Assembly: GCA_905221605.1 (NCBI GenBank)
Contig: CAJNDS010000458.1
Location: 112,001 to 176,000, forward strand
Reading direction: 5' to 3'
DNA from: Symbiodinium natans
Taxonomy: Eukaryota; Sar; Dinophyceae; Suessiales; Symbiodiniaceae
DNA length: 64,000 nucleotides
This document shows positions 1-64,000 of the stretch, one piece after another. The position numbers and the translations under genes were made by a program. Position 1 is the stretch's first letter. Every line of letters starts with the position of its first letter. A model generated the notes under the pieces. The model ran no database searches, was not told the DNA's origin, and worked only from the letters and a program-made list of their open reading frames with translations.

Positions 1-2
1 TC

Positions 3-74
3 TTCGTCCATGTGGTTTTCACCTCTGTTGTCCACGCGGTGGCCACATATTTCTTCGGCGATTTTCGTCTTCAG
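3..74 (+). CDS. Candidate exon, left end unseen
   Basis: An open frame reading FVHVVFTSVVHAVATYFFGD, hydrophobic, running off the left edge of the window. The right boundary is unclear (an AG lies at 73-74). Function unknown. Confidence 0.3.
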
Positions 75-140
75 AGGCCGGTCCTCTCACATCCTCTCCC
101 CTGCGTGTGGTGGCAACGGCAGCTTTCGGTTTTTACCTAC

Positions 141-306
141 CCCAGAGGGTCCATTTGTAGTACTGTTATGGAATTAGCCTAAACCCTAAACCCCCGAAAC
201 CCTAAGCCCTAAACCCTAAACCCAGATACCCCAAAGCCCTATGCCTATGTAGCATGGGTTTTGGGGTACCTAATTCCCTAGCAGCACTACAAATGGGCCC
301 TCTGGG
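141..306 (+). mobile_element. Inverted-repeat element family A, copy 1, with telomeric insert
   Basis: Ends CCCAGAGGGTCCATTTGTAG and its inverse (CTACAAATGGGCCCTCTGGG). Compared with copy 1191-1301, about 49 bp of CCCTAAA-type repeat (178-226) interrupts it after GGAATTAG. Confidence 0.75.
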
Positions 307-568
307 TGGACTGGAAGGTTGTCGCACGTTCGATCCCGACATGTCCACTTCACATTTACTATTTGCTTGCTTAAGAACCCCCACACCCCCACACCCACAC
401 ACCCCCCTCCCTCCCCCCAGAAAAAGAAAGAAGAAAAAGAGAAAGAACATAATAAATAACATAAAATAACATAAAATAAAATAGAAGTATTAATAATTAA
501 CATCAAGAAACGACAAAGCTCCCTGTATTGCTCTTATAAGTCGGAGCATGTGTATGTTTTGGCTTCAG

Positions 569-710
569 CAAGTAATAGTGGATGTGGGTACGGTTTTCGA
601 GCAGCTCTGCACAGCTTTGTGTATCCTGGCATGCCTTGAATTGCTGTGCCCGGTCACCATGCGCCCGGTCTTGCCAGATCCTCCGCTGTCGACCTACATT
701 CCCGATTGCA
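569..710 (+). CDS. Candidate exon
   Basis: GGCTTCAG acceptor, then 47 codons reading QVIVDVGTVFEQLCTALCIL onward, then GTCGAT donor directly before a TTTAGGG array. Hydrophobic, Cys-rich; unrecognised. Confidence 0.5.
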
Positions 711-788
711 GTCGATTTAGGGTTTAGGGTTTAGGGTTTAGGGTTTAGGGTTTAGGGGTCAGGGCTTGGCATCATGTCCCTTGCTCAG

Positions 789-927
789 GCGCTCATCTTG
801 CCCAGGCCATGATATCCGCAAAACGGTTGTTGTCCTTTCAAGAGCTTGTGAGCGCCATCCCTCCCTCGTTCCAGAGAAACCGCAAGGCAGGGAAGGCTTC
901 CATCGTCACACCAGCAGCTTCTCAATG
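789..927 (+). CDS. Candidate exon
   Basis: CTTGCTCAG acceptor, then an open frame including AMISAKRLLSFQELVSAIPP. Donor probably GTCCCT at 928; the frame stays open to about 950. Preceded by a G-strand array and followed by a C-strand array. Confidence 0.45.
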
Positions 928-974
928 GTCCCTCGTTGAGTGCCCTAAACACTTGGGGCCGCCTTTTTTCTAGT

Positions 975-1051
975 AACCCTAAACCCTAAACCCTAAACCC
1001 TAAACCCTAAACCCTAAACCATAAACCCTAAACCCTAAACCCTAAACCCTC
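975..1051 (-). repeat. Interstitial telomere-like array (CCCTAAA)n
   Basis: About eleven CCCTAAA units with rare variants. Strand minus means that TTTAGGG reads on the minus strand. Confidence 0.95.
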
Positions 1052-1102
1052 AACAGAACCCAAATTTAGAGAATCCCCCCCCCCCAAGTGAAGGTGTAGC
1101 AG

Positions 1103-1179
1103 TTTTTTCAAAAGCCTGGGCAGCTCCCTGGTCCGCAATGTCTCGACAGCTTTCAATCTCAACGGAAGCTGCTGCTGTC
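1103..1179 (+). CDS. Candidate exon ending at a MITE target site
   Basis: GTAGCAG acceptor; frame reads FSKAWAAPWSAMSRQLSIST. The donor GTGAGAAC is part of a 10-bp repeat (1178-1187 and 1303-1312) that brackets the inverted-repeat element just downstream. Confidence 0.45.
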
Positions 1180-1187
1180 GTGAGAAC

Positions 1188-1302
1188 TATCCCAGAGGGT
1201 CCATTTGTAGTACGATTATGGAGTTAGGTACCCCAAAACCCTATTTAGTATGGTTGTTGGGTACCTACTTCCATATTAGTAGTACAAATGGACCCTCTGG
1301 GT
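1188..1302 (+). mobile_element. Inverted-repeat element family A, copy 2, complete
   Basis: About 110 bp, termini CCCAGAGGGTCCATTTGTAG and its inverse. TCGTGAGAAC is duplicated at 1178-1187 and 1303-1312, a 10-bp target-site duplication. Confidence 0.8.
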
Positions 1303-1396
1303 TCGTGAGAACGGGTGGGAGAGGGGGGGGGGAGGGCAGGGGGGCAGGGGGCGATCTATACCTAACCCTTGAGGGTTTGGGGGCCGAGGGTTTAAG

Positions 1397-1449
1397 TGGG
1401 TTTAGGGTTTAGGGTTTAGGGTTTAGGGTTTAGGGTTTAGGGTTTAGGG
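1397..1449 (+). repeat. Interstitial telomere-like array (TTTAGGG)n
   Basis: About seven perfect units. Confidence 0.95.
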
Positions 1450-1661
1450 CAAAAGGGTTTACCCGAACCGGGATCATCACGGACACCCTCTCAAAACCCC
1501 TCCTCCCTGCAAAGTAGAGCATTCCGAGCTCCACTAGCTTGGGAAGTAGAACTGAGTTCCAGAAGCAGGAAGACATGAATCACTAGATTAAATATAGATA
1601 TCAGTACAACAAATGCACCTATAAATACGAAGGGATATATACACACCCATTGCCATTGGAG

Positions 1662-1748
1662 CTTGAAGTGCATTGCCAGAACAGCAGCCCGGCCCAGGAG
1701 CTTGCGACTGAACACCATCAGCATCAACAGCTGGAGCTCAGCTTGCAC
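1662..1748 (+). CDS. Candidate exon, Gln/Glu/His-rich
   Basis: Exactly 29 codons (LEVHCQNSSPAQELATEHHQ and on) between ATTGGAG and GTGCCG. The minus strand here also has an 85-codon hydrophobic frame, so the strand is not certain. Confidence 0.4.
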
Positions 1749-1779
1749 GTGCCGCAGCGGAATCCGATTTTCGGGGGGT

Positions 1780-2600
1780 CTGGGTCTGGGTTTCTGAGGT
1801 ACTGCAGTGTTTCAAGCTCCAGGATTTACCCCCAAAATTTTGGTTCTCCTCATCCGAAACCCTAATCCCTAAGAATTTCTACCCCATGTATGTCAGGGTT
1901 GAGGGGGGCCAGGGGCTACCGAGCTTTGGGGTTCCATCATATCGGAGCATCGAACAGCTCAGAAACCCTGGCACCAACATCCTTCACCCCTGTAAACCCT
2001 AAACCAGAAACCCTAGGGCCTAAACGCTAAGCCGCTAAACCCTAAACCCTAAGCCCTTAGCCCCGAAGCCCTAAGCCCTAAGCCCTAAACCTTATCCCCC
2101 TAACATCCCAAGATCAAGCGAACAAAACCAAACCTTCATGAACCCGCGATGCCCGAAAACCAACGCGCCAGTTTAAGTATTCCACAGTTTTCGGTGGAAG
2201 GGTCAAGGGTTTAGGTTACGTCTCAGGGTTTAGGGTTTAGGGTGTCAACGGGGTTTGCCCCCCCCCCCCCCCCCCGCCTCCCCAAAAAAAAAATCCAAAG
2301 CTCTCTCAGCCCTGTCCCAGTCACAGTCCATTTCCCACTTCAGGCCCGTTCTACCCAGAACCCTAAACCCTAAAAACCAAAACCTCATAAACCGATGAAA
2401 ACCCTACAAGCCCTAAGCCCGATAATCAGTCCTCAACCCTAAACCCCAAAACAAGCCTGAACCCTGAAACCCTACAAAACCTAAACCCCAAAGCTCCATG
2501 AGCCCTCGACCCTCTATAGCCCTAGCCCCAGGTTTAAGGTTTAAGGTTTAGGGTTTAGAGTTTAGGGTTTAGCGTTCGAAACCCTAAAAACGCTGCACCT
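1780..2600. repeat. Degenerate telomere-like sequence
   Basis: Scattered CCCTAAA, CCCTAAG and TTTAGGG units in both orientations, a C16 run at about 2260 and pyrimidine tracts. No convincing exon. Confidence 0.6.
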
Positions 2601-2609
2601 CCCCAACAG

Positions 2610-2672
2610 AGGCAGGCAGGCTGCTGGCATCACTCCATTCAGCTCTTCAGCTCACTCCGGAGGCGATGGGGA
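2610..2672 (+). CDS. Candidate exon
   Basis: CCCCAACAG acceptor and a consensus-like GTAAGG donor bound 63 bp reading GRQAAGITPFSSSAHSGGDG. A telomere-like array follows the donor. Confidence 0.5.
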
Positions 2673-2895
2673 GTAAGGGTTTAGGGTCTAGGGTCTCGGG
2701 CTTGGGGTTAGGATTTGGGGTTATAGGGTTTAGGGATGAGGGTGGAGGGGTAATAGCGTTTTGGGGCTACTGGCTTGAGGATGTGGCAGATGTGTGGGGT
2801 AAGGCTTGGCTTTAGATGCCCTAACCCTAAAACCGGCTCAGGCCGCCGACCCAAGAGCCCTGCAAAAGTAAAAACAGCCAAAGCATTGAGCTCAG

Positions 2896-2980
2896 CTTAA
2901 GCCTTACCCGAAACGGCCTCTCCCACTACCCGACCTGGTGCTACATTGAGCTGCTTACTCCAGCGACAGCCTGCACTCTC
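2896..2980 (+). CDS. Candidate exon
   Basis: GAGCTCAG acceptor and GTGAGT donor. Frame reads LSLTRNGLSHYPTWCYIELL. One of the better splice-site pairs in the window. Confidence 0.55.
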
Positions 2981-3218
2981 GTGAGTTTCGTGCCTTGGTT
3001 GGGGCCCCGAACAAAGCTGGAGATGTGAGGGAGGGGAAATGGGGATGGTTCCCGGTTCCCTCCGCCCAGGGTCGGCGAACCCTAAACCCTACACCCCCCC
3101 AAACCCCCCCAAACCCCCCAAACCCCCCAAAACCCCCCCCTAACCCCGCCTAAGCCCCCTAAACCCCCCAAACCCAAGCCCTAAATCCCATGAACCCCAA
3201 ACCCTTCCAGCCCTTAAG

Positions 3219-3291
3219 ACCATGGCGAGGCAGGCCCTGGAAGTCTCCCAAGCTGCGGAGAACCTGGCCCAAAGCCTGGGTTCCCAGGATG
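3219..3291 (+). CDS. Candidate exon
   Basis: CTTAAG acceptor, then ACC ATG and MARQALEVSQAAENLAQSLG; donor GTCAAG. Helical, Ala/Gln-rich. Flanked by C-rich repeats upstream and G-strand repeats downstream. Confidence 0.45.
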
Positions 3292-3356
3292 GTCAAGCAC
3301 TGGACCTGGGGTTTGAAGTTTAGGGGTTTGGGGGTTTGGGGGTTTGGGGGTTTGAG

Positions 3357-3411
3357 GGTTTAGGGTTTAGGGTTTAGGGTTTAGGGTTTAGGGTTTAGGG
3401 TTTAGGGTTTC
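3357..3411 (+). repeat. Interstitial telomere-like array (TTTAGGG)n
   Basis: Eight units, preceded by GGGGTTT variants. Confidence 0.95.
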
Positions 3412-3536
3412 GGGATTGAGGCTTCAGGGGATGTAGGGTTTGGTGTTTTTTGGGGCTTAGGGGTTTGGGGATTGAGGTCTTATAGGGTTGAAGGCAAGCC
3501 GCAAAGTAGTTGAGCGTAAAGCCTGTCCATCAAAAG

Positions 3537-3607
3537 CGGGCACGAAAGCCTCCACGAACCCTATCAGACTCTTTCATGCTATAGCGGAGCTTCAGACCAA
3601 GTCCCCC
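3537..3607 (+). CDS. Candidate exon
   Basis: CAAAAG acceptor, GTATGG donor; frame reads GTKASTNPIRLFHAIAELQ. Unrecognised. Confidence 0.4.
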
Positions 3608-4025
3608 GTATGGGATTGAGGCGGGTAGGGTTCAGGAATTTGGGGTGTCAGCCTCTACAAAGCGCTTGAACCCTAACCCCCAAACGCTAACTCTACTCTA
3701 CGCTAATATGGGCCTTACTTCTTGCATCAACGAAAGGAGTTTCCCTCCACCTCTACAGCCGAAACCCTGAACCCTCCTAAGCCCTCGACCCTCAATGCCA
3801 GACCCTCCCAAGCCCTGCCAAACCCTACGTGACCCCAAGCCCTCCTATGTAAGCTCACCTCCTAGACCCTCTAAGCCCTCTTATCAACTCTAACCTTGAA
3901 AAGCCTCTTGAACACTTTCCAAACCACATAAGCCCGAAACCCCAAGCTCTCAGCTACAATTGGGACCCTAAACCCTAAACCCTAAACCCTACACCCTAAA
4001 CCCACGCCGAGGCGCGTGCGCGCAG

Positions 4026-4079
4026 GCCTCCGCCTGGCGACAGGCGCTGCTGCGCCGGGGCGGCGCCACGGGGAAGCAG
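4026..4079 (+). CDS. Candidate exon
   Basis: GCGCAG acceptor and 18 codons ASAWRQALLRRGGATGKQ. The donor is unclear. GC-rich island between a C-strand and a G-strand array. Confidence 0.35.
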
Positions 4080-4243
4080 TTGGGGTTCAAGGGTTTATTT
4101 AGGGTTCAGGGGTTTAGGGGTTTAGGGTTTAGGGTTTAGGGCTTAGGGGACTTTAATTCGGGGTTTGGGGTGAAGTAAGGGTAGTAGGGGTTTGTGGCGT
4201 TTATGGTTTGTTTTGGGGGGTTGTGGGTCTATAGGGCTTTGAG

Positions 4244-4283
4244 GGCCTACATCGAACCAGACGGCTGCGAGGCGTTGGGCAAG
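4244..4283 (+). CDS. Candidate micro-exon
   Basis: TTTGAG acceptor, GTCTTT donor, frame AYIEPDGCEALGK. Confidence 0.35.
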
Positions 4284-4359
4284 GTCTTTTACGGGTTCAT
4301 GGTTTCATGGCTGGAGGTTTAAGAGTTCAGGGTTCAGGGCTTGCAGTTTTTTTAGGTAC

Positions 4360-4453
4360 TAAACCCTAAACCCTAAACCCTAAACCCTAAACCCTAAACC
4401 CTAAGCCCTAAGCCCTAAGCCCTAAGCCCTAAACCCTAAACCCTAAACCCCAA
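4360..4453 (-). repeat. CCCTAAA array with an inner CCCTAAG block
   Basis: CCCTAAA units flank five consecutive CCCTAAG units. Confidence 0.95.
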
Positions 4454-4482
4454 AGCGAGTTCTCGCTCTGCGTGCACCCCAG

Positions 4483-4519
4483 GTCGCCGGTAGCGTGGCT
4501 GTGATCAGCGCCTGCCAGG
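4483..4519 (+). CDS. Candidate micro-exon
   Basis: Pyrimidine-rich CACCCCAG acceptor and CAGG|GTGAGC donor bound 37 bp reading VAGSVAVISACQ. Good splice signals on both sides, between C- and G-strand arrays. Confidence 0.5.
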
Positions 4520-4707
4520 GTGAGCGCCGGGCTCCCAGAAGCCTCGTGGGATTTGAACAGGGGTCTGGGGAAAGGGTTTAGGGTTTAGGGTTTAGGGTTT
4601 AGGGTCTGGGGTTTAGGGTTTAGGGTTCAGGGTTTAGGGCTTAGGGTGTAGAGCTTATCCAAGAGGTCCATAGTGTGATTCTTTAAAGAGGTGGTTCTTT
4701 GCTGCAG

Positions 4708-4891
4708 AAGCCTCGAGCACGGGAATCTTATGACTCCTTGACTGAAAACCTAGTATTCTGGATATTTCCCGAGTTCTTCTTGCTTGAATTGGCGATGATC
4801 TTGCTAACATGCCTCCCTACCCCAAACAGTTGTGGATGTGCAGCCATCACGTCACACGGGCTCCAGGGACTGATTGAGCAAAGCCAGCTCA
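4708..4891 (+). CDS. Candidate exon with a membrane segment
   Basis: TTTGCTGCAG acceptor, GTGAGTGAG donor. A 184-bp exon, the longest here after the intronless genes. It reads KPRARESYDSLTENLVFWIF followed by a hydrophobic run (PEFFLLELAMILLTCL). Probably part of a membrane protein. Confidence 0.65.
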
Positions 4892-4999
4892 GTGAGTGAG
4901 TAGCATTCCTTCCTTGAGGAAGGTTGGGGTTCCTGGCAAAAGGACATTGCCTGCCGATTTTCGGCACCCGTCACAGGGTGATTTCCAGCCTTTTCTAGT

Positions 5000-5300
5000 T
5001 TGTGTTTAGTTTTTTCTAGCTTTTTCGTTTTTCTAGTTTTTTCTAGACCGGCTATCCAGAAATCGAGCCCGGGAAATGCCCAGATATCCGGAAAACGAGC
5101 CCGAGCAATTCCCAGAAATCCGGAAATCGAGCCCGAGAAACTCCCAGAGGGCTTAAGGTTTAGGGTTGCGTACTCGTCTAAACTACAGGTTGCAGATTCC
5201 TTGAGTTGAGCGCGTCACTCGATTCCTTGGTATTTCTGTGTGCGATATCAATATACATGCATAATATTCGACTGGACTTGTATGATTTGTCGATGGCACC
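5000..5300. repeat. Pyrimidine-rich tract and short tandem repeat
   Basis: TTTTTCTAG-type tracts, then three diverged copies (about 5050-5150) of a unit of about 36 bp around CCGGAAATCGAGCCCGAG. No convincing exon; probably intronic. Confidence 0.4.
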
Positions 5301-5310
5301 TGAACTCCAG

Positions 5311-5358
5311 GCCCTCCTCGCTTTAGACTTTGATGCAAGAACAGGAATTATTCATGTG
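5311..5358 (+). CDS. Candidate exon
   Basis: AACTCCAG acceptor, GTTTAT donor, 16 codons ALLALDFDARTGIIHV. Confidence 0.45.
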
Positions 5359-5981
5359 GTTTATAGTTTTTCTTAGTTTTCTTAGCTTTCATAGCTTCTG
5401 CTAGTTATTCATAGTTTTTTTCAATAGTTTTCCTGGCGTTCCTTCAATTCTGGATTTTTCTGCATTTTTCTGCATTCTTCCTGGAATCGGATACAAACAC
5501 CACATGAAGCATTCACCATATGGGTCTGCTATGGTCTGCTTGAGTTTAGGCTTAGGGTGCAGGGATTCGTTGTTGAGTACATCGTTTAGTTGTTTTTTTG
5601 GTCGGTGGGTTGCTTTGACGTGCTTCAGAGTGCAGCTTCTGTATAAGCCCAGGCAACAAACAGCAAATAGACACCAACCCAAACCCTAAAGCCCTAAACA
5701 CACGCTGCGCAGCTGAACACCCCCCCCCCCCCCCCAAAAAAAAAAAAACAAGTCAAACCCTGAAGCCTTCAACCCTAGAGAAACTAAGGCCCCCTGTAGA
5801 TAGACCCCCCCCTACAGGTAGACTTGAAACGCCTGCACCCCGAACCCTAAACTCTAACCTCTAAACCTGAAAACCCTTCAATCCTAGACGCCAAGCCCTA
5901 AACCCTAAACCCTAAACCCTAAACCCTAAACCCTCAACCCCCCCTCAACCCCCCCTCCCCCCCCCTCCCAGCAAGCCCCAG

Positions 5982-6075
5982 GCCTCTGGCACCTTGCATG
6001 CCACCTGTTCGGGTGCCTGGGCACCTGGGCCGTGCCGGACGCGGCCACCAGAGACCTGGCCCGGCCACCCATGGG
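5982..6075 (+). CDS. Candidate exon
   Basis: Strong C-rich tract then AAGCCCCAG acceptor. Frame reads GLWHLACHLFGCLGTWAVPD and stays open past 6080, so the 3' boundary is approximate. Confidence 0.4.
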
Positions 6076-6540
6076 ATGCCCCAAATGTTTCGGCTTTAGT
6101 GGTTTAGGGTTTAGGGTTTAGGGTTTAGGGTTTAGGGGTTTAGGGGTTTAGGGTTTAGGGTTTAGGGGTTAGGGGTTTAGGGTTTAGGGTTTAGGGTTTA
6201 GGGGTTGTTTGGTTTAGGGGTGCAGGGTTTAGGGGTTTCGGGTTTCGTTTCCCGTAAGAGCCCCTGTTGAATTGCAGTAGGGTTTTCAGCAGGGCATAAA
6301 CCCTAGTTGGGTTTCAGGGTTTAGGGGCTCATGGGTTTCAAGGCCGTAAACGCCTGAAAGGGAGTCTTAGGTAGCTTCCCCAAAGGGTTCATGTACCCAT
6401 GTGGTACATATTTGGGCCTTCAAAAGGTGCCTATACAGTGGCTTTAGGGCCCAAACTTATACTAAACGGGTACGTGGACCAAAGTGGTCCTCCGGGTCAG
6501 GTAACCTGCAGAAAGCAGGTGTCTCGGACCGGGAGTTGGC

Positions 6541-6640
6541 CCTTTGTTCCTTTTTTTAGGGTTGGGATTCCCTTATAATCCCCTTAAAACCAAAACGGGT
6601 ACCCTTTTTATTCCTAGGTTACTCCCGGGTCTAGGTGCTG
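6541..6640 (+). mobile_element. Repeat family G, copy 1
   Basis: GGGATTCCCTTATAATCCCC ... TTCCTAGGTTACTC, shared with 20066-20140. Confidence 0.45.
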
Positions 6641-6684
6641 GGTTCTGAAGATATAAGGGGGCTTGTAGACCAACTTGCCCTGAG

Positions 6685-6731
6685 GGGACTCTCGGTGGCC
6701 AGGCGTTTTTCAAGACCCCTGCCCGCCAAAA
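6685..6731 (+). CDS. Candidate exon
   Basis: CCCTGAG acceptor, GTAAGC donor, frame GTLGGQAFFKTPARQ. Confidence 0.45.
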
Positions 6732-6778
6732 GTAAGCATCGTATTCGGAGACTTGAGAGGGTTTTTCGACGTTGTTTC

Positions 6779-6968
6779 ACCCTAAACCCTAAACCCTAAA
6801 CCCTAAACCCTAAACCCTAAACCCTAAACCCTAAACCCTAAACCCTAAACCCTAAACCCTAAACCCTAAACCCTAAACCCTAAACCCTAAACCCTAAACC
6901 CTACACCCTAAACCCTAAACCCTAAACCCTAAACCCTAAACCCTAAACCCTAAACCCTAAACCCTACA
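6779..6968 (-). repeat. Long (CCCTAAA)n array
   Basis: About 27 units, two with CCCTACA. Confidence 0.95.
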
Positions 6969-6976
6969 CCTTCGAG

Positions 6977-7051
6977 GTGGTCTCCGCCGCGGAACTCGAG
7001 GATACGGCGGTCAGCTGGCCCAGCAAGGCGGCACAAGCGGAATTCGGGGCG
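6977..7051 (+). CDS. Candidate exon between two CCCTAAA arrays
   Basis: CTTCGAG acceptor and GTCTGG donor bound exactly 25 codons, VVSAAELEDTAVSWPSKAAQ and on. A GC3-rich coding-like island between a 190-bp and an 80-bp C-strand array. Confidence 0.55.
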
Positions 7052-7188
7052 GTCTGGGGGTTTCTTGGTTGGACCCTAAACCATAAACCCTAAACACTAA
7101 ACCCTAAACCCTAAATCCTAAACCCTGAACCCTAAACCCTAAACCCTAAACCCTAGACCCCGATCAAGCCTCGAAGCCTCCCCCACAG

Positions 7189-7286
7189 AAAGAGACGCCC
7201 TGAAGTCTAAGAAACCGCAGGGCCTAGATCCTGTCAGCTGCATCCACCGAACCTCCAGCATGAGCAGCGGCCGAAGCCTAAAGTCC
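7189..7286 (+). CDS. Candidate exon
   Basis: CCCCCACAG acceptor, GTCAAG donor, frame RDALKSKKPQGLDPVSCIHR followed by a Ser-rich end. Confidence 0.5.
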
Positions 7287-7491
7287 GTCAAGCCTCAAAC
7301 CGAAAACCCTGCACCCCAAAACCCCAAGCCCCCTAAAGCCCCCTAAATACTAAATACTTCAGTTCGCTCTGTTTATACCCTTTCATTTTTGTGCATACTT
7401 TTTTTAAATGTCAAAATCCATGCACCTGAAGCCCTAGACCCTAAAGCCCCCCACCCAAACCTGAACAACCCCCAAAGCATCCCGAAGGCCT

Positions 7492-7675
7492 AAACCCTAA
7501 ACCCTAAACCCTGAACCCTAAACCCTAAACCCTAAACCCTAAACCCTAAACCCTAAACCCTAAACCCTAAACCCTAAACCCTAAACCCTTAACCCTAAAC
7601 CCTAAACCCTAAACCCTAAACCCTAAACCCTAAACCCTAAACCCTAAACCCTAAACCCTAAACCCTAAACCCTAG
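7492..7675 (-). repeat. Long (CCCTAAA)n array
   Basis: About 26 units, ending CCCTAG at an exon boundary. Confidence 0.95.
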
Positions 7676-7712
7676 CCGGCTTGCGCCTACAAGGCCGCCG
7701 GCGCCGGATTCA
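7676..7712 (+). CDS. Candidate micro-exon
   Basis: The upstream C-strand array ends in CCCTAG, which serves as acceptor; donor GTTCTA. Frame PACAYKAAGAGF. Confidence 0.35.
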
Positions 7713-7762
7713 GGTTCTACATCTGAAGGCCTGCCTGCAGAAGCAAGTGGGTTCAGTGTAGG

Positions 7763-7867
7763 GTTCAGGGTTTAGGGTTTAGGGTTTAGGGTTTAGGGTT
7801 TAGGGTTTAGGGTTTAGGGTTTAGGGTTTAGGGTTTAGGGTTTAGGGTTTAGGGTTTAGGGTTTAGG
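7763..7867 (+). repeat. (TTTAGGG)n array
   Basis: Fifteen units, facing the array at 7492-7675 across an 85-bp island. Confidence 0.95.
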
Positions 7868-7955
7868 GGTTTATGCTCTATGTAGGGGCTGGGGGCTTTG
7901 GGGGATGTAAGGGGTTTGGGTCAAACGAGGGAACCCTGAGTTCGTGAATGTGCAG

Positions 7956-7996
7956 AGGTAACAGATGCGAACTCCTTTGGTCGACCCCCTTCTGCG
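7956..7996 (+). CDS. Candidate micro-exon with telomeric donor
   Basis: TGTGCAG acceptor; donor is the first GTTTAGGG of the next array. Frame VTDANSFGRPPSA. Confidence 0.35.
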
Positions 7997-8300
7997 GTTT
8001 AGGGTTTAGGGTTTAGGGTTTATACGGTTTTAGGGTTTAGGGTTTAGGGTTTAGGGTTTAGGGTTTAGGGTTTAGGGTTTATACGGTTTTAGGGTTTTAG
8101 GGTTTAGGGTTTAGAGGGTTTAGAGGGTTTAGAGGGTTTATAGGGTTTATAGGGTTTTTGGGTTTTTTGGGCTTTCGTGTTCAGGGTTTAGGGTTTAGGG
8201 TGTTTTAGAGGGTTTATAGGGTTCATATGGTTTTATGGTTTAGGGTTGAGGGTTTTGTGTTTAGGGTTTAGGGTTTAGGGGTTTATAGGGCTTTAGGGTG
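7997..8300 (+). repeat. TTTAGGG array with higher-order variants
   Basis: Perfect units interrupted twice by TTTATACGGTTTTAGGG, then AGAGGGTTT and ATAGGGTTT variants. Confidence 0.85.
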
Positions 8301-8470
8301 TTAGGGTTGAGCGTTTAGGGTTGAGCCCCTTTACGCCCGAAGCCCTATATCGGGCTTTCCTAAAGTCGGGTATATGGTATATTGGGGATCCTTTTTGGAG
8401 ACACAGCCCTAAACCCTAAACCCTAAAACCCTAAACCCTAAGCCCTAAACCCCAAAACCCGATCTTGCAG

Positions 8471-8563
8471 CCTAGACAGCCTTCAGCCCTGTCGATGGAT
8501 CAGGTCGCGATCGCTCCAAGCCTGGCCATGAAACACCCTCCACTTCCGCCACAAGGCGCCTCA
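8471..8563 (+). CDS. Candidate exon
   Basis: GATCTTGCAG acceptor; frame PRQPSALSMDQVAIAPSLAM and on, ending at the first CCCTAA (in-frame stop). No clear GT donor. Confidence 0.45.
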
Positions 8564-8729
8564 CCCTAAACCCTAAACCCTAAACCCTAAACCCTAAACC
8601 CTAAACCCTAAACCCTAAACCCGAAGCCCTAAACCCTAAACCCTAAACCCTAAACCCTAAGCCCTAAGCCCTAAGCCCTCAACCCTAAACCCTAAACCCT
8701 AAACCCTAAACCCTAAACCCTAAACCCTC
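8562..8729 (-). repeat. (CCCTAAA)n array with CCCTAAG block
   Basis: About 24 units with a short CCCTAAG run in the middle. Confidence 0.95.
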
Positions 8730-8766
8730 ATCTCCGAGTGAGCTACCACGGGTTTGGGGTTTCAAG

Positions 8767-8814
8767 CGCACGCCCCGATCTATGGAAGAGCCGATGCGTA
8801 GATCTTGGCTTAAG
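8767..8814 (+). CDS. Candidate exon
   Basis: TTTCAAG acceptor, GTTCGG donor, 16 codons RTPRSMEEPMRRSWLK. Confidence 0.4.
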
Positions 8815-8894
8815 GTTCGGATGTCGGGTGTAATGAGGGTTAGGGTTTCGGGTTTAGTGTTTAGGGTTTAGGGTTTTAGGGTTTTAGGGTTCAG

Positions 8895-8981
8895 GGTGAC
8901 AAGCTCACCGGAAAGCTGCCAGCCTTATGCCTAAACATTCTAGTTGATCAAGATTTCAATGTTCCGCAGTACCCCAGAGCG
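8895..8981 (+). CDS. Candidate exon
   Basis: TTCAG acceptor at the end of a G-strand array, donor GTTAAC. Exactly 29 codons, GDKLTGKLPALCLNILVDQD and on. Confidence 0.55.
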
Positions 8982-9072
8982 GTTAACGGTTGCGGGTTTA
9001 GGGTGCACGAGTCATACTGCCTGCTAGCCATGTGTTCCCTTCATTGACGGCTCCAAAAACTCCCCACTTTAG

Positions 9073-9126
9073 AGCTGCTCCACGATCTTTCCCAAGCCGC
9101 TGAAGATGTGCAGTTGACTTCTGAAC
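9073..9126 (+). CDS. Candidate exon
   Basis: CACTTTAG acceptor, GTGCGA donor, frame LLHDLSQAAEDVQLTSE. Confidence 0.4.
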
Positions 9127-9312
9127 GTGCGACATGAACTGGTGCGAAGTCCGAACACTGAACTCCGAAGCTGCTAAACCCCGGATTTAGGGTCGAGGGT
9201 TCAGGGTTTAGGGGCCCCGGAACATTAAACCCTAAACCCTGAACCCTAAATCCTAAATCCTAAACCCTACAAACCCTAAACCCTAAAGCTTAACCCCAAA
9301 TCACGATTTTAG

Positions 9313-9399
9313 AATCAATTGCTGGAGGCTGTTCCTCTTCAAGCAGCCCTAGGACGAAGGCGGGACCCGAATATTTCAGCAGTTGTCTATGAGCTTTCG
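9313..9399 (+). CDS. Candidate exon
   Basis: CGATTTTAG acceptor, GTTTCT donor, 29 codons NQLLEAVPLQAALGRRRDPN and on. A second frame is also open over most of it. Confidence 0.45.
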
Positions 9400-9519
9400 G
9401 TTTCTTTAGGGGCCTCAGGGGTTTGGGTTTAGGGTTTCTGGTCTAGGGTTCCGGGTTTAGAAGTTTAGGGTTTAGGGGTGTAGAAAACAAAAGTACCTCT
9501 TTCTGGCAGTATTCTTCAG

Positions 9520-9638
9520 TATGGCCATGTTTGGCCACAGTGTCTTTCGCTTCTGTTGAGGTGCTCCCTTCTTGACCTTGTTGTTGCTCTCGCGCGCTCT
9601 GCCCTGCACCCAAACAATTTCGCATTCTCGCATCTGCT
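9520..9638 (+). CDS. Candidate exon, Leu-rich
   Basis: TATTCTTCAG acceptor, GTTCTT donor, frame YGHVWPQCLSLLLRCSLLDL and on. A minus-strand frame over the same bases is treated as a shadow. Confidence 0.45.
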
Positions 9639-9782
9639 GTTCTTAAGATGAACAGAGCAAGCAACGGAGATGGGCGGAATGAGTGGAATGACGGTTCAGG
9701 TTAAACCCGAAACCCTAAGCCCTCAACACCTACACCCCAAACCCGAATTAAGTCAACGGGTTGCATCTACACCCCTCCCCAG

Positions 9783-9842
9783 CTGCCCCTCAAGTTTGTC
9801 CATGGACTCTTCCCAACCCCAGCCCAAACCAAGCATCGAGGA
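9783..9842 (+). CDS. Candidate exon, phase-joined to the next
   Basis: CTCCCCAG acceptor, GTAAGC donor, exactly 20 codons LPLKFVHGLFPTPAQTKHRG. The following 170-bp intron holds about 15 CCCTAAA units and leads in phase 0 to 10013-10060. Confidence 0.55.
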
Positions 9843-9857
9843 GTAAGCGCAGTCTTC

Positions 9858-9965
9858 CCTAAACCCTAAACCCTAAACCCTAAACCCTAAACCCTAAACC
9901 CTAAACCCTAAACCCTAAACCCTAAACCCTAAACCCTAAACCCTAAACCCTAAACCCTAAACCCT
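9858..9965 (-). repeat. (CCCTAAA)n array inside a candidate intron
   Basis: Fifteen units between exons 9783-9842 and 10013-10060. Confidence 0.95.
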
Positions 9966-10012
9966 GAGTTAGAGTTAACATTTAAAAGTTAGGGTTCTTT
10001 AGGCATCTTAAG

Positions 10013-10060
10013 GTCCCGGCATCTCACCCGACCGACTCTGAAGCTAAATCCCTTATGACG
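10013..10060 (+). CDS. Candidate exon with telomeric donor
   Basis: CATCTTAAG acceptor; 16 codons VPASHPTDSEAKSLMT; the donor GTTTAGGG is the first unit of the G-strand array 10061-10153. Confidence 0.5.
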
Positions 10061-10153
10061 GTTTAGGGTTTAGGGTTTAGGGTTTAGGGTTTAGGGTTTA
10101 GGGTTTAGGGTTTAGGGTTTAGGGTTTAGGGTTTAGGGTTTAGGGTTTAGGGA
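10061..10153 (+). repeat. (TTTAGGG)n array starting at an exon donor
   Basis: Thirteen units; the first GTTTAGGG is the donor of exon 10013-10060. Confidence 0.95.
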
Positions 10154-10208
10154 CCCGAACCCAAACCCTAAAGGCCCTAAAACCCCACAACCCCGTAAAC
10201 ACCCCCCT

Positions 10209-10329
10209 ACTCGGAGGTTCATGGGTCCTTAGAACCCCGGTTGTAAGTCCACTTATAACCTACTTAGGGGACTTAGAGGGCTTCAAAGTTCAGTTCCAAT
10301 TGGGGTTCTAAGTACCCTGAACCTCCAAG
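10209..10329 (+). mobile_element. Inverted-repeat element family B, complete
   Basis: About 120 bp with ends near CTTGGAGGTTCATGGGTACT; the right end carries the inverse (AACCTCCAAG). Core ACTTATAACCTACTTAGGGG. Confidence 0.7.
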
Positions 10330-10395
10330 CAAACCTCGTAAGCCCCCTAAACCCTACACCCGCAAACCCCGAAAGAATCGGGAGGTGCCCCGGAG

Positions 10396-10498
10396 TTCAT
10401 TGTAGCGGAGCGGGTCAACAGCGCGATTCCCGACTGGCACATGGCCACGGCAAGCTCCGACGACCGCCCATTTGTCCGAAAGCTGTGCCGAGCCTCAA
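10396..10498 (+). CDS. Candidate exon
   Basis: CCCGGAG acceptor keeps phase 0 with the previous exon (an alternative start is 10376). Donor GTAGTG. Frame FIVAERVNSAIPDWHMATAS, then a basic end (RPFVRKLCRAS). One of the clearer coding islands. Confidence 0.6.
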
Positions 10499-10693
10499 GT
10501 AGTGGGGCTTTAGTATGGTATACTTATAAAGGGATTATAATGGGATACTCTTGGTAATTATTCCGACCCTATTTATAGAGGATTTTGGTCTTGGATGTGG
10601 GCGCCATCTAAGCCCTATTGACCCCAAAACCCTGAGACCCTCAATCCCTTTGTGCTAGTAGCTCAAAGCTCTGGAAACCTCTCCTCCACCCAG

Positions 10694-10756
10694 ACCTATA
10701 GATCCAGGAAGCCCGTTTGGCGCAAGCACTTTCCGAGCTTTTTTCGGCACGGGAAT
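10694..10756 (+). CDS. Candidate exon, basic
   Basis: CTCCACCCAG acceptor, frame TYRSRKPVWRKHFPSFFRHG; the end is unclear, running into a C-strand array. Confidence 0.4.
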
Positions 10757-10857
10757 CCCTAAACCCTAAACCCTGAACTCTAAACCCTAAACCCTAAACC
10801 CTAAACCCTAAACCCTAAACCCTAAACCCGAAGGCCTTTTCATTCTGCATCCGACAG

Positions 10858-10915
10858 CACAAGCCGCTCTGGATGACAGCGAGCCGATGAGAAGCCGGAG
10901 GGAAAAGAGGGCCAT
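10858..10915 (+). CDS. Candidate exon
   Basis: ATCCGACAG acceptor, GTCCTG donor, frame QAALDDSEPMRSRREKRA. Confidence 0.4.
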
Positions 10916-10999
10916 GTCCTGACTTGCTTTTCTAGGGTTTAGGGTTTAGGGTTTGGGAAACACTTGCGCAGCGCTGGAAGGTTTTGCCACCCGCTAAAC

Positions 11000-12320
11000 C
11001 TTAAAGGGACGATGTATAACATATCAAGCCCATCACATGTCGTACTTCCACTCGTATTGAACACTTCTTATTAAAAGAAAGGGATAGCTCTCTGATCTTC
11101 TACCCTTTGCAACCCTTGAAGCTCCAAAATCTAAAGCCCCCAAGCTTTTCAATCCTCAACGTCCTCGAGTCTCAGGTGCGGGTGCCTTGGCTCTATCTCG
11201 GCCTCGCTTCTTTGGTGTAGCCCCGCGCCTCCTGCCCGAGCTCACGGCAACTGGCCCTGCCCCCGCAAAAGCGTCCCAGTTGGCCAGGTGGCAGTGTCTC
11301 GAAGTTCCGAAGAGCGCTAGGACGGGTAGCTCCTAAATGAAGAGGCTCCATCGGCCTATCCACCGGAGGGCCCAGACCTGCCTTGCCTAAACCGGGATCT
11401 TTTCGCCGAGCTATTCGGCTGCACGGCTCGTCTCCAGGATAGCACAGGTCCTGGATGTAGCTCATGGCTCTCCCTCTGTAGCTCTCAAGTTTTTCCGCCT
11501 CGGGCATCTCGATATCTTTAGCCCAGTTTCAATTAGAATCCGGTTGGATGGCAGCTCTTTCCATGCCACCGTTTCAGTTTTTCGCCCATGCGAACAGTAT
11601 TGGCCTTGTCAATCACACCTTAAGTTGCAGGACATGACTGTACCGCCGTGAGGATGCCGATGATGCTGATGCTCATGTTGCATGCACCAATAAAAAAACG
11701 GGCGCTTTTCGGCCCCTCCGCAGGGCACATATATAGCCCTGCAATACCGTGGGGTGCATTTTTTGCCCCACGATGATTTGATTCTTCTAGGTCTAGATAT
11801 TGCCCCTGCATAATTCTCCCTAGCCCAAACCCCCGGTTAAATTTTATATATATACTTTTTCCAAGAAGGGGGGCCCGTGGAAGGGTGTCGGGTCCCAATA
11901 GGGGCTCACACCTGGGCCTGGGGTTCCCTCTAGCCCAGGCCATCATGTTGTACTTGTGTTTTGCCATCTCGTAACTTCATCCAGAGTCCTTCATTCATCT
12001 GGTTCGGCCTGGGCAGGGGGGGCTCTACTGCAACTAGATAAAAAAAATTGTCCTGTCAACTCAATGCCGTAAGTCGTATAAAATGTCGTTTTGTTAAAAA
12101 ATGGGTGAGCCCGGCCTGGTGAGGCCCTGGGCCACCCCCCGGCAAGCGGCACCGGGAGACCAAAACGCGCACGAGGTCTCTATAAAATACATCTTCTAGT
12201 TGGCATTGAAAGGACACCCTAATCCCCAAATACCCTAGTAAGTAGAAATTGAAAGCGTTCTGATGCTCATCTGCTCAAGGCGAGAAGCATTACGACACGC
12301 ACGAGTGCTTGCAAGGGTTT
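11000..12320. other. Repeat-poor stretch without a confident gene
   Basis: Open frames of 104 and 115 codons on the minus strand (11193-11507, 11620-11967), with competing + strand frames. No domain recognised and no clear splice framework. I see no RNA gene. A short inverted tract (GGGGTGCATTTTTTGCCCC) is at about 11752-11770. Confidence 0.3.
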
Positions 12321-12374
12321 AGGACTTGAGGACTCTCGGCATATCTCGGCATGTGCTTCCCGCCGTCACCCAAG

Positions 12375-12925
12375 AACAGCTTCAGCTACAGTACGGACTC
12401 TGGGCCTTTCTTTGCTTTTCACCGTTGACCAAAAACATCCTCAGCTGCAGTACGGACCCTGGGCGTTTGCTTGTCGCCGTCAACCAAAAGAATCCTCAGC
12501 TGCAGTACGGACTCTGGGCCTTTGCTTTCTCGCCGTCAACCAAGAATATCCTCAGCTGCAGTAGACGGACACTGAGCGTTCGTCTTTCGCCATCAACAAA
12601 TCCTCAGCTTGTGGGCCTTTGCTTGCCGCCTTAGTCGCCTGCAGTGCGGTCTGAGCAGTTTTGATCCGATGGATATCCCGCTGAGCAGTTTTGATCCGAG
12701 GAACGTCTCTGCTGAGCAACCTTGATCCGAGGGACTTCTGTGCTGAGCAACCTTGATCCGATGGATTTCGGTCTGAGAACCTTGATCCGCTGGATTTCCT
12801 GGCTTGCCCCTCCCAGCGTGAAAAGCGCGAGGAGCATGGCTCAGCTGCAGCACGGACTCCGCCGCCGTCACCGACATATGCTTAAGCTGCAGTACGGACT
12901 GTGGGCCTTTGCATCCCACCTCAGC
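12375..12925 (+). repeat. Two interleaved degenerate tandem repeats
   Basis: Five units of about 56 bp around CTCAGCTGCAGTACGGACTC (12383-12610) with two more at 12842-12925. Between them are five units of about 31 bp around GAGCAACCTTGATCCGA (12650-12790). Frames are open on both strands because of the repeats, so I call no protein. Confidence 0.6.
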
Positions 12926-13300
12926 CCTCTCACCTCCTGCACCTCTTTTGCTCCTTCCTCTAAGGGGGCGCCGCGAAGGGTGAGAACGGGGGGCCGGCGC
13001 CATGCTCTGAGGTCTCTGTAAGGTGGGGCCTGCCCGCGCCCTGATTCGAGCAGCAAGAGGGGTGGTGCAGTGACCATGCGCCATGCGCGCCGCGACAAAA
13101 TGTGACAAATCTGGTGCGGGCCTTGAAGTGCCGGGTCGGGAGCACTGGCGTCGGCCTACCGTTTTTTTTTTTCTGTTCTGATGTTAGGCATGCCAGTTGA
13201 TCCTACAAGGCTTCTCAACCCTGGGACCACATGAACCCTAAAATTGGGATCCTATACCCTATACTACTACAATTCCGCTTCTAAGGTATATGATAAATAC

Positions 13301-13412
13301 TCTGTGGTGCTTTACTGTAGCTTTAGATCCTTAGCCTTTTTGGGTTTATTGGGTTTCTTAACAAGGCAGCTAAGAATTTAATTTTTAGCTACCCTGCTAA
13401 GTGCAGCCAAGA
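13301..13412 (+). mobile_element. 115-bp element family C, copy 1
   Basis: TGGTGCTTTACTGTAGCTTT... GCTAAGTGCAGCCAAG. No terminal inverted repeat. About 85-90% like the other three copies by eye. Confidence 0.7.
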
Positions 13413-13600
13413 ATAAACCCCCCTTAGGGGTTCATTTCGTTTGTCAAAGGAAGCTTCAGATCCTAGGTGGGATAAGGGTCCCCCTTACAAGGGAACCCCT
13501 TCTTAACCCTCTTCTGGCTCTCTTAACAAGGTTTAGGGTTTAGGGTTTAGGGTTTAGGGTTTAGGGTTTAGGGTTTAGGGTTAATCCGATCCCCTGTCAG

Positions 13601-13669
13601 AGGGGCTCCCGGGAGAGCAGGGTCCTTGCGCGGGACTCCGGAGAAATGAAAGCCAAGAACCCTACAGGG
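13601..13669 (+). CDS. Candidate exon before an all-telomeric intron
   Basis: CCCTGTCAG acceptor, exactly 23 codons RGSRESRVLARDSGEMKAKN and on, donor GTTTAGGG at 13670. Joins in phase 0 to 13741-13788 across an intron made only of telomeric repeat. Confidence 0.55.
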
Positions 13670-13740
13670 GTTTAGGGTTTAGGGTTTAGGGTTTAGGGTT
13701 TAGGGGTTAGGGGTTAGGGGTTTAGGGTTTAGGGGTTTAG
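13670..13740 (+). repeat. 71-bp candidate intron made entirely of telomeric repeat
   Basis: Starts GTTTAGGG and ends GGGGTTTAG, with TTTAGGG, TTAGGGG and TTTAGGGG units throughout. GT...AG ends, both neighbouring exons in phase 0. Confidence 0.6.
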
Positions 13741-13788
13741 TATCCCTGCCGCGGTGGAATGCAGAGAGAACAGGAACAAGGCTCTAGG
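13741..13788 (+). CDS. Candidate exon after an all-telomeric intron
   Basis: Acceptor is the last telomeric TTTAG; donor GTAAAA. Exactly 16 codons YPCRGGMQREQEQGSR in phase with the previous exon. Confidence 0.5.
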
Positions 13789-13830
13789 GTAAAATAAGGC
13801 AAATCGAGGGCAAGCTGGTCCCTATCCCTA

Positions 13831-13989
13831 AACCCTAGACCCTAGACCCTAGACCCTAGACCCTGAACCCTAAACCCTAAACCCTAAACCCTAAACCCTA
13901 AACCCTAAACCCTAAACCCTAAACCCTAAGCCCTAAGCCCTAAACCCTAAGCCTAAGCCCTAAGCCCTAAGCCCCAAACCCTAAACCCC
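13831..13989 (-). repeat. CCCTAAA array with CCCTAGA and CCCTAAG blocks
   Basis: Four CCCTAGA units, then CCCTAAA, then CCCTAAG. Confidence 0.9.
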
Positions 13990-14005
13990 AACGACCGCTG
14001 CGGAG

Positions 14006-14088
14006 AGCCATGGCTGCCCCGTTGGCGAGGCTCCGCCGCGTGGCGCAGCCGGGCTGCATCTGCGCTTCCCCTGAAGCCCCCTCCATGG
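14006..14088 (+). CDS. Candidate exon with telomeric donor
   Basis: TGCGGAG acceptor, donor GTTTAGGG at 14089. Frame AMAAPLARLRRVAQPGCICA and on; a second frame is open to a TGA at 14072. Confidence 0.4.
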
Positions 14089-14342
14089 GTTTAGGGTTTA
14101 GGGTTCAGGGTTTAGGGTTTAGGGTTTAGGGGTTAGGGGTTAGGGGTTAGGGCCGAAGTTAAGCCCTTTACCTTTTTGACGCCCTATAAGCCCTACTCGC
14201 CATGAGAAGCCCACACCTCGATTCACCAAACCCATAAGCTCCGTACTTTGCAGCTTATACAGCCCAAAGAAGCCTAAACCTCAACTCCCTAAACCCTGTA
14301 TGCAAATACGATCCGAAACCCGTAACCTGAAAACCTAAACCC

Positions 14343-14507
14343 TGAGCCCGAAGCCCTAAACACCAAACCCTAAACCCTAAGCGGTAAACCCCCAACCCTA
14401 ACCCTAAACCCTAAACCCTAAACCCTAAACCCTAAACCCTTCACCCTACACCCTAAACCCTAAACCCTAAACCCTAAACCCTAAACCCTAAACCCTAAAC
14501 CCTAAAC
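14343..14507 (-). repeat. (CCCTAAA)n array
   Basis: Degenerate at the left, perfect at the right. Confidence 0.9.
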
Positions 14508-14513
14508 TGGCAG

Positions 14514-14576
14514 CGGCCGAGGCTCCTCGGCTCCTCGGGGGGCGGCGCTGCGACGCTCGGGGGCGGCGATGCCGAG
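14514..14576 (+). CDS. Candidate exon, Gly-rich
   Basis: CTGGCAG acceptor directly after a C-strand array, possible GC donor (GAG|GCTTCA). Frame RPRLLGSSGGGAATLGGGDA. Confidence 0.35.
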
Positions 14577-14609
14577 GCTTCACGTTCTTTCGTTTTTTCG
14601 AAAGTTTCG

Positions 14610-14790
14610 GGGTTTTGGTTTAGGTTTTTGGGGTTTTAGGGTTTTGGGTTTTTGGGTTTAGGTTTTTGGGGTTTTAGGGTTTTGGGGTTTTGGGGTTTTG
14701 GGGGTTTTGGGTTTAGGTTTTTAGGGTTTTAGGGTTTGGGGGTTTTGGGGTTTTGGGGGTTTTGGGGGTTTCGGGGTTTTAGGGTTTAGG
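14610..14790 (+). repeat. TTTTGGGG/TTTTAGGG-type array
   Basis: Longer G/T units (GGGGTTTT, GGGTTTTA) resembling hypotrich-ciliate-type repeats but mixed with TTTAGGG; degenerate. Confidence 0.8.
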
Positions 14791-14794
14791 GTTG

Positions 14795-14892
14795 TGATGT
14801 TCCCCCCCTATACTAACAGTCCTTAATGGGGTTCATGATCGGGCGTACTAGAATCCCTATTCAGGACTGTTAGTATAAGGGGGAACATCCCA
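14795..14892 (+). mobile_element. Inverted-repeat element family D, short form
   Basis: ATGTTCCCCCCTATACTAAC and inverse (TTAGTATAAGGGGGAACATC), with ACAGTCCTTAAT inside. A half copy is at 40635-40680. Confidence 0.7.
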
Positions 14893-15029
14893 AAGTTTGG
14901 GGTCTATACTGTAGGGCTTAGGGTTCAGCTTCTCAAGTCGACGCGTATAGGGTTTAGGCGGTTTAGGGTTTAGGGTTTAGGGTTTAGGGTTTAGGGTTTA
15001 GGGTTTAGGGTTTAGGGTTTAGGGTTTAG

Positions 15030-15087
15030 GGTGAAGCATCACAGCAGCTTGTCAAGCGACGGAAACATACCCACCTGCCCATTGAAG
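15030..15087 (+). CDS. Candidate exon with telomeric acceptor
   Basis: The G-strand array ends TTTAG|GGTGAAG. Frame GEASQQLVKRRKHTHLPIE, then GC donor (GAAG|GCGCCC). Confidence 0.5.
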
Positions 15088-15097
15088 GCGCCCATTG

Positions 15098-15226
15098 GAA
15101 CCCTAAACCCTAAACCCTAAACCCTAAACCCTAAACCCTAAACCCTAAACCCTAAACCCTAAACCCTAAACCCTAAACCCTAAACCCTAAACCCTAAACC
15201 CTAACCCTAACCCCCTAAACCCTAGC
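15098..15226 (-). repeat. (CCCTAAA)n array
   Basis: About 17 units, immediately downstream of exon 15030-15087. Confidence 0.95.
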
Positions 15227-15264
15227 ACAATATTTCTCAAGTCAGCTTCCCTCCTCCCTATCCT

Positions 15265-15445
15265 CTCTTTTGCTCACGTTGGCCCACGAACTGTTGACAC
15301 TGGGGCGTGGCAACAGTTCGAATTGTCATGTTCGTGGGCGAGCAACATATTACCGACTCGTAACATGGCTCACGTTTGCCCACGAGTTGTTGAATTTTGC
15401 CCACGATTCTTCACATTTGCCGCGAGAAATCCCGTTTGCCCATGA
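15265..15445 (+). repeat. Diverged short repeats around TTTGCCCACGAGTTGTTGAA
   Basis: Several imperfect copies of TTTGCCCACGA(A/G)(C/T)TGTTGA. The 83-codon open frame across them reads repeated FAHELL. Coding status unclear; a family repeat is as likely. Confidence 0.4.
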
Positions 15446-16110
15446 AGGGCGTTTACGACAAATATACAGAGCCCAGAGAGCGTGTTGTAAGGGGGTCAAG
15501 GGTTTTGGGCTTATACCCTAAACCCTATATACAGAGTTTGGTTGCCCTAGATAAACCCCAAATCAACCCTAAATGAACCCTGTAAACCCAAGGACGACTG
15601 AAGGTGATCTTCACCTCAAGGATCTTTTTGTCTTCAGGTGTTGTTCGGCTAGTTGCCTAGGATTTCGATTTGGGGGGTTTGATTTCAAAGCCCTTTTTGG
15701 GAAATCATTAAGCTACTTATGGGCTTATTTGCTTAATTTTGAGGTAAACTAAACCCTAAAACCTTTAGGGTTTTAGGGAATAGGGTTTAGGGTTTGGTTC
15801 AGGGTTTAGGGTTAGGGAATCCTAAACCTTAAACCCTAGGTTTTTTGGGAACAGGTATCTTGATCCAGTACCGTTTCTTAAGTCCCAGTCCTGAAGCCTG
15901 AGTCCAGTATCGAGGTCTGATCAGGTCACTGAAGCGGTTTCTTGGGATTCAGGATTTAGGGTTTAGGATTTAGGGTTGAGGATTTAGGGTTGAGGATTCA
16001 GGGTTTAGGATTTAGGGTTTAGGGTTTCAGGTTTAGGGTTTAGGGTTTGGGGTTTAGGATGGTTGAGGGTTTAGTGTAGTGGGGCCTGTTTTTTCGTGTT
16101 CTTTTTTTAG

Positions 16111-16137
16111 CTCTTCCGTCGCCTCCGCATACAACGG
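16111..16137 (+). CDS. Candidate micro-exon
   Basis: Very strong pyrimidine tract and CTTTTTTTAG acceptor, GTACTG donor, nine codons LFRRLRIQR. Confidence 0.4.
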
Positions 16138-16359
16138 GTACTGCCACAAATCCTACAGCCCTAAACCCCCAAATACCATACCCCTCAACCCCCAAACCCC
16201 TAAACCCTGAACCCCTAAACCCTCAAACCCTAAACCCTCTAAACCCTCTAACCCTCCAGACCCTCTAACCCCTAAACCCTACACCCTAAACCCTAAACCC
16301 CAAACCCTAAACCCCCAAACCCTTATCCATAACAACAATCGCACGTGCTGAGTTTGCAG

Positions 16360-16430
16360 GCTCTCCGGGCTGCGCTGGCGGCGCAGCTGAGCGGTATCCA
16401 AGGCGGCTGTGCTCCTTGGGCAGCTCATGG
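16360..16430 (+). CDS. Candidate exon with telomeric donor
   Basis: GAGTTTGCAG acceptor, donor GTTTAGGG at 16431. Frame ALRAALAAQLSGIQGGCAPW. Confidence 0.5.
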
Positions 16431-16720
16431 GTTTAGGGCTTGGGGTTGAGGGTTGAGGGTTTGGGGTTTGGGGTTTAGGGTTTGGGGAGGTTATGAGGGT
16501 TTGCTGGGTGTTTTTGGAGGAAGATCAACTGCAGAGCTCATAAACCATCCTGGTACTCCTGCAAAAAGTCAGAAAGCAGAGATGATTTTTTGACATATAA
16601 AAGCCCTCTTTAAACCCTCTGAGTGTTTATAGAAATCCATGAGACAAGCCCCCAAAATAAACCCCCCCCCCAAACCTCACCTGGAACCCTTCTACTAAGC
16701 CGAGGGAGTCTCCTTCCCAG

Positions 16721-16765
16721 GTCATCTCCGATGCCATCTTCATTGCATGCGAGGAGGCCTTTGGG
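16721..16765 (+). CDS. Candidate exon
   Basis: TCTCCTTCCCAG acceptor, GTTTTG donor, exactly 15 codons VISDAIFIACEEAFG. Confidence 0.5.
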
Positions 16766-17201
16766 GTTTTGGAGCGGGCAACATGCGGGCCTAGAGCCTT
16801 ATGCCTTGCAGGTTTGGGGCTTAGAAGGGTGTAGGCTTTATAGCAGGATCCATGCTTGACGGCAAAACTTAGGGCTTAGGACCTAAGGCAATTGGGCCTT
16901 ATACTTGTCTGGGTCAAGGTATGTGGCCTATGGTTTTGTAGGGTCCACAGGGCCGAGGGTGGGACGGCACCCGAGATGGAGCAAACGAAGCCGTCGTTTT
17001 GAACCCAAAGAAGTTTCTACCGGAGACCCTGGGCACACCTTGGGGGACCAAATCCACCTCTACTACGATAATTCTTATTCAGGAATAAGAAAAAATGTAT
17101 ACATATATATATATATATACATATGAACCCTAACCCTTTCAGGGTTCCCAAGGCATTCAACATATGCAAGAAGGCCCAAGCCCTACAGCCTTAACCCTAA
17201 G

Positions 17202-17230
17202 ATCCTTGAGCAGTCGAAGCGAGTGGCTTG
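17202..17230 (+). CDS. Candidate micro-exon
   Basis: Acceptor is a CCCTAAG unit, donor GTCCTG, frame ILEQSKRVA. Confidence 0.3.
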
Positions 17231-17566
17231 GTCCTGATAGGAGGGGACGGCTTGCTTTTCAGGGAGGGTTTTAGGGTTGAGGGTTTAGGGCTTAGGGTTT
17301 AGGGTTTAGTGTTTAGGGTTAGGGCCTATAGGGTCTCAGTGCCGTCGCCATTGGACCTCTATATTTTTCAGGTTTGGAGGTTGGTTTGGGTGTTGGTGGC
17401 TTCCGGCGTTTTTTGGCTGAGGGCCTTGAGAGGGTGAGGGGCTTAGTTCGGGGCTTTATTGGCCATTTTGAGGGTTCAGGGTTTTACTAGTCTAGGACTG
17501 AGCGCTTTTGATTTAACAAAGGGCTTGCAGGGCTTTGAGCGTTCGAGGGTTTTTGTTGGCGTGCAG

Positions 17567-17712
17567 AGATGCTAAGTCGGGAGTCGGGAAGCCTGGCTGT
17601 CGAGATGCGGATGCGCATGCATGCTGCGGAAATTGAAACGGGGAGCTTGCCGCTTGCCCTACAACCCCGGGCTTTACGCTTGAAGCTTCAGCTGTCGACC
17701 TTGAAGCCCAGT
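17567..17712 (+). CDS. Candidate exon
   Basis: GGCGTGCAG acceptor; frame LSRESGSLAVEMRMRMHAAE and on, open beyond 17760, so the right end is approximate. Confidence 0.45.
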
Positions 17713-17941
17713 AGACCTAAACGTTCTAACTCCAAGAACCCTGCAGTCCCACCTCGCAACAACGGCCTACATACCCTCTACCCTCAAACCGTAAACCCCA
17801 AAACCCTTAAAACCCCTACACCCTAAAACCTAAACCCCTGAGCCCCTAAACCCCTAAACCCCTAAACCCCTGAACCCCAAAACCCCTAAGCCCCTGACCC
17901 CAAACCCTAAACCCAAACCCTGTGGTAAACCCTGAACCCAG

Positions 17942-18017
17942 ACTTCACTGAGGCCCTCGACAGCGCGTCCAAGTCGGCGAGGGCGTCCCTGTGGACGTTG
18001 CAGGAAGACCGGCTGAG
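17942..18017 (+). CDS. Candidate exon
   Basis: AACCCAG acceptor at the end of C-rich repeats; frame FTEALDSASKSARASLWTLQ and on. GC donor (CTGAG|GCAAAG), or it runs to a TAA at 18028. Confidence 0.5.
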
Positions 18018-18230
18018 GCAAAGCCAACCTTAACAAATGGGTTTGGTTTGGGGTGAAGGGTTTAGGGCTTAGGGTGTTTGGGCTGTTTGGGGGTTCTTGC
18101 CTTATACAACCCAACCAAAAAAAGGGAACCCTTCTTCTGATATATTTACGGCTACCAAGGCTTATACTGTAATGGTTTTAAAGGTTCAGGCTTCAGCGCT
18201 TTGCGGGTTTGAGGGTTTGAGGGTCCACAG

Positions 18231-18279
18231 CCGAAGGCCAGGGCTTGTTCCTTCGGGACTTCGAAAGGAAGAGCCTCAG
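18231..18279 (+). CDS. Candidate exon
   Basis: GTCCACAG acceptor, frame EGQGLFLRDFERKSLR, donor not clear. Confidence 0.3.
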
Positions 18280-18429
18280 GGCTTCAGTGTTTAGGGCTTC
18301 AGGCTTTGAGGTTTTTGGCGTCCAGGCCCGAGTTGAGGTTGCCTTCAATGGCCCAACAGCCCTCAACTTGTGACCCTTGAGAGAGCTCTACGCCTAGAGC
18401 CCTCAAACCTAAGCCCTGAACCCGCAATC

Positions 18430-18537
18430 GATTCACTGCACTGGGGGCGCTTGGGCGACGGGCTCCGCATGCAGCAGCTCCCCTTTTGCGACACGTGCGT
18501 TCACGCCCCGGCTGCCGTCCAAGACAAAGTTTTTGGT
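18430..18537 (+). CDS. Candidate exon
   Basis: Frame SLHWGRLGDGLRMQQLPFCD and on to a GTAAGG donor at 18538. The acceptor is not clear. Confidence 0.4.
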
Positions 18538-18578
18538 GTAAGGGGGCAGCCTTTAGGACACCAACCAGCCCATCCCAG

Positions 18579-18695
18579 CCAAAAATGGTCATGGCCACCT
18601 ACGTGGGCGAGATTGTATGCTACGTTGTGCTGGCGCTGGGTGGAGCTCTCAGTGGTCTTATCGGCCCCGTGCTGGGTCCCGTTTGCTCTCAATTC
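18579..18695 (+). CDS. Candidate exon, membrane protein N-terminal part
   Basis: CATCCCAG acceptor, then ATG 18585 and MVMATYVGEIVCYVVLALGG, hydrophobic. A GT...AG intron 18696-18741 (46 bp, GTGGGG to CTCAG) would shift into the frame of the next exon. A single indel is the alternative. Confidence 0.5.
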
Positions 18696-18741
18696 GTGGG
18701 GCAGCATGCCGGCGATGAACCAATTAGCGATGCTGGCTCAG

Positions 18742-18960
18742 TGGCCCAGCATGGTCACCTTTCCAGGTGGGGCTCTTACCACAGCCACGACTGGGCTGGT
18801 TGTTGCAATGACGCCTTATGATTTCGATCAGATTTTACACTTCATGCTTTGGTTTAATGGCGGCCTTTTCCTGCTAATCTTTCTCTGGTTCTTCCTTTGC
18901 ACATGGCCTGGATTCCAGAGTGCCGACAACGACGAGCCTGGAGCAGGCGAGTCTTGCTGA
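18742..18960 (+). CDS. Candidate terminal exon, membrane protein C-terminal part
   Basis: Frame WPSMVTFPGGALTTATTGLV, then a strongly hydrophobic segment (FNGGLFLLIFLWFFLC) and an acidic tail ending at TGA 18958-18960. Probably the C-terminus of a small multi-pass membrane protein; unrecognised. Confidence 0.5.
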   Translation, partial: WPSMVTFPGGALTTATTGLVVAMTPYDFDQILHFMLWFNGGLFLLIFLWFFLCTWPGFQSADNDEPGAGESC

Positions 18961-19132
18961 ATAGGGGCTTTGTGTCCATCACTACTATTTGCCTAAGAAC
19001 CCCAAAAACTTAAAAGTAATAGTCCCTATGTTCCCCTTACAAGGAAGACTTTTTTTTTTTGGGGGGGGGGGGGGGTCTTAAGCAATTGGTAGATCAGCGC
19101 ACGGATTGTTGCTGAATGAATCCGGAACCCTT

Positions 19133-19305
19133 CTTGGAGGTTCATGGGTACTTATAACCCCAGTTATGAGTCCACTTATAATCTACTCAGGGGACTTAGG
19201 GGGCTTAGAAGTACAGTTATAATTGGGGTTATCCCTAAACCCTAAATAAACCCCAAACCCTAAACCCTAAACCCTAAACCCTTATCAGTACCCTGAACCT
19301 TCCAG
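19133..19305 (+). mobile_element. Inverted-repeat element family B with telomeric insert
   Basis: Same ends and core as 10209-10329, but about 50 bp of CCCTAAA-type repeat (19233-19282) lies between GGGGTTAT and ATCAGTACCCTGAACC. Confidence 0.75.
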
Positions 19306-19644
19306 TTGTGCACATCCGTCCGTCAGCCCGGTGCATCCAGAGCTCCGATCCATTGTGTAGGGGTCGGAGCAATTACTAACTGTATATGGTCCCTTTGTAA
19401 ATATACTATAATAACCCACCAAATTCCTATTCTATTCAGGCTCCAAAAGTGTAATCCTCACCGCGCTAAACTCAAGCCTCAACACAATTTTAACCCTAAA
19501 GCTCTGGACCCCAAGAGCTGTGAATCTGAGGCCCTGACCCTGAAGATGATTAAGCATGAAAGCCGTGAAGCCTAAACCCCAAGGCCTAAACCCTAAACCC
19601 TAACCCCTAAACCCGAAACCCTAAACCCTAAACCCTAAACCCAG

Positions 19645-19711
19645 TGAAGTCGCGGCGGGCTGCGATGAGTTTGCCAGGGCACCGCTTCGTTCGTCTTGGA
19701 AAAGACTGGGG
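19645..19711 (+). CDS. Candidate exon
   Basis: A C-strand array ends AACCCAG (acceptor); donor GTGGGG. Frame EVAAGCDEFARAPLRSSWKR. Confidence 0.55.
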
Positions 19712-20040
19712 GTGGGGTCTGTGTGCGCCTGGTGGGCTAAGACTTCTGTGATTTGCGAGTTAGGGTTTGTTTCGTTGTGTTTCGGCTTTGGGAGGTCTCT
19801 CTTGCTTATCTCATCTTACTTGGTTTCTTGTTTTCCTTGCGTTTTGCTGCCAGTTATCACCTTTGCTCTTGCTCTTAGTCTTCTTGTGTCTATCGCGCTT
19901 GCTTACCAGTGGTCTGCCTTAGTATGTCGTTCTTAGCAAAAGCGTACTGGAGGGCTTAGATAGATGGTGGCAGGGTGAAATAGGGCCGGGTGCAATGATT
20001 AGACTCGGTTAGACTGTAATTTTATGATTCTAGGAGAGTA

Positions 20041-20140
20041 GGCCCCTATTCCCCTTTTTGGGGTTTAGGTTCCCTTACAAGCCCCTTGAAAAGCCAAAAA
20101 GGGCACCCTCCCTATTCCTAGGTTACTCTTGAATCTAGTG
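20041..20140 (+). mobile_element. Repeat family G, copy 2
   Basis: GGTTCCCTTACAAGCCCCTT ... TATTCCTAGGTTACTC, diverged relative of 6541-6640. Confidence 0.45.
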
Positions 20141-20299
20141 TTTGATGTGTTGGGCTTTGTGCATGTTCCGATGCTTGGCGCCTTGATGGAGTGCTTTAGC
20201 CGGTCGAGTCTGTGGACGTTCATCCTAAACCTCCAACTTTGTGGCCAACCCCAAACCCCAACCCCTGAATGCCCTAACGACACACCCTCTAAACCCTAG

Positions 20300-20332
<33 letters not shown>

Positions 20333-20693
20333 ATGGAGCCCTCCGGGGCCCTTGCTGCATTTCCAGTGCTTGGGGTGGCTTAAGGTTTAGGGTTTAGGGT
20401 TAGGGTCTTCTCTAAGCCCTGAAGAACAAAGCTTGCAAGCCCTACTCCCCTACAAACCCTGAACCCTCAACCCTCGACCCTAAGCCCTAAACCCTGGTGA
20501 AATCTACCCTCCATTTCTATCTTGATTTGTAGAGCCGAGGTCATGTCAAGGGTTCTATGTGTACTCTTTTTGTAGGAAAGAAACCCCGAATACAGGGATG
20601 ACTCTCTTCACCCGTAGACGTCTTGGGACCGAGTCTGGAACCAACATAGGCCTCGTAGTTGGACCGCACAAACTCCGTCTCAAAACCCTAAAC

Positions 20694-20850
20694 CCTAAAC
20701 CCCCTAAACCCCCTAAACCCCCTAAAACCCCTAAACCCCCTAAACCCCTAAACCCCCTAAACCCCCTAAACCCCCTAAACCCCCTAAACCCCCTAAACCC
20801 CCTAAACCCCCTAAACCCCCTAAACCCCCTAAACCCCCTAAACCCCCTAA
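20694..20850 (-). repeat. 9-bp array CCCCCTAAA
   Basis: About 16 units. A period divisible by three keeps frames open on both strands (PLN and GFR repeats), which is an artefact of the repeat. Confidence 0.95.
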
Positions 20851-20863
20851 GGGCCCTTTGCAG

Positions 20864-20905
20864 GTGCATCCTTGAGGGAACGCTGGAGGAGGCGGCGCTG
20901 AGAGC
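20864..20905 (+). CDS. Candidate exon
   Basis: CCTTTGCAG acceptor right after a 9-bp C-rich array, GTAAGG donor, frame CILEGTLEEAALR. Confidence 0.55.
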
Positions 20906-21219
20906 GTAAGGGCGACGGTGGGGCAGCTGGCTGAGGGCTTTCTAGGGCTTAGGGATCAGGGTTTAGGGTTTAGGGTTTAGTGTTCAGGGCTTAGAGATAG
21001 GGATTATTAGACTGCTCGGATGCTATGGGATTCGCAGAGCCTGCATCTGGTTTTTATACATGTATATATATATATATACATATATATCTGAATATATATA
21101 TATATATCTTCATTCATATACTGCAATGTGTGTATATACCATATATAGAGATACATGCGGCCGACAACAAGAAGAGCAAGCGCAACCCAAGCCCCTGAAC
21201 CCAGCAGGTCAACTCCCAG

Positions 21220-21274
21220 GCGCGACTCCTCGATGCAGACCTCGCAAGGCGTGTGGAGGTGGGCTCATGCAGGG
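21220..21274 (+). CDS. Candidate exon with telomeric donor
   Basis: ACTCCCAG acceptor, donor GTTTAGGG at 21275, frame ARLLDADLARRVEVGSCR. Confidence 0.55.
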
Positions 21275-21531
21275 GTTTAGGGTTTAGGGTTTAGGGTTTA
21301 GGGTTTAGGGTTTAGGTTTTAGGGTTTAGGGTTTAGGGGTGTTGGGCGTTAGGGTTTAGGGTTTAGGGGTGGTAGGGTTTCAGGGCCTTCGGGTTTTCAG
21401 CTTGTCGGGCGCTTGAGGTTGTAGGGCGGGCGTTGAGGTTTTATCGGGCTCAGCGACGCCTCACAAGGGTTTGCCAATCTATTCCCCCCTCCCTTCCCCC
21501 TGCCATAAACCGCCTGCCTTCCCGAAATCAG

Positions 21532-21600
21532 GGCGTGGTGCTGCGCAGATTTTGGTTGCGCCCAAGCTTCGCAAAGCATCCGTTGCCAACCTCAACTGAA
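21532..21600 (+). CDS. Candidate exon, basic
   Basis: CGAAATCAG acceptor, frame GVVLRRFWLRPSFAKHPLPT; right boundary unclear. Confidence 0.4.
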
Positions 21601-21776
21601 AACCCCGAAGCCCTATAGACTACCCCCAAAGCCTTGAAGTAACCCATGACTAAACTCTCAACCCAAAAAGGGTTTAAGTTTTAGGGTCTAGGGTCCAGGG
21701 TCCAGGGTCCAGGGTCTAGGGTCTAGGGTCTAGGGTCTAGGGAGGTCTAGGGTTTATTGGGGGGGGGGGGGTTTAG

Positions 21777-21858
21777 GAGCTGGATGCACTCATCGCCATC
21801 TCCACGGACGTTGGCCCGGGAGGTGTGAATCGCCGCTTGCTTGCACGAGCTTTGTGCT
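21777..21858 (+). CDS. Candidate exon bounded by telomeric splice sites on both sides
   Basis: Acceptor TTTAG|GAGCTG at the end of a telomere-like tract, donor GTTTAGG at 21859. Frame ELDALIAISTDVGPGGVNRR and on, 27 codons. Confidence 0.6.
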
Positions 21859-21909
21859 GTTTAGGTTTCAGGGTTCAAGGTTCCGGGTTTAAACCTTCAG
21901 TTCTACACC

Positions 21910-22004
21910 CGAAACCCTAAACCCTAAACCCTAAACCCTAAACCCTAAACCCTAAACCCTAAACCCTAAACCCTAAACCCTAAACCCTAAACCCTAAACC
22001 CTAA
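21910..22004 (-). repeat. (CCCTAAA)n array
   Basis: Thirteen units, ending CCCTAACGGGTTCAGGG as at 56377-56440. Confidence 0.95.
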
Positions 22005-22027
22005 CGGGTTCAGGGCTGAAGTCGCAG

Positions 22028-22075
22028 GGTCGACGAGTCGGGAGGGCCTAGAGTCGAAATTGGCAGAGCGAGAGG
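22028..22075 (+). CDS. Candidate exon whose 5' boundary is duplicated elsewhere
   Basis: GTCGCAG acceptor, GTTTCG donor, frame STSREGLESKLAERE. The acceptor and first 15 exon bases recur at 56427-56463. Confidence 0.45.
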
Positions 22076-22335
22076 GTTTCGAAGTTTGGGGGTTTAGGGT
22101 TGATAGGGTTCAGAGTTTAGGGTTTAGGGTTTATAGGGTTTAGGGTTTAGGGTTTACGGGGTTTAGGGTTTTTAGGGTTTAGGGTTTAGGGTTCAGGGTT
22201 TAGGGTTTAGGGTTTCGGGTCTAGGGTTGAGGGTTGAGGGTTGAGGGTTTAGGGTTTAGAGCCCTGGGGGTTAGGATGGTTGAGGCTTTTCGCAGATTTG
22301 GGGGCGGTGTTGAGGGTTTTTGGCCTCCTGCTGAG

Positions 22336-22394
22336 ATTGCAAGCTCTGCGACCCCTGAGGCCATCCCCTGCGTCCCACCCAGGGCGTTGAGCCC
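22336..22394 (+). CDS. Candidate exon
   Basis: CTGCTGAG acceptor, frame IASSATPEAIPCVPPRALSP, end unclear. Confidence 0.3.
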
Positions 22395-22723
22395 CGACAC
22401 CTAAACCCCAAACCCCAAGACCCCAAACCCTAAACCCCTAGACCCGGAGAACACGACCCTAAACCCCGAAGCCTCTAAACCCCCGAAACCCGCAACCCCC
22501 TTGACCCCTTAAGCCCTGAAGCCCCTAAACTTTCAACCCCCCTAAACCCCTGAACCCCTAAACCCCTAAACCCCTAAACCTCTAAACCCCTAAACCCCTA
22601 AACCCTAGACCTTGAATGCTCAGAACCGTGTCACCCCTAAACCCCCCAAACCCCAAAACCCCGAACCCCCATTCAACGCCCAAAACCCCCCAAAGCCCCT
22701 AGGCCCTCGCGCCCCCATTGAAG

Positions 22724-22789
22724 GAGAGACGATGGCGGCTGCGGGGCGGGCCAAGATTCCTGTGGCAGGTGCTGACCTCGAAGCTTTGT
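22724..22789 (+). CDS. Candidate exon
   Basis: ATTGAAG acceptor, GTGTTT donor, exactly 22 codons ERRWRLRGGPRFLWQVLTSK and on. A T and G homopolymer tract follows. Confidence 0.5.
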
Positions 22790-23221
22790 GTGTTTTTTTT
22801 TTTGGCGGGTGGGGGGGGGGGGGGAGGGGGGTTATGGTCGAGGGTTGAGGGTTTAGGGTTGAGGGTAGTTTGGGGGGGGTCTTGGGGTGTAAGGGTTGAA
22901 GGGCTTGGGAGTTCAGGGCTTTAGGGGCTTTGGGGGTGCTTTATAGGAAGTGTAGGGGTTAAGGGCTTCTTGGAAACTATCCAACCTTGGAGGGAGTTTA
23001 GGGGTTTGGGATTTAGAGCTTTTCGGGTTTGTAGATTCAGTGTCGGGGACCTTTGTTTTTTGTTTTATTGTTTTTTTTGGTGTGGGGCGGGGGGAGGGGG
23101 GCTGTAATTTCTTGAGAGGCAAGTAGCAGTAACACCTTAGGTCTTAGGGTTAGGGACCCAGTGGTATCAAAAAAACCTAACCTCTAAACCCTAAGCCCTA
23201 AACCCTATACCCTTTTTACAG

Positions 23222-23404
23222 ACTTATCGTCCCTTCATTGAACAAGCAGGGGGTATTGGTATTGGGCTCTCTGGAATCCAGATCATGGCACCTCGGCAAA
23301 AATGCTAACGAAAAAGCCAGCAAAGGGGCCGGAAACCACGTACTTGAACTGAGGGACTCAGTAGCTACAGCCCCCCGATATGCTGAGGACTCCAGGGCAC
23401 CCTC
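23222..23404 (+). CDS. Coding-like island, exon boundaries unresolved
   Basis: TTTTTACAG acceptor; two overlapping + frames look natural (TYRPFIEQAGGIGIGLSGIQ from the start; LGKNANEKASKGAGNHVLEL further on). Probably two exons or a shifted frame. Confidence 0.35.
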
Positions 23405-23434
23405 AAACACCGTTTGTAAGCCCCCAAAGTCCAG

Positions 23435-23580
23435 GCCCTTCCAACCCTTCCAACCCTTCCAACCCCTGCCAATCCTTCCAACCCTTCCAACCCTTCCAAC
23501 CCTTCCAACCCTTCCAACCCTTCCAACCCTTCCAACCCTTCCAACCCTTCCAACCCTTCCAGCCCTTCCAGCCCTAAACC
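23435..23580. repeat. 9-bp array CCAACCCTT
   Basis: About 14 units; open frames in all phases (PFQ, TLP, EGL, GRV) are repeat artefacts. Confidence 0.95.
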
Positions 23581-23618
23581 CCAAACCCTAAACCCTAAAC
23601 TCCAAGAATCATATATAG

Positions 23619-23703
23619 GCACCGGTGGCACCAGCCTCTCCTTGGCCGCCTCCGACTTGGGCTGCCTGCTGGCAGGCGGGGCCTGTGCTGCCTTGGGCAT
23701 TTA
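23619..23703 (+). CDS. Candidate terminal exon
   Basis: ATATATAG acceptor; frame GTGGTSLSLAASDLGCLLAG and on to TAA 23701. The minus strand is also open. Confidence 0.4.
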
Positions 23704-24119
23704 AGACCCCGAAAGCCCTAAACCCTAAACCCTAAAACCCGATAGGCCCTATAAACCCTAAACCCTAATTGAACCCTAAAGCCCTAACACCTTTTGCACC
23801 CTAAACCATTCAAGGTTAGCCGGGGTTTGAAGGTTAAGAGGATCCCAAAAGGGTTTAGGGTTTAGGGTTTAGGGTTTAGAGATTAGGGATGAGGGTTAAA
23901 AGGACTGCCAGAGACTATGGGAGGATCAAGCGGTTTGGAGTTTAGGAATCCTTGAAAGCCAGTTGGAAGATCCTTCTACTGAGAGCCCTGAACTATCCGA
24001 AGCCCTCAACAGAAGCCTACACGCAACTGGTACCTGTAGGTTCCCTAAACCAGGGTCTTCTTCATGTACTTGTTACACCTCGGATTTTGCGTGCCCAGCA
24101 GGGGAGCACAAAACTTACC

Positions 24120-24275
24120 CCATAGATCCCTACAAATCCCTGTAAATCCCTATAAATCCCTAAAAATCCCTATAAATCCCTACAAATCCCGATAGATCCC
24201 TATCAATCCTTATAAATCCCTACAAATCCCTACAAATCCCTATAAATCCCTATAAATCCCTACAAACTTTATAAA
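24120..24275. repeat. 10-bp array AAATCCCTAT
   Basis: About 15 imperfect units alternating TATAAATCCC and TACAAATCCC. Confidence 0.9.
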
Positions 24276-24283
24276 TCCCACAG

Positions 24284-24324
24284 ACCTTTAACGCTCAATG
24301 TACGTCCGCGCCGGTGGCCATGAG
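24284..24324 (+). CDS. Candidate micro-exon
   Basis: ATCCCACAG acceptor at the end of an ATCCCTATAA-type array, GTAATG donor, frame TFNAQCTSAPVAM. Confidence 0.5.
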
Positions 24325-24579
24325 GTAATGCTGGCGGCTCCGTGGCCACCACGCCCGAGACCAAGGTGCATCTGCTACCCTATACACCTTAAACCCTAAA
24401 CCCTAAACCCTAAACCCTGAACCGTAATCCCTAAACCCTAAACCCTACACCCTACACCCTAAACCCTAAACCCTAAACCCTAAAGCCTAAACCCTAAACC
24501 CTAAACCCTAAACCCTAAGCCGGTGCTTGAGTGTCAGGATTTGGGGTTGTGGGGCCTGGGGTTTTAGGGTGTTGGTTAA

Positions 24580-24676
24580 GGTGGTTTCCTAGGGTCCCTG
24601 TTTGGGTACTCATTACCAGGCGGCACCCTTTAAAAAGGGATCCCAAACAGGGACCTTAATGCAGAAAACTACCCAA
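24580..24676 (+). mobile_element. Inverted-repeat element family E
   Basis: GGTGGTTTCCTAGGGTCCCT and inverse; loop GGCGGCACCC. Confidence 0.6.
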
Positions 24677-24861
24677 ACTGTGTCCCCTGCAACCCTCCAG
24701 CTTCTTAGCCCTGACGGACCAAGAATCGCCGGGACCCTATATGGTTTATGGTTTCAGTTTTCGGGTTTGGGTTAAACCCTAAACCCTCTACCCTCAACCC
24801 TCAACCCTCAACCCTAAACCCTAAACCCTAAACCCTGCACGCTAAGGCCTAAACAGCTAAG

Positions 24862-24932
24862 CCTGGAGTGTAGTCTTGAGCGCTCTCAGCTCTACTCATT
24901 CACCCTTCGAAATATCCTTAGCAACCTGAATG
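24862..24932 (+). CDS. Candidate exon
   Basis: CAGCTAAG acceptor, GTCAGC donor, frame LECSLERSQLYSFTLRNILS and on. Confidence 0.6.
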
Positions 24933-24989
24933 GTCAGCGAAACCCTAAACCCTAAACCCTGGATCCTTGCGAAATCCACCCTCTTCTAG

Positions 24990-25130
24990 GACGTCCAGAG
25001 TTTCCCACACTCCCCTAAGGGGCAAAAACAAGAGAAGACAAGCACCCTAACACGACCCGCAAAAACCGCTAAGAAAATCCAGACCCCTAAACCAGAGCAC
25101 TCGAGATCAAGCTCCAACAGTGATCCACTA
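24990..25130 (+). CDS. Candidate exon, Lys/Ser-rich
   Basis: CCTCTTCTAG acceptor; 48 open codons starting DVQSFPHSPKGQKQEKTSTL, running into a C-strand array. Disordered-looking. Confidence 0.5.
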
Positions 25131-25314
25131 AACCCTAAACCCTAAACCCTAAGCCCTAAGCCCTAAACCCTAAACCCTAAACCCTAAACCCTAAACCCTA
25201 AACCCTAAACCCTAACCCCTAACCCCTAAGCCCTAAGCCCTGAGCCCTAAGCCCTAAGCCCTAAACCCTAAACCCTAAACCCTAACCATATACCCTAGAC
25301 CCTAAGCCCTCCAG

Positions 25315-25397
25315 TGAAGGCCCTGGGAATTGCTGCCGGCCTCGCTGGTGCCTTCGGCGTCCGCTTCACCGCACCTGGACGAGTCTTGGACTGCTGA
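25315..25397 (+). CDS. Candidate terminal exon
   Basis: CCCTCCAG acceptor, frame KALGIAAGLAGAFGVRFTAP then GRVLDC and TGA. Gly/Ala-rich, possibly a membrane segment. Confidence 0.5.
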
Positions 25398-25441
25398 AGG
25401 AATAGAACCCTAAACCCGAAAGGGTAACGCTTAGGGCTCTT

Positions 25442-25585
25442 TTCGGGTTTAAGGCTTCAAGGCGTGTAGGGTTTCAGGATTTTAGGGTTTAAGGGCCCTG
25501 AACTAGGTTTCTTCGGGTTTAGGGTTTAAGGCTTCAAGGCGTGTAGGGTTTCAGGATTTCAGTGTTTAAGGGCCCGAACAAGGTT
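25442..25585 (+). repeat. Tandem duplication of about 70 bp
   Basis: TTTCGGGTTTAAGGCTTCAA through AAGGGCCC(T)GAAC occurs twice (25442-25508 and 25512-25585) with few differences, inside degenerate telomeric sequence. Confidence 0.7.
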
Positions 25586-25906
25586 GCAGGGGCTCCGGGG
25601 GTTTAGGGTTCAGTCATTTAGGGTTTAGGGTGCAGATGCTTTGTGAGGAGCACATCATGGTCAGGGGTGCCTAAGCCCTAAGCCAAGGCGGTCCTTGGGA
25701 ATTTGTTGATTTCCTTGTTGGGTTTAGGATGAGTAGATATGCTTAGGAACATCTTTCAGATGGTTTTTAATGGCCTTCCTGAACTAGCAGACCCTACAGC
25801 CTACAGGGTTTGGGGCTTAGGGTTTTGAGTTTTTGGTTTCTTTGAGCGAACGTTTCGGATTATGAGTTTTTGGGCTATAGTAACTCCTCGGCACTAACCC
25901 TTACAG

Positions 25907-25978
25907 TAATCACTCGCTTTGGAGGATTCCATGCTGTCTCTTCACCCTGCTTGTGCGAAGTCCATGAGGACATTAGGG
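25907..25978 (+). CDS. Candidate exon
   Basis: CCCTTACAG acceptor, frame ITRFGGFHAVSSPCLCEVHE and on, ending near a telomere-like tract. Confidence 0.45.
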
Positions 25979-26152
25979 AGTTTAGGGTTAGGAAACTTCG
26001 GGCATTTTAGGGTTCAGGGGCTGCGGTTTTGGCTTAGGTTCTGGATGTTGGTTCCGGGTTCTCCTATGAAAGTCTTAAGGGAGGGGGGTTCATGGGGGTA
26101 GGTACCTCGGGAACGTTTAGGGAAGCTTAGGGAGCCTTAGGGAGTGGTGGGG

Positions 26153-26262
26153 AGCATCGGGGAGTTGAACCCCCCCCCCCTCCCTTAAGAACCCTGTAAA
26201 TCACCGCGCCGTCCGAGGCAAAAATAGCTTTGCCTGGCACTCTGCCACTCGGCCACAGAATG
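26153..26262 (-). other. tRNA-like promoter remnant (possible SINE head)
   Basis: On the minus strand TGGCCGAGTGG fits the A box of Leu/Ser-class tRNAs and GGTTCAACTCC fits the B box at 10 of 11 positions. An AGGCAAA...TTTTGCCT hairpin lies between. Acceptor-stem pairing fails, so not a working tRNA. Confidence 0.3.
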
Positions 26263-26557
26263 TGGGATCGTGTTTCGGGGGTTTGTGGGGTCTAGGGCTT
26301 ACACCTACGGTTCAGTGTTTAGGGTTTAGGGTTAGGAGTAGCGGGTTCCTTTTCGGTTCGAAGTGGGGGATGAGGGAATTTGGATGAGGGAATTAGGAAC
26401 CCAATGTCAATATCCCCTTATATTTTCCGTTTAACGGATTATAGAAGTTACCTACGTATAATGAGGGGTTAAGGGTGTTTGGGCCTAAGTCTCCTTACTT
26501 AGACGGTGAACCTGTTTCTCTCCCCCCCCCCCCAAATACCGTGTGTAAGGCCAGATT

Positions 26558-26650
26558 CAGGGAGGCTTCTGTCGTCCCGATTCTTCGGTTTCTGGCTGTG
26601 TTTGTTTTTGTTGTTCGTTCGCGAACTTTATGTCTCTCTCTGTTTGGTCT
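26558..26650 (+). CDS. Candidate exon, hydrophobic
   Basis: CAGATTCAG acceptor, frame EASVVPILRFLAVFVFVVRS. The T-rich composition makes the frame less certain. Confidence 0.3.
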
Positions 26651-27037
26651 CTCTGTTGTAGTTACCCTCACCCCGAAACCCTATCTTCTGGATCCTAAAC
26701 CCTAAGCTTCTAAACCCTAAGCCCTAAAACCGAGCTCCTGAGTCGGACTCTGAAGATGTTTAGGGGCACATGAGTGTTCAGGGTTTAGGAGTTGGGGATA
26801 TTATGAGGGTTTGGTGGTATTCGGACCCCTGGGTTTAGGGTTTGGGGTTTAAGGTTTAGGGTTTTGGGCCGGTGCTAGTTAGGAACCTTCTCAAAGGGTT
26901 CAAAGTGGCCAACCGCGGGGGGGGGGGGGGGGGCTCGCCTGTCTCTGCCTGTGCACACTATGGCGAAGATGCTTTTGGGATTCCTTACTTCAATGTCAAG
27001 GCGCTGCCGGGACCTTAGCTCAGCCCTCAACCCCTTG

Positions 27038-27054
27038 AGCCAATTTGGCCCAAG
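27038..27054 (+). other. Possible relict of the dinoflagellate spliced leader
   Basis: AGCCAATTTGGCCCAAG matches 15 of the last 17 bases of the 22-nt DinoSL leader, 64 bp upstream of the MGCGAS gene start. The remaining leader bases do not match. The stretch is partly palindromic, so it scores on both strands. Chance is possible. Confidence 0.3.
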
Positions 27055-27117
27055 ATTTCGTCATTTGCGTCTCCGCCTTAAAAGGTGTAGACAGGGGCCA
27101 TTTGACACCTTGCACCC

Positions 27118-27534
27118 ATGGGATGTGGGGCAAGTGCGGCGAAAGTGCAGCCAACGACGCAGCTGCGACAGAAAGGGCCGTTCGGAGTGATCCCGGCATA
27201 TGATGATCTCTCGGCGGCCATGCAGCAGCAGGCGATCTCTGACGGCCCGAGCACTAGGGTGAAGAAGGCAGCCATGCCGAAAGCAGCGTGCCAGCATCCG
27301 GCGCAGTTGAGGTTCGAAGGCACGATCTTCTCACCGGAGGACGAGGATGAAGGCTCGAAGCTGGATTGGTCCTCTATGGATTCCAGCACCTGGACAACAC
27401 GCTGCGCGAAGGGTGCGCCCATGCAGCCAGACCGCCGATCACATGAACGCCATCTCCGTGTGCTTGACCAGTTCCGACGGGCGGTCGAGGGTGCATCCAT
27501 GGAGTTCATCCAAGTCGTTGAAGCTCGCCGCTAG
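27118..27534 (+). CDS. Small MGCGAS-type protein, probably N-myristoylated/palmitoylated
   Basis: A 138-codon frame with strong G/C preference at third positions, unlike the flanks. The product starts MGCGASAAK: Gly2 suits N-myristoylation and Cys3 palmitoylation, a start common in alveolate membrane-tethered signalling proteins. An acidic stretch (SPEDEDEGSKLDW) lies mid-protein, and the C-terminus (HERHLRVLDQFRRAVE) looks helical. I recognise no catalytic domain. The gene appears intronless and lies in a repeat-free block of about 900 bp. Its downstream flank to 27880 looks like a 3' UTR (TGTA-rich). A weak spliced-leader-like 17-mer lies at 27038-27054. Open frames overlapping on both strands are shadows. 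Confidence 0.7.
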   Translation: MGCGASAAKVQPTTQLRQKGPFGVIPAYDDLSAAMQQQAISDGPSTRVKKAAMPKAACQHPAQLRFEGTIFSPEDEDEGSKLDWSSMDSSTWTTRCAKGAPMQPDRRSHERHLRVLDQFRRAVEGASMEFIQVVEARR

Positions 27535-27994
27535 AAAGCAACGGCGCTGGGCCAACATAGCCTCGCAGACAGGCCGACAGGCTGAGCATTGGGTTTTCCT
27601 GTCCCCCATGCTCGTTGTCACATCGGCTGCCGCGCAAGGGCTTCGTGCATGGTATCTGATTCGACCGACAGCCTATGCGATGACGCGTGTCCATGCGTCG
27701 AGAGTTTAGCTGGTACGACCGCAGAGTCGGGTCCACGTCCCTGCACGAGAGGATGAAGAAGCCCTATGGTCCCTCAATAGTCCCTGTTTGTATGTAAAAT
27801 TGCCTGTTCCCCTTCTGTTTCCGTATATACTTGTAATGTACTGTACCCCAACTATAAGCTTGATTAGGCGCCTTGTATTCCCCAAACCCTAAACCCTAAA
27901 CCCTAAACCCTAAACCCTAAACCCTACACCCTAAACCCTAAAGCCTAAACCCTAACCCTAAACCCTATAATTCTATATTTTTATACAATACCAG

Positions 27995-28087
27995 CCCTCT
28001 GCATGGGACCTCCAGACTTTGTGGGTGTAATCGTCACGTGGCAGCGTGCCAGAATCCAGCCATGGTTGAGAGGACCTATAGAACTAG
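27995..28087 (+). CDS. Candidate exon
   Basis: AATACCAG acceptor, GTAGGC donor, frame LCMGPPDFVGVIVTWQRARI and on. Confidence 0.55.
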
Positions 28088-28291
28088 GTAGGCCTTTGGG
28101 GTTTAGGGTTTGGGGTTTAGGGTTTAGGATTTAAGGTTTAGGGTTTAGGGTGTAGGGTCTATATTTTGCGCTTTCCCTTATTGGGTTTAAGAGGATCATA
28201 TTCAGGCAGGGATTTTCTGAGGGTGTTAAGGGCCATCCTAGACAAGTGAGCCCTAGATCCTAGACCCAAACCCCAACCCCCAGGATCGCAG

Positions 28292-28440
28292 CGAAGAGCG
28301 TTTCTGGCTGAAGTTCTGGCTCCGTTTATATGCCGCGAACTATTTTTGCCTTCAGCACCGGATTGGGCAACGTCTCGCTGCATGTGACTTCCCTTTGGGA
28401 TGGCTTTTGGTCATTCCCAACGCAGGCACCGGCTCGCAAC
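28292..28440 (+). CDS. Candidate exon 1 of a phase-consistent three-exon chain
   Basis: GATCGCAG acceptor, GTTTGC donor. Frame EERFWLKFWLRLYAANYFCL and on, 49 codons plus one base. Joins in phase to 28514 across a 73-bp GT...AG intron. Aromatic, likely structured; unrecognised. Confidence 0.55.
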
Positions 28441-28513
28441 GTTTGCCCGGACCCCTGTGTTTCCCCGACAACTTTTTGTAGATTGCAGTTGCTATGACGC
28501 AGGTTGTGGCCAG

Positions 28514-28591
28514 AGCAGTTTGAATGCCGGGGTTTGTGGCAAGCAGACCGGCTGATGCCTGCGACATGCAGCAAGCTCACGTCCTCAGCAG
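28514..28591 (+). CDS. Candidate exon 2 of the chain
   Basis: GGCCAG acceptor, CAG|GTGCGA donor. Frame QFECRGLWQADRLMPATCSK and on, one base left for the next exon. Confidence 0.5.
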
Positions 28592-28641
28592 GTGCGATTC
28601 CATGAACCGTCCCCAAGTTAGTACGGAACCGCAGTCGGCAG

Positions 28642-28688
28642 CTTTCATCGCCGTATGGGCGCCTGAGAAATGCCGTGCCCCAAGCTAG
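28642..28688 (+). CDS. Candidate terminal exon 3 of the chain
   Basis: GTCGGCAG acceptor after a 50-bp intron; frame FIAVWAPEKCRAPS then TAG. Phases match through all three exons. Confidence 0.5.
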
Positions 28689-28905
28689 GTCCAAGAAAAG
28701 GACGAGCATTGTTGCCATGTTATCCTGGCCCACGACTCCATTTAGCTAAGCACTAAGGCTATGTCCATGCTAAGAGTAGGCTAGAACCCCTAAACCCTAA
28801 GCCCTAGGCCCTAAACCCCAAACTCTAAACCCTAAACCCTAAACTCCCCTAAAGCAGGCTACTCGCCGTTTGTTTTTTTTGGCTGCCGGCCGCGTCAGGG
28901 CGTAG

Positions 28906-28980
28906 ATGGCTGTGTTCAGCCTAGCGCCGAGAGCGCGTTTCAGTCAGAGCGCCGCCCTGCGTAGTTCTGTACCAGGAGGG
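28906..28980 (+). CDS. Candidate first exon
   Basis: ATG 28906 opens MAVFSLAPRARFSQSAALRS, resembling an organelle-targeting start. A T-rich tract and CGTCAG|GGCGTAG lie just upstream, a plausible trans-splicing acceptor. The right end is unclear. Confidence 0.4.
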
Positions 28981-29160
28981 GCTCGTGGGCCCCTATAATC
29001 CCCAGAACCAACCCTATTATAGCAAGAGCCTTTTCAAGGGGTTATAGGGTATAGTCGCTTGTAGGGCCTTTTTCAGGGGAGGGTATAATAGCTTAGAGGG
29101 CCTTTTTGAGGGGTTATAGGGAATAGTAGCCCGTCCTGGTACCGGGCTCGCTCGTCACAG

Positions 29161-29237
29161 GTCGAGACATCCATTGTGTCCGAGCCGTCCTTATTATATC
29201 TCTCTGCTGCATGTGGGCTCGCGCCAGTTGAACACAG
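29161..29237 (+). CDS. Candidate exon abutting a MITE
   Basis: TCGTCACAG acceptor, frame SRHPLCPSRPYYISLLHVGS and on, directly followed by the inverted-repeat element 29238-29352. Confidence 0.4.
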
Positions 29238-29352
29238 CCAGAGAGTCCATATGTAGTACAATGAAGTAAATAGGTACCCCCCCAAAAAACCATACTTAAC
29301 AGGGCTTTGGGGTACCGAGTTGCATAGTCGTACTGCAAATGGACCCTCTGGG
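29238..29352 (+). mobile_element. Inverted-repeat element family A, copy 3
   Basis: CCAGAGAGTCCATATGTAGT at the left, CTGCAAATGGACCCTCTGGG at the right, GGTACCCC core. Diverged. Confidence 0.75.
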
Positions 29353-29463
29353 ACATGTTGGAGTCTTACGCTGCACCGCCAGACAGATGGGGGGGGGGGT
29401 TTAGGGTTTAGGATTTAGGGTTTAGGGTTTAGGGTTTAGCGTTTAGGGTTTAGGGCCTGGAAG

Positions 29464-29505
29464 TGCCATCTGGTGAAGTGCGGCGAGAAGGCCAACTGGC
29501 CCGAT
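29464..29505 (+). CDS. Candidate exon with telomeric-type donor
   Basis: CTGGAAG acceptor, GTTTAG donor, exactly 14 codons CHLVKCGEKANWPD. Confidence 0.5.
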
Positions 29506-29537
29506 GTTTAGGCGGGGTGTGGAGACAGCCCAGACAG

Positions 29538-29601
29538 CACAGGAGTGATGGGAGTCGTGCGCATCAAGGGCCATCAATGCGCTCTAAACTGCCAACCTAG
29601 G
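29538..29601 (+). CDS. Candidate exon with telomeric donor
   Basis: CCAGACAG acceptor, donor GTTTAGGG at 29602; 21 codons TGVMGVVRIKGHQCALNCQP and R. Its phase does not match the previous exon, so they may not be neighbours in one transcript. Confidence 0.45.
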
Positions 29602-29628
29602 GTTTAGGGTTTAGGGTTTAGGGTTTAG

Positions 29629-29734
29629 GGCTATTAGGCCTTACATTCCCCAGGGCCGTTTTAAGGGGTTATAGGCTATCCTCAAAGAAGCCCTCGTTTT
29701 GTACTTTGGGGTCAAGATGTAAGGCCTAATAGCC
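29629..29734 (+). mobile_element. Inverted-repeat element with 17-bp perfect ends
   Basis: GGCTATTAGGCCTTACA at the left and its exact inverse at the right, 106 bp, 12 bp before an exon acceptor. Confidence 0.7.
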
Positions 29735-29746
29735 ATATGTTGGCAG

Positions 29747-29795
29747 ATCGTGAGTCCGTTTCTGAAGTTTTGGCTGCGAAAGGATCAGTGTGCAG
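29747..29795 (+). CDS. Candidate exon just after an inverted-repeat element
   Basis: GTTGGCAG acceptor 12 bp after the element 29629-29734, GC donor (GCAG|GCTTCG), frame RESVSEVLAAKGSVC. Confidence 0.4.
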
Positions 29796-30092
29796 GCTTC
29801 GGGCTCAGGGTTTAGGGTTCAGGGTTTTAGGGTTCAGGGTTTAGGGCGTAGGGCTTTGGGTTTAGGGTTTAGGGTTTAGGGAAGGCCCAGAAGCAAGCAC
29901 AGACGTTGAGAAAGCAGCTCCTACTCAACCCTAAGCCCTGAACCCCTCAACCCCCTCAACCCTGACCTAAACCCCAAACCCTAAACCCCAAACCCTAAAC
30001 CCCAAACCCCAAACCCTAAACCCCAAACCCTAAACCCCAAACCCTAAACCCTAAACCCCAAACCCTAAACCCTAAATCCTCTTTTTTTTCAG

Positions 30093-30160
30093 GCACTAGA
30101 TGGCTGCTTGCCGGCGTTCCTGGCGGCGGCGTGCCTCAACCAGGACAGCGGCGGAGAAGG
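30093..30160 (+). CDS. Candidate exon just upstream of a 115-bp element
   Basis: CTTTTTTTTCAG acceptor, GTTGGT donor, frame ALDGCLPAFLAAACLNQDSG. The 115-bp element starts 5 bp after the donor. Confidence 0.6.
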
Positions 30161-30165
30161 GTTGG

Positions 30166-30280
30166 TTTCTTTGTGGTACTTTACTGTAACTTTAGATCCT
30201 TACCTTTTTTGGGTTTATTGTGTTTCTTATTCAGGCAGCTAAACGTTTAATTTATAGCTACCCTCCTGAGTGCAGCCAAG
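30166..30280 (+). mobile_element. 115-bp element family C, copy 2
   Basis: TTTCTTTGTGGTACTTTACT... CTGAGTGCAGCCAAG, directly after the donor of exon 30093-30160. Confidence 0.75.
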
Positions 30281-30419
30281 GTTTACACAGGGGTGGGTTT
30301 AGCGTTTAGGGTTTGGGGTTTAGGGTTTAGGGTTTAGGGTTTGGGGTTTAGGGTTGAGGGTTTGGGGTTTAGGGTTTAGGGTTTGGGGTTTAGGGCTTGC
30401 GGGTTTTCGGGCCCTTGAG

Positions 30420-30477
30420 GTGGGCCAACGGAGGGATGAAGCGGCTTCCCAAGACCTTGCAACCGATCGAAGCCAGA
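30420..30477 (+). CDS. Candidate exon
   Basis: CCCTTGAG acceptor, frame GQRRDEAASQDLATDRSQ, end unclear. Confidence 0.4.
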
Positions 30478-30780
30478 AATCCTAAGAACCCTCACCATGG
30501 AACCCTACACCCGGGTTTAGGGTTTAGGGTTTGGGGTTTAGGGTTTAGGGTTTAGGGTTTAGGGTTTAGGGTTTAGGACAAACCCCAAGCACAAATTAAC
30601 ATAGGGGTCGGAGCAATTGCGAATAGTACTCGCGCACACCCCAAAACCTAGACCCCTGTTCCAAAAGCCCTGAACACCCCCAAACCCCTAAAGCCCCTAA
30701 ACCCTCAACCCTCAGGCCTAGACTCTGATTCCTGAACCCGGAACCCTAAACCCTGAAACCCTAAACCCCAAGTCCTATAT

Positions 30781-30908
30781 CACCCTAAACCCTAAACCCT
30801 AAACCCTAAACCCTAAACCCTAAACCCTAAACCCTAAACCCTAAACCCTAAACCCTACACCCTACACCCTAAACCCTAAACCCTAAACCCTAAACCCTAA
30901 ACCCCACA
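30781..30908 (-). repeat. (CCCTAAA)n array
   Basis: About 18 units with two CCCTACA. Confidence 0.95.
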
Positions 30909-30917
30909 CCCTCGAAG

Positions 30918-30982
30918 TCTTTCACCAGGCCATGCCAGGGTCCCTTCCGCCGGAGCTACGCCACGCACTGCAGACTCAGGCC
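30918..30982 (+). CDS. Candidate exon with telomeric donor
   Basis: CCTCGAAG acceptor after a C-strand array, donor GTTTAGGG, 21 codons FHQAMPGSLPPELRHALQTQ and A. Confidence 0.6.
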
Positions 30983-31284
30983 GTTTAGGGTTTTAGGGCT
31001 TAGGGCTCAGTGTTCAGGGTTTAGGTCTTAGGGCTTAGTGTTCAGGGTTCAGGGTTTAGGGTTTAGGGTTTAGGGTTTTCGGCTTTAAGGTTATAGGGTT
31101 CAGGCTGAAAGGGCTTAGGGCCCCATAAGGGTGTTGAGGGTTTGGGGTTGAGGCCTTGGGGTCTTGTGAGGCTGGGTTTAGGGTGACTCCGATTGGGACA
31201 CTTCTGGCGATTCGCACGGCCCCATGACATCACTATGTCATTGGTATCACCCCGCCCTCCCAGAATCCCTTTCCATTTGAGAAT

Positions 31285-31306
31285 ATGTATATATATGTAT
31301 GTATAC

Positions 31307-31350
<44 letters not shown>
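31285..31350 (+). repeat. (TA)n microsatellite
   Basis: TATATG/TACGTA then a long TA run and T12. Similar TA tracts are at 17098-17128, 21058-21108 and 46188-46216. Confidence 0.95.
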
Positions 31351-31714
31351 TTTTGCATTTAGAGTCAGGGATCCAGGCTTCAGGATAAGGTTTCAGGGGG
31401 TCGCAGGTGAGGGGATAGGGGAGGCTTGAGAGTTCCCGAAAGGGTTTGGGGTTTAGGGTTTAGGGTTTAGGGTTAGGGTTCCAGGGCTGGCCATGCCCGT
31501 CCCAGACAAGGTCCCAGGAAAGGGGCCGGGCCAGGGGGAGGTCTCAGGGCGTCCCGCAAGAGAGTTTTGAGGGCTTAGGGTTTAGGGGTGTAGTGGGTTT
31601 TCGGGCTTCGGGCTGAGGGTCTTCTCAGGGAGTTGTAGTTTTCTGTAGAGTGGGCATAGCGTTGCCATGGGTTTTGTTGCGTATTGTCTGTAGGCCAATC
31701 TTGCTCTTTCTTAG

Positions 31715-31759
31715 TAGGAAATTCCTCCTATGCATCAAGGATATTGGTTACGAGAGCCC
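31715..31759 (+). CDS. Candidate exon
   Basis: CTCTTTCTTAG acceptor, GTTTCC donor, frame GNSSYASRILVTRA. Confidence 0.45.
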
Positions 31760-31919
31760 GTTTCCTAATTCACCACCCTAGGCCCTAAACCATCTTAAGC
31801 CCTAAACCATCCTAAGCCCCAAACCCTAAACCCCAAACCCTAAACCCCAAACCCTAAACCCTAAACCCTACACCCTAAAACCTAAACCCTAAACCCTAAA
31901 CCCTAAACCCTAAAACCAG

Positions 31920-32011
31920 TGCGTAACCGCTTCTCGTGTCATGTGTCTCAAAGACGAGGTGCTGCCGCCCGTTTTGGGAGCTGCAGCTGCGCAGCAGGCT
32001 TCTTTGCAGCC
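31920..32011 (+). CDS. Candidate exon
   Basis: A C-strand array ends AAACCAG (acceptor). Frame CVTASRVMCLKDEVLPPVLG and on. A GTTTTG donor at about 31972 or a later end are both possible. Confidence 0.5.
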
Positions 32012-32160
32012 TAAACCCTATGATTAGGGTTTAGGGTTGAGGGTTTAGGGTTTATAAGCCGTCATACCTGAAACCCAAGCATCCCCAAGAGGGGCTTCGG
32101 AAGGGTTCAAAATGGGGCCCCTGCAGCCGCCGACCCGGGGCAACCTGCATGCACTCCATA

Positions 32161-32305
32161 GTTAGGGTTTAGGGTTTAGGGCTTAGGGCTTAGGGCTTAG
32201 GGCTTAGGGCTTAGGGCTTAGGGTTTAGGGTTTAGGGTTTAGGGCTTAGGGCTTAGGGCTTAGGGCTTAGGGTTTAGGGTTTAGGGTTTAGGGTTTAGGG
32301 TTTAG
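32161..32305 (+). repeat. TTTAGGG array with two TTAGGGC blocks
   Basis: Two separate homogeneous runs of GGGCTTA units alternate with TTTAGGG. The last TTTAG is the acceptor of exon 32306. Confidence 0.95.
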
Positions 32306-32347
32306 GGAGGCCCCCGGAGCTGACCGAAGACCCCTGACTCCATGCCG
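32306..32347 (+). CDS. Candidate exon with telomeric acceptor
   Basis: TTTAG|GGAGGC at the end of a 145-bp G-strand array, GTCGTG donor, frame EAPGADRRPLTPC. Confidence 0.45.
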
Positions 32348-32379
32348 GTCGTGAAGGCTTCTAAGGAGCCCTAAACCCC

Positions 32380-32482
32380 TAAGTAGCTGAGTGAGTACAC
32401 TTTACACTTTTTGGGATACGATAATCTCTACAAAAACTCAAAGTGTACACTTTTGGGGGGGCTTATGAACTCAGCAACTAAG
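32380..32482 (+). mobile_element. Inverted-repeat element, about 100 bp
   Basis: Ends AAGTAGCTGAGTGAGTA and the near-inverse of CTTAGTTGCTGAGTTCATAA; inner palindromic AAGTGTACACTTT. Confidence 0.5.
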
Positions 32483-32507
32483 ACCCTATGCCTTCCGAAG
32501 CCGTACC

Positions 32508-32620
32508 CCTAAACCCTAAACCCTAAACCCTAAACCCTAAACCCTAAACCCTAAACCCTAAACCCTAAACCCTAAACCCTAAACCCTAAACCCTGAACCC
32601 TGAACCCTGAACCCTGAACC
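32508..32620 (-). repeat. CCCTAAA array ending in CCCTGAA
   Basis: Twelve CCCTAAA units then four CCCTGAA. Confidence 0.95.
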
Positions 32621-32631
32621 TGCTCATACAG

Positions 32632-32658
32632 GGGCTTGGCGTACGGAGGTTGGGCCAG
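32632..32658 (+). CDS. Candidate micro-exon
   Basis: CTCATACAG acceptor, GTTTCG donor, frame GLAYGGWA. Confidence 0.35.
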
Positions 32659-33158
32659 GTTTCGGGTTCGGCGTGCTGAGGGTTTAGGGTTCGTGGTTGA
32701 GGGTTTATAGGGCTTAGGAGTTGAGGATTTGTGCATCCAGGGTTTAGGAGTTTAGGGTTTGGGCCTTATGGGGTTTTAGAGAAAAGCCGTGCAGGGTTTA
32801 TGGTTTCGCAGGCTGGGGCGGGAAACAGGGCCCTACCGCAATTCTAATTCGTTCCTGGGGGGGGGGGGGGGGCTAATTTGCTGTATGGAGGACCTGAGCT
32901 CTAAATCCGAAATCCTCTAGAACTCCGATCCCAATTATATAGAGCCATAAGCCCAACTATAGACTCAAGCGTGACTGTAGAACCCTAAGCCCTCAACCCT
33001 AAACCCTGATCACTAACCCTATTGTGGAACCCTGAGTCCCTAAACCCTAAACCCTAAGAGCTCAGCACTTTTCGCAACGCAGCCTGAGGGCTTCAGCACT
33101 CGCTTAGGGTGCAGGGTTTCGGGTTTGAGGACCAAAGCCCACCCAACAAATTCCGAAG

Positions 33159-33206
33159 ATGAGGATCAGCAAACCGGCCTCACAGTTCTCTGTGCTACCG
33201 AAATCC
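33159..33206 (+). CDS. Candidate exon
   Basis: TTCCGAAG acceptor, GTGTCC donor, 16 codons MRISKPASQFSVLPKS. Confidence 0.35.
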
Positions 33207-33467
33207 GTGTCCCTAGACCCTAAACCCGACCCTGAATCTTAAACCCTGAGCCCAGATCCTCGTTGGATGAAGCCCTAGTACCTAAACCAGAGACCTGTTA
33301 GGGGCGGACTGGTCCCGTTGTTCAAGGATTGCGCGCCTTATGCTTTGGTCTAGTGAACAAAGGAAGCCCAGGCTTTAGGGGCTTTAGGGTTCATCAGCCT
33401 ATAGGGCTTTTGGGGTTTAGGGCTATAGCGGCCTTCGGGTGAAGGGGGGGGGCCCTCTGTGACCACG

Positions 33468-34448
33468 ATGCTCCGTGTTTGGGGCATCTCCGGTGAGGAG
33501 CTCCTCTCCACCAGCGCCGAGAGCTTGAGCAACGTGGCCCACCTGAAGCTTTCCTTACGGGAGCGCCACGGATTCCCCCTCTGCCTCCAGGAGCTCCTAA
33601 GTATGCGTGACAGCAGCCGGCTCAAGGATGCTGAGATTCTGGTCGAGCCACTGGAGATGCAGCTGCTCCTCAAAACCTCCGGGCAGAGGGAGTTTGAGGT
33701 GGAGTTCATTCATGCCAGCACCTCGGGTCTCACCGAGGTTGTCCGCTTCATGCTAGCAGCTGGTGCAGACAAGGACTGCTTAGACGATGAGTACAGGTCG
33801 GTTCTCATGCTCGCGTCTGAGAGAGGCCACGTGGAGGTTGCGCGCTTGCTGGTGGAAGCTGGTGCTAACATCGACATGACAGACAATGGGGACTTCGGGA
33901 CAGCTCTCATGCTCGCGTGTGAGAACGGCCATGTGGAGGTAGCACGCTTGCTGGTGGAAGCTGGTGCTGACATGGATATGAGAGACCGTTTTGGCGTGAC
34001 TGCTCTCGTGTGGGCGTGCAAGCATGGCCATGTGGAGATTGCACGCTTGCTGGTGGAGGCTGGTGCCAAGAAGTGCTTGACTGACAACGTTTACTGCAGG
34101 ACAGCGCTCATCTTCGCGTGTGAGAGCGGCAACGCGGAGGTGGCACGCTTGCTGGTGGAAGCTGGTGCTGACATGGACATGAGAGACCAGTTTGGCATGA
34201 CAGCCTTGATGTGGGCAAGTAAGAAAGGCCATCTGGAGATCGCACGTTTGCTGGTGGAAGCTGGTGCTGACATTGACATCAGGGACACCTTTGCCCACAC
34301 CGCTCACTCGTGGGCATGTGAGAAAGACCATAAGGAGGTCGCACGCTTGCTGGCGGAAGCTGGCACGGACACGCACGTCCGTAGTGACACAGATCGCATC
34401 ATCGGGTTCTTGAGCGGCGCAGGCTGCCAGTTTCCTGGTGGAAGTTGA
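33468..34448 (+). CDS. Ubiquitin-like domain plus ankyrin-repeat protein, single exon
   Basis: An intact 326-residue reading frame from ATG 33468 to TGA 34448; a GTG nine bases upstream is in frame, but the ATG gives the usual MLRVWxxSGEEL start. Residues about 1-70 resemble a ubiquitin-like fold (MLRVWGISGEELL start, MQLLL near its end). Residues about 77-305 hold about seven ankyrin repeats with the core TALxxACxxGHxEVARLLVEAGAD. The 99-bp DNA repeats are still similar, which suggests recent repeat duplication. Ankyrin repeats bind other proteins; the partner cannot be read from sequence. This architecture is typical of large intronless families in Symbiodiniaceae and Polarella, so it may be a retroposed or tandemly expanded copy. 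It contains no telomeric repeat, unlike almost everything around it. The C-terminal repeat is degenerate and ends FLSGAGCQFPGGS. Confidence 0.9.
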   Translation: MLRVWGISGEELLSTSAESLSNVAHLKLSLRERHGFPLCLQELLSMRDSSRLKDAEILVEPLEMQLLLKTSGQREFEVEFIHASTSGLTEVVRFMLAAGADKDCLDDEYRSVLMLASERGHVEVARLLVEAGANIDMTDNGDFGTALMLACENGHVEVARLLVEAGADMDMRDRFGVTALVWACKHGHVEIARLLVEAGAKKCLTDNVYCRTALIFACESGNAEVARLLVEAGADMDMRDQFGMTALMWASKKGHLEIARLLVEAGADIDIRDTFAHTAHSWACEKDHKEVARLLAEAGTDTHVRSDTDRIIGFLSGAGCQFPGGS

Positions 34449-34655
34449 CGCCAAGTTCTCGGATCTTGGTGCTGTCGGACATAATTATACAGCTGGAGGC
34501 TTGTAGCGAGGCTCCAAGTGTCCTGGAGGATTGGGGGCTTTTTTTTGCTCAGGATGAACGGTAAGCTGTTTAAGCCATAAACGCTAAACCCTAAACTTTG
34601 GACTCTAAACCCTGGACCCTAAATCCTACACTCTAACCGGCTTAGGGTTCCCTCA

Positions 34656-34865
34656 ATGCCCATCCGTAGCTCCCCCAACCCTTTTGCACAAGGTGCACGT
34701 TGTCATTTCGCAGCTCCATATGTGAGTGTGCGCTGTACCCATAGAGCAAATGAATACATGCCAGGTGCGTGGGCGCAAGAGGAACTGGCTTCTATTCCTA
34801 ATAGGTATCCCCGATTGACCCCCCCCCCATCTGCAGGCACCGACTTCTTGAATAAGGAGCCCTAA
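34656..34865 (+). CDS. Coding-like island
   Basis: A 69-codon frame starting at ATG 34656 (MPIRSSPNPFAQGARCHFAA). CGCAG at 34709-34713 and CCAG|GTGCGT at 34761-34766 could define a 51-bp exon inside it. Confidence 0.3.
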   Translation: MPIRSSPNPFAQGARCHFAAPYVSVRCTHRANEYMPGAWAQEELASIPNRYPRLTPPPSAGTDFLNKEP

Positions 34866-35310
34866 ATGCACTTTAAAAAGCCTTCCTTCTTTACTGTGAA
34901 TCACCCTAAACTTAAACCCTAAACCCTAAACCCTAAACCCTAAACCCTAAACCCTAAAGGAAGCACTCAAAGTCCCGTGCCCTTAGCCGCCTGTACCCTG
35001 AACCCTGAACCCCGAAACCCAAAAGGGACCCTGGCTTCCCAGGACTCCCAGCACCCTTTAAAACCCTAAACTTTGAACCCTAAACTTTAAAACCTAAACC
35101 CTAAACCCTAAACCCTAAACCCTAAACCCTAAACCCTGAACCCTTAACCCTTAACCCTAAACCACCTTCAACCCTGAGCCCTGAGCCCTAAGCCCTGAGC
35201 CCTGAGCCCTAAGCCCTAAACCCTAAACCACCCTCAACCCTGAACCCTAAGCCCCAAGCCCTAAGCTCAAGCCCAACACAGAACCCAGTTTGGGGGTCAT
35301 TACTGTGCAG

Positions 35311-35364
35311 AGATCTGTCGTCGAGATTCATGTCAAGGAGCCAGGGCTGGGCCCCTACAGCACT
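35311..35364 (+). CDS. Candidate exon
   Basis: TACTGTGCAG acceptor, frame RSVVEIHVKEPGLGPYST; end unclear. Confidence 0.4.
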
Positions 35365-35537
35365 AAACCCTCAAGCATTCTAAGGGTTTAGGGTTTAGGG
35401 TGTAGGGTTTAGGGTTTAGGGTTTAGGGTCTAGGACTTAGGGTTTCGGGTTTAGGGTTTAGGGTTACACCCTGAACCCTGCAACCCTATAAAGCCCTCTA
35501 AAGCCCGAGCTCTGTACACAACAAATCGCGAACGCAG

Positions 35538-35692
35538 AGCTCGTGTGCCTAAAGTCGGATGGTGCCTGCCCGTGCACAGTTGGGCCACATATTTTTCAGC
35601 AAGCGTCCCTACAAGAGCTCCTCAACCCGAAAATCATCGGAAGCGTGAAAAGCCCACCCTACACCAAGCCTCTTGTATTCCCGAAAGCCTGA
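35538..35692 (+). CDS. Candidate terminal exon
   Basis: GAACGCAG acceptor; 50 codons starting LVCLKSDGACPCTVGPHIFQ, to TGA 35690. An inner AG after TATTTTTCAG could instead start it at 35600. Confidence 0.5.
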
Positions 35693-35916
35693 ATCCCATT
35701 GAATCCCCAAGACCTTTCCCCCATACAAAACGCAGAACTGAGCTTCAGAGACACCTGAACCCCTGAAATCCTGAACCCCCGAAATGCCTAAACCCTGAAC
35801 CTAAACCCCCAAATGCCCAGACCAAGAAGCGCCTGAAACCCGAAGCACTCCAAAACGCTCTGATTCCCTAAGCCGTAAACCCTAAACCCTAAACCCTAAA
35901 CCCTAAACCCCTTCAG

Positions 35917-35976
35917 GGCTCGGGCCTTGGGGAGCTGGCACTCCTGGGTGGCGCTGCTCTTGGCCACCTGGGCTGA
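35917..35976 (+). CDS. Candidate exon, Gly/Leu-rich
   Basis: CCCCTTCAG acceptor after a C-strand array; 19 codons GSGLGELALLGGAALGHLG, then TGA. Confidence 0.4.
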   Translation, partial: GSGLGELALLGGAALGHLG

Positions 35977-36552
35977 GAAAAGACACGCCCCACACGCAAG
36001 GGTTTAGGGTTTAGGGTTTAGGGTTTAGGGTTTAGGATTTAGGGTTTAGGGTTTCGGGTTTAGGGTTTATAATTTAGGGTTTCGGGTTTAGGGTTTAGGA
36101 TTTAGGGTTTCGGGTTTAGGGTTTAGGACAATTACTAGTTTGGTATTCCCTTCTGGTTCCTCTGTACTTCTAGTACGCAACTCCACAAAACCCTCTTCCA
36201 ATTATTCAGGCCCCTATAATTCACCGGGTTTAGGGTTTAGGGTACGGGGGTTGGTTTGGCCTTGCGTTGGGCTCTCGTTTTCTTATCTGAAATCCTGATA
36301 GGCCCTAAACCCTTTAAACCCTATAAACCCTAAGCCCAAAACCCTATAAGCCCTAAACGCTGGAAGCCCTAAACCCTATAAGCCCTAAGCCCTAAACCCT
36401 AAACCCCTGACAATGATAGCTGGTGGTGGTCTGGTGTTGCCGATCGAGCCCAAACCCTGAAAGCTTTCAAACCCTCAAGAAACTCCCAAACCCCCAAATC
36501 CTTAAGCCCTTGAAACCTGAAACCCTGAAACCCTCCACCATCTGCTCAACAG

Positions 36553-36631
36553 GGCGCTAGAGGTTCTTGTAGGTCGTAGTCTGTTCAGAGTACTTCCTCA
36601 AATCTCCCTGATAAACATCATCCTTATTCCA
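36553..36631 (+). CDS. Candidate exon
   Basis: GCTCAACAG acceptor, frame ALEVLVGRSLFRVLPQISLI and on, ending before a C/A-rich microsatellite. Confidence 0.45.
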
Positions 36632-36722
36632 GAAAACCCCCCCCCACCCCCCAACCCCCACCCCCCCCACCCCCCCCCCCACCCCCCCCCCACCCCCACC
36701 CACCCCCCCCCCCCCCCCACCC
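36630..36722. repeat. C/A-rich simple repeat
   Basis: Runs of C separated by single A, strongly strand-biased. Confidence 0.9.
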
Positions 36723-36989
36723 CTTTCAGAATTCGCAAGACTCTGGTTCTGCCCCTACAGTTTAGGGTTTAGGGTTTAGGCGCCCCCCCCTCCCCCCTAG
36801 TGTCCAAGCTAGCTGCTGGAAACTCGTAATCTGGTGTCGTGACCATGTAAGCAAAGCTCTGCTTGATCGCTGTAATTCAAGGCTCACATGCAAGACAAGC
36901 TGTTTGCGCATGTGTGCAGTATAGTTGGGAGGTCTTCATCAGTCGGGGTGTTCGGAACCCGGTGTTCCCAACACACGAGTAGGTGCAAG

Positions 36990-37352
36990 CTACTTTACAT
37001 AGCACTTACATGGTGCTTACAAGTGCCTGCATATTGCTCACTCGGTGCTTACATGGTGCTGATATCGTGCTTACATGGTGCTTACACGGTGCTTACATGC
37101 TGCTTGTGTCGTGCTTATATGGTGCTTACATGCTGCTTGCACGGTGCTTATATCGTGCTTACATGGTGCTTACATGGTGCTTACATGCTGCTTACACGAT
37201 GCCTATATTGTGCTTACATGGTGCTGAGCATGCTGCTTACATGGTGCTTATATCGTGCATACATCGTGCTTACATGCTGCTTACATGCTGCTTACATGGT
37301 GCCTATCTCGTGCTTACACGGTGCTTACATGGTGCGTACATGCTGCTTACAT
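36990..37352 (+). repeat. 11-bp minisatellite CATGGTGCTTA
   Basis: About 32 units with variants CATCGTGCTTA, CATGCTGCTTA and CACGGTGCTTA. The 11-bp period gives an 11-residue repeat (CLHGAYMVLTW) in every + frame; 252- and 123-codon frames here follow from that. Confidence 0.9.
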
Positions 37353-37700
37353 AGTATTCAGATGCCGTACAGGTTACAGGGCAGCTCCGAGGCACTTACA
37401 AGTGATTCCTGTACCCGCGATTTACACCAAACACGACAACACGAGTGTGTAGTTTCTGGCATGCAGCAATCTGACCTTACATCAAAACCTCCAATTCTGC
37501 TCCTTACATCCTGCTCATATGTACGTCTACGCAGAGGGTGCCATAGAAAGGAAGTAAGGCCTGAAATCCTTGCCGCATGGAGCGGATGCTCCCTTACATA
37601 TGAACGACACCACTTTACTAGTCACTTGCTTCCTCCCCTGATGTGAGGTCGTAATTATGGGGGGAATCTAGGGAGGGGGGTAGTATAGAGGGGGGTAGCC
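37353..37700. other. Unique stretch after the minisatellite
   Basis: The minisatellite frame runs on to 37646. CTTACAT units recur sparsely, so this may be decayed minisatellite. No gene called. Confidence 0.3.
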
Positions 37701-38177
37701 CTAAACCCTAAACCCTATAAACGGGAAGTCGGGGAACGCATGATTTAAGGTTTATAAGGTCATGACTCTATGCAAACCTTTCAGATCCATTGAGCTGCTG
37801 GGTAGGCCTCTGGGATATGTCATATTTTCCCTTATTGAGGTCAAAAGGGATCAAACTCATGAATCTTTTTCAGAGGGTTTAAGGGGCAACCTGGGGGGGG
37901 GGGGGGGGGGGGGGGGGGCAGCCCTAAACCCTAAACCCTAGCTGGCTCAGAGTTGCGACTTTATGAGGGTTCGGGCTGCAAGGTCTCCTCCAGCTGAAAA
38001 GAGTTGAGTTGCCCCCCCTTCCCCCCTCCCCCTCCTCCCCCCTCCCCCCTCCCACCCCCACCCCGCAGTTTTAGGGTTCCGGGTTGAGGGCTCGAATTCC
38101 TATGCTGCACCCCAAACTCTCTGAATCTCAAGCGTTTAGGCTTTTGGGCATAGGGCATACATCCCCAAACCCCCCAC

Positions 38178-38400
38178 CCTCAGGCTTCAGGCTTTAGGCT
38201 TTCGGCTTTAGGCTTTAGGGTTTAGGGTTTTAGGTTTTAGGCTTTAGGCTTTAGGCTTTAGGGTTTTAGGCTTTAGGCTTTAGGCTTTAGGGTTTTAGGC
38301 TTTAGGCTTTAGGCTTTAGGCTTTAGGCTTTAGGCTTTAGGCTTTAGGCTCTAGGCTCTAGGCTTTGGGCTTTGGGCTTTAGGCTTTTGGCTTTAGGGAA
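38178..38400 (+). repeat. TTTAGGC variant array
   Basis: About 25 GGCTTTA units with a few TTTTAGGG; the largest block of this variant. Its opposite-strand counterpart is at 45924-46065. Confidence 0.95.
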
Positions 38401-38507
38401 CTTTAGGCTGTAGGGCTTTAGGGTTGAGGGTTTTAGGGTGTAGGGTTTAGCGTTTAGGGTTTAGGGCTCAAGGCCGCTCGACACACCAAAGTCCTGAACT
38501 GGTGCAG

Positions 38508-38571
38508 GGGCCATGTGCCGCGGCTCCTGCGCAGCTGCATTGTTGGGAGGCGTGGACTGCCATGAGTTTAT
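38508..38571 (+). CDS. Candidate exon
   Basis: CTGGTGCAG acceptor, GTAGGG donor, frame GPCAAAPAQLHCWEAWTAMS. The minus frame here is a shadow. Confidence 0.5.
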
Positions 38572-38784
38572 GTAGGGTTTAGGGTTTAGGGTTTTGGGTT
38601 GTGGGTTGTGGGTTTTGGGGTTTAGCGTTGGGTCTATGTACATAGGAATGAACATGCGTTCATCGACAGGAAGACAGATGCAGCGTTAGCCGGCTCAACC
38701 CAAAACGAAATGCGCAAACCCTAAACCCTAAGCCTAAACCTTAAACCCTGAATTCTACAGTCAATAGGCCTCGAGCCCTGGCAG

Positions 38785-38855
38785 TTTCCGACCCCAGCAG
38801 GGCGCCTGTTTTCTGCAGCCGCGCCGCAGTGCCTGGCGGGGTGCCAAGAATGGCG
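38785..38855 (+). CDS. Candidate exon
   Basis: CCTGGCAG acceptor, GTTCGA donor, frame FPTPAGRLFSAAAPQCLAGC and on. Confidence 0.5.
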
Positions 38856-39153
38856 GTTCGAGGTTTGAGGGCTTCAGGGTTTGGGTTTAGGGTTTAGGGT
38901 TTAGGGTTTAGGGTTTAGGGTTTAGGGTTTAGGGTTTAGGGTTTAGGGTTGTTTCGGGTAGGGCTTTGGAGAGTTTCGGGGTTGAGAGTTTAGAGGTTTC
39001 AGGTTCGAGTCGAGGCTTTCAGGGTTAAGGGCTATGGAGGGTACATGTGTCAGGTTGAGGGTTTAGGCTTGGGACGATGGGTTAAGAGGGTTTGGGGTTC
39101 CCCCCTAAACCCTCAACCCTAAACCCTAAACCCTCAACCCTAAACGTGTTCAG

Positions 39154-39183
39154 GCGCCAGGTGTAGACTTGTCGAGTCAAGAG
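39154..39183 (+). CDS. Candidate micro-exon
   Basis: GTGTTCAG acceptor, GTAGCT donor, ten codons APGVDLSSQE. Confidence 0.4.
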
Positions 39184-39232
39184 GTAGCTCTCAACAACAA
39201 AACCTTGAGAAGCCCAAAACCCCTAGGGTTTA

Positions 39233-39372
39233 GGGTTCAGGGTAGTTTAGGGTAGTTTAGGGTAGTTTAGGGTAGTTTAGGGTAGTTTAGGGTGGTTTAG
39301 GGTTTAGGGTTTAGGGTTTAGGGTTTAGGGTTTAGGGTTTAGGGTTTAGGGTTTAGGGTTTAGGGTTTAGGA
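39233..39372 (+). repeat. 10-bp GTAGTTTAGG block plus TTTAGGG array
   Basis: Six AGTTTAGGGT units, then ten TTTAGGG. Confidence 0.95.
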
Positions 39373-39533
39373 AGAATCCTGAACCCTATAAGCCCACAAA
39401 CCCAACAACCCAAATCCGTTCGTAAACCCTACATAGGGTTTAGGGTTTAGGGGGTTTTGGGGTTTTGGGGGGGGGGTTTGGGGGTAGGAAGTTTAGGAAG
39501 TTTAGGCTAGGGCTCCCCTCCCCCCCTCCTCAG

Positions 39534-39609
39534 GTCCTCTGCGCCCGGCTCTCAATCCCGGCCACCGCCACGGCGCTGTCCGTCGCCGGGCTCCGCAGCT
39601 TGCAAAGGG
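39534..39609 (+). CDS. Candidate exon
   Basis: Strong CCCCTCCTCAG acceptor, GTTGGG donor, frame VLCARLSIPATATALSVAGL and on. Confidence 0.55.
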
Positions 39610-39724
39610 GTTGGGGAAAGCCCGAGACCCCAAACCCCAAGCCCTAAACCCTAATCCCTAAACCTTAAACCCCTTACCGCATGATTTGCAGGTTCTTTGT
39701 GTGTGTAGGGTTCACAAAGTCCAG

Positions 39725-39776
39725 GAGGCAGCAAGTTCCCAGGCGAAGGCTTGCAGTCTTGGGATGCCCAAAATAG
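39725..39776 (+). CDS. Candidate exon
   Basis: AAGTCCAG acceptor, GC donor (ATAG|GCTAAC), frame EAASSQAKACSLGMPKI. Confidence 0.4.
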
Positions 39777-39939
39777 GCTAACGGCCCCCCAAACCTCTTC
39801 TATCGACCCGCTTCCGATCCCAATTACCCCAGGCCCCTAAATTTGAACCACCTCAAACCCTAAGCCCTAAACCCTAAACCCTAAACCCTAAACCCTAAAC
39901 CCTAAGCCCTAAACCCTAAACCCTCAACCCTAAACCCAG

Positions 39940-40023
39940 GGGCCTCTCCACAATGTTGGGCACCCTTGCCTTCTCCGCCGCGCCGCATCTGGCAGCGGCC
40001 ACGGAGGTCGGGGCGTTCGTGGG
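39940..40023 (+). CDS. Candidate exon with telomeric donor
   Basis: A C-strand array ends AACCCAG (acceptor); donor GTTTAGGG at 40024. Frame GLSTMLGTLAFSAAPHLAAA and on. Joins in phase to GCTGACCTGGAG after 40110. Confidence 0.6.
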
Positions 40024-40110
40024 GTTTAGGGTTTAGGGTTTAGGGTTCAGGGTTCAGGGTTTAGGGTTTAGGGTTTAGGGTTTAGGGTTTAGGGTTTAGG
40101 GTTTGGAAAG
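40024..40110 (+). repeat. 87-bp candidate intron, almost wholly telomeric
   Basis: GTTTAGGG units with two TTCAGGG, ending GTTTGGAAAG; joins exon 39940-40023 to GCTGACCTGGAG in phase. Confidence 0.5.
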
Positions 40111-40260
40111 GGCTGACCTGGAGGGGGGTCTTTGGGACATAGGGTTTCGGGTTTAGGGATTGATGTTTTGGGGCTTAGGCTTCTGTGATAAGTTGGATCG
40201 AGTTTAGGGCTTGGGACATGATCAGAATTTGCACGATAGTTTAAGGCCAACATCCAACAG

Positions 40261-40304
40261 CAAGGACCCATGATGTACCCCTTGAGGCTTGGGCGGTTAC
40301 GGCT
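40261..40304 (+). CDS. Candidate exon
   Basis: CATCCAACAG acceptor, GTAGCT donor, frame QGPMMYPLRLGRLR. Confidence 0.4.
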
Positions 40305-40919
40305 GTAGCTGATACTGGCTTGCTTCTAAGAAACTTTGAATGTTACCATCTGGATATACATACACAGCGAAGAACAAGGCGACCATTGTCCGAAGTTCCT
40401 GAGCAACAAGCCAGTATAGGGATGTAGGACTTAGGAGTTTAGGGTTTGGGATGTTTACTAGGGATTTTGGGGTCGGCGGGTCTTTAGGCGGTTTGGGACT
40501 TGATGCAGTCTATGCAGGGTTAAGAGGTTGGCGCTTTTGGCTTTGGGGACTGGCACTGTGTAGGGTTGAGGGTTGCAGCTGTGAGTGTGGGTGCAGGGTT
40601 CGTGGGTCGTAGGAAGAGCACCTCGGGAAGTACTGTCATCCCTATGGAGGGCTGTTAGCATCATAGGGGGAACGTCCCAAGCTGACATGGTAGAGTTGGT
40701 AAGGCTTTGGGTTTCATGTTTAGGTTGGGTCAGGCCTCACTCGAAACCCTAAACATCCCTTGAGCCTCAATTCAACCCGAATCTGACCTACATCCTACAC
40801 CCTAACCTGTAAACCCGAGAACTCAACCGGAGAACCCTCAAGCCTGCTTGAGTCCCAAACCCTAAGCCTTTAAGTCAACCTAAGTCCCAAACCCTAAGCC
40901 CTCAATCCTCAATTCCAAG

Positions 40920-40980
40920 CACGACCCTTGGAGACTGCCTCGCCTCACGGCCCCAAGCGGCGATAAACTCATTTTTTGGG
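40920..40980 (+). CDS. Candidate exon with telomeric donor
   Basis: ATTCCAAG acceptor, donor GTTTAGGG at 40981, frame HDPWRLPRLTAPSGDKLIFW. Confidence 0.5.
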
Positions 40981-41242
40981 GTTTAGGGTTTAGGGCTTAA
41001 TGTTTTGGGCAAGGCTCCTGTTCAAGAGCCCCCACATTCCACCTTTGAAAAAAACACAAAATGAGGCTTCAGAGCGTTAGAGAGTCGAGTTTTTAGACCT
41101 CTAGTGTCTTGGTCTAGAGGGTTCAGGGTGTGCAGCTACGTGGGGTTTAGGACTTTGGAAAGGTCGGGGATGAACTCGGGTTTGGGGGCCCTAAACCCTA
41201 AACCCTAAACCCTAAACCCTAAACCCTTCGCCCCAAAGCCAG

Positions 41243-41359
41243 CATCCGAAGGCCGTGCGGGGCGCTCTGCGCGCCTCTTTGAGCCACGGGCGCCCTGGCA
41301 GTTAGATGGCGGCTTCCACCCAGAAGATCCGGAAAGTGCCATGCTCCGTAGTGTTTCCT
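41243..41359 (+). CDS. Candidate exon
   Basis: AAAGCCAG acceptor; the longest open frame is SEGRAGRSARLFEPRAPWQL and on, 38 codons. All three + frames are partly open, so the frame is uncertain. Confidence 0.4.
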
Positions 41360-41425
41360 AAACCCCAAACCCCAAACCCCAAACCCCAAACCCCAAACCC
41401 CAAACCCCAAACCCCAAACCCCAAG
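41357..41425 (-). repeat. CCCCAAA variant array
   Basis: About nine units. Confidence 0.95.
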
Positions 41426-41881
41426 CCCTAAGCCCTAAACCCCAATCCTAAGCCTGATAAACCCACATCCCACCAAGCCCGAGGCTGGCTGGGGCCTGTG
41501 CCGGTGTGCTGATGAACTTTGGTTCACGGCGGGGCTGGTACCATCAGCCTCTTGGGCTTCCACATCGGGTTTTTACTTACTGGCTCAAAACTCAACTTTT
41601 CAACTTTTGGGCTTCCTATGAGGTAGTTTATTCTGAAAGTTTTAACTTTTATTTCCTTGAGTTTTGGGCCAGTAAGTTTAGGGGTTCAGGGCTTTTTTTT
41701 GGTTGTTTTGAGTTTTTAGGGTTTAGGGTTCTCAAGGGGTTCAGCCTTGTTGGGTTTTAAGGCTTTAGGGTTTTTGGTTCTGGGGTTTCGGGTTCTAGGT
41801 TTTTAGGTTTTGGAGGTCTAGGGGTTTAGGGTTTGGGGCAGGGGGTTCGGGTTTGGGCTTCGGGTTTCTAGCTCTTGGCAG

Positions 41882-41922
41882 GAGCTGAAGCAGGCTTGGA
41901 AGAAAAGTGTTCGCCTGGGCAG
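41882..41922 (+). CDS. Candidate exon
   Basis: CTCTTGGCAG acceptor, CAG|GTGAAG donor, frame ELKQAWKKSVRLG. Confidence 0.5.
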
Positions 41923-42023
41923 GTGAAGGCAACCATAGCCACACGCAAAGACACGAATTGCAAGCCCTAAGCCCTAAGCCCTAAACCCTAAACCCTAAAC
42001 CCTAAACCCTAAACTTGGGCAAG

Positions 42024-42079
42024 CCAGCTCCGACTCTCTCGGTGGAGCGACTAAGACGAAGACAGAGCAATCCGGCATA
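42024..42079 (+). CDS. Candidate exon
   Basis: TGGGCAAG acceptor, GTTGGT donor, frame PAPTLSVERLRRRQSNPA. Confidence 0.45.
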
Positions 42080-42158
42080 GTTGGTCAGCTTAGGGTTTAG
42101 GGTTTGGGGTTTAGGGTTTAGGGTTTAAGGTTTAGGGTTTGGGGTTTAGGGCTTTTAG

Positions 42159-42211
42159 CCAAGCTGGAAGAAGAGCCCACGACGAAGGAGAAGCTGGTGA
42201 AGTTCAAAAGG
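42159..42211 (+). CDS. Candidate exon with telomere-like acceptor
   Basis: GGGCTTTTAG acceptor, GTTTTC donor, exactly 17 codons KLEEEPTTKEKLVKFKR after two bases. Charged, helical. Confidence 0.6.
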
Positions 42212-42571
42212 GTTTTCCTTGCTTCGGGCTCGTGCAGTATCAGGGACTGAGATGTGTAGAAGGTGATGTTTGGGGGTTTGCAAAAAATAACCCCCCCCCC
42301 CCCCCCCCCCACGCCGCTCCCCGCCCCCTTCTCCCCCCTTTCGCCCCGCCCCGCCCCCCCCCCAACCCCCCCCCCCCCTATGCAGCTCCAGAAGTGGGGG
42401 GCCATAAGCCCCGTTTCGGGTTTGTTGGGGTTTAGGGTTTTTGGGCTTTGGGTCTGGGGTTTAGGAATTCGGTTTTTTAACTTGCGGGTGTAGGGTTGTA
42501 AGGGTTAAGGGTTTGGGTGTCAGAGTAGTTTTGTTAGAGTTTCGGTTTATGACGTACCTGACCTGTGCAAG

Positions 42572-42639
42572 GGCCGTGGTGGCTGGGGCGTTGGGTGACG
42601 AACTTTGATGCGACACGAGATTTTTCACCCTACATTTAT
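42572..42639 (+). CDS. Candidate exon
   Basis: CTGTGCAAG acceptor, GTGCGT donor, frame PWWLGRWVTNFDATRDFSPY and on. Confidence 0.45.
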
Positions 42640-42931
42640 GTGCGTAGGTTATAGGGTGTTTTCGAGGGAAGGGGGTTCAGGGGGGGGGAGGTATTCCCTA
42701 GGCACCTACCCCCCATGAACCCCCCCCTCCGGACCTCTGAGAAGGGGGTTTACCTACTATGTGATCCTGGCATGGTTTGTCGTGGCCCACCAGATGATCC
42801 TGCCTTTGACATTTGTTTCCTCGACACTAGACCCTAAACCTAAACCCTAAACCCTAAACCCTAAACCCTAAACCCCAAACCCCAAACCCTAAAAACCCTA
42901 AAAACCTAAACCCTAAACCCTGACCCCCCAG

Positions 42932-43028
42932 ATTCTTCCTGCCCCTGATCTTGGTGGAGATGGAGCACGCCTCCATGTCAATCCTCGGCGCGCTCGACTG
43001 GCTGACGCTGTGCATGGCAGGCCCATAA
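42932..43028 (+). CDS. Candidate terminal exon, membrane protein
   Basis: ACCCCCCAG acceptor; frame FFLPLILVEMEHASMSILGA then LDWLTLCMAGP and TAA. Preceded by a C-strand array, followed by a G-strand array. A GC donor near the end is the alternative to the stop. Confidence 0.6.
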
Positions 43029-43462
43029 GGTTTAGGGTTTGGGTTTAGGGTTCAGGGTTAGGGTTTAGGGTTAGGGTTTAGGGTTTAGGGCTTAGGGTTG
43101 GGGGTTTAGGGTTTAGGCCCCCAGAGCCGCCCAATTCCAGCCGGAAGCCTTAGTCTGTGGCCGGTTCTCTAAATTGGGATCCCGTTTTGGGTTCGAACAG
43201 AATAAGGATCACGAATGTCGACAACTGCCCTATAGAATTGCCAGGGTTCAAGGCTTATGGTTTTTAGTATTAGTAGTGGATCCTGTTTTTGTTCGTTATT
43301 TTTTTTTTGGGGGGGGGGGGGGAGGGGGGCATTGGGGTTTAGGGCTGGAGGCCCAGTGAGTGGTACCCATTTTTTCCCCCGCAGCGCATGTTGAACAAAG
43401 AAGGGTACTGAGCACCCTTTTGATCAAACCCTAAACCGTTAAACCCTAAACCCTAAACCCTG

Positions 43463-43560
43463 GGCTACGGGGCAACCTAGTTGTAGGATTCTCAGGCAGC
43501 ATGCAAGGGGTAAATGTCTCTCAATACCTGTTGGTTCCGACGATTAGGCGTGCCTACAAC
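43463..43560 (+). CDS. Coding-like island
   Basis: Open frame LRGNLVVGFSGSMQGVNVSQ and on for about 33 codons; a GTAAAT inside could be a donor. Left boundary unclear. Confidence 0.35.
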
Positions 43561-43980
43561 CCGAAACCCTGTAAACCCCTATCTAGAAACCCTAAAAGCC
43601 CCATAAAGAAAATCTCAACCCTAGACAAAACGCCCCGAGTTCTCAACGATTCTGCCTCTCAACCCCTCGCAACTCTCTAGGGCTTCATCTCTTCCAGGCC
43701 CTGAAACCCACTAAGTCACCTAAAACCTCAAACTCCATTCAAGCCAGCAAACCTCCATAAGCCCCTCATAAACCCTAGAAGCCCCAAGAAGCCCTATGCG
43801 TCTCTATAGGCCCCCAAAGTAAACCACCAGACGTTCCCACAATCCCTTCGAAGCCTGAAGAAACCCCCAAAATCCCTCCCGTTTCAACCCCCGTCATTTC
43901 CTACAAGCCCACCGAAGCCCCTAAAACCCCCTTTTTGAGAGTCATAAGCCCCCAGAAGCCCAAGCATTTGGCAAAAGCCC
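43561..43980. other. C-rich degenerate stretch without a clear gene
   Basis: Scattered diverged CCCTAAA-like units and pyrimidine-rich tracts with many AAGCCC motifs. I see no convincing exon. Confidence 0.3.
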
Positions 43981-43984
43981 TCAG

Positions 43985-44050
43985 CTGAAAGGCGCGGGTG
44001 CCTGCGCAGCGCAGCGGCCCGGTCGACAGAGACAACCCTCCTCCTCCCCG
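43985..44050 (+). CDS. Candidate exon
   Basis: GCCCTCAG acceptor, GTCTAA donor, exactly 22 codons LKGAGACAAQRPGRQRQPSS and on. Confidence 0.4.
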
Positions 44051-44220
44051 GTCTAAGGTTTGGGTTTAGGGCTTATTCGGGGGGTTTAGGGGTTTCGGGT
44101 TTAGGGGCTCAGGATTTGGGATTTCTTTTTGTTTTCGGGTTTTGGGTTTTGAGGCTTTTCGGGTTTTGGGGCTCAAGGGTTTAAGGCTTAGCTTCTTTTG
44201 GAGTTGCAGGGTGTGGGTAG

Positions 44221-44335
44221 TTCCTTTGTGGTACTTTACTGTAACTTTAGATCCTTACCTTTTTGGGGTTTATTGGGTTTCTTATTAAGACCGCTAAAAG
44301 TTTAATTTATAGCTACCCTCCTGAGTGCAGCCAAG
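44221..44335 (+). mobile_element. 115-bp element family C, copy 3
   Basis: Same orientation, nearly identical to 30166-30280; lies 23 bp before exon 44359-44413. Confidence 0.75.
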
Positions 44336-44358
44336 GTTCGTAGGGTTGGGGTGTATGC

Positions 44359-44413
44359 AGCAAAAGCAGCGTTCATGTCTCGGTCTGGAGGCCTTTCTGA
44401 GGCTCTGGGGGCT
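44359..44413 (+). CDS. Candidate exon just downstream of a 115-bp element
   Basis: GTATGCAG acceptor, GTAGTG donor, frame QKQRSCLGLEAFLRLWG. Confidence 0.45.
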
Positions 44414-44595
44414 GTAGTGTTTTAGGGTAGCCTGAACAAAAACCCTAAACCCTAAACCCTAAACCCTAAACCCTAAACCCTAAACCCTAAACCCTAAGCC
44501 CTAAGCCCTAAGCCCTAAGCCCTAAGCCCTAAACCCTAAACCCTAAACCCTAGGGATTATTGGGGCTTGCCTGCCTGTACGGCAGGGGGCTTCTA

Positions 44596-44624
44596 GGAGG
44601 AGCTCATGGCCCATGCATCTTCGG
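44596..44624 (+). CDS. Candidate micro-exon
   Basis: GGCTTCTAG acceptor, GTTTCG donor, frame EELMAHASS. Confidence 0.35.
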
Positions 44625-45007
44625 GTTTCGATTTCAGGGTGTTGGCAGTTCAGAAAGTTTTAGGGCTGAGGGTTGAGGGTTTTTAGGGTTTGGGTTTTAG
44701 GGGTTTAGGGTTGAGGGTTGAGGCTTGAGGGTTAAGGGTTTTTAGGGCTTGGGTTTAGGGGTTGAGGGGTCTAGGGCTTCAGGGGTTTAAGTTTAAGACG
44801 ACACTTAAGCAACCGGGGGGGGGGGGGGGGGATGGGGGTGGGGTGCGACCTCGACATGCCCGGAGCCCCTTAACCCCAAATCTCAAAACCCCTACACGCC
44901 CAAACCCCCCCCCCCCCCACCCTAAACCCTAGCCCTAAACCCTAAACCCTAAGCTCTAAACCCCCCTCATCCCAGACGCGAAACAGCTAGCAATGGAACC
45001 CCCTAAG

Positions 45008-45070
45008 GTTGCTGGTGCCACGGCGAACAGGGGAAGAGCGAGCGGCTGACACCAAGCTCATGTCAAGCAG
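45008..45070 (+). CDS. Candidate exon
   Basis: CCCTAAG acceptor, AGCAG|GTTCTG donor, frame LLVPRRTGEERAADTKLMSS. Confidence 0.5.
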
Positions 45071-45189
45071 GTTCTGTATTCCTGTTCTTTGTTTCAGGTT
45101 TAGGGTTTAGGGTTTAGGGTTTGAGGTTTAGGGTGTTCTTGGTGAGCGGATATAGGGCTCCTTATAAACACCGGTGACTGATTACAAAT

Positions 45190-45299
45190 ATATGGTCACT
45201 TCTCAACATGATGGTCCCTTTTCAAGGTTTCCGAAAACAGCGGAGCGCCTTATAAGAAGGACCCTCAACAGGGGCCATATTTTAGAGAAGTGACCATAT
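45190..45299 (+). mobile_element. Inverted-repeat element, 110 bp
   Basis: ATATGGTCACTTCTC and its exact inverse GAGAAGTGACCATAT at the ends. Confidence 0.65.
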
Positions 45300-45432
45300 G
45301 TGGTCTCTTTGGGAACACTAGCAATAGGCACCCTGCAGTTTCTCATATGTTGGTTTCTAGAAGCCGCACCTATGAACCCCGAACCCCAAAGCCGAAGGCA
45401 CCTCCGCATTTGTTCCGAAACCCCGGGCCCCT

Positions 45433-45610
45433 GAACCCTAAACCCTAAACCCTAAACCCTAAACCCTAAACCCTAAACCCTAAACCCTAAACCCTAAACC
45501 CTGAACCCTGAACCCTGAACCCTGAACCCTGAACCCTGAACCCTAAACCCTAAACCCTAAACCCTAAACCCTAACCCTTAACCCTAAACCCTAAACCCTA
45601 AACCCCAAAC
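45433..45610 (-). repeat. CCCTAAA array with CCCTGAA block
   Basis: Ten CCCTAAA, six CCCTGAA, then CCCTAAA again. Confidence 0.95.
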
Positions 45611-45829
45611 CCCCTAATCCGGCCCTCTTCAAGCCTGCATCTGTATTCCTTCCTTGTCTTGTCGAAACCCTAAAGCCTAAAGCCTAAACCCTAAACCCTA
45701 AACCCTATAAACCCTATAAACCCTATAAGCCCTATAAGCCCTATAAACCCTAAACCCTAAGGGTGTAGGGTGAGAGGAATCAAGGGTAGTAGGATTCAGT
45801 AGAGGGGAAGTGACACCACCCAAGGACAG

Positions 45830-45889
45830 CAGATTGGCAAAGAGGCCCCGCTGCTTGGCCCTTGAGGGCTCCCGGGGCTTCCGTTCACG
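45830..45889 (+). CDS. Candidate exon with telomeric donor
   Basis: AAGGACAG acceptor, donor GTTTAGGG at 45890, frame RLAKRPRCLALEGSRGFRS. Confidence 0.35.
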
Positions 45890-45923
45890 GTTTAGGGTTT
45901 CGGGTTTAGGCAGGGTTTAGGCT

Positions 45924-46065
45924 AACCCTAAAGCCTAAAGCCTAAAGCCTAAAGCCTAAAGCCTAAGGCCTAAGGCCTAAAGCCTAAAGCCTAAAGGCTA
46001 AAGCCTAGCGCCTAAAGACTAAAGCCTACAGCCTACAGCCTGCAGCCTGCAGCCTACAGCCTAAA
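45924..46065 (-). repeat. CCTAAAG variant array
   Basis: About 18 units drifting to CCTACAG and CCTGCAG. Confidence 0.9.
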
Positions 46066-46260
46066 CCCAAAGCTTCAGACACAACACACATGTAAGTAAA
46101 AAGCTCTGCACCCGAATTTCCGCAGACGTTTATTGGGGTTAGGGCTATGGGATGTGCTGAGCACTTTTATTTGTTACTTATTTGGCATAATATATATATA
46201 TATATATATATATATTACATTTGTTTTTGAGGGGGGCGGGGGTCCTCTTCTTTTGAACAG

Positions 46261-46304
46261 GCGAGAAAGCTCACAAATCCTGATTCCGATACAATCGCAA
46301 ATAG
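46261..46304 (+). CDS. Candidate exon
   Basis: CTTCTTTTGAACAG acceptor, GTTTGG donor, frame ARKLTNPDSDTIAN. Confidence 0.55.
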
Positions 46305-46552
46305 GTTTGGGGTTTAGGGTTTAGGCAATCAAGGGACTAGAGGAGCGACCCTTGTAAAGGACCTTAGTGGTTATTCACGGGAGACTTAGGTACATGGGGA
46401 CTATATGAGGTATATATAGGGGGTATATATGGGGTATACGGTAAACGGGACTAAGATAGCGGGTCTCTTTTAGGGGTCCGTCCTTATACCGCCCTTAAGG
46501 CAAAGGGGGGGGGGGAGCTGATCTACAGTTGGGGACTTCTTTTTTGTTCTAC

Positions 46553-46673
46553 GGGTGGCTACATGGGCCCTTAATATCGTCCCTAACCTCCTTTAAAGGG
46601 TTCTGAAGTATGGGCCCTTGGCTTGTGTAGGGGATATATAAAGGATATCAGGGGGCCATGAAACTACCCTAAG
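46553..46673 (+). mobile_element. Inverted-repeat element family F
   Basis: GGGTGGCTACATGGGCCCTT to CCATGAAACTACCCT; relatives at 52157-52287 and 61882-62015 share CTCTTTAAAGGG-like cores and ends. Confidence 0.55.
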
Positions 46674-46916
46674 ATTTGTTGGGGCAGAAAGGCTCCCATC
46701 TTGGATGTTGAGGTTTAATGCTGGGTTTGTCTAAGCCCAGAACCCTTAGCCCTGGGGCCCACTTTTTCACTGTACGTCCTTCAGGTGCAAGACAGCACAG
46801 TCCTACACTCTGAAACCCTAAACCCCAAACCCTAAACCCAGAAATCTCTCAAGTCCTCTCGTCCTCTAAGGCCCCCAGAGCCCGTAAGCCATAAGACTCC
46901 CCCAGCCCTGGGCCAG

Positions 46917-46974
46917 GGGCCTAATCTTGAACTTGCTTTTCGGCGACTATATCGAGGCAGGGTTGGCATATACA
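46917..46974 (+). CDS. Candidate exon, hydrophobic
   Basis: CTGGGCCAG acceptor, GTAGAA donor, 19 codons GLILNLLFGDYIEAGLAYT. Confidence 0.55.
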
Positions 46975-47152
46975 GTAGAACATGGGCAACGAAGAATGGG
47001 TTTAGGGGGGTTTTAACACCTTTGATTATAGGGTTTTCGGTTTCGGGCAAGGAAATGATTTTTTTGGGGCGGTCGATCTTATGATCGTTTTGGGAGTATC
47101 AGAGGGTAGCGTTGGGACTCATCCCGGCTCCCGTCTTCGGGGTGTCGGGCCA

Positions 47153-47229
47153 GCTTAGGTGCTTAGGGGCCGTAGGGGCCTTATACGTGCAGTCATAATT
47201 GGGGTGATAAGAGCCCATGAACCTCCAAG
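47153..47229 (+). mobile_element. Inverted-repeat element family B, right half
   Basis: Matches the right part (ATAATTGGGGTGATAAG...AACCTCCAAG). Confidence 0.5.
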
Positions 47230-47325
47230 TACGGCTTCGGATCTTCCGGTCTTGGTGTAGGGTTTAGGGTTTAGGGTTTAGGGTATAGGGTTTGGGGTAT
47301 AGGGTTTAGGGTTTAGGGTTTAGGG

Positions 47326-47412
47326 CTTCAGGATTTCAGGATTTCAGGATTTCAGGATTTCAGGATTTCAGGATTTCAGGATTTCAGGATTTCAGGATTT
47401 CAGGATTTCAGG
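47326..47412 (+). repeat. 8-bp array CAGGATTT
   Basis: About eleven perfect units at the end of a TTTAGGG array. Confidence 0.95.
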
Positions 47413-47594
47413 GGTAGGGCTTGTAGGACTTAGGTTGGGTTGCTCTTAAAACCCTTATACCTGAAGCCCTAAACCCTGCAAGGCTCCTGACAATCGAAGA
47501 ACCCAACCCCCAAACCCCTAAGCCCTGTAAGGCCCTAAATCCCAAACCCCTCACCCCTCAGCCCCAACCCCTAAACCCCAGCCCCGAAATTTCC

Positions 47595-47668
47595 TAAACC
47601 CTACAAACCCTGTAAACCCTGTAAACCCTGTAAACCCTGTAAACCCTGTAAACCCTGTAAACCCTACA
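47595..47668 (-). repeat. 9-bp array CCCTGTAAA
   Basis: Seven units. Confidence 0.95.
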
Positions 47669-47920
47669 GACTCTATAAACCCGATGCACTCTGTAAACCT
47701 TAGAAACACCAAACAAACCCTATAAACCCCTAAACCCTATAAAGCCTATAGACCCTATAGCCCCGAAACCCTACCCCCAAACCCAATAAACCCGAAACCC
47801 TATCCGCAAACCCTATAAGCCCTAAACCTAAACCCTAAACCCTAAACCCAAAGCCCTAAGGCCTCAGCCCTAAGCCCTATAGAAACCCAATGACCCTAAG
47901 GCCGAAATAAACCCTCGAAG

Positions 47921-47998
47921 GCCTGCTTCCCATTTCTGGCCCGGGATGGCGCCCTCGACGCCTCGGTCTACGTCGCCTCCGGGCTGCGGGAGCCTCAG
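47921..47998 (+). CDS. Candidate exon with GC donor
   Basis: CCTCGAAG acceptor, CTCAG|GCTTGA donor, exactly 26 codons ACFPFLARDGALDASVYVAS and on. Very coding-like codon pattern. Confidence 0.65.
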
Positions 47999-48305
47999 GC
48001 TTGAGTTGCAGGGGTTTAGGGTTTAGGGTTTAGGGTTTAGGGTTTAGGGTTTGGGGTTGCAGGGGTTTAGGGTTTAGGGTTCAGGGTTCAAGGTTTAGGC
48101 TTGATGTATTGGGCTTAGGGTTCGAATTTCCCTTTCAGATGCCCTAGGGGTTGTGGTTTGGGATTTTGAGGGTTTGGGGTTTGGGGCTGAGGGTTTTGGA
48201 GTTTCGGATGTAAGGAGTTTATGGTTAAGGCTTAGGGTTGTTTAGGGTTTGGCTTTGGGGAATGCAAGTTTTGGAGCTGCTTGGAGTTTTAGGCAGTGTG
48301 TACAG

Positions 48306-48385
48306 AGTTCGGTGTTTACGAGCTTGTCCGGCTTGGTGTGCTTCCGGGTTTCGGGCAAAGCGCAAGAAGCATTGACAGAGATCTA
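48306..48385 (+). CDS. Candidate exon
   Basis: GTGTACAG acceptor, frame SSVFTSLSGLVCFRVSGKAQ and on; right end approximate. Confidence 0.5.
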
Positions 48386-48455
48386 CCCTAAACCTTAAAC
48401 CCTAAACCCTAAACCCTGAACCCTAAGCTCTATTCACTGGAAACTCGAGTTCTAG

Positions 48456-48574
48456 GAGGAGAAGCAGATGGTGCCCATGGAGCAAAGACCTCCCTGTGCA
48501 AGGAGGCGGCCTTGGTGAAGCGACGGTTAACCCTCTTGGAGAGCCAGCGGAATGGCCGCTGGAGCATTGACAAG
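48456..48574 (+). CDS. Candidate exon before a MITE-bearing intron
   Basis: GAGTTCTAG acceptor and GTAAGA donor bound 39 codons, GGEADGAHGAKTSLCKEAAL and on, ending SIDK in phase 0. The next intron contains the inverted-repeat element 48604-48713. Confidence 0.65.
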
Positions 48575-48603
48575 GTAAGATCCTCATGAGACGGCTATAA
48601 CTA

Positions 48604-48713
48604 CAGCGGGTCCATTTGTAGTACTATTATGGATGTAGGTACCCCAAAGACCCTATTTTAGTATGGTTTTGTGTACTTAATGCCATAATAGTACTACAAA
48701 TGGACCCTCTGGG
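48604..48713 (+). mobile_element. Inverted-repeat element family A, copy 4, in an intron
   Basis: GGGTCCATTTGTAGTACTAT and inverse; AACTACAGC left and AACTGCAGC right may be a 9-bp duplication with one change. Lies between exons 48456-48574 and 48723. Confidence 0.75.
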
Positions 48714-48722
48714 AACTGCAGC

Positions 48723-48790
48723 GGCAGAAGCCTTGCAGCGGAGGCCGCAAGGATATGAGTTCACGTGCGAGAGTTTTTTTTGCAACAACA
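48723..48790 (+). CDS. Candidate exon after the MITE
   Basis: AACTGCAG acceptor 5 bp after the element; phase 0 frame RQKPCSGGRKDMSSRARVFF. A second frame is open to a TAA at about 48794. Confidence 0.4.
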
Positions 48791-48939
48791 GTTAAACTTA
48801 CCTGAAATCTTAGAGTGAATTATTACATATTTTTCTTTGGGGAAGAGTACATGAGCCAACATTTGAGACAATTCTTCTGACGAAGTTTAAGATGAGAACT
48901 CGTTCCTTCCCCATTTGAGATCATGTTTGCACAGTCTTG

Positions 48940-49340
48940 ACCCGGTGTCGGTATACATTGTGAGCGACGCCGAAAATTCTTTGACCACATTTGACACGGT
49001 CTTCTCGCGCATTGTGAGCGATGCCCAAAATCCTTTTGGCGTTGTTGGCACGGTCTTTTCGTGCAAAGGCACAAAGCGTTGTCATTGTTATTTGCATTGC
49101 GAGCGATGCCCAAGATGCTTCTGACTTTTGTTGGACATGTTTTCCTTTGGTGAAATGCAAAATCCTGATGCCCAAAATGCTTCAGTGCAAAGTGCTAGCG
49201 TGCCCAAAATGCGTTGGACATATCTTGACAGGGCCTTTCGGCGCAAAATGTTGTCATTGTGCATGGACCGATGCCCAAGTGCTTTGTCCACTTTGACGTT
49301 GTCTTTTCGCGCAAAGTTCTGTCATTGCACGTTGGAAGCG
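48940..49340 (-). repeat. Degenerate tandem repeat of about 54 bp
   Basis: Units around GCATTGTGAGCGATGCCCAA and TTTGGCACGGTCTTTTCGCG, five or six diverged copies. Both strands hold 60-96 codon frames (HNARED/HNVYRH repeats on minus). Coding status unresolved. Confidence 0.6.
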
Positions 49341-49403
49341 GTGCGCAAAAACGGCCCAACACATGCAACTTGTTCTTGCAAATTAACCCTGTGAACCATC
49401 AAG

Positions 49404-49470
49404 CCCTACAAGCACTGTACCCCAACACGGAAGCCTTTGAGCCCCGCAGGGCGCCGCAGCCCCTTGAACC
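49404..49470 (+). CDS. Candidate exon
   Basis: CCATCAAG acceptor, GTGACA donor, frame LQALYPNTEAFEPRRAPQPL and on. Confidence 0.5.
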
Positions 49471-49560
49471 GTGACAAATCTCAAACAAACCCTAAATCCC
49501 TAAGCCCTACGCAACCTAACCCCTAAACCCTAAACTCTACACACCTTTAGCACCAACAAG

Positions 49561-49615
49561 GCATACGTACGCCACTGCTCCGAAATGACAGCGCCTCTCA
49601 ACACGCCCCAACACC
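49561..49615 (+). CDS. Candidate exon
   Basis: CCAACAAG acceptor, frame AYVRHCSEMTAPLNTP, end unclear. Confidence 0.35.
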
Positions 49616-49769
49616 CTGCACCCTAAATCCTTTCAAGCCCTAAGCCTGAAGCCCTAAACCCTCAACCCTAAGCTTACAAGCATTAAACCCTAAACCCTAA
49701 ACACTAAACCCTAAGCCCTAAACCCTAAACCCTTAACCCTAAACCCTAAACCCTACTGGACGCCCTGAG

Positions 49770-49836
49770 GGCCGGGGCCATCATCGCCACCAGCGGGGCG
49801 CAGAGTACCGACTGGGCCCAAGAGGGGAGATCAGGA
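49770..49836 (+). CDS. Candidate exon
   Basis: CGCCCTGAG acceptor after a C-strand array, GTGTGG donor before a G-strand array, frame AGAIIATSGAQSTDWAQEGR and on. Confidence 0.6.
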
Positions 49837-50167
49837 GTGTGGGGGTTCAGGGGTTTAGGGGGTTTAGGGTTTAGGGTTTAGGGGTTTAGGGGTTTAGGTT
49901 GAGGGGTTTAGGGTTTAGGGGGTTTAGGTGATTCTAGGGGCCTAGCAACTTTGGGGGCTTAGGGTTTGGGAAAATTCGGAGGATCGGGCCATTGGTTCAG
50001 GGATTTGGTGGCTATTGTTTCGCGGCTGGTTTTAGGGGTTTGGTTGTTTAGAAAATTTAGGATGTCGGAGTTTCGCGGATTAGGAGACGCCAGACTTGCC
50101 TAAACCTCACTGTTCGGCTTTACCACGTGGAGGAAGACTCCGAGGTTGTGTGCCATGCACCCCACAG

Positions 50168-50361
50168 TGCCTATTTGGAACAAACACAGACTACGGCCTA
50201 CGGGCTCATTTGTTCTGAGCGTGTACCCAGCCAGCGAAATGTCTGAGCCTTCTCCTGAGTTGCAGAGTTTTGCGCATTCCTTTTGGTGTGCATCATTCAT
50301 AGGGGATCCCCAGATATCCCCTCAAGAGATACCCCCAAGAAGAGAAGACCAGCAGTTGTAG
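50168..50361 (+). CDS. Candidate terminal exon
   Basis: CACCCCACAG acceptor, 64 codons starting PIWNKHRLRPTGSFVLSVYP, to TAG 50359. Other + and minus frames are open over part of it. Confidence 0.5.
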
Positions 50362-50376
50362 GAGTTTTCGGGGCGG

Positions 50377-50377
<1 letters not shown>

Positions 50378-50416
<39 letters not shown>
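50378..50416 (+). repeat. G39 homopolymer
   Basis: Uninterrupted run of about 39 G; a second run of 36 G is at 52627-52662. Exact length may be an assembly estimate. Confidence 0.85.
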
Positions 50417-50827
50417 CGAGGGTTGGACTGTTCCGGGCTATGTGACAACAGTTTCTTCTGTCTTGCCCAGTACTTTTCTTTAGTATTTCTCTTGTATGTT
50501 TTCGGCGACAACAAGATTTCAGATAAAAACCATTTGCTTTTTTTCAGTACATTTCTTTGGGGGGGGGGGGGGCAGGTAACCCTATAAACACTAACCTTTG
50601 GTGTGGGAGGGATGTTTCAAGACCCACGTCTCAAGCGCAAGTTCTAAGCGCTGCCGCCCTGGAAGTTCTGGTTCCCAACTTCCTTCAGCCCATCTAGGGC
50701 TGTACCCTGAACCCTAAAACCTAAACCCTAAACCGTAAACCGTGAACCCTGAACCCTAAACCCCAAACCCTAAACCCTAAACCCAAAATCCTAAACCCTA
50801 AGCCCTAAACCCAACTTTCCTTTTCAG

Positions 50828-50949
50828 GCCCGATTTCCAGCTTTGAAGAGCCCTTGCACCCTCTCGGAAGCCGACTGCAGGCTTACCTGGCTGCGCCCTT
50901 GGTCGCAGCCTCAGGAAGAGACTTAGTCAAGGGTGCTGCCTTTGCTTGA
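50828..50949 (+). CDS. Candidate terminal exon
   Basis: CTTTCCTTTTCAG acceptor; 39 codons PISSFEEPLHPLGSRLQAYL and on, ending RDLVKGAAFA then TGA 50947. Confidence 0.6.
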
Positions 50950-50984
50950 ATAGGGTTTAGGGTTTAGGGTTTAGGGTTTAGGGT

Positions 50985-51062
50985 TTCGGGTTTCGGGTTT
51001 CGGGTTTCGGGTTTCGGGTTTCGGGTTTCGGGTTTCGGGTTTCGGGTTTCGGGTTTCGGGCT
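50985..51062 (+). repeat. TTTCGGG variant array
   Basis: Eleven consecutive TTTCGGG after four TTTAGGG. Confidence 0.95.
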
Positions 51063-51066
51063 ACCA

Positions 51067-51188
51067 AGGAGGGGTCCATTTGTAGTACTACCCGTAGTAT
51101 TGTGGAATTCGGTATGCCAGAAACAATGCTAAATAAGGTTTTTGCGGTACCGGATTCCATAGTAGCACCTGCCAATGGCCCTTGTGGG
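51067..51188 (+). mobile_element. Inverted-repeat element family A, copy 5, diverged
   Basis: GGGGTCCATTTGTAGTACTA at the left and GCCAATGGCCCTTGTGGG at the right. Confidence 0.55.
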
Positions 51189-51197
51189 ATTTTCAGA

Positions 51198-51290
51198 ATT
51201 CCCTTAGTCAAGGGATACTGGGGTGTCCAGGCTTGCATTTTCAGACTCAGGCATCAGAGAGTCCTGAAACCCGAGGCAAAAAGTCCTAAA
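51198..51290 (+). CDS. Candidate terminal exon just after a MITE
   Basis: TTTTCAG acceptor, frame NSLSQGILGCPGLHFQTQAS and on to TAA. Another + frame is open too. Confidence 0.35.
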
Positions 51291-51509
51291 GCCACACCAG
51301 CCAGCCCTGCACCGCCCCCCCCCCCCCCCCCAATCCGCTGAAACCCTGAGCTCTGAACCTAAACGCCCTGAACCCTACAAACCCCTAAACCCTAAACCCT
51401 AAACCCTAGGCCCAAAACCCTAAACCCTACATACCACATACCCTAAACCCTACATACCCTAAACCCCAGACCATAATCCTCTGAAACTCAACCTCCTTCT
51501 TCTCCCAAG

Positions 51510-51561
51510 GCCCTGGCAGTGGGCAAGGAGAGGGCCTCCTTGGCAAAGGCCTCTAAGGGTC
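51510..51561 (+). CDS. Candidate exon
   Basis: CTTCTTCTCCCAAG acceptor, GTGTTT donor, frame ALAVGKERASLAKASKG. Confidence 0.55.
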
Positions 51562-51781
51562 GTGTTTTTCGGGGGGGGGGGGGTGCCTTAAATTAGGGTT
51601 TAGGGTTTAGGGTTTAGGGTTTAGGGTTTAGGGTTTAGGGTTTAGGGTTTAGGGTTTAGGGTTTAGGGTTTAGGGTTCCTAAGGGAGGGGGGTCCAAGCG
51701 GAATTGAGAACAGCCAGAATGCCCAGCAGCATCTATATATAGCATCCATGGGATAAGGGTTTGGGGTGGTTTCTTGGTAGC

Positions 51782-51945
<164 letters not shown>

Positions 51946-51970
51946 TTTCCTCTTTTTGTATGGCTTCTAG

Positions 51971-52041
51971 GTTCACTTATGCAGTGACCAGCCCCCGAAA
52001 GGGTGCCCCTTATGTTATGAGATGGTTACTGGGCTACCAAG
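51971..52041 (+). CDS. Candidate exon
   Basis: TATGGCTTCTAG acceptor after a T-rich tract, GTCCGG donor, frame FTYAVTSPRKGAPYVMRWLL and on. Confidence 0.5.
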
Positions 52042-52156
52042 GTCCGGGGATCCTAGGGTATATAGGGTGGTTTAGGGTTTAGGGTTTAGGGTTGGGGGTT
52101 GCGCTTACCCTCTTTAAGGGCAGGAAAAGGTGCAGCGTGTTGGGCTTAGGGTTTGG

Positions 52157-52287
52157 GGCTTCATGGTCCCCTCAATCTGGGCCCTGACACTTCTTGAAAG
52201 GGCTTTGAAGTATGGGCCCTTGGGTTTTAGGTGTGTAAGGGATTTCCCGATTAAGGTCCCATATTAAGGGACCATGTAGCTACCCTA
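52157..52287 (+). mobile_element. Inverted-repeat element family F, second copy
   Basis: TTCATGGTCCCCTCAAT to AAGGGACCATGTAGCTACCC. Confidence 0.55.
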
Positions 52288-52500
52288 TATACACCCTAAA
52301 CCCCAAACCCCCCGAAACCCTGCTTTAGTCTAAGGTTTGAACCATGCGGTCCCTACTCCTTGTTTATAGGGATCCGGTTTCTGGGCCCTTAATATATAAA
52401 GCGCGGTGTTGTATAGCAGGCCCCCCCCCCCCCCCCCCAAATTAAGGGCCCATACTTCGGAATTAAGGGCCCATACTTCGGACCCCCAGATCTCGGGCAG

Positions 52501-52559
52501 TGGGCCCCGTTCAGGGAACTGCGACCCATGCTTTAGGGTCTCAGAGGGCTGTCCGGCAA
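52501..52559 (+). CDS. Candidate exon
   Basis: CTCGGGCAG acceptor, GTCGAG donor, frame GPRSGNCDPCFRVSEGCPA. Confidence 0.4.
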
Positions 52560-52624
52560 GTCGAGACAGAGGGCTTGAGGGTTGAGGGTTGAGGGTTTAG
52601 GGTTTAGGGTTTAGGGTGTGGGGG

Positions 52625-52663
<39 letters not shown>

Positions 52664-52842
52664 GGGGGGTTTGGGGGTGAAGGGGTTATCGGGTTATAGG
52701 GTTAGAAGGGTTATAGGGTTAGGACCCTAAAGCCTAAAGCCTAAACCCTAAGCCCTAAACCCTAGACCCTAAACCCTAAACCCTAAACCCTAAACCCTAA
52801 ACCCTAAACCCTAAACCCTAAACCCTAAAGGGCTCAGGGAGC

Positions 52843-53059
52843 TGAAGCTTATTTTGGTTAAGGTCTCGTGCATGTTAGAGCTTATTTTGGTCAAGTTCTC
52901 GTGCATGTTAGAGCCGAGTGCTCAAATGAAGCGCGCAACACCCGAACAAGCCCGGACCCCGAATTCTCAACCCAGAATGTTCAACAGAAAAACCAAAACC
53001 CGGAACCCTTACTATATAGTCGGGAGAATTGCAATAATTTCCCCCTATGGTCCCTATAA
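52843..53059 (+). other. 38-bp direct duplication and a coding-like tail
   Basis: GAGCTTATTTTGGTCAAGTT-type sequence is tandemly duplicated (about 52845-52915). A following frame (SNEARNTRTSPDPEFSTQNV and on) is open to TAA 53057. Confidence 0.35.
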
Positions 53060-53211
53060 AATAAACCCATAATAACCCCCAAAGCTCTTTTCGAAATCGT
53101 TAAGGCCCCTTTTCATGCCCCACAAGCCAGAAGAAGCCCTTACATCTCGAAGTCCGGGCCACAAAGCCCAAGGGTTTAGGGTTTAGGGTTTAGGGTTTAG
53201 GGTTTCGGCAG

Positions 53212-53283
53212 GCGGGTCTTCTGGCCTTCACGCTGCCCTTCGCTACCGGCGTGGCATCAAACGCGCTCGGCCGGTGGAAATGA
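53212..53283 (+). CDS. Candidate terminal exon, membrane segment
   Basis: GTTTCGGCAG acceptor; frame AGLLAFTLPFATGVASNALG then RWK and TGA. GTGGAA at 53273 is an alternative donor. Confidence 0.6.
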   Translation, partial: AGLLAFTLPFATGVASNALGRWK

Positions 53284-53367
53284 AGTGCTTGTCGATTTCC
53301 ATTCCCCTTTAAGGTTTAGGGTTTAGGGTTTAGGGTTTGGGGTTTAGGGTTTAGGGTATAAGTACAT

Positions 53368-53470
53368 GAGTAGTTCTCTAAATCAGGGTCCCTTTTGGGG
53401 GTCATTTTGTTAGGGGTGCCGTGCTTTATGGAGTACCCCAAAAAGGGACCCTAATCTAGAGAACCACCCA
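53368..53470 (+). mobile_element. Inverted-repeat element family E, second copy
   Basis: AGTTCTCTAAATCAGGGTCC and inverse (GGGACCCTAATCTAGAGAAC), about 103 bp. A left half is at 43159-43192. Confidence 0.65.
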
Positions 53471-53535
53471 CGTTCGGATGAACATACTCCTGAACCCGAA
53501 GCCTTAGGGTTTAGGGTTTAGGGTTTAGGGTTTAG

Positions 53536-53660
53536 GGTTTTGGCGACATCGTAGCTTCTGTAGAATCCCTGGGCCCTTGGACGACGTTGTCTCTGCAGTT
53601 ATTCTTGTTGACGAATTTTGCAAGAGGCTGCAGGGGTCAAAACCAGGAGCTTTTGTCCGG
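53536..53660 (+). CDS. Candidate exon with telomeric acceptor and consensus donor
   Basis: TTTAG at the end of a G-strand array is the acceptor; GTAAGT is the donor. After two bases, exactly 41 codons including RIPGPLDDVVSAVILVDEFC. A minus-strand frame is a shadow. Confidence 0.65.
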
Positions 53661-54112
53661 GTAAGTTTGGCATTGGCCAGTCTTTTCACATCCTGAACCC
53701 GAATCACCCTAAGCCCTGGCAACCCTAAACCCCAAACCCTTAAGGCCCTTAACCCTGATCCCCAAACCCTAAACCCTAAAACCCTAAACCCTAAACCCTA
53801 CACCCTAAACCCTAAACCCTAAACCCTAAACCGTAAACCCGAAACTGTAAACCCTGAACCCTAAACCCTAGAACCCCAAAACCTTAACCCTAAACCCTAA
53901 AACCCTAAAACCCTAAACCCTGAACCCTAAACCCTATAAACCCTAAAACCCTAAACCCTAAGCCCTAAACCCTGAACCCTAACCCTGAATAGCCAAAATA
54001 GCATGTTCTTGGATCAAGCCTGAGTCCCTTCGTAAGTTATGAGCCGTCAAGCCCGTGACCCTGAAGCCCCAAAACTGTTTGGGGCTTCTAGGGTTTAGGG
54101 TTTAGGGTTTAG

Positions 54113-54173
54113 GTGGCCCTTCTGGTGTTACCCGGGTCGATGCCTGGGCCGGGACGACTGCAATGGCGAGGCA
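54113..54173 (+). CDS. Candidate exon with telomeric acceptor
   Basis: TTTAG|GTGGCC; frame VALLVLPGSMPGPGRLQWRG; donor not clear. Confidence 0.5.
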
Positions 54174-54305
54174 GGGAACCCTCAACCCTATTAGGGTTTA
54201 GGGTTTAGGGTTTATTGTTTAGGGTTTGGGGTTTAGGGTTTAGGGTTTAAGGGTTTAGGGTTTATTGTTTAGAGTTTGGGGTTTAGGGTTTAGGGTTTAA
54301 TGTGG

Positions 54306-54404
54306 TTATTAGTAGGGATTCAGGGAATTAGGGCGCTATGTATAGCCTGTCTCAGCGAATATATGGAGTACCTCATTTCCTCATTCCCTACTAGGAACCA
54401 GCCA
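54306..54404 (+). mobile_element. Short inverted-repeat element
   Basis: TTAGTAGGGATTCAGGGAAT at the left, near-inverse TTCCTCATTCCCTACTAGG at the right. Confidence 0.5.
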
Positions 54405-54431
54405 GCATACCCTCACATCGCATGGCTCTAG

Positions 54432-54594
54432 AAAAACTCCAATGAGGGCGGACTCCGGGCGGACGGGACAGAAAAAGGGGATAGGGTCGTTTGGCAGTTC
54501 AAGTGAAAGTGTTTTGAGTAATCACCACATGGAGAGTTCGCATGGTGCTTCTTGTTCGTGCTTCTCAAGCTCCTTCAAGCCACGAATCTTTCCT
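54432..54594 (+). CDS. Candidate exon, Ser-rich
   Basis: GGCTCTAG acceptor; 54 codons containing MRADSGRTGQKKGIGSFGSS, open to the next C-rich repeats. Confidence 0.45.
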
Positions 54595-54660
54595 AAACCC
54601 TCAACCCTCAACCCTAAACCCTAAACTCTAAACCCCAAACCCTAAACCCTAAACCCTGGG

Positions 54661-54813
54661 GTGGATGGCGACGACGTGGCCGAGATTCCCCGAGGGTGGC
54701 AAGGGGTGGTGGAAATGATGGAGGAGGAGGAAAAGATGGAGGAGGGAGGGAAAGTCGTTTCACCAAGCCGAGACCGGACAGCACTCTTGCTGCGCGCTTG
54801 CGATTCCGGTTAA
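54661..54813 (+). CDS. Candidate terminal exon, acidic
   Basis: A 50-codon frame VDGDDVAEIPRGWQGVVEMM and on (MEEEEKMEEGG), ending RACDSG then TAA 54811. No AG at the left junction, so the true start lies within or before the C-strand array. Confidence 0.5.
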   Translation: MDGDDVAEIPRGWQGVVEMMEEEEKMEEGGKVVSPSRDRTALLLRACDSG

Positions 54814-54823
54814 CACAAAAAAT

Positions 54824-54976
54824 CCCTAAACCCTAAACCCTAAACCATAAACCCTAAACCCTAAACCTTAAACCCTAAACCCTAAACCCTAAACCCTAAA
54901 CCCTAAACCCTGAACCCTAAACCCTAAACCCTAAACCCTAAACCCTAAACCCTAAACCCTAAACCCTAAACCCTAA
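54824..54976 (-). repeat. (CCCTAAA)n array
   Basis: About 21 units, ending CCCTAAG at an exon boundary. Confidence 0.95.
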
Positions 54977-54977
54977 G

Positions 54978-55068
54978 GAAGAGTCGCGGCAAGCGACATC
55001 TTGAGACTTGTCCTGCAGATTTCGTTCTGAAATCGCAGTGCAGCGTTCCACGTGTTGATGTGCCTTGA
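54978..55068 (+). CDS. Candidate exon with C-array acceptor
   Basis: The 150-bp CCCTAAA array ends in CCCTAAG, which serves as acceptor. Frame KSRGKRHLETCPADFVLKSQ and on to TGA 55066; GTGTTG at 55052 is an alternative donor. Confidence 0.5.
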
Positions 55069-55188
55069 GTCTTTATAATTCTCACTGTTGCCATGTATCT
55101 ATCGGCTAGGACTCGAGGAACTCGAAGGTTTTCCATGGTGTTTAGGACCCGGCGGTGCTTTTTGGATACTCGGCAACCTCGCGTGCAG

Positions 55189-55245
55189 GCCGCCCAGATC
55201 CTCGCGGCCGAATGTTGGCTGGGGTTCCTACTGGGTTCATACTGG
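55189..55245 (+). CDS. Candidate exon, hydrophobic
   Basis: CGCGTGCAG acceptor, GTATAC donor, exactly 19 codons AAQILAAECWLGFLLGSYW. Confidence 0.55.
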
Positions 55246-55523
55246 GTATACCCTGGGATCCTGAAGGCTTATCTAGGTGGATAGAATGGTCGATTCGAAA
55301 GTTGAGGGGGGGAATTGGGGGGGGGGGGGGGTTCAGGGTGTGCAATGGGTAGCTGCTGTGTGGTTGGGCGGCAAACTTGGGATAAGACAGAGCTTGCATT
55401 GACCCTATAGATCCTTAAGGCTCTTAACCCTAAACCCTAAACCCTCAACTCCTGCTTTTATTGAGCCTATTGAGATGGGGGTGAGGGTGGGCTGGAGGCT
55501 GGGCTTGTTGGGGAAGTGCTCAG

Positions 55524-55566
55524 CGAATTCTGCGGGATCTGCGCGCGGGCGTACCCTCTTTGCCAT
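55524..55566 (+). CDS. Candidate exon
   Basis: GTGCTCAG acceptor, GTACGA donor, frame RILRDLRAGVPSLP. Confidence 0.45.
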
Positions 55567-55819
55567 GTACGAAGCACCCTAAACCCTAAACCCGAAACCC
55601 TAAACCCTAAACCTTAAACCCTAAACCCTAAACCCTAAACGTTCGAAGTTGCCTCAACGCCAAGCCGCTAGGCCCGAACCCCTCAACACCGTAAGCCTTA
55701 AAGGAGGCCACCTTAAAACCGGAACTCTGAAAAGATGTCAGGTTAGGATTCAGGGTTTAGGGTTTCACCCTAAACCCTAGCCCTAAACCCTAAACCCTAC
55801 ACCCTAAAAGCTGATTTAG

Positions 55820-55884
55820 CGGTTACTTCGGGCCTCGAGAATTGCAAAAGGCAGGAAGGCCAAGAGTGGGAGGAGTGGATGTCT
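55820..55884 (+). CDS. Candidate exon
   Basis: GATTTAG acceptor, GTAGGG donor, 21 codons after two bases, VTSGLENCKRQEGQEWEEWM and S. Confidence 0.6.
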
Positions 55885-56024
55885 GTAGGGCCCGAACCCT
55901 ATACCCTCGTTTAGGGTTCAGGTTTCAGCGTTTAGGGTTCAGGGTTCAGCGTTCAGCGTTTAGGGTTTAGGGTTTAGGGTTTAGGGTTTAGGGTTTAGGG
56001 TTTAGATCTCCCTGCCTGCCCCAG

Positions 56025-56094
56025 CTATGCAGCATGAATGAGTTTCGAGACCGATCTCCTGCCGCTTTGCTTGCCTCTTTCTTAGACGGAAATG
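56025..56094 (+). CDS. Candidate exon with telomeric donor
   Basis: CCTGCCCCAG acceptor, donor GTTTAGGG at 56095, frame LCSMNEFRDRSPAALLASFL and on. Confidence 0.6.
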
Positions 56095-56211
56095 GTTTAG
56101 GGTTTAGGGTTTAGGGTTTAGGGTGGAGGGGCTTCAAGGTTTCGAGGGCTTAGCCGAAGCTTGGTTGTCTGGATTCTTTGCATCATTGCTTCTTGTCCAA
56201 ATCCTTGGCAG

Positions 56212-56244
56212 CTCAAGAAGGCCCTACCCCACCCCTTTTTTAGG
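56212..56244 (+). CDS. Candidate micro-exon
   Basis: ATCCTTGGCAG acceptor. Phase 0 reads LKKALPHPFFR to GTTTCG. In phase with the previous exon it would read AQEGPTPPLF and stop. Confidence 0.35.
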
Positions 56245-56299
56245 GTTTCGGGTTTAGGGTTTAGGGTTTAGGGTTTAGGGTTTAGGGTACCCAACACAG

Positions 56300-56352
56300 G
56301 TGCAAGGGCGAAAATCCTGTCCAAGCCTCGCAAAAAGCTCCCTGACATCCCG
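56300..56352 (+). CDS. Candidate exon
   Basis: CCAACACAG acceptor, GTGAGT donor, exactly 17 codons after two bases: ARAKILSKPRKKLPDIP. Confidence 0.6.
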
Positions 56353-56633
56353 GTGAGTACCCAAAGCCCACAAACCCTAAACCCTAAACCCTAAACCTAA
56401 ACCCTAAACCCTAAACCCTAAACCCTAACGGGTTCAGGGCTGAAGTTGCAGGGTCGACGAGTCGACACCAACCCTAAACCCTAAACCCTAAACCCCAAAC
56501 CCTAAACCCTAAACCCTAAACCCTAAACCCTAAACCCTAAACCCTAAACCCTAAACCCTAAACCCTAAACCCTAAACCCTAAACCCCAGCCCTTCTAAAA
56601 CCCCATAAAGACACCCCTCTGGTCAGCCCGAAG

Positions 56634-56702
56634 CCATGTCGGAAGCCTTGCCCCCGCCCTCTGGCCAACCACCACCGCTGCTGGTGCCTGAAGGCCTGGA
56701 GG
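56634..56702 (+). CDS. Candidate exon with telomeric donor, possible start
   Basis: CCCGAAG acceptor, ATG 56636, frame MSEALPPPSGQPPPLLVPEG and on, donor GTTTAGGG at 56703. Pro-rich; could be a first exon. Confidence 0.55.
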
Positions 56703-57125
56703 GTTTAGGGTTTAGGGTTTAGGGTTTCGGGTTTAGGGTTTAGGGTTTAGGGGTTAGGGTTTAGGGTTTAGGGGTACAAACTTAAGTGTTTCTAGGAGTC
56801 TTCGGAGTTTAGAGAATAAGGGCCCTACAGCTTTTTTTTTTTTTTTTTTGGGGGGGGGGGGGGGGGGGCGGCGTTCTAGGTATAGGGTTTGGATGTTACA
56901 ATTTGCTCTCCAAAAGGGCAGGCGCGGCCAGCCTAAACCCGAAACCCTTAACCGGAAACCCTAGACCCGAAACCCTAAACCCGAAATCCTAAACCACAGA
57001 ACGCTTAGAGCCCTCCCATATGCGCACCTAGAACTGGATGACCCATGTTTTGTTTGACCCGAGGGCGGGTTTAGGGTTTTTGGGGTTTGGGTTTTCGGGG
57101 CTTTGCTGTTTAGGGTGTAGTTCAG

Positions 57126-57289
57126 GATGTAGGGTTACTCTGTCGGAAATGTCAGGGTGGTTGCTGTGGCTCGTGAAATCTTTGGCTTCACATGTTGAGC
57201 TTCCCCAGACCCCCTCCCTTCTGCAAGACCACACTCCTCCCTCAACCCTCAAGACAAACTACATTAAATTGTATGTGGCATCATTCTGA
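57126..57289 (+). CDS. Candidate terminal exon
   Basis: TAGTTCAG acceptor, 53 codons including MSGWLLWLVKSLASHVELPQ, ending KLYVASF then TGA. The following 57290-57480 is repeat-free and T-rich, like a 3' UTR, with three TTTCGGTCAAAAC copies at 57418-57460. Confidence 0.5.
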
Positions 57290-57619
57290 ATTTCCCAAGT
57301 TATTTGTCTGAACAGCTGACAAGCCGTGCTTAAGCATATTTATCCAAAACATTTGTGGGAGGCCAAATGCTCAATTCACTCAAGCCTCTGGGGGCTTTCC
57401 TCCCTAGAGCCCCCCCTACGTTTCGGTCAACACTTTCGGTCAAAACTTTCAGTCAAAACGTTATCGGGACCCAAAACCTACACATTTTCTAACCCTAAAC
57501 CCTAAACCAAGCCCTCGATTAAAGCAAACAAAAACAACCGAAATGCATCCCGAACCCCCCACCCCCGCGCCCCCGCACGCCTTCTAACCCTAAACCCCAA
57601 ACCCAGGACCCAAACCCAA

Positions 57620-58065
57620 AACCCTAAACCCTTATAAACCCTTATAAACCCTAAGCCCAAACCCTGAACCCCAAACCCTAAACCTCAAACCCTAAACCTC
57701 AAACCCTAAACCCTAAACCCCAAACCCTAAACCCCAAACCCTCAACCCTAAACCCCAACCCTAAACCCCAAACCCTAAACCCTAAACCCCAAACCCCACC
57801 CCAAACCCCAAACCCCAAACCCTAAACCCTAAACCCTAAACCCTAAAACCCTAAACCCTCGGTTGTTTACATTTTAAACCCTCAACCCCAAAACCCCAAA
57901 ACCCTCAATCTTCCGAAAGGAAGCCCTGAAACCCCAAACCCTAAACCCCAAACCCTAGCCACTAAACCCTTATAAACCCTAAACCCCAAAACCCCAAACC
58001 CTAAACCCCAAACCCTAAACCCTAAACCCTAAACCTCAAACCCTCAACCCAAAAACCCCAAAAAA
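57620..58065 (-). repeat. Mixed CCCTAAA/CCCCAAA array with local duplication
   Basis: Alternating CCCTAAA and CCCCAAA. The block AACCCTCAATCTTCCGA occurs at about 57900 and again at about 58065. Confidence 0.9.
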
Positions 58066-58083
58066 CCCTCAATCTTCCGACAG

Positions 58084-58161
58084 GCGCTGGCAGGGGCAAG
58101 CAAGATCGCTGCAGCTTCGACGTCGAGGGCTTTGGGGCGCCAGCTCCCCGCCTGGCTTTAG
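58084..58161 (+). CDS. Candidate terminal exon
   Basis: CTTCCGACAG acceptor, frame ALAGASKIAAASTSRALGRQ then LPAWL and TAG. Confidence 0.55.
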   Translation, partial: ALAGASKIAAASTSRALGRQLPAWL

Positions 58162-58369
58162 GGGTGTTTAGGGTTTAGGGTTTAGGGTGTCGGGTTTAGG
58201 GTTTAGGGTTTAGGTTTAGGGTTTGGGGTTTTGGGTTTAGGGGGGGGGGGGGGGTTGGGGGGTTTCAGGGAGGTCCGTTCGGGGTTTTGGGTTTGTGGAA
58301 TTCAGGTTCGGGGGTTCAAGGTTGGGTTTTTCGGGGTTTTGGGGTTTCAGGGTTTGGGGCTTTCAGGCC

Positions 58370-58640
58370 TTAAACCCTAAACCCTAAACCCTAAACCCTA
58401 AACCCTAAACCCTAAACCCTGAACCCTGAACCCTGAACCCTGAACCCCCAGCCCTAAACCCTAAACCCTAAACCCTAAACCCTAAACCCTAAACCCTAAA
58501 CCCTAAACCCTAAACCCTAAACCCTAAACCCTAAACCCTAAACCCTAAACCCTAAACCCTAAACCCTAAACCCTAAACCCTAAACCCTAAACCCTAAACC
58601 CTAAACCCTAAACCCTAAACCCTAAACCCTAAACCCTAAA
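58370..58640 (-). repeat. Longest (CCCTAAA)n array of the window
   Basis: About 38 units over 270 bp, with four CCCTGAA near the left. Confidence 0.95.
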
Positions 58641-58661
58641 CTAAGGGTTCAGGGCTTCAAG

Positions 58662-58711
58662 GTTGCGGGGCGTGGGGTTGGCTTTGCCACCAAAGGCCCT
58701 GCACACCCCAG
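58662..58711 (+). CDS. Candidate exon
   Basis: GGCTTCAAG acceptor, CCCCAG|GTCCTC donor, frame LRGVGLALPPKALHTP. Confidence 0.45.
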
Positions 58712-59174
58712 GTCCTCAAACCGTCGCGTCCCCAGCCCCAAACCCTGAGCCCTCACCCTAAACCCTATACCTTCATAGGGATTATAATGGGGGTACTACA
58801 ATCCCTATGACGAAAAAGCATCCCAACCCTCAACCCTACACCCTATACCCTTAGCCCCCAAGACCAAGTACCCAAATCTAAGCGAAGCCGCCGGCTCACG
58901 CCTTTTTGTTCGACAGCTGAAAAGATGTGGGGTTTCGGATTTAGGATGTAGGGTTTAGGGTTTAGGGTTAAGAGCTAAGCCTATAAAGAGCTAAGCCTAC
59001 ATGCCCTACACACCCCGAACCCTCCAGTCCAAGAAGAGCCCCCAAAAAAGTAGACCGAACGCCCCCTAGGCCCTAGCCCTCTGAAAGAAAGAAGCCCTCA
59101 AGGCTCACAAGCAAAATGCCCCAAGCACCCCAGGACCAGGGCCCCAAAGACCCTAAACCCTAAGCCCCAACCCC

Positions 59175-59343
59175 ACAGGCCCTAAGCCCTAAGCCCTAAG
59201 CCCTAAGCCCTAAACCCTAAACCCTAAACCCTAAACCCTAAACCCTAAACCCACCCTAAACCCTAAACCCTAAACCCTAAACCCTAAACCCTAAACCCTA
59301 AACCCTAAACCCTAAACCCTAAACCCTATAACCCTAAACCCTA
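59175..59343 (-). repeat. CCCTAAA array with leading CCCTAAG block
   Basis: About 23 units, ending CCCTAG at exon 59345. Confidence 0.95.
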
Positions 59344-59344
59344 G

Positions 59345-59468
59345 AGCCGACCACAACAACTCTTTGCTTGCCGAGGAGCGTTCGGAGTCCACCGCAACCG
59401 TGAGAAACGCCCCTGCACCAGCTTCGCCCTCCTCATTCCATGACCTCTTTGAGCCGCTAAGCTTTAGG
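59345..59468 (+). CDS. Candidate exon with telomeric sites on both sides
   Basis: The C-strand array ends CCCTAG (acceptor); the donor is GTTTAGGG of the next G-strand array. After one base, exactly 41 codons ADHNNSLLAEERSESTATVR and on. Confidence 0.65.
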
Positions 59469-59666
59469 GTTTAGGGTTTAGGGTTTAGGGTTTAGGGTTT
59501 AGGGTTTAGGGTTTAGGGTGCAGGGTTGAGGGCTTAGGGATGCTTGCGTTCTGAGTCCTAATTTAATTTTCCTCACCCAACTACGTCCTCCCCGAAGCAG
59601 GGCTGGAAAAGCCCTTGGGGGGGGTGGCGGGGGAAGGGGTGTGTAGGTCGCGGCGTTTCTCGAAAG

Positions 59667-59811
59667 CAAGTTGCGTGCTTGCTCGGTTCGAGTTGATCAT
59701 CGGTTCGACGTCTCAAGCATAGGGCTTCGGCGACATAGGGTCAAAGGCTTTGACCGGGGTTCGGTTCTTCTCGAGATACCCGCTGGTCTGCCATCTTCAA
59801 GCCCAAAGTGA
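59667..59811 (+). CDS. Candidate exon, basic
   Basis: CTCGAAAG acceptor, 47 codons KLRACSVRVDHRFDVSSIGL and on to TGA 59809. Phase does not match the previous exon. Confidence 0.4.
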
Positions 59812-60039
59812 CTATGGATTCGGGTTCAGGGTTTAGTTTAATTAGGGTTTAGGGTTCAAGGTTTAGGGTTCGACGGTCCCCCCGGCCAAAAAGCAAGAAA
59901 AATTGTGGCCCTAAAAACGCCCCTAAGCCATTATAACCCCAGACCCTAAACCCTAACCCCTAAACCCAAAACCCTATTCAACCTCCTAAGCAAGCCCAAA
60001 CCCTAAATCCTAAACCCTAGACCCCCCCCCCCCCACCAG

Positions 60040-60134
60040 ACCTGAGGCAAATGCGAAGGATCCAGCAGCGACTTCTGCAAGTCTATGACGCAGAAGTCTC
60101 CGTGAAGAGGCCGGCACTCAGTTGTTCCCGCTGA
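60040..60134 (+). CDS. Candidate terminal exon
   Basis: Long C tract then CCCACCAG acceptor; frame LRQMRRIQQRLLQVYDAEVS and on, ending SCSR then TGA 60132. Amphipathic helix-like. Confidence 0.6.
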
Positions 60135-60589
60135 GCCCCATATCAGAAAGAAAGGCTCATGGGAAGTTTAGGGTTTAGGGTTTAGGGTTGGGATCTAGGG
60201 CTCCGGGTTCTAGATCCTTTCCAGAACAATATGCTTGTGACACACACACACACACATCATTCTCTGCTAGGTAAGCCCATGGGATGTCTGTATAGTATGT
60301 TTACGACTGCTTCAAAAGGATCTGTCTTGTTGATTCTTAGGAATGAGCGGTATCTCCCCAAATAGGTGGAAGCCTTCTTATAGGAACCTCCCAAAAGAAG
60401 GTACTGTACCACCCTCCCCCCCCCCGCCCGCCTTCTCCGGAAAACCCTGAGCTTCTGCAGCCCAAGGGCAGCCCAAACGGGTAGTTCCGTGGGTTTAGGG
60501 TTTAGGGCTTAGGGTTTAGGGTTGAGGGTTTAGGGTTTAGGGTTGAGGGTTTAGAGTTTAGGGTTTAGGGAGACTGTTTCGGGGGATAG

Positions 60590-60733
60590 AAGGTACCGAC
60601 TACCCTCCCCAACTCGCTACTAAGAAGTCGCAAGCTTCACCGAGCCGTTCCCTGAGCAGAACCCCAGACCGACTATGCCGGGAAAAGCTCCCCCTAAACC
60701 CTTGCCTAAGAACCCAAAGCCCATTTTTTGCAG
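60590..60733 (+). CDS. Candidate exon, Ser/Pro-rich
   Basis: GGGGATAG acceptor, GTTCCC donor, frame GTDYPPQLATKKSQASPSRS and on. Another + frame from 60675 is open too. Confidence 0.45.
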
Positions 60734-61177
60734 GTTCCCCAAGAATCCGATAAAGGGTTTTCATAACAAGAGCCTACAAAAACATAGGTTTTGGGCTAGA
60801 AGCCGAGGGCTTTCGGGTTTTTGTGGTCTGAGCTTCGGAATTCCATCCAAGTCATCGTACATCCGCCCACCCTCTATACACCTTCAAGCCTACAGGCCCC
60901 TAAAATCCTAAACCCCAAGCCCTAAACCCTAAACCCTAAGCCCTAAGCCCTAAACCCTAAACCCTAAAGGATCCCCCTGAAGCCCCAAAGCCCTCTCTGA
61001 ATGCCTTCAGACCAGGACTCTAAGGTGCAGGACTCAGCTCCAAAACCCTAATCCTCTGGCGCCTAACCCTAAAAACCTAAACCCTCAACCCTCAACCCTA
61101 AACCCCCAACCCAAAACCCCAAACCCCAAACCCTCAACCCTCAACCCGAACCCCAAGCCCTCAGTCCTAATCCAAGA

Positions 61178-61283
61178 TTTCTTTGTGGTGCTTTACTGAT
61201 CCTTAGCCTTTTTGGGTTCAATGGGTTTCTTAATCAGGCAGCTAGAAGTTTGATTTTTTACTACCCTCCTAAGTGCAGCAAAA
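61178..61283 (+). mobile_element. 115-bp element family C, copy 4
   Basis: Same orientation, short internal deletion; lies 18 bp before exon 61302-61358. Confidence 0.7.
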
Positions 61284-61301
61284 GATTTTGCGACGTCGCA
61301 G

Positions 61302-61358
61302 GCGCAAGTCCGTGACCATCTCCGAAGCGCAGCGCCCTCAGCACGAATCATCATCAGG
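61302..61358 (+). CDS. Candidate exon with telomeric donor
   Basis: GACGTCGCAG acceptor, donor GTTTAGGG at 61359, exactly 19 codons AQVRDHLRSAAPSARIIIR. In phase with 61684. Confidence 0.6.
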
Positions 61359-61683
61359 GTTTAGGGTTTAGGGTTTAGGGTTTAGGGTTTAGGGTTTAGG
61401 GTTTAGGGTTTAGGGATTACTTGGGACTACATGGGGTTAGGGTACAATTTTTTCGGGCCGGGGGGGTGGGGGGGGGGGGGGGGGTTGCAGTAGGGTTTCC
61501 TACCCTAACCCCGTTAGAGTGCCGGGGTTCGGGAGGGTATGGAGTTTAGGGTTGAGAGAACCCCAAGCCTGCACCCGAAACCCCAAACAATTAGTAAGGT
61601 TTAGTATTTAGGGTATCAAAAGAAACTCAGAATGTAGTTCGACCCCCCCATAAACATTTGCACATCTATACTTGCACTTTCAG

Positions 61684-61707
61684 CAGAACCTTGAAGCTCT
61701 GATGCAG
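61684..61707 (+). CDS. Candidate 24-bp micro-exon
   Basis: CTTGCACTTTCAG acceptor, GTGGGA donor, eight codons QNLEALMQ in phase 0 with both neighbours. Confidence 0.45.
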
Positions 61708-61736
61708 GTGGGAGGGAAGGGGGGTTTCCTTTTCAG

Positions 61737-61769
61737 CATGAATCCCTTACACGAGGGAGGAAAGCCTGA
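61737..61769 (+). CDS. Candidate terminal exon
   Basis: TTTCCTTTTCAG acceptor after a 29-bp intron-like gap, frame HESLTRGRKA then TGA. If 29 bp is too short to splice, the exon model here is wrong. Confidence 0.35.
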   Translation, partial: HESLTRGRKA

Positions 61770-61881
61770 ACCCCAAGCCTGCCTGAACGCCCAAAGCCCT
61801 AAACCCTAAACCCTGAACGCTAAACGCCTGAACCCCTAAACCCTGGTCAAATGGCATCCGAAAGCCCCCAAAACATCGAAG

Positions 61882-62015
61882 GGTAGTTTCATGGTCCCTT
61901 CATATGCCTTACCTCCTTTAAAGGGTTCCGCAGTGTGGGGGGTCCGTGGGTTGCATAGGGTATGAAAGGGGCATATAAGGTTCCCCTTTTCAGGGCCCGT
62001 GCTAAGGTTACCTTA
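61882..62015 (+). mobile_element. Inverted-repeat element family F, third copy
   Basis: GGTAGTTTCATGGTCCCTTC to GTGCTAAGGTTACCTT. Confidence 0.5.
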
Positions 62016-62200
62016 AGAAAACCACTCCCGCAAGTGCCAGCTGTATCTCAGAGTTCCCCCCCGCCCTTACCCATCAACTTTTGACTCCGGAACCCTGACC
62101 TCGAACCCAACGTCCCAAACCCTCATGCTGGCGCAGGTTTTGGGGTTTAGGGTTTAGGATTTTTCGGATTTAGGGTTCAGGGTTTAGGGTTAGGGGTTAG

Positions 62201-62286
62201 GGGAGTTACGGCTGGATGGAGGCCGGATTCTGACGAAGAGTCGACTCTGCGACTGCCAGGCATCCCCTTTTGCAGGACTTCCGTAC
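62201..62286 (+). CDS. Candidate exon with telomeric sites on both sides
   Basis: Acceptor GGGGTTAG, donor GTTTAGGG, 28 codons including GWRPDSDEESTLRLPGIPFC. Confidence 0.55.
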
Positions 62287-62371
62287 GTTTAGGGCTTACG
62301 GTTCAGGGTTTCGGGTTCAGGGTTTTCAGGGCTTTGAGGCTTTAGGGGGTGTACACCTCGGAATCATCAAC

Positions 62372-62466
62372 AGTCACAGACCCCTTATGCGCAGAGCGTG
62401 GCAGCCACTACCAGACCCTCAATACCCCTCCAACCCGATAAGTCCTATAAACACAAACCCTGCTAA
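62372..62466 (+). CDS. Candidate terminal exon
   Basis: AGTCACAG acceptor, frame TPYAQSVAATTRPSIPLQPD and on to TAA. Other frames are open. AT-rich, UTR-like sequence follows. Confidence 0.35.
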
Positions 62467-63050
62467 AGCCCTGTTTTATCTGTTGAGTTTTTGAACATAT
62501 GTTAACTAACAAAAGTTAGTTTAACAACACCCTCAATGGTTTCATTACATTCGTTTTTTCAACAACCTTCGCATGGATTAGATACTAAACATGCACCAAT
62601 GCCACAAACTTTAAGTAATGTTGTACCATATTCATCCAGAAACCGGTTTACGAACTAATTAGCACAAAAAGCAACCTACAAACCCTAGAGGAACCCTGCA
62701 AGAAACACGGTAAAAAGCCCTCCAAAACCTAAACCCACGCCGGCCCCAAGAGCGAAAGTCGGAGCCCATGGGCCCTTAGTATGGCCCCCTTACCCTTACC
62801 CGGGTTTAGGGTTTAGGGTTTAGGGTTAGGGTTTAGGGTTTAGGGTTTAGGTTTACAAGGGATCCGAAGATGGGCCCCTTTTTCATGAGTTCCCCTATTA
62901 CCCCCTCTATACCACCCTCCTCTCTACTTCCCCCCCCCCCGGGTTCCCCCCATAATTAAGGCTGTTTAGGGATAATGAAGCCGAATTCTAAGGCTACCTA
63001 CGGGAGAACAGTATGGAGGGGGACCCATGACTGTTATATCCAGTATACAA
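62467..63050. other. AT-rich stretch, UTR-like, no gene seen
   Basis: Repeat-poor and T/A-rich to about 62700 (GTTAACTAACAAAAGTTAGT is an inverted tract near 62500), then a G-strand array at 62802-62852 and fragments of the GGGCCCTTA inverted-repeat family. Confidence 0.4.
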
Positions 63051-63051
63051 G

Positions 63052-63600
63052 TTGGGATGTTCCCCCTTCTGCTAACAGTCCTTATTAGGGAATTATAAAA
63101 ACCCGAGCATCTGTTTAATTGGGGGGGGGTGCCACCCCCCCCGCCCCCCTAAGAAAGGCAGGTTTCCGCAATAGTGTGACCATGGCCCTGCATTGATTCT
63201 CTATTCACACAAAAAGAATGTATTGAAAACAATAGGAAGGTATAGAATCTCAGAATATCTATTAAAACTGAATAACAAAAGTATTGACTCTCTATAGACA
63301 ACAATAGGAGTGTATTGAATCTGCAGAGCCCTGAGGTGGCTTCGTAGTTTCACGGATTTCCAAATGCAGCTCCGAGAGAAGCAAAAAAGACCCGCGCCAG
63401 AAATCTGGCAACCCACCCCAAACAAATCTTTTAAATGTGGTGGGGTTTCCCCATACGAAAACCCCCCTAATGGAAAGTAGTCCTCCGGCGGGCTTCGCGA
63501 CGAAAAAACCTTTAAATGTGGTGGTATTCATTAAACTGATGCTCGGATTAGGAGTATAATCCCTATTAAGGATTTTTTGTATAAGGTGGATCATCCCAAT
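63052..63600 (+). mobile_element. Foldback element family D, long form (548 bp)
   Basis: Terminal inverted repeats of about 70 bp: TTGGGATGTTCCCCCTTCTG through CCGAGCATCTGTTTAAT at the left and the diverged inverse at 63530-63600. The interior has no transposase; CTTTAAATGTGGTGG occurs twice. Confidence 0.65.
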
Positions 63601-63666
63601 ATGCAAGGGTTAAGAAGGCAAGGGGCCCCAAGTAAGGGCCCATACTTGGAACCCTAGACAAGAGCA

Positions 63667-63779
63667 GGGTTTAGGGTTTAGGGCTTAGGGCTTAGGGCTT
63701 AGGGCTTAGGGCTTAGGGTTTAGGGTTTAGGGTTTAGGGTTTAGGGTTTAGGGTTTAGGGTTTAGGGTTTAGGGTTTAG
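63667..63779 (+). repeat. TTTAGGG array with TTAGGGC block
   Basis: Two TTTAGGG, five GGGCTTA, nine TTTAGGG; the last TTTAG is the acceptor of exon 63780. Confidence 0.95.
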
Positions 63780-63871
63780 TATTCATAGCAGCATTGAGTG
63801 CTCCGGGTTCCTGTGTGGAAAAGGCGCGATGGATTCCAAGCTTCTGACGGATCCGCTGCAGCTTCCTGGCT
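63780..63871 (+). CDS. Candidate exon with telomeric acceptor
   Basis: A 110-bp G-strand array ends TTTAG (acceptor); donor GTTTTG. After one base, 30 codons IHSSIECSGFLCGKGAMDSK and on. Confidence 0.6.
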
Positions 63872-64000
63872 GTTTTGGGTTGAGGTTTTAGGGTTTTTGG
63901 GGTTTAGGGTTTAGGGTTTAGGGTGTAGATGTTGGGGGGTCAAATATTTGGAGCCAAAATCTTCTATAACTCCCCTAAAACCCTAAGCCCTGCATGACTG

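What the first reader, a model, noticed from the sequence alone, without database searches (positions are those of the whole stretch)
1..64000. Telomeric units may act as ready-made splice sites: introns built from TTTAGGG repeats
Seen: at many island/array borders the donor is GTTTAGGG (7997, 10061, 13670, 14089, 16431, 21275, 29602, 30983, 40024, 40981, 45890, 56095, 56703, 59469, 61359, 62287) or the acceptor is TTTAG (13741, 15030, 21777, 32306, 53536, 54113, 63780). The unit holds both GT (GG|GTTTAG) and AG (TTTAG|GG), so any insertion of G-strand telomere repeat carries both intron ends. Inference: telomere-repeat insertions can enter genes as self-splicing-ready introns, a telomere-derived kind of introner.
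Basis: partly seen in the sequence, partly recalled or inferred. Interest (0 to 1): 0.95.

Follow-up and report, generated by a model that had tools for sequence, protein, structure and literature searches.

The report
Telomere repeats bracket exons by orientation
In the alga Symbiodinium natans, DNA repeats that normally cap chromosome ends sit inside introns close to exons, usually facing one way after an exon and the opposite way before the next one; they are not the splice sites, but the pattern suggests that splicing decides where and how such repeats can lie.

Summary
The window is nuclear DNA of the dinoflagellate Symbiodinium natans. I rebuilt one conserved 33-exon gene (14010-53283, +, 520 aa, 418 of 513 residues identical to a Symbiodinium linucheae protein). 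Its best-fitting splice sites are ordinary dinoflagellate GC/GT/GA-AG sites lying between exon and array. Over three genes, 0 of 57 donors are GTTTAGGG and 1 of 57 acceptors is TTTAG. "Ready-made splice sites" and a telomere introner are not supported.

What is there is an orientation rule. In the first 150 bp of this gene's 32 introns arrays are G-strand (23 G, 4 C, 5 none); in the last 150 bp C-strand (24 C, 4 G, 4 none). Of 33 exons, 23 have a C-array just upstream, 24 a G-array just downstream, 19 both; random array-free intervals give 6.1, 6.1, 2.7. A second gene agrees; a third is mixed. Genome-wide, C-array/85-115 bp/G-array pairs outnumber the reverse 107,320 to 41,057; at 400-430 bp they are equal. 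Splicing-linked selection is the best explanation; no RNA was available.

The parts
14010..53283 (+). Conserved 33-exon gene, 520 aa, no Pfam family; arrays lie in its introns
14010..14044 (+). exon 0 (start ATG)
14522..14576 (+). exon 1
16360..16410 (+). exon 2
16721..16756 (+). exon 3
17953..18017 (+). exon 4
20864..20891 (+). exon 5 (3' junction margin 3.5)
21208..21258 (+). exon 6
21777..21834 (+). exon 7; its acceptor is the one fitted TTTAG|G (3' junction ambiguous, margin 0)
22727..22768 (+). exon 8 (5' junction ambiguous, margin 0)
23619..23675 (+). exon 9
24325..24365 (+). exon 10
25320..25380 (+). exon 11 (3' end uncertain, margin 2.0)
26218..26243 (+). exon 12
30093..30143 (+). exon 13
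30929..30979 (+). exon 14
31959..31997 (+). exon 15
35917..35962 (+). exon 16
38508..38549 (+). exon 17
38801..38835 (+). exon 18
39534..39589 (+). exon 19
39940..40006 (+). exon 20
41252..41304 (+). exon 20b (3' end uncertain, margin 2.2)
41478..41546 (+). exon 21 (5' end uncertain, margin 2.2)
42932..43020 (+). exon 22
43992..44013 (+). exon 23
45008..45055 (+). exon 24 (3' end uncertain, margin 1.5)
45833..45844 (+). exon 24b (5' edge uncertain, margin 1.5)
46917..46956 (+). exon 25
47921..47985 (+). exon 26
49770..49809 (+). exon 27
50881..50901 (+). exon 28
51510..51548 (+). exon 29
53212..53283 (+). exon 30 (stop TGA)
14045..14521 (+). intron; arrays in first/last 150 bp (or half): G/C
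14577..16359 (+). intron; G/C
16411..16720 (+). intron; G/C
16757..17952 (+). intron; none/C
18018..20863 (+). intron; G/C
20892..21207 (+). intron; G/none
21259..21776 (+). intron; G/G (against the rule at 3')
21835..22726 (+). intron; C/C (against at 5')
22769..23618 (+). intron; none/C
23676..24324 (+). intron; C/none (against at 5')
24366..25319 (+). intron; C/C (against at 5')
25381..26217 (+). intron; G/none
26244..30092 (+). intron; G/C
30144..30928 (+). intron; none/C
30980..31958 (+). intron; G/C (array 3 bp behind a GC donor)
31998..35916 (+). intron; G/C
35963..38507 (+). intron; G/G (against at 3')
38550..38800 (+). intron; G/C
38836..39533 (+). intron; G/G (against at 3')
39590..39939 (+). 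intron; C/C (against at 5')
40007..41251 (+). intron; G/C
41305..41477 (+). intron; none/C
41547..42931 (+). intron; none/C
43021..43991 (+). intron; G/none
44014..45007 (+). intron; G/C
45056..45832 (+). intron; G/C
45845..46916 (+). intron; G/C
46957..47920 (+). intron; G/C
47986..49769 (+). intron; G/C
49810..50880 (+). intron; G/C
50902..51509 (+). intron; G/C
51549..53211 (+). intron; G/G (against at 3')

Best explanation
Telomere-type repeats (TTTAGGG)n lie in S. natans introns as passengers of ordinary spliceosomal introns, not as splice sites. Close to exons they are mostly in one orientation: G-strand RNA (UUUAGGG) just inside the donor, C-strand RNA (CCCUAAA) just inside the acceptor, so that exons tend to sit between CCCTAAA and TTTAGGG. 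Shown here: intron confinement and the orientation rule at both ends in one large gene, agreement in a second gene and not in a third, a bias strongest near the splice sites, a matching asymmetry at exon-sized spacing over the whole genome, and that right-way arrays are enriched beside the large gene's exons while wrong-way arrays are near chance. Inferred: the cause is splicing-linked selection acting at each splice site on its own. G-triplet/UAGGG-rich RNA behind weak GC or GA donors, and pyrimidine-rich, AG-free RNA before acceptors, would be tolerated or helpful; the reverse would not. How the arrays got there (telomerase action, slippage expansion, copying) is not resolved.
For: Exons solved by homology: 30 of 33 anchored at first pass, 3 found after. 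Ends of 32 introns: 23 G/4 C/5 none and 24 C/4 G/4 none. Exon control: 23, 24, 19 of 33 against 6.12, 6.07, 2.71 in 2000 random draws, none reaching; wrong-way 4 and 4 against 5.94 and 5.94. Distance: 5' side G:C 24:4 (<=100 bp), 13:1 (100-300), 14:17 (>300); 3' side C:G 25:6, 8:7, 19:10. Within the gene, 20 of 36 C-to-G islands of 20-230 bp overlap an exon, against 1 of 21 G-to-C, 2 of 20 CC and 2 of 18 GG (20/36 against 5/59, Fisher p 1e-6); islands over 230 bp, left out of that test: 2 of 7, 1 of 19, 1 of 7, 2 of 6. Second gene (arogenate dehydrogenase, 12 introns): 2 G:0 C at 5' ends, 3 C:0 G at 3' ends. Pooled over 57 introns 28 G:6 C and 29 C:7 G (binomial p 1e-4 and 2e-4). Genome-wide 107,320 to 41,057 at 85-115 bp, 136,865 to 138,014 at 400-430 bp.
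Against: No transcript of this species was mapped; two structures rest on protein homology and one on the species' own deposited protein. The third gene (SIRT2, 13 resolved introns) is mixed: 3 G:2 C and 2 C:3 G. The two genes outside the window taken alone are not significant (10 of 15, p 0.15). On the 3' side the bias is not cleanly local: C:G 8:7 at 100-300 bp but 19:10 beyond. A simple AG-exclusion reason is not borne out: AG-free distance before the acceptor has median 9.5 with a C-array (n=22) and 12 without (n=10). Loci L015 and L016, fetched for chaperonin hits, have no array of 21 bp or more, so arrays are not needed for splicing in general. Genome-wide counts are of overlapping array pairs, not of independent islands; inside the window the 85-115 bp bin itself shows no excess (25 to 31), the excess being at 116-200 bp (467 to 164).
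Confidence: 0.55

Rival explanations
1. One reading: a G-strand telomere insertion carries GT and AG in every unit and splices itself out; telomeric units are the donors and acceptors (a telomeric introner, or repeat expansion of a dual-specific splice site).
For: Each unit holds GGGT and TTTAG; one fitted acceptor is TTTAG at 21776; dual-specific splice sites in tandem repeats are described for human genes (PMC10809524, passages read).
Against: 0 of 57 donors GTTTAGGG, 1 of 57 acceptors TTTAG; G-strand at both ends in only 4 of 32 introns; GTTTAGG is the rarest start phase, 23 of 278 runs.
Confidence: 0.04
2. The 5' G-array and 3' C-array of one intron pair in the pre-mRNA and bring distant splice sites together, as proposed for (AC)m-(GU)n introns of zebrafish.
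For: 10 of 32 introns have at least 14 nt of perfect complement between their ends, against a mean of 3.3 in 200 sets of random pseudo-introns (P 0.005).
Against: Partners swapped between introns pair as well (mean 11.8 of 32); predicted duplex energies differ little (median -85 own ends, -71 random pseudo-introns; at or below -30 in 29 of 32 and in 97%); a 5' G-array and a 3' C-array do not go together (16/7/8/1, one-sided Fisher p 0.95; other 25 introns 1/4/4/16, p 0.71); pairing alone would not fix which strand is first.
Confidence: 0.15
3. An element with inverted telomeric ends (introner or MITE), or a break in the intron healed by telomerase on both sides and rejoined, created the G...C layout in one event.
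For: The layout is what two-sided healing would give; introners of S. microadriaticum have inverted ends and 4-bp target repeats (PMC9860276, passages read).
Against: The two ends occur independently; the nearest perfect run of 14 bp or more lies 3-73 bp behind the donor in 16 of 23 introns (up to 508 bp in the rest) and 6-119 bp before the acceptor in 21 of 22 (530 bp in one), not at a fixed distance; no target-repeat excess; masked introns share only short pieces, the longest 119 bp.
Confidence: 0.15
4. Neutral arrays with only purging of wrong-way copies next to splice sites; no help to splicing.
For: Genes without arrays splice, as far as homology tells (loci L015-L016).
Against: Right-way arrays are enriched 3.8-fold and 4-fold beside exons of the window gene while wrong-way ones are near chance, 4 against 5.9.
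Confidence: 0.2

Closest known systems
Introners of dinoflagellates and other eukaryotes (PMC9860276, PMC7789003: passages read)
   Same: Repeated DNA tied to introns; inverted ends in part of the families; GC and GA donors; reported in Symbiodinium microadriaticum
   Different: Here the shared part is a telomeric tandem repeat, no target repeats are seen, array-masked introns share only short pieces, and the repeat does not carry the splice sites
[quoted passage not shown] content recalled, paper not held)
   Same: Complementary simple repeats near the two ends of one intron
   Different: Different repeat; here the ends are independent and no cis co-adaptation is seen
hnRNP A1 (UAGGG) or duplex-forming intronic sites that loop introns (titles in a reference list and the UAGGGA/U motif, PMC4932749 passages; mechanism recalled, one paper not held)
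   Same: UUUAGGG arrays hold the UAGGG motif next to donors
   Different: Animal system; no dinoflagellate protein was tested, and the acceptor side carries the C-strand
Dual-specific splice sites in tandem repeats (PMC10809524, passages read)
   Same: A repeat unit holding AG and GT, so that repeat expansion could be spliced out
   Different: The unit's GT is used in 0 of 57 donors and its TTTAG in 1 of 57 acceptors here
Noncanonical introns of diplonemids with pairing ends (PMC12621601, passages read)
   Same: Intron ends able to pair
   Different: Those lack GT-AG; here G[CTA]-AG sites fit and pairing is not intron-specific
Interstitial telomeric sequences; in Karenia rarely seen by FISH (PMC6395649, passages read)
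   Same: Telomeric repeat inside chromosomes
   Different: Here 2.37 million overlapping three-unit 21-mers in the assembly, tied to exon edges and strand-oriented in the window gene

Membership tests
Introner elements | Many sequence-similar introns | tested here: not met
   array-masked introns of the window gene share only short pieces, longest 119 bp; one gene only
Introner elements | Target-site duplications at intron ends (in part of families) | tested here: not met
   mean slide 2.53 bp against 2.79 (SD 0.16) permuted, 32 introns
Introner elements | Terminal inverted repeats (in part of families) | tested here: inconclusive
   G at 5' and C at 3' in 16 of 32, but at varying distance and independent of each other
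Introner elements | Presence/absence of the intron between relatives | not testable with these tools
   no relatives held for this genome
Dual-specific splice-site repeat introns | Repeat unit used as 5' and 3' splice site | tested here: not met
   0 of 57 donors, 1 of 57 acceptors
Complementary-repeat introns of the (AC)m-(GU)n kind | Complementary simple repeats at both ends of one intron | tested here: met
   10 of 32 with >=14 nt, 3.3 in random pseudo-introns
Complementary-repeat introns of the (AC)m-(GU)n kind | The two repeats occur together in one intron | tested here: not met
   Fisher one-sided p 0.95 and 0.71
Complementary-repeat introns of the (AC)m-(GU)n kind | Pairing promotes splicing | not testable with these tools
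   needs a splicing assay
Dinoflagellate spliceosomal introns | GT/GC/GA-AG ends | tested here: inconclusive
   57 introns fit 35 GC, 14 GA, 8 GT, but the fit for 44 of them required such ends and for the other 13 preferred them among 3-10 exact alternatives
Interstitial telomeric sequences | Arrays of the telomeric repeat inside chromosomes | tested here: met
   177 arrays in this 64-kb window, which lies inside its contig at 112001-176000

The most novel reading that the evidence does not exclude
Telomeric repeats have been recruited as a genome-wide, strand-coded exon bracket: UUUAGGG behind donors and CCCUAAA before acceptors help the spliceosome to find short exons with weak GC/GA donors in long introns, so that the telomere sequence doubles as a splicing signal.
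Probability: 0.3. Interest if true: 0.92.

Novelty: new variant of a known kind. Interest (0 to 1): 0.75.

Why it matters
Interstitial telomeric repeats are usually read as scars. Here they follow exon edges and strand in a large gene, and an asymmetry at exon-sized spacing is seen over the whole assembly. That makes two open questions testable with existing data: how dinoflagellate spliceosomes find exons whose donors are mostly GC or GA, and how repeats spread without breaking genes. It may also help exon finding in a genome that is hard to annotate (about half of C-to-G islands in the solved gene overlap an exon), with a caution: array edges are not splice sites.

Tried and rejected
Array borders as donors or acceptors: rejected. 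TTTAG decoy avoidance as the sole reason for C-arrays before acceptors: not supported. Cis-pairing as the cause: not supported beyond the orientation rule itself. Target-site repeats: none above permutation. Naming the window gene: no Pfam family at E 0.01. Rfam: nothing at gathering score in the window. Ab initio exon chains: leads only, with spurious minus-strand chains and one implausible score (L027 minus, 1334.8). The DinoSL search never got an answer. Head-to-head pairs (gap 0-30 bp), meant to test the break-healing model, never got an answer. Scripts 16 and 32 ended in file errors and were redone.

Limits of the counts: exon fits for the window and L021 genes required G[TCA]-AG ends, so they cannot show unusual splice sites; GTTTAGGG and TTTAG were allowed by that rule. 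In one search, before exon 20b was found, GTTTAGGG at 40024 scored best for the exon-20 donor; with exon 20b placed, a GT donor at 40007 is best (margin 7.8). Weak junctions (margin <= 3.5, named by the exon before): E5, E7, E11, E20b, E24. In SIRT2, 2 of 15 junctions between anchored exons were left out because micro-exons seem to hide there. L021 and L026 were solved because they held both arrays and a recognisable gene; L017 and L027 also hold arrays beside genes and were not solved.

Full report
What the window is. The window is G000:C458:112001-176000 of a 759,417,921-base assembly in 2543 contigs that holds 1,185,204 forward and 1,184,385 reverse copies of a three-unit telomeric 21-mer, against 41 and 33 for the reversed pattern. 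A protein deposited as sirt2 of Symbiodinium natans has a longest contig of 670,087 bases, which is the length of contig C1800 here, and it matches that contig exon by exon. The assembly size is close to that of S. natans CCMP2548 (761.6 Mb in 2855 scaffolds, 51.79% G+C; table in PMC8045281). So I take the genome to be S. natans, a free-living dinoflagellate.

The observation. All listed strings are there (16 of 16 and 7 of 7). The array starts are not enriched for the phase GTTTAGG: 23 of 278 perfect runs, the rarest phase. The arrays alternate in strand (119 of 176 steps; 0 of 10,000 shuffles reach this) and C-to-G gaps are short (median 112.5 bp) while G-to-C gaps are longer (217 bp). In thirteen other loci of up to 10 kb (L015-L017 chosen for chaperonin hits, L018-L027 by contig number, 10 returned of 20 asked), C-to-G gaps have median 125 bp (n=12), G-to-C 503 bp (n=11).

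Exons lie in the islands. Stitching plus-strand translations of islands found a 520-aa protein of Symbiodinium sp. CCMP2456 (named S. linucheae in PMC8045281) at E 4.9e-51, three homologues from contigs of 1.7-1.8 kb, too short to hold such introns, and a fifth, weak hit (E 0.92). Mapped back, it runs colinearly on the plus strand; 33 exons and 32 introns give a complete 520-aa frame from ATG 14010 to TGA 53283, 418 of 513 aligned residues identical to the S. linucheae protein. The protein has no Pfam family at E 0.01.

Where the splice sites are. In this gene the best fits are 23 GC-AG, 5 GT-AG and 4 GA-AG. Where a G-run of at least 14 bp is the nearest run to the donor (23 introns), it lies 3-73 bp behind it in 16 and further in 7; where a C-run is the nearest to the acceptor (22 introns), it lies 6-119 bp before it in 21. 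In 7 introns a C-run is the nearest to the donor and in 8 a G-run is the nearest to the acceptor. Over three genes (window 32 introns; arogenate dehydrogenase in L021, 12; SIRT2 in L026, 13 of 15 anchored junctions) 0 of 57 donors are GTTTAGGG and 1 of 57 acceptors is TTTAG.

The orientation rule. In the first 150 bp (or half, if shorter) of the 32 introns arrays are G-strand in 23, C-strand in 4, absent in 5; in the last 150 bp C-strand in 24, G-strand in 4, absent in 4. Against random array-free intervals of the same lengths in the gene, exons have a C-array within 100 bp upstream in 23 of 33 (6.1 expected), a G-array within 100 bp downstream in 24 of 33 (6.1), both in 19 (2.7); none of 2000 draws reached this; wrong-way arrays are at 4 and 4 (5.9 and 5.9). 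The bias is strongest near splice sites: G:C is 24:4 within 100 bp of donors, 13:1 at 100-300 bp and 14:17 beyond; C:G is 25:6 within 100 bp of acceptors, 8:7 at 100-300 bp and 19:10 beyond, so some lean stays on the 3' side. Of C-to-G islands of 20-230 bp in the gene 20 of 36 overlap an exon; of the other three kinds 5 of 59 do; over 230 bp it is 2 of 7 and 4 of 32. In the window and L015-L027 together, C-to-G islands of 60-230 bp also score higher than G-to-C ones on a codon table trained on exons from this genome (63 against 34 islands, p 0.007).

Other genes. Arogenate dehydrogenase (best homologue P0006, from a 1163-base contig): 2 G and 0 C at 5' ends, 3 C and 0 G at 3' ends of 12 introns. 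SIRT2, fitted to the species' own deposited protein: 3 G and 2 C at 5' ends, 2 C and 3 G at 3' ends of 13 introns, so this gene does not show the rule. Pooled, 28 G:6 C and 29 C:7 G; the two genes without the window give 10 of 15 in the expected sense (p 0.15). Loci L015 and L016 have no array of 21 bp or more.

Genome-wide. Pairs C-array, 85-115 bp, G-array occur 107,320 times and the reverse order 41,057 times. At 400-430 bp the counts are 136,865 and 138,014. These are overlapping pair counts, so the ratio, 2.6 against 0.99, is the result, not the totals. A like shift is seen inside the window (467 against 164 at 116-200 bp, 84 against 91 at 400-430 bp), though its 85-115 bp bin gives 25 against 31.

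Mechanism. Two-ended one-event models (inverted-end element, two-sided telomere healing) and pairing of the two ends predict that a 5' G-array and a 3' C-array go together; they do not (16/7/8/1 in the window gene, 1/4/4/16 in the others). End-to-end complement is above random pseudo-introns (10 against 3.3 of 32) but not above swapped partners (11.8), and predicted duplex energies differ little (medians -85 and -71). Junction repeats are not above permutation. What is left is a rule at each splice site on its own. Because right-way arrays are enriched and wrong-way ones are near chance, I favour splicing-linked selection that keeps or favours right-way arrays over mere purging. Why the strand matters is inference: UUUAGGG holds GGG and the UAGGG motif bound by animal hnRNP A1 (motif in PMC4932749, passages); CCCUAAA is pyrimidine-rich and free of AG. 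A pure AG-avoidance reading failed.

What is known. Introners of S. microadriaticum with 4-bp target repeats and inverted ends are described (PMC9860276, passages), as are introners of Amoebophrya (PMC7789003, passages) and of Polarella (as told in the review PMC11453091, passages). A term search of the main text of the paper that describes the S. natans assembly gives 0 occurrences of 'telomer' and of 'TTTAGGG' (PMC8045281). Paper searches, in an open-licence library only, listed no paper whose title or shown start of abstract reports oriented telomeric arrays at intron ends; the lists were cut at 8-20 rows where more papers matched, and most subscription papers are not in that library.

Verdict. 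A strand-coded bracket of telomeric repeats around exons is the finding: strong in one gene, matched by a genome-wide asymmetry at exon-sized spacing, in agreement in a second gene, mixed in a third, and untested at RNA level.

Noticed in passing
33429-34448: Intronless plus-strand ankyrin-repeat ORF (339 aa, Pfam Ank E 6e-51) nested inside intron 31998-35916 of the mapped gene; perhaps a retrocopy.
   Followed up: partly
36876-37646: 256-aa open frame in internally repetitive DNA (self-matches 98 to 275 bp apart) inside intron 35963-38507; no Pfam family.
   Followed up: no
1190-1300, 29238-29353, 48604-48714: About 110-bp palindromic MITE-like element in several copies with ends like CCAGAGGGTCCATTTGTAGTAC.
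   Followed up: no
30165-30283, 44220-44338, 13300-13411, 61178-61282: 119-bp repeat, 94% identical between two introns of the gene, with a copy at 87% and one at 73-75%.
   Followed up: no
56587-61355: Further C-to-G islands with exon-like plus-strand frames by eye, perhaps another gene running out of the window; not identified.
   Followed up: no
L026 between reverse-strand 6629 and 8614: SIRT2 appears to have micro-exons (for residues LEDK and NI) that could not be placed.
   Followed up: partly
L020 2490-3816: A 1.3-kb stretch of C-strand units, about a third of it in unit 7-mers, longer than any array of the window; perhaps an interstitial telomere tract.
   Followed up: no
three genes, 57 introns: Fitted donors are 35 GC, 14 GA and only 8 GT.
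   Followed up: yes
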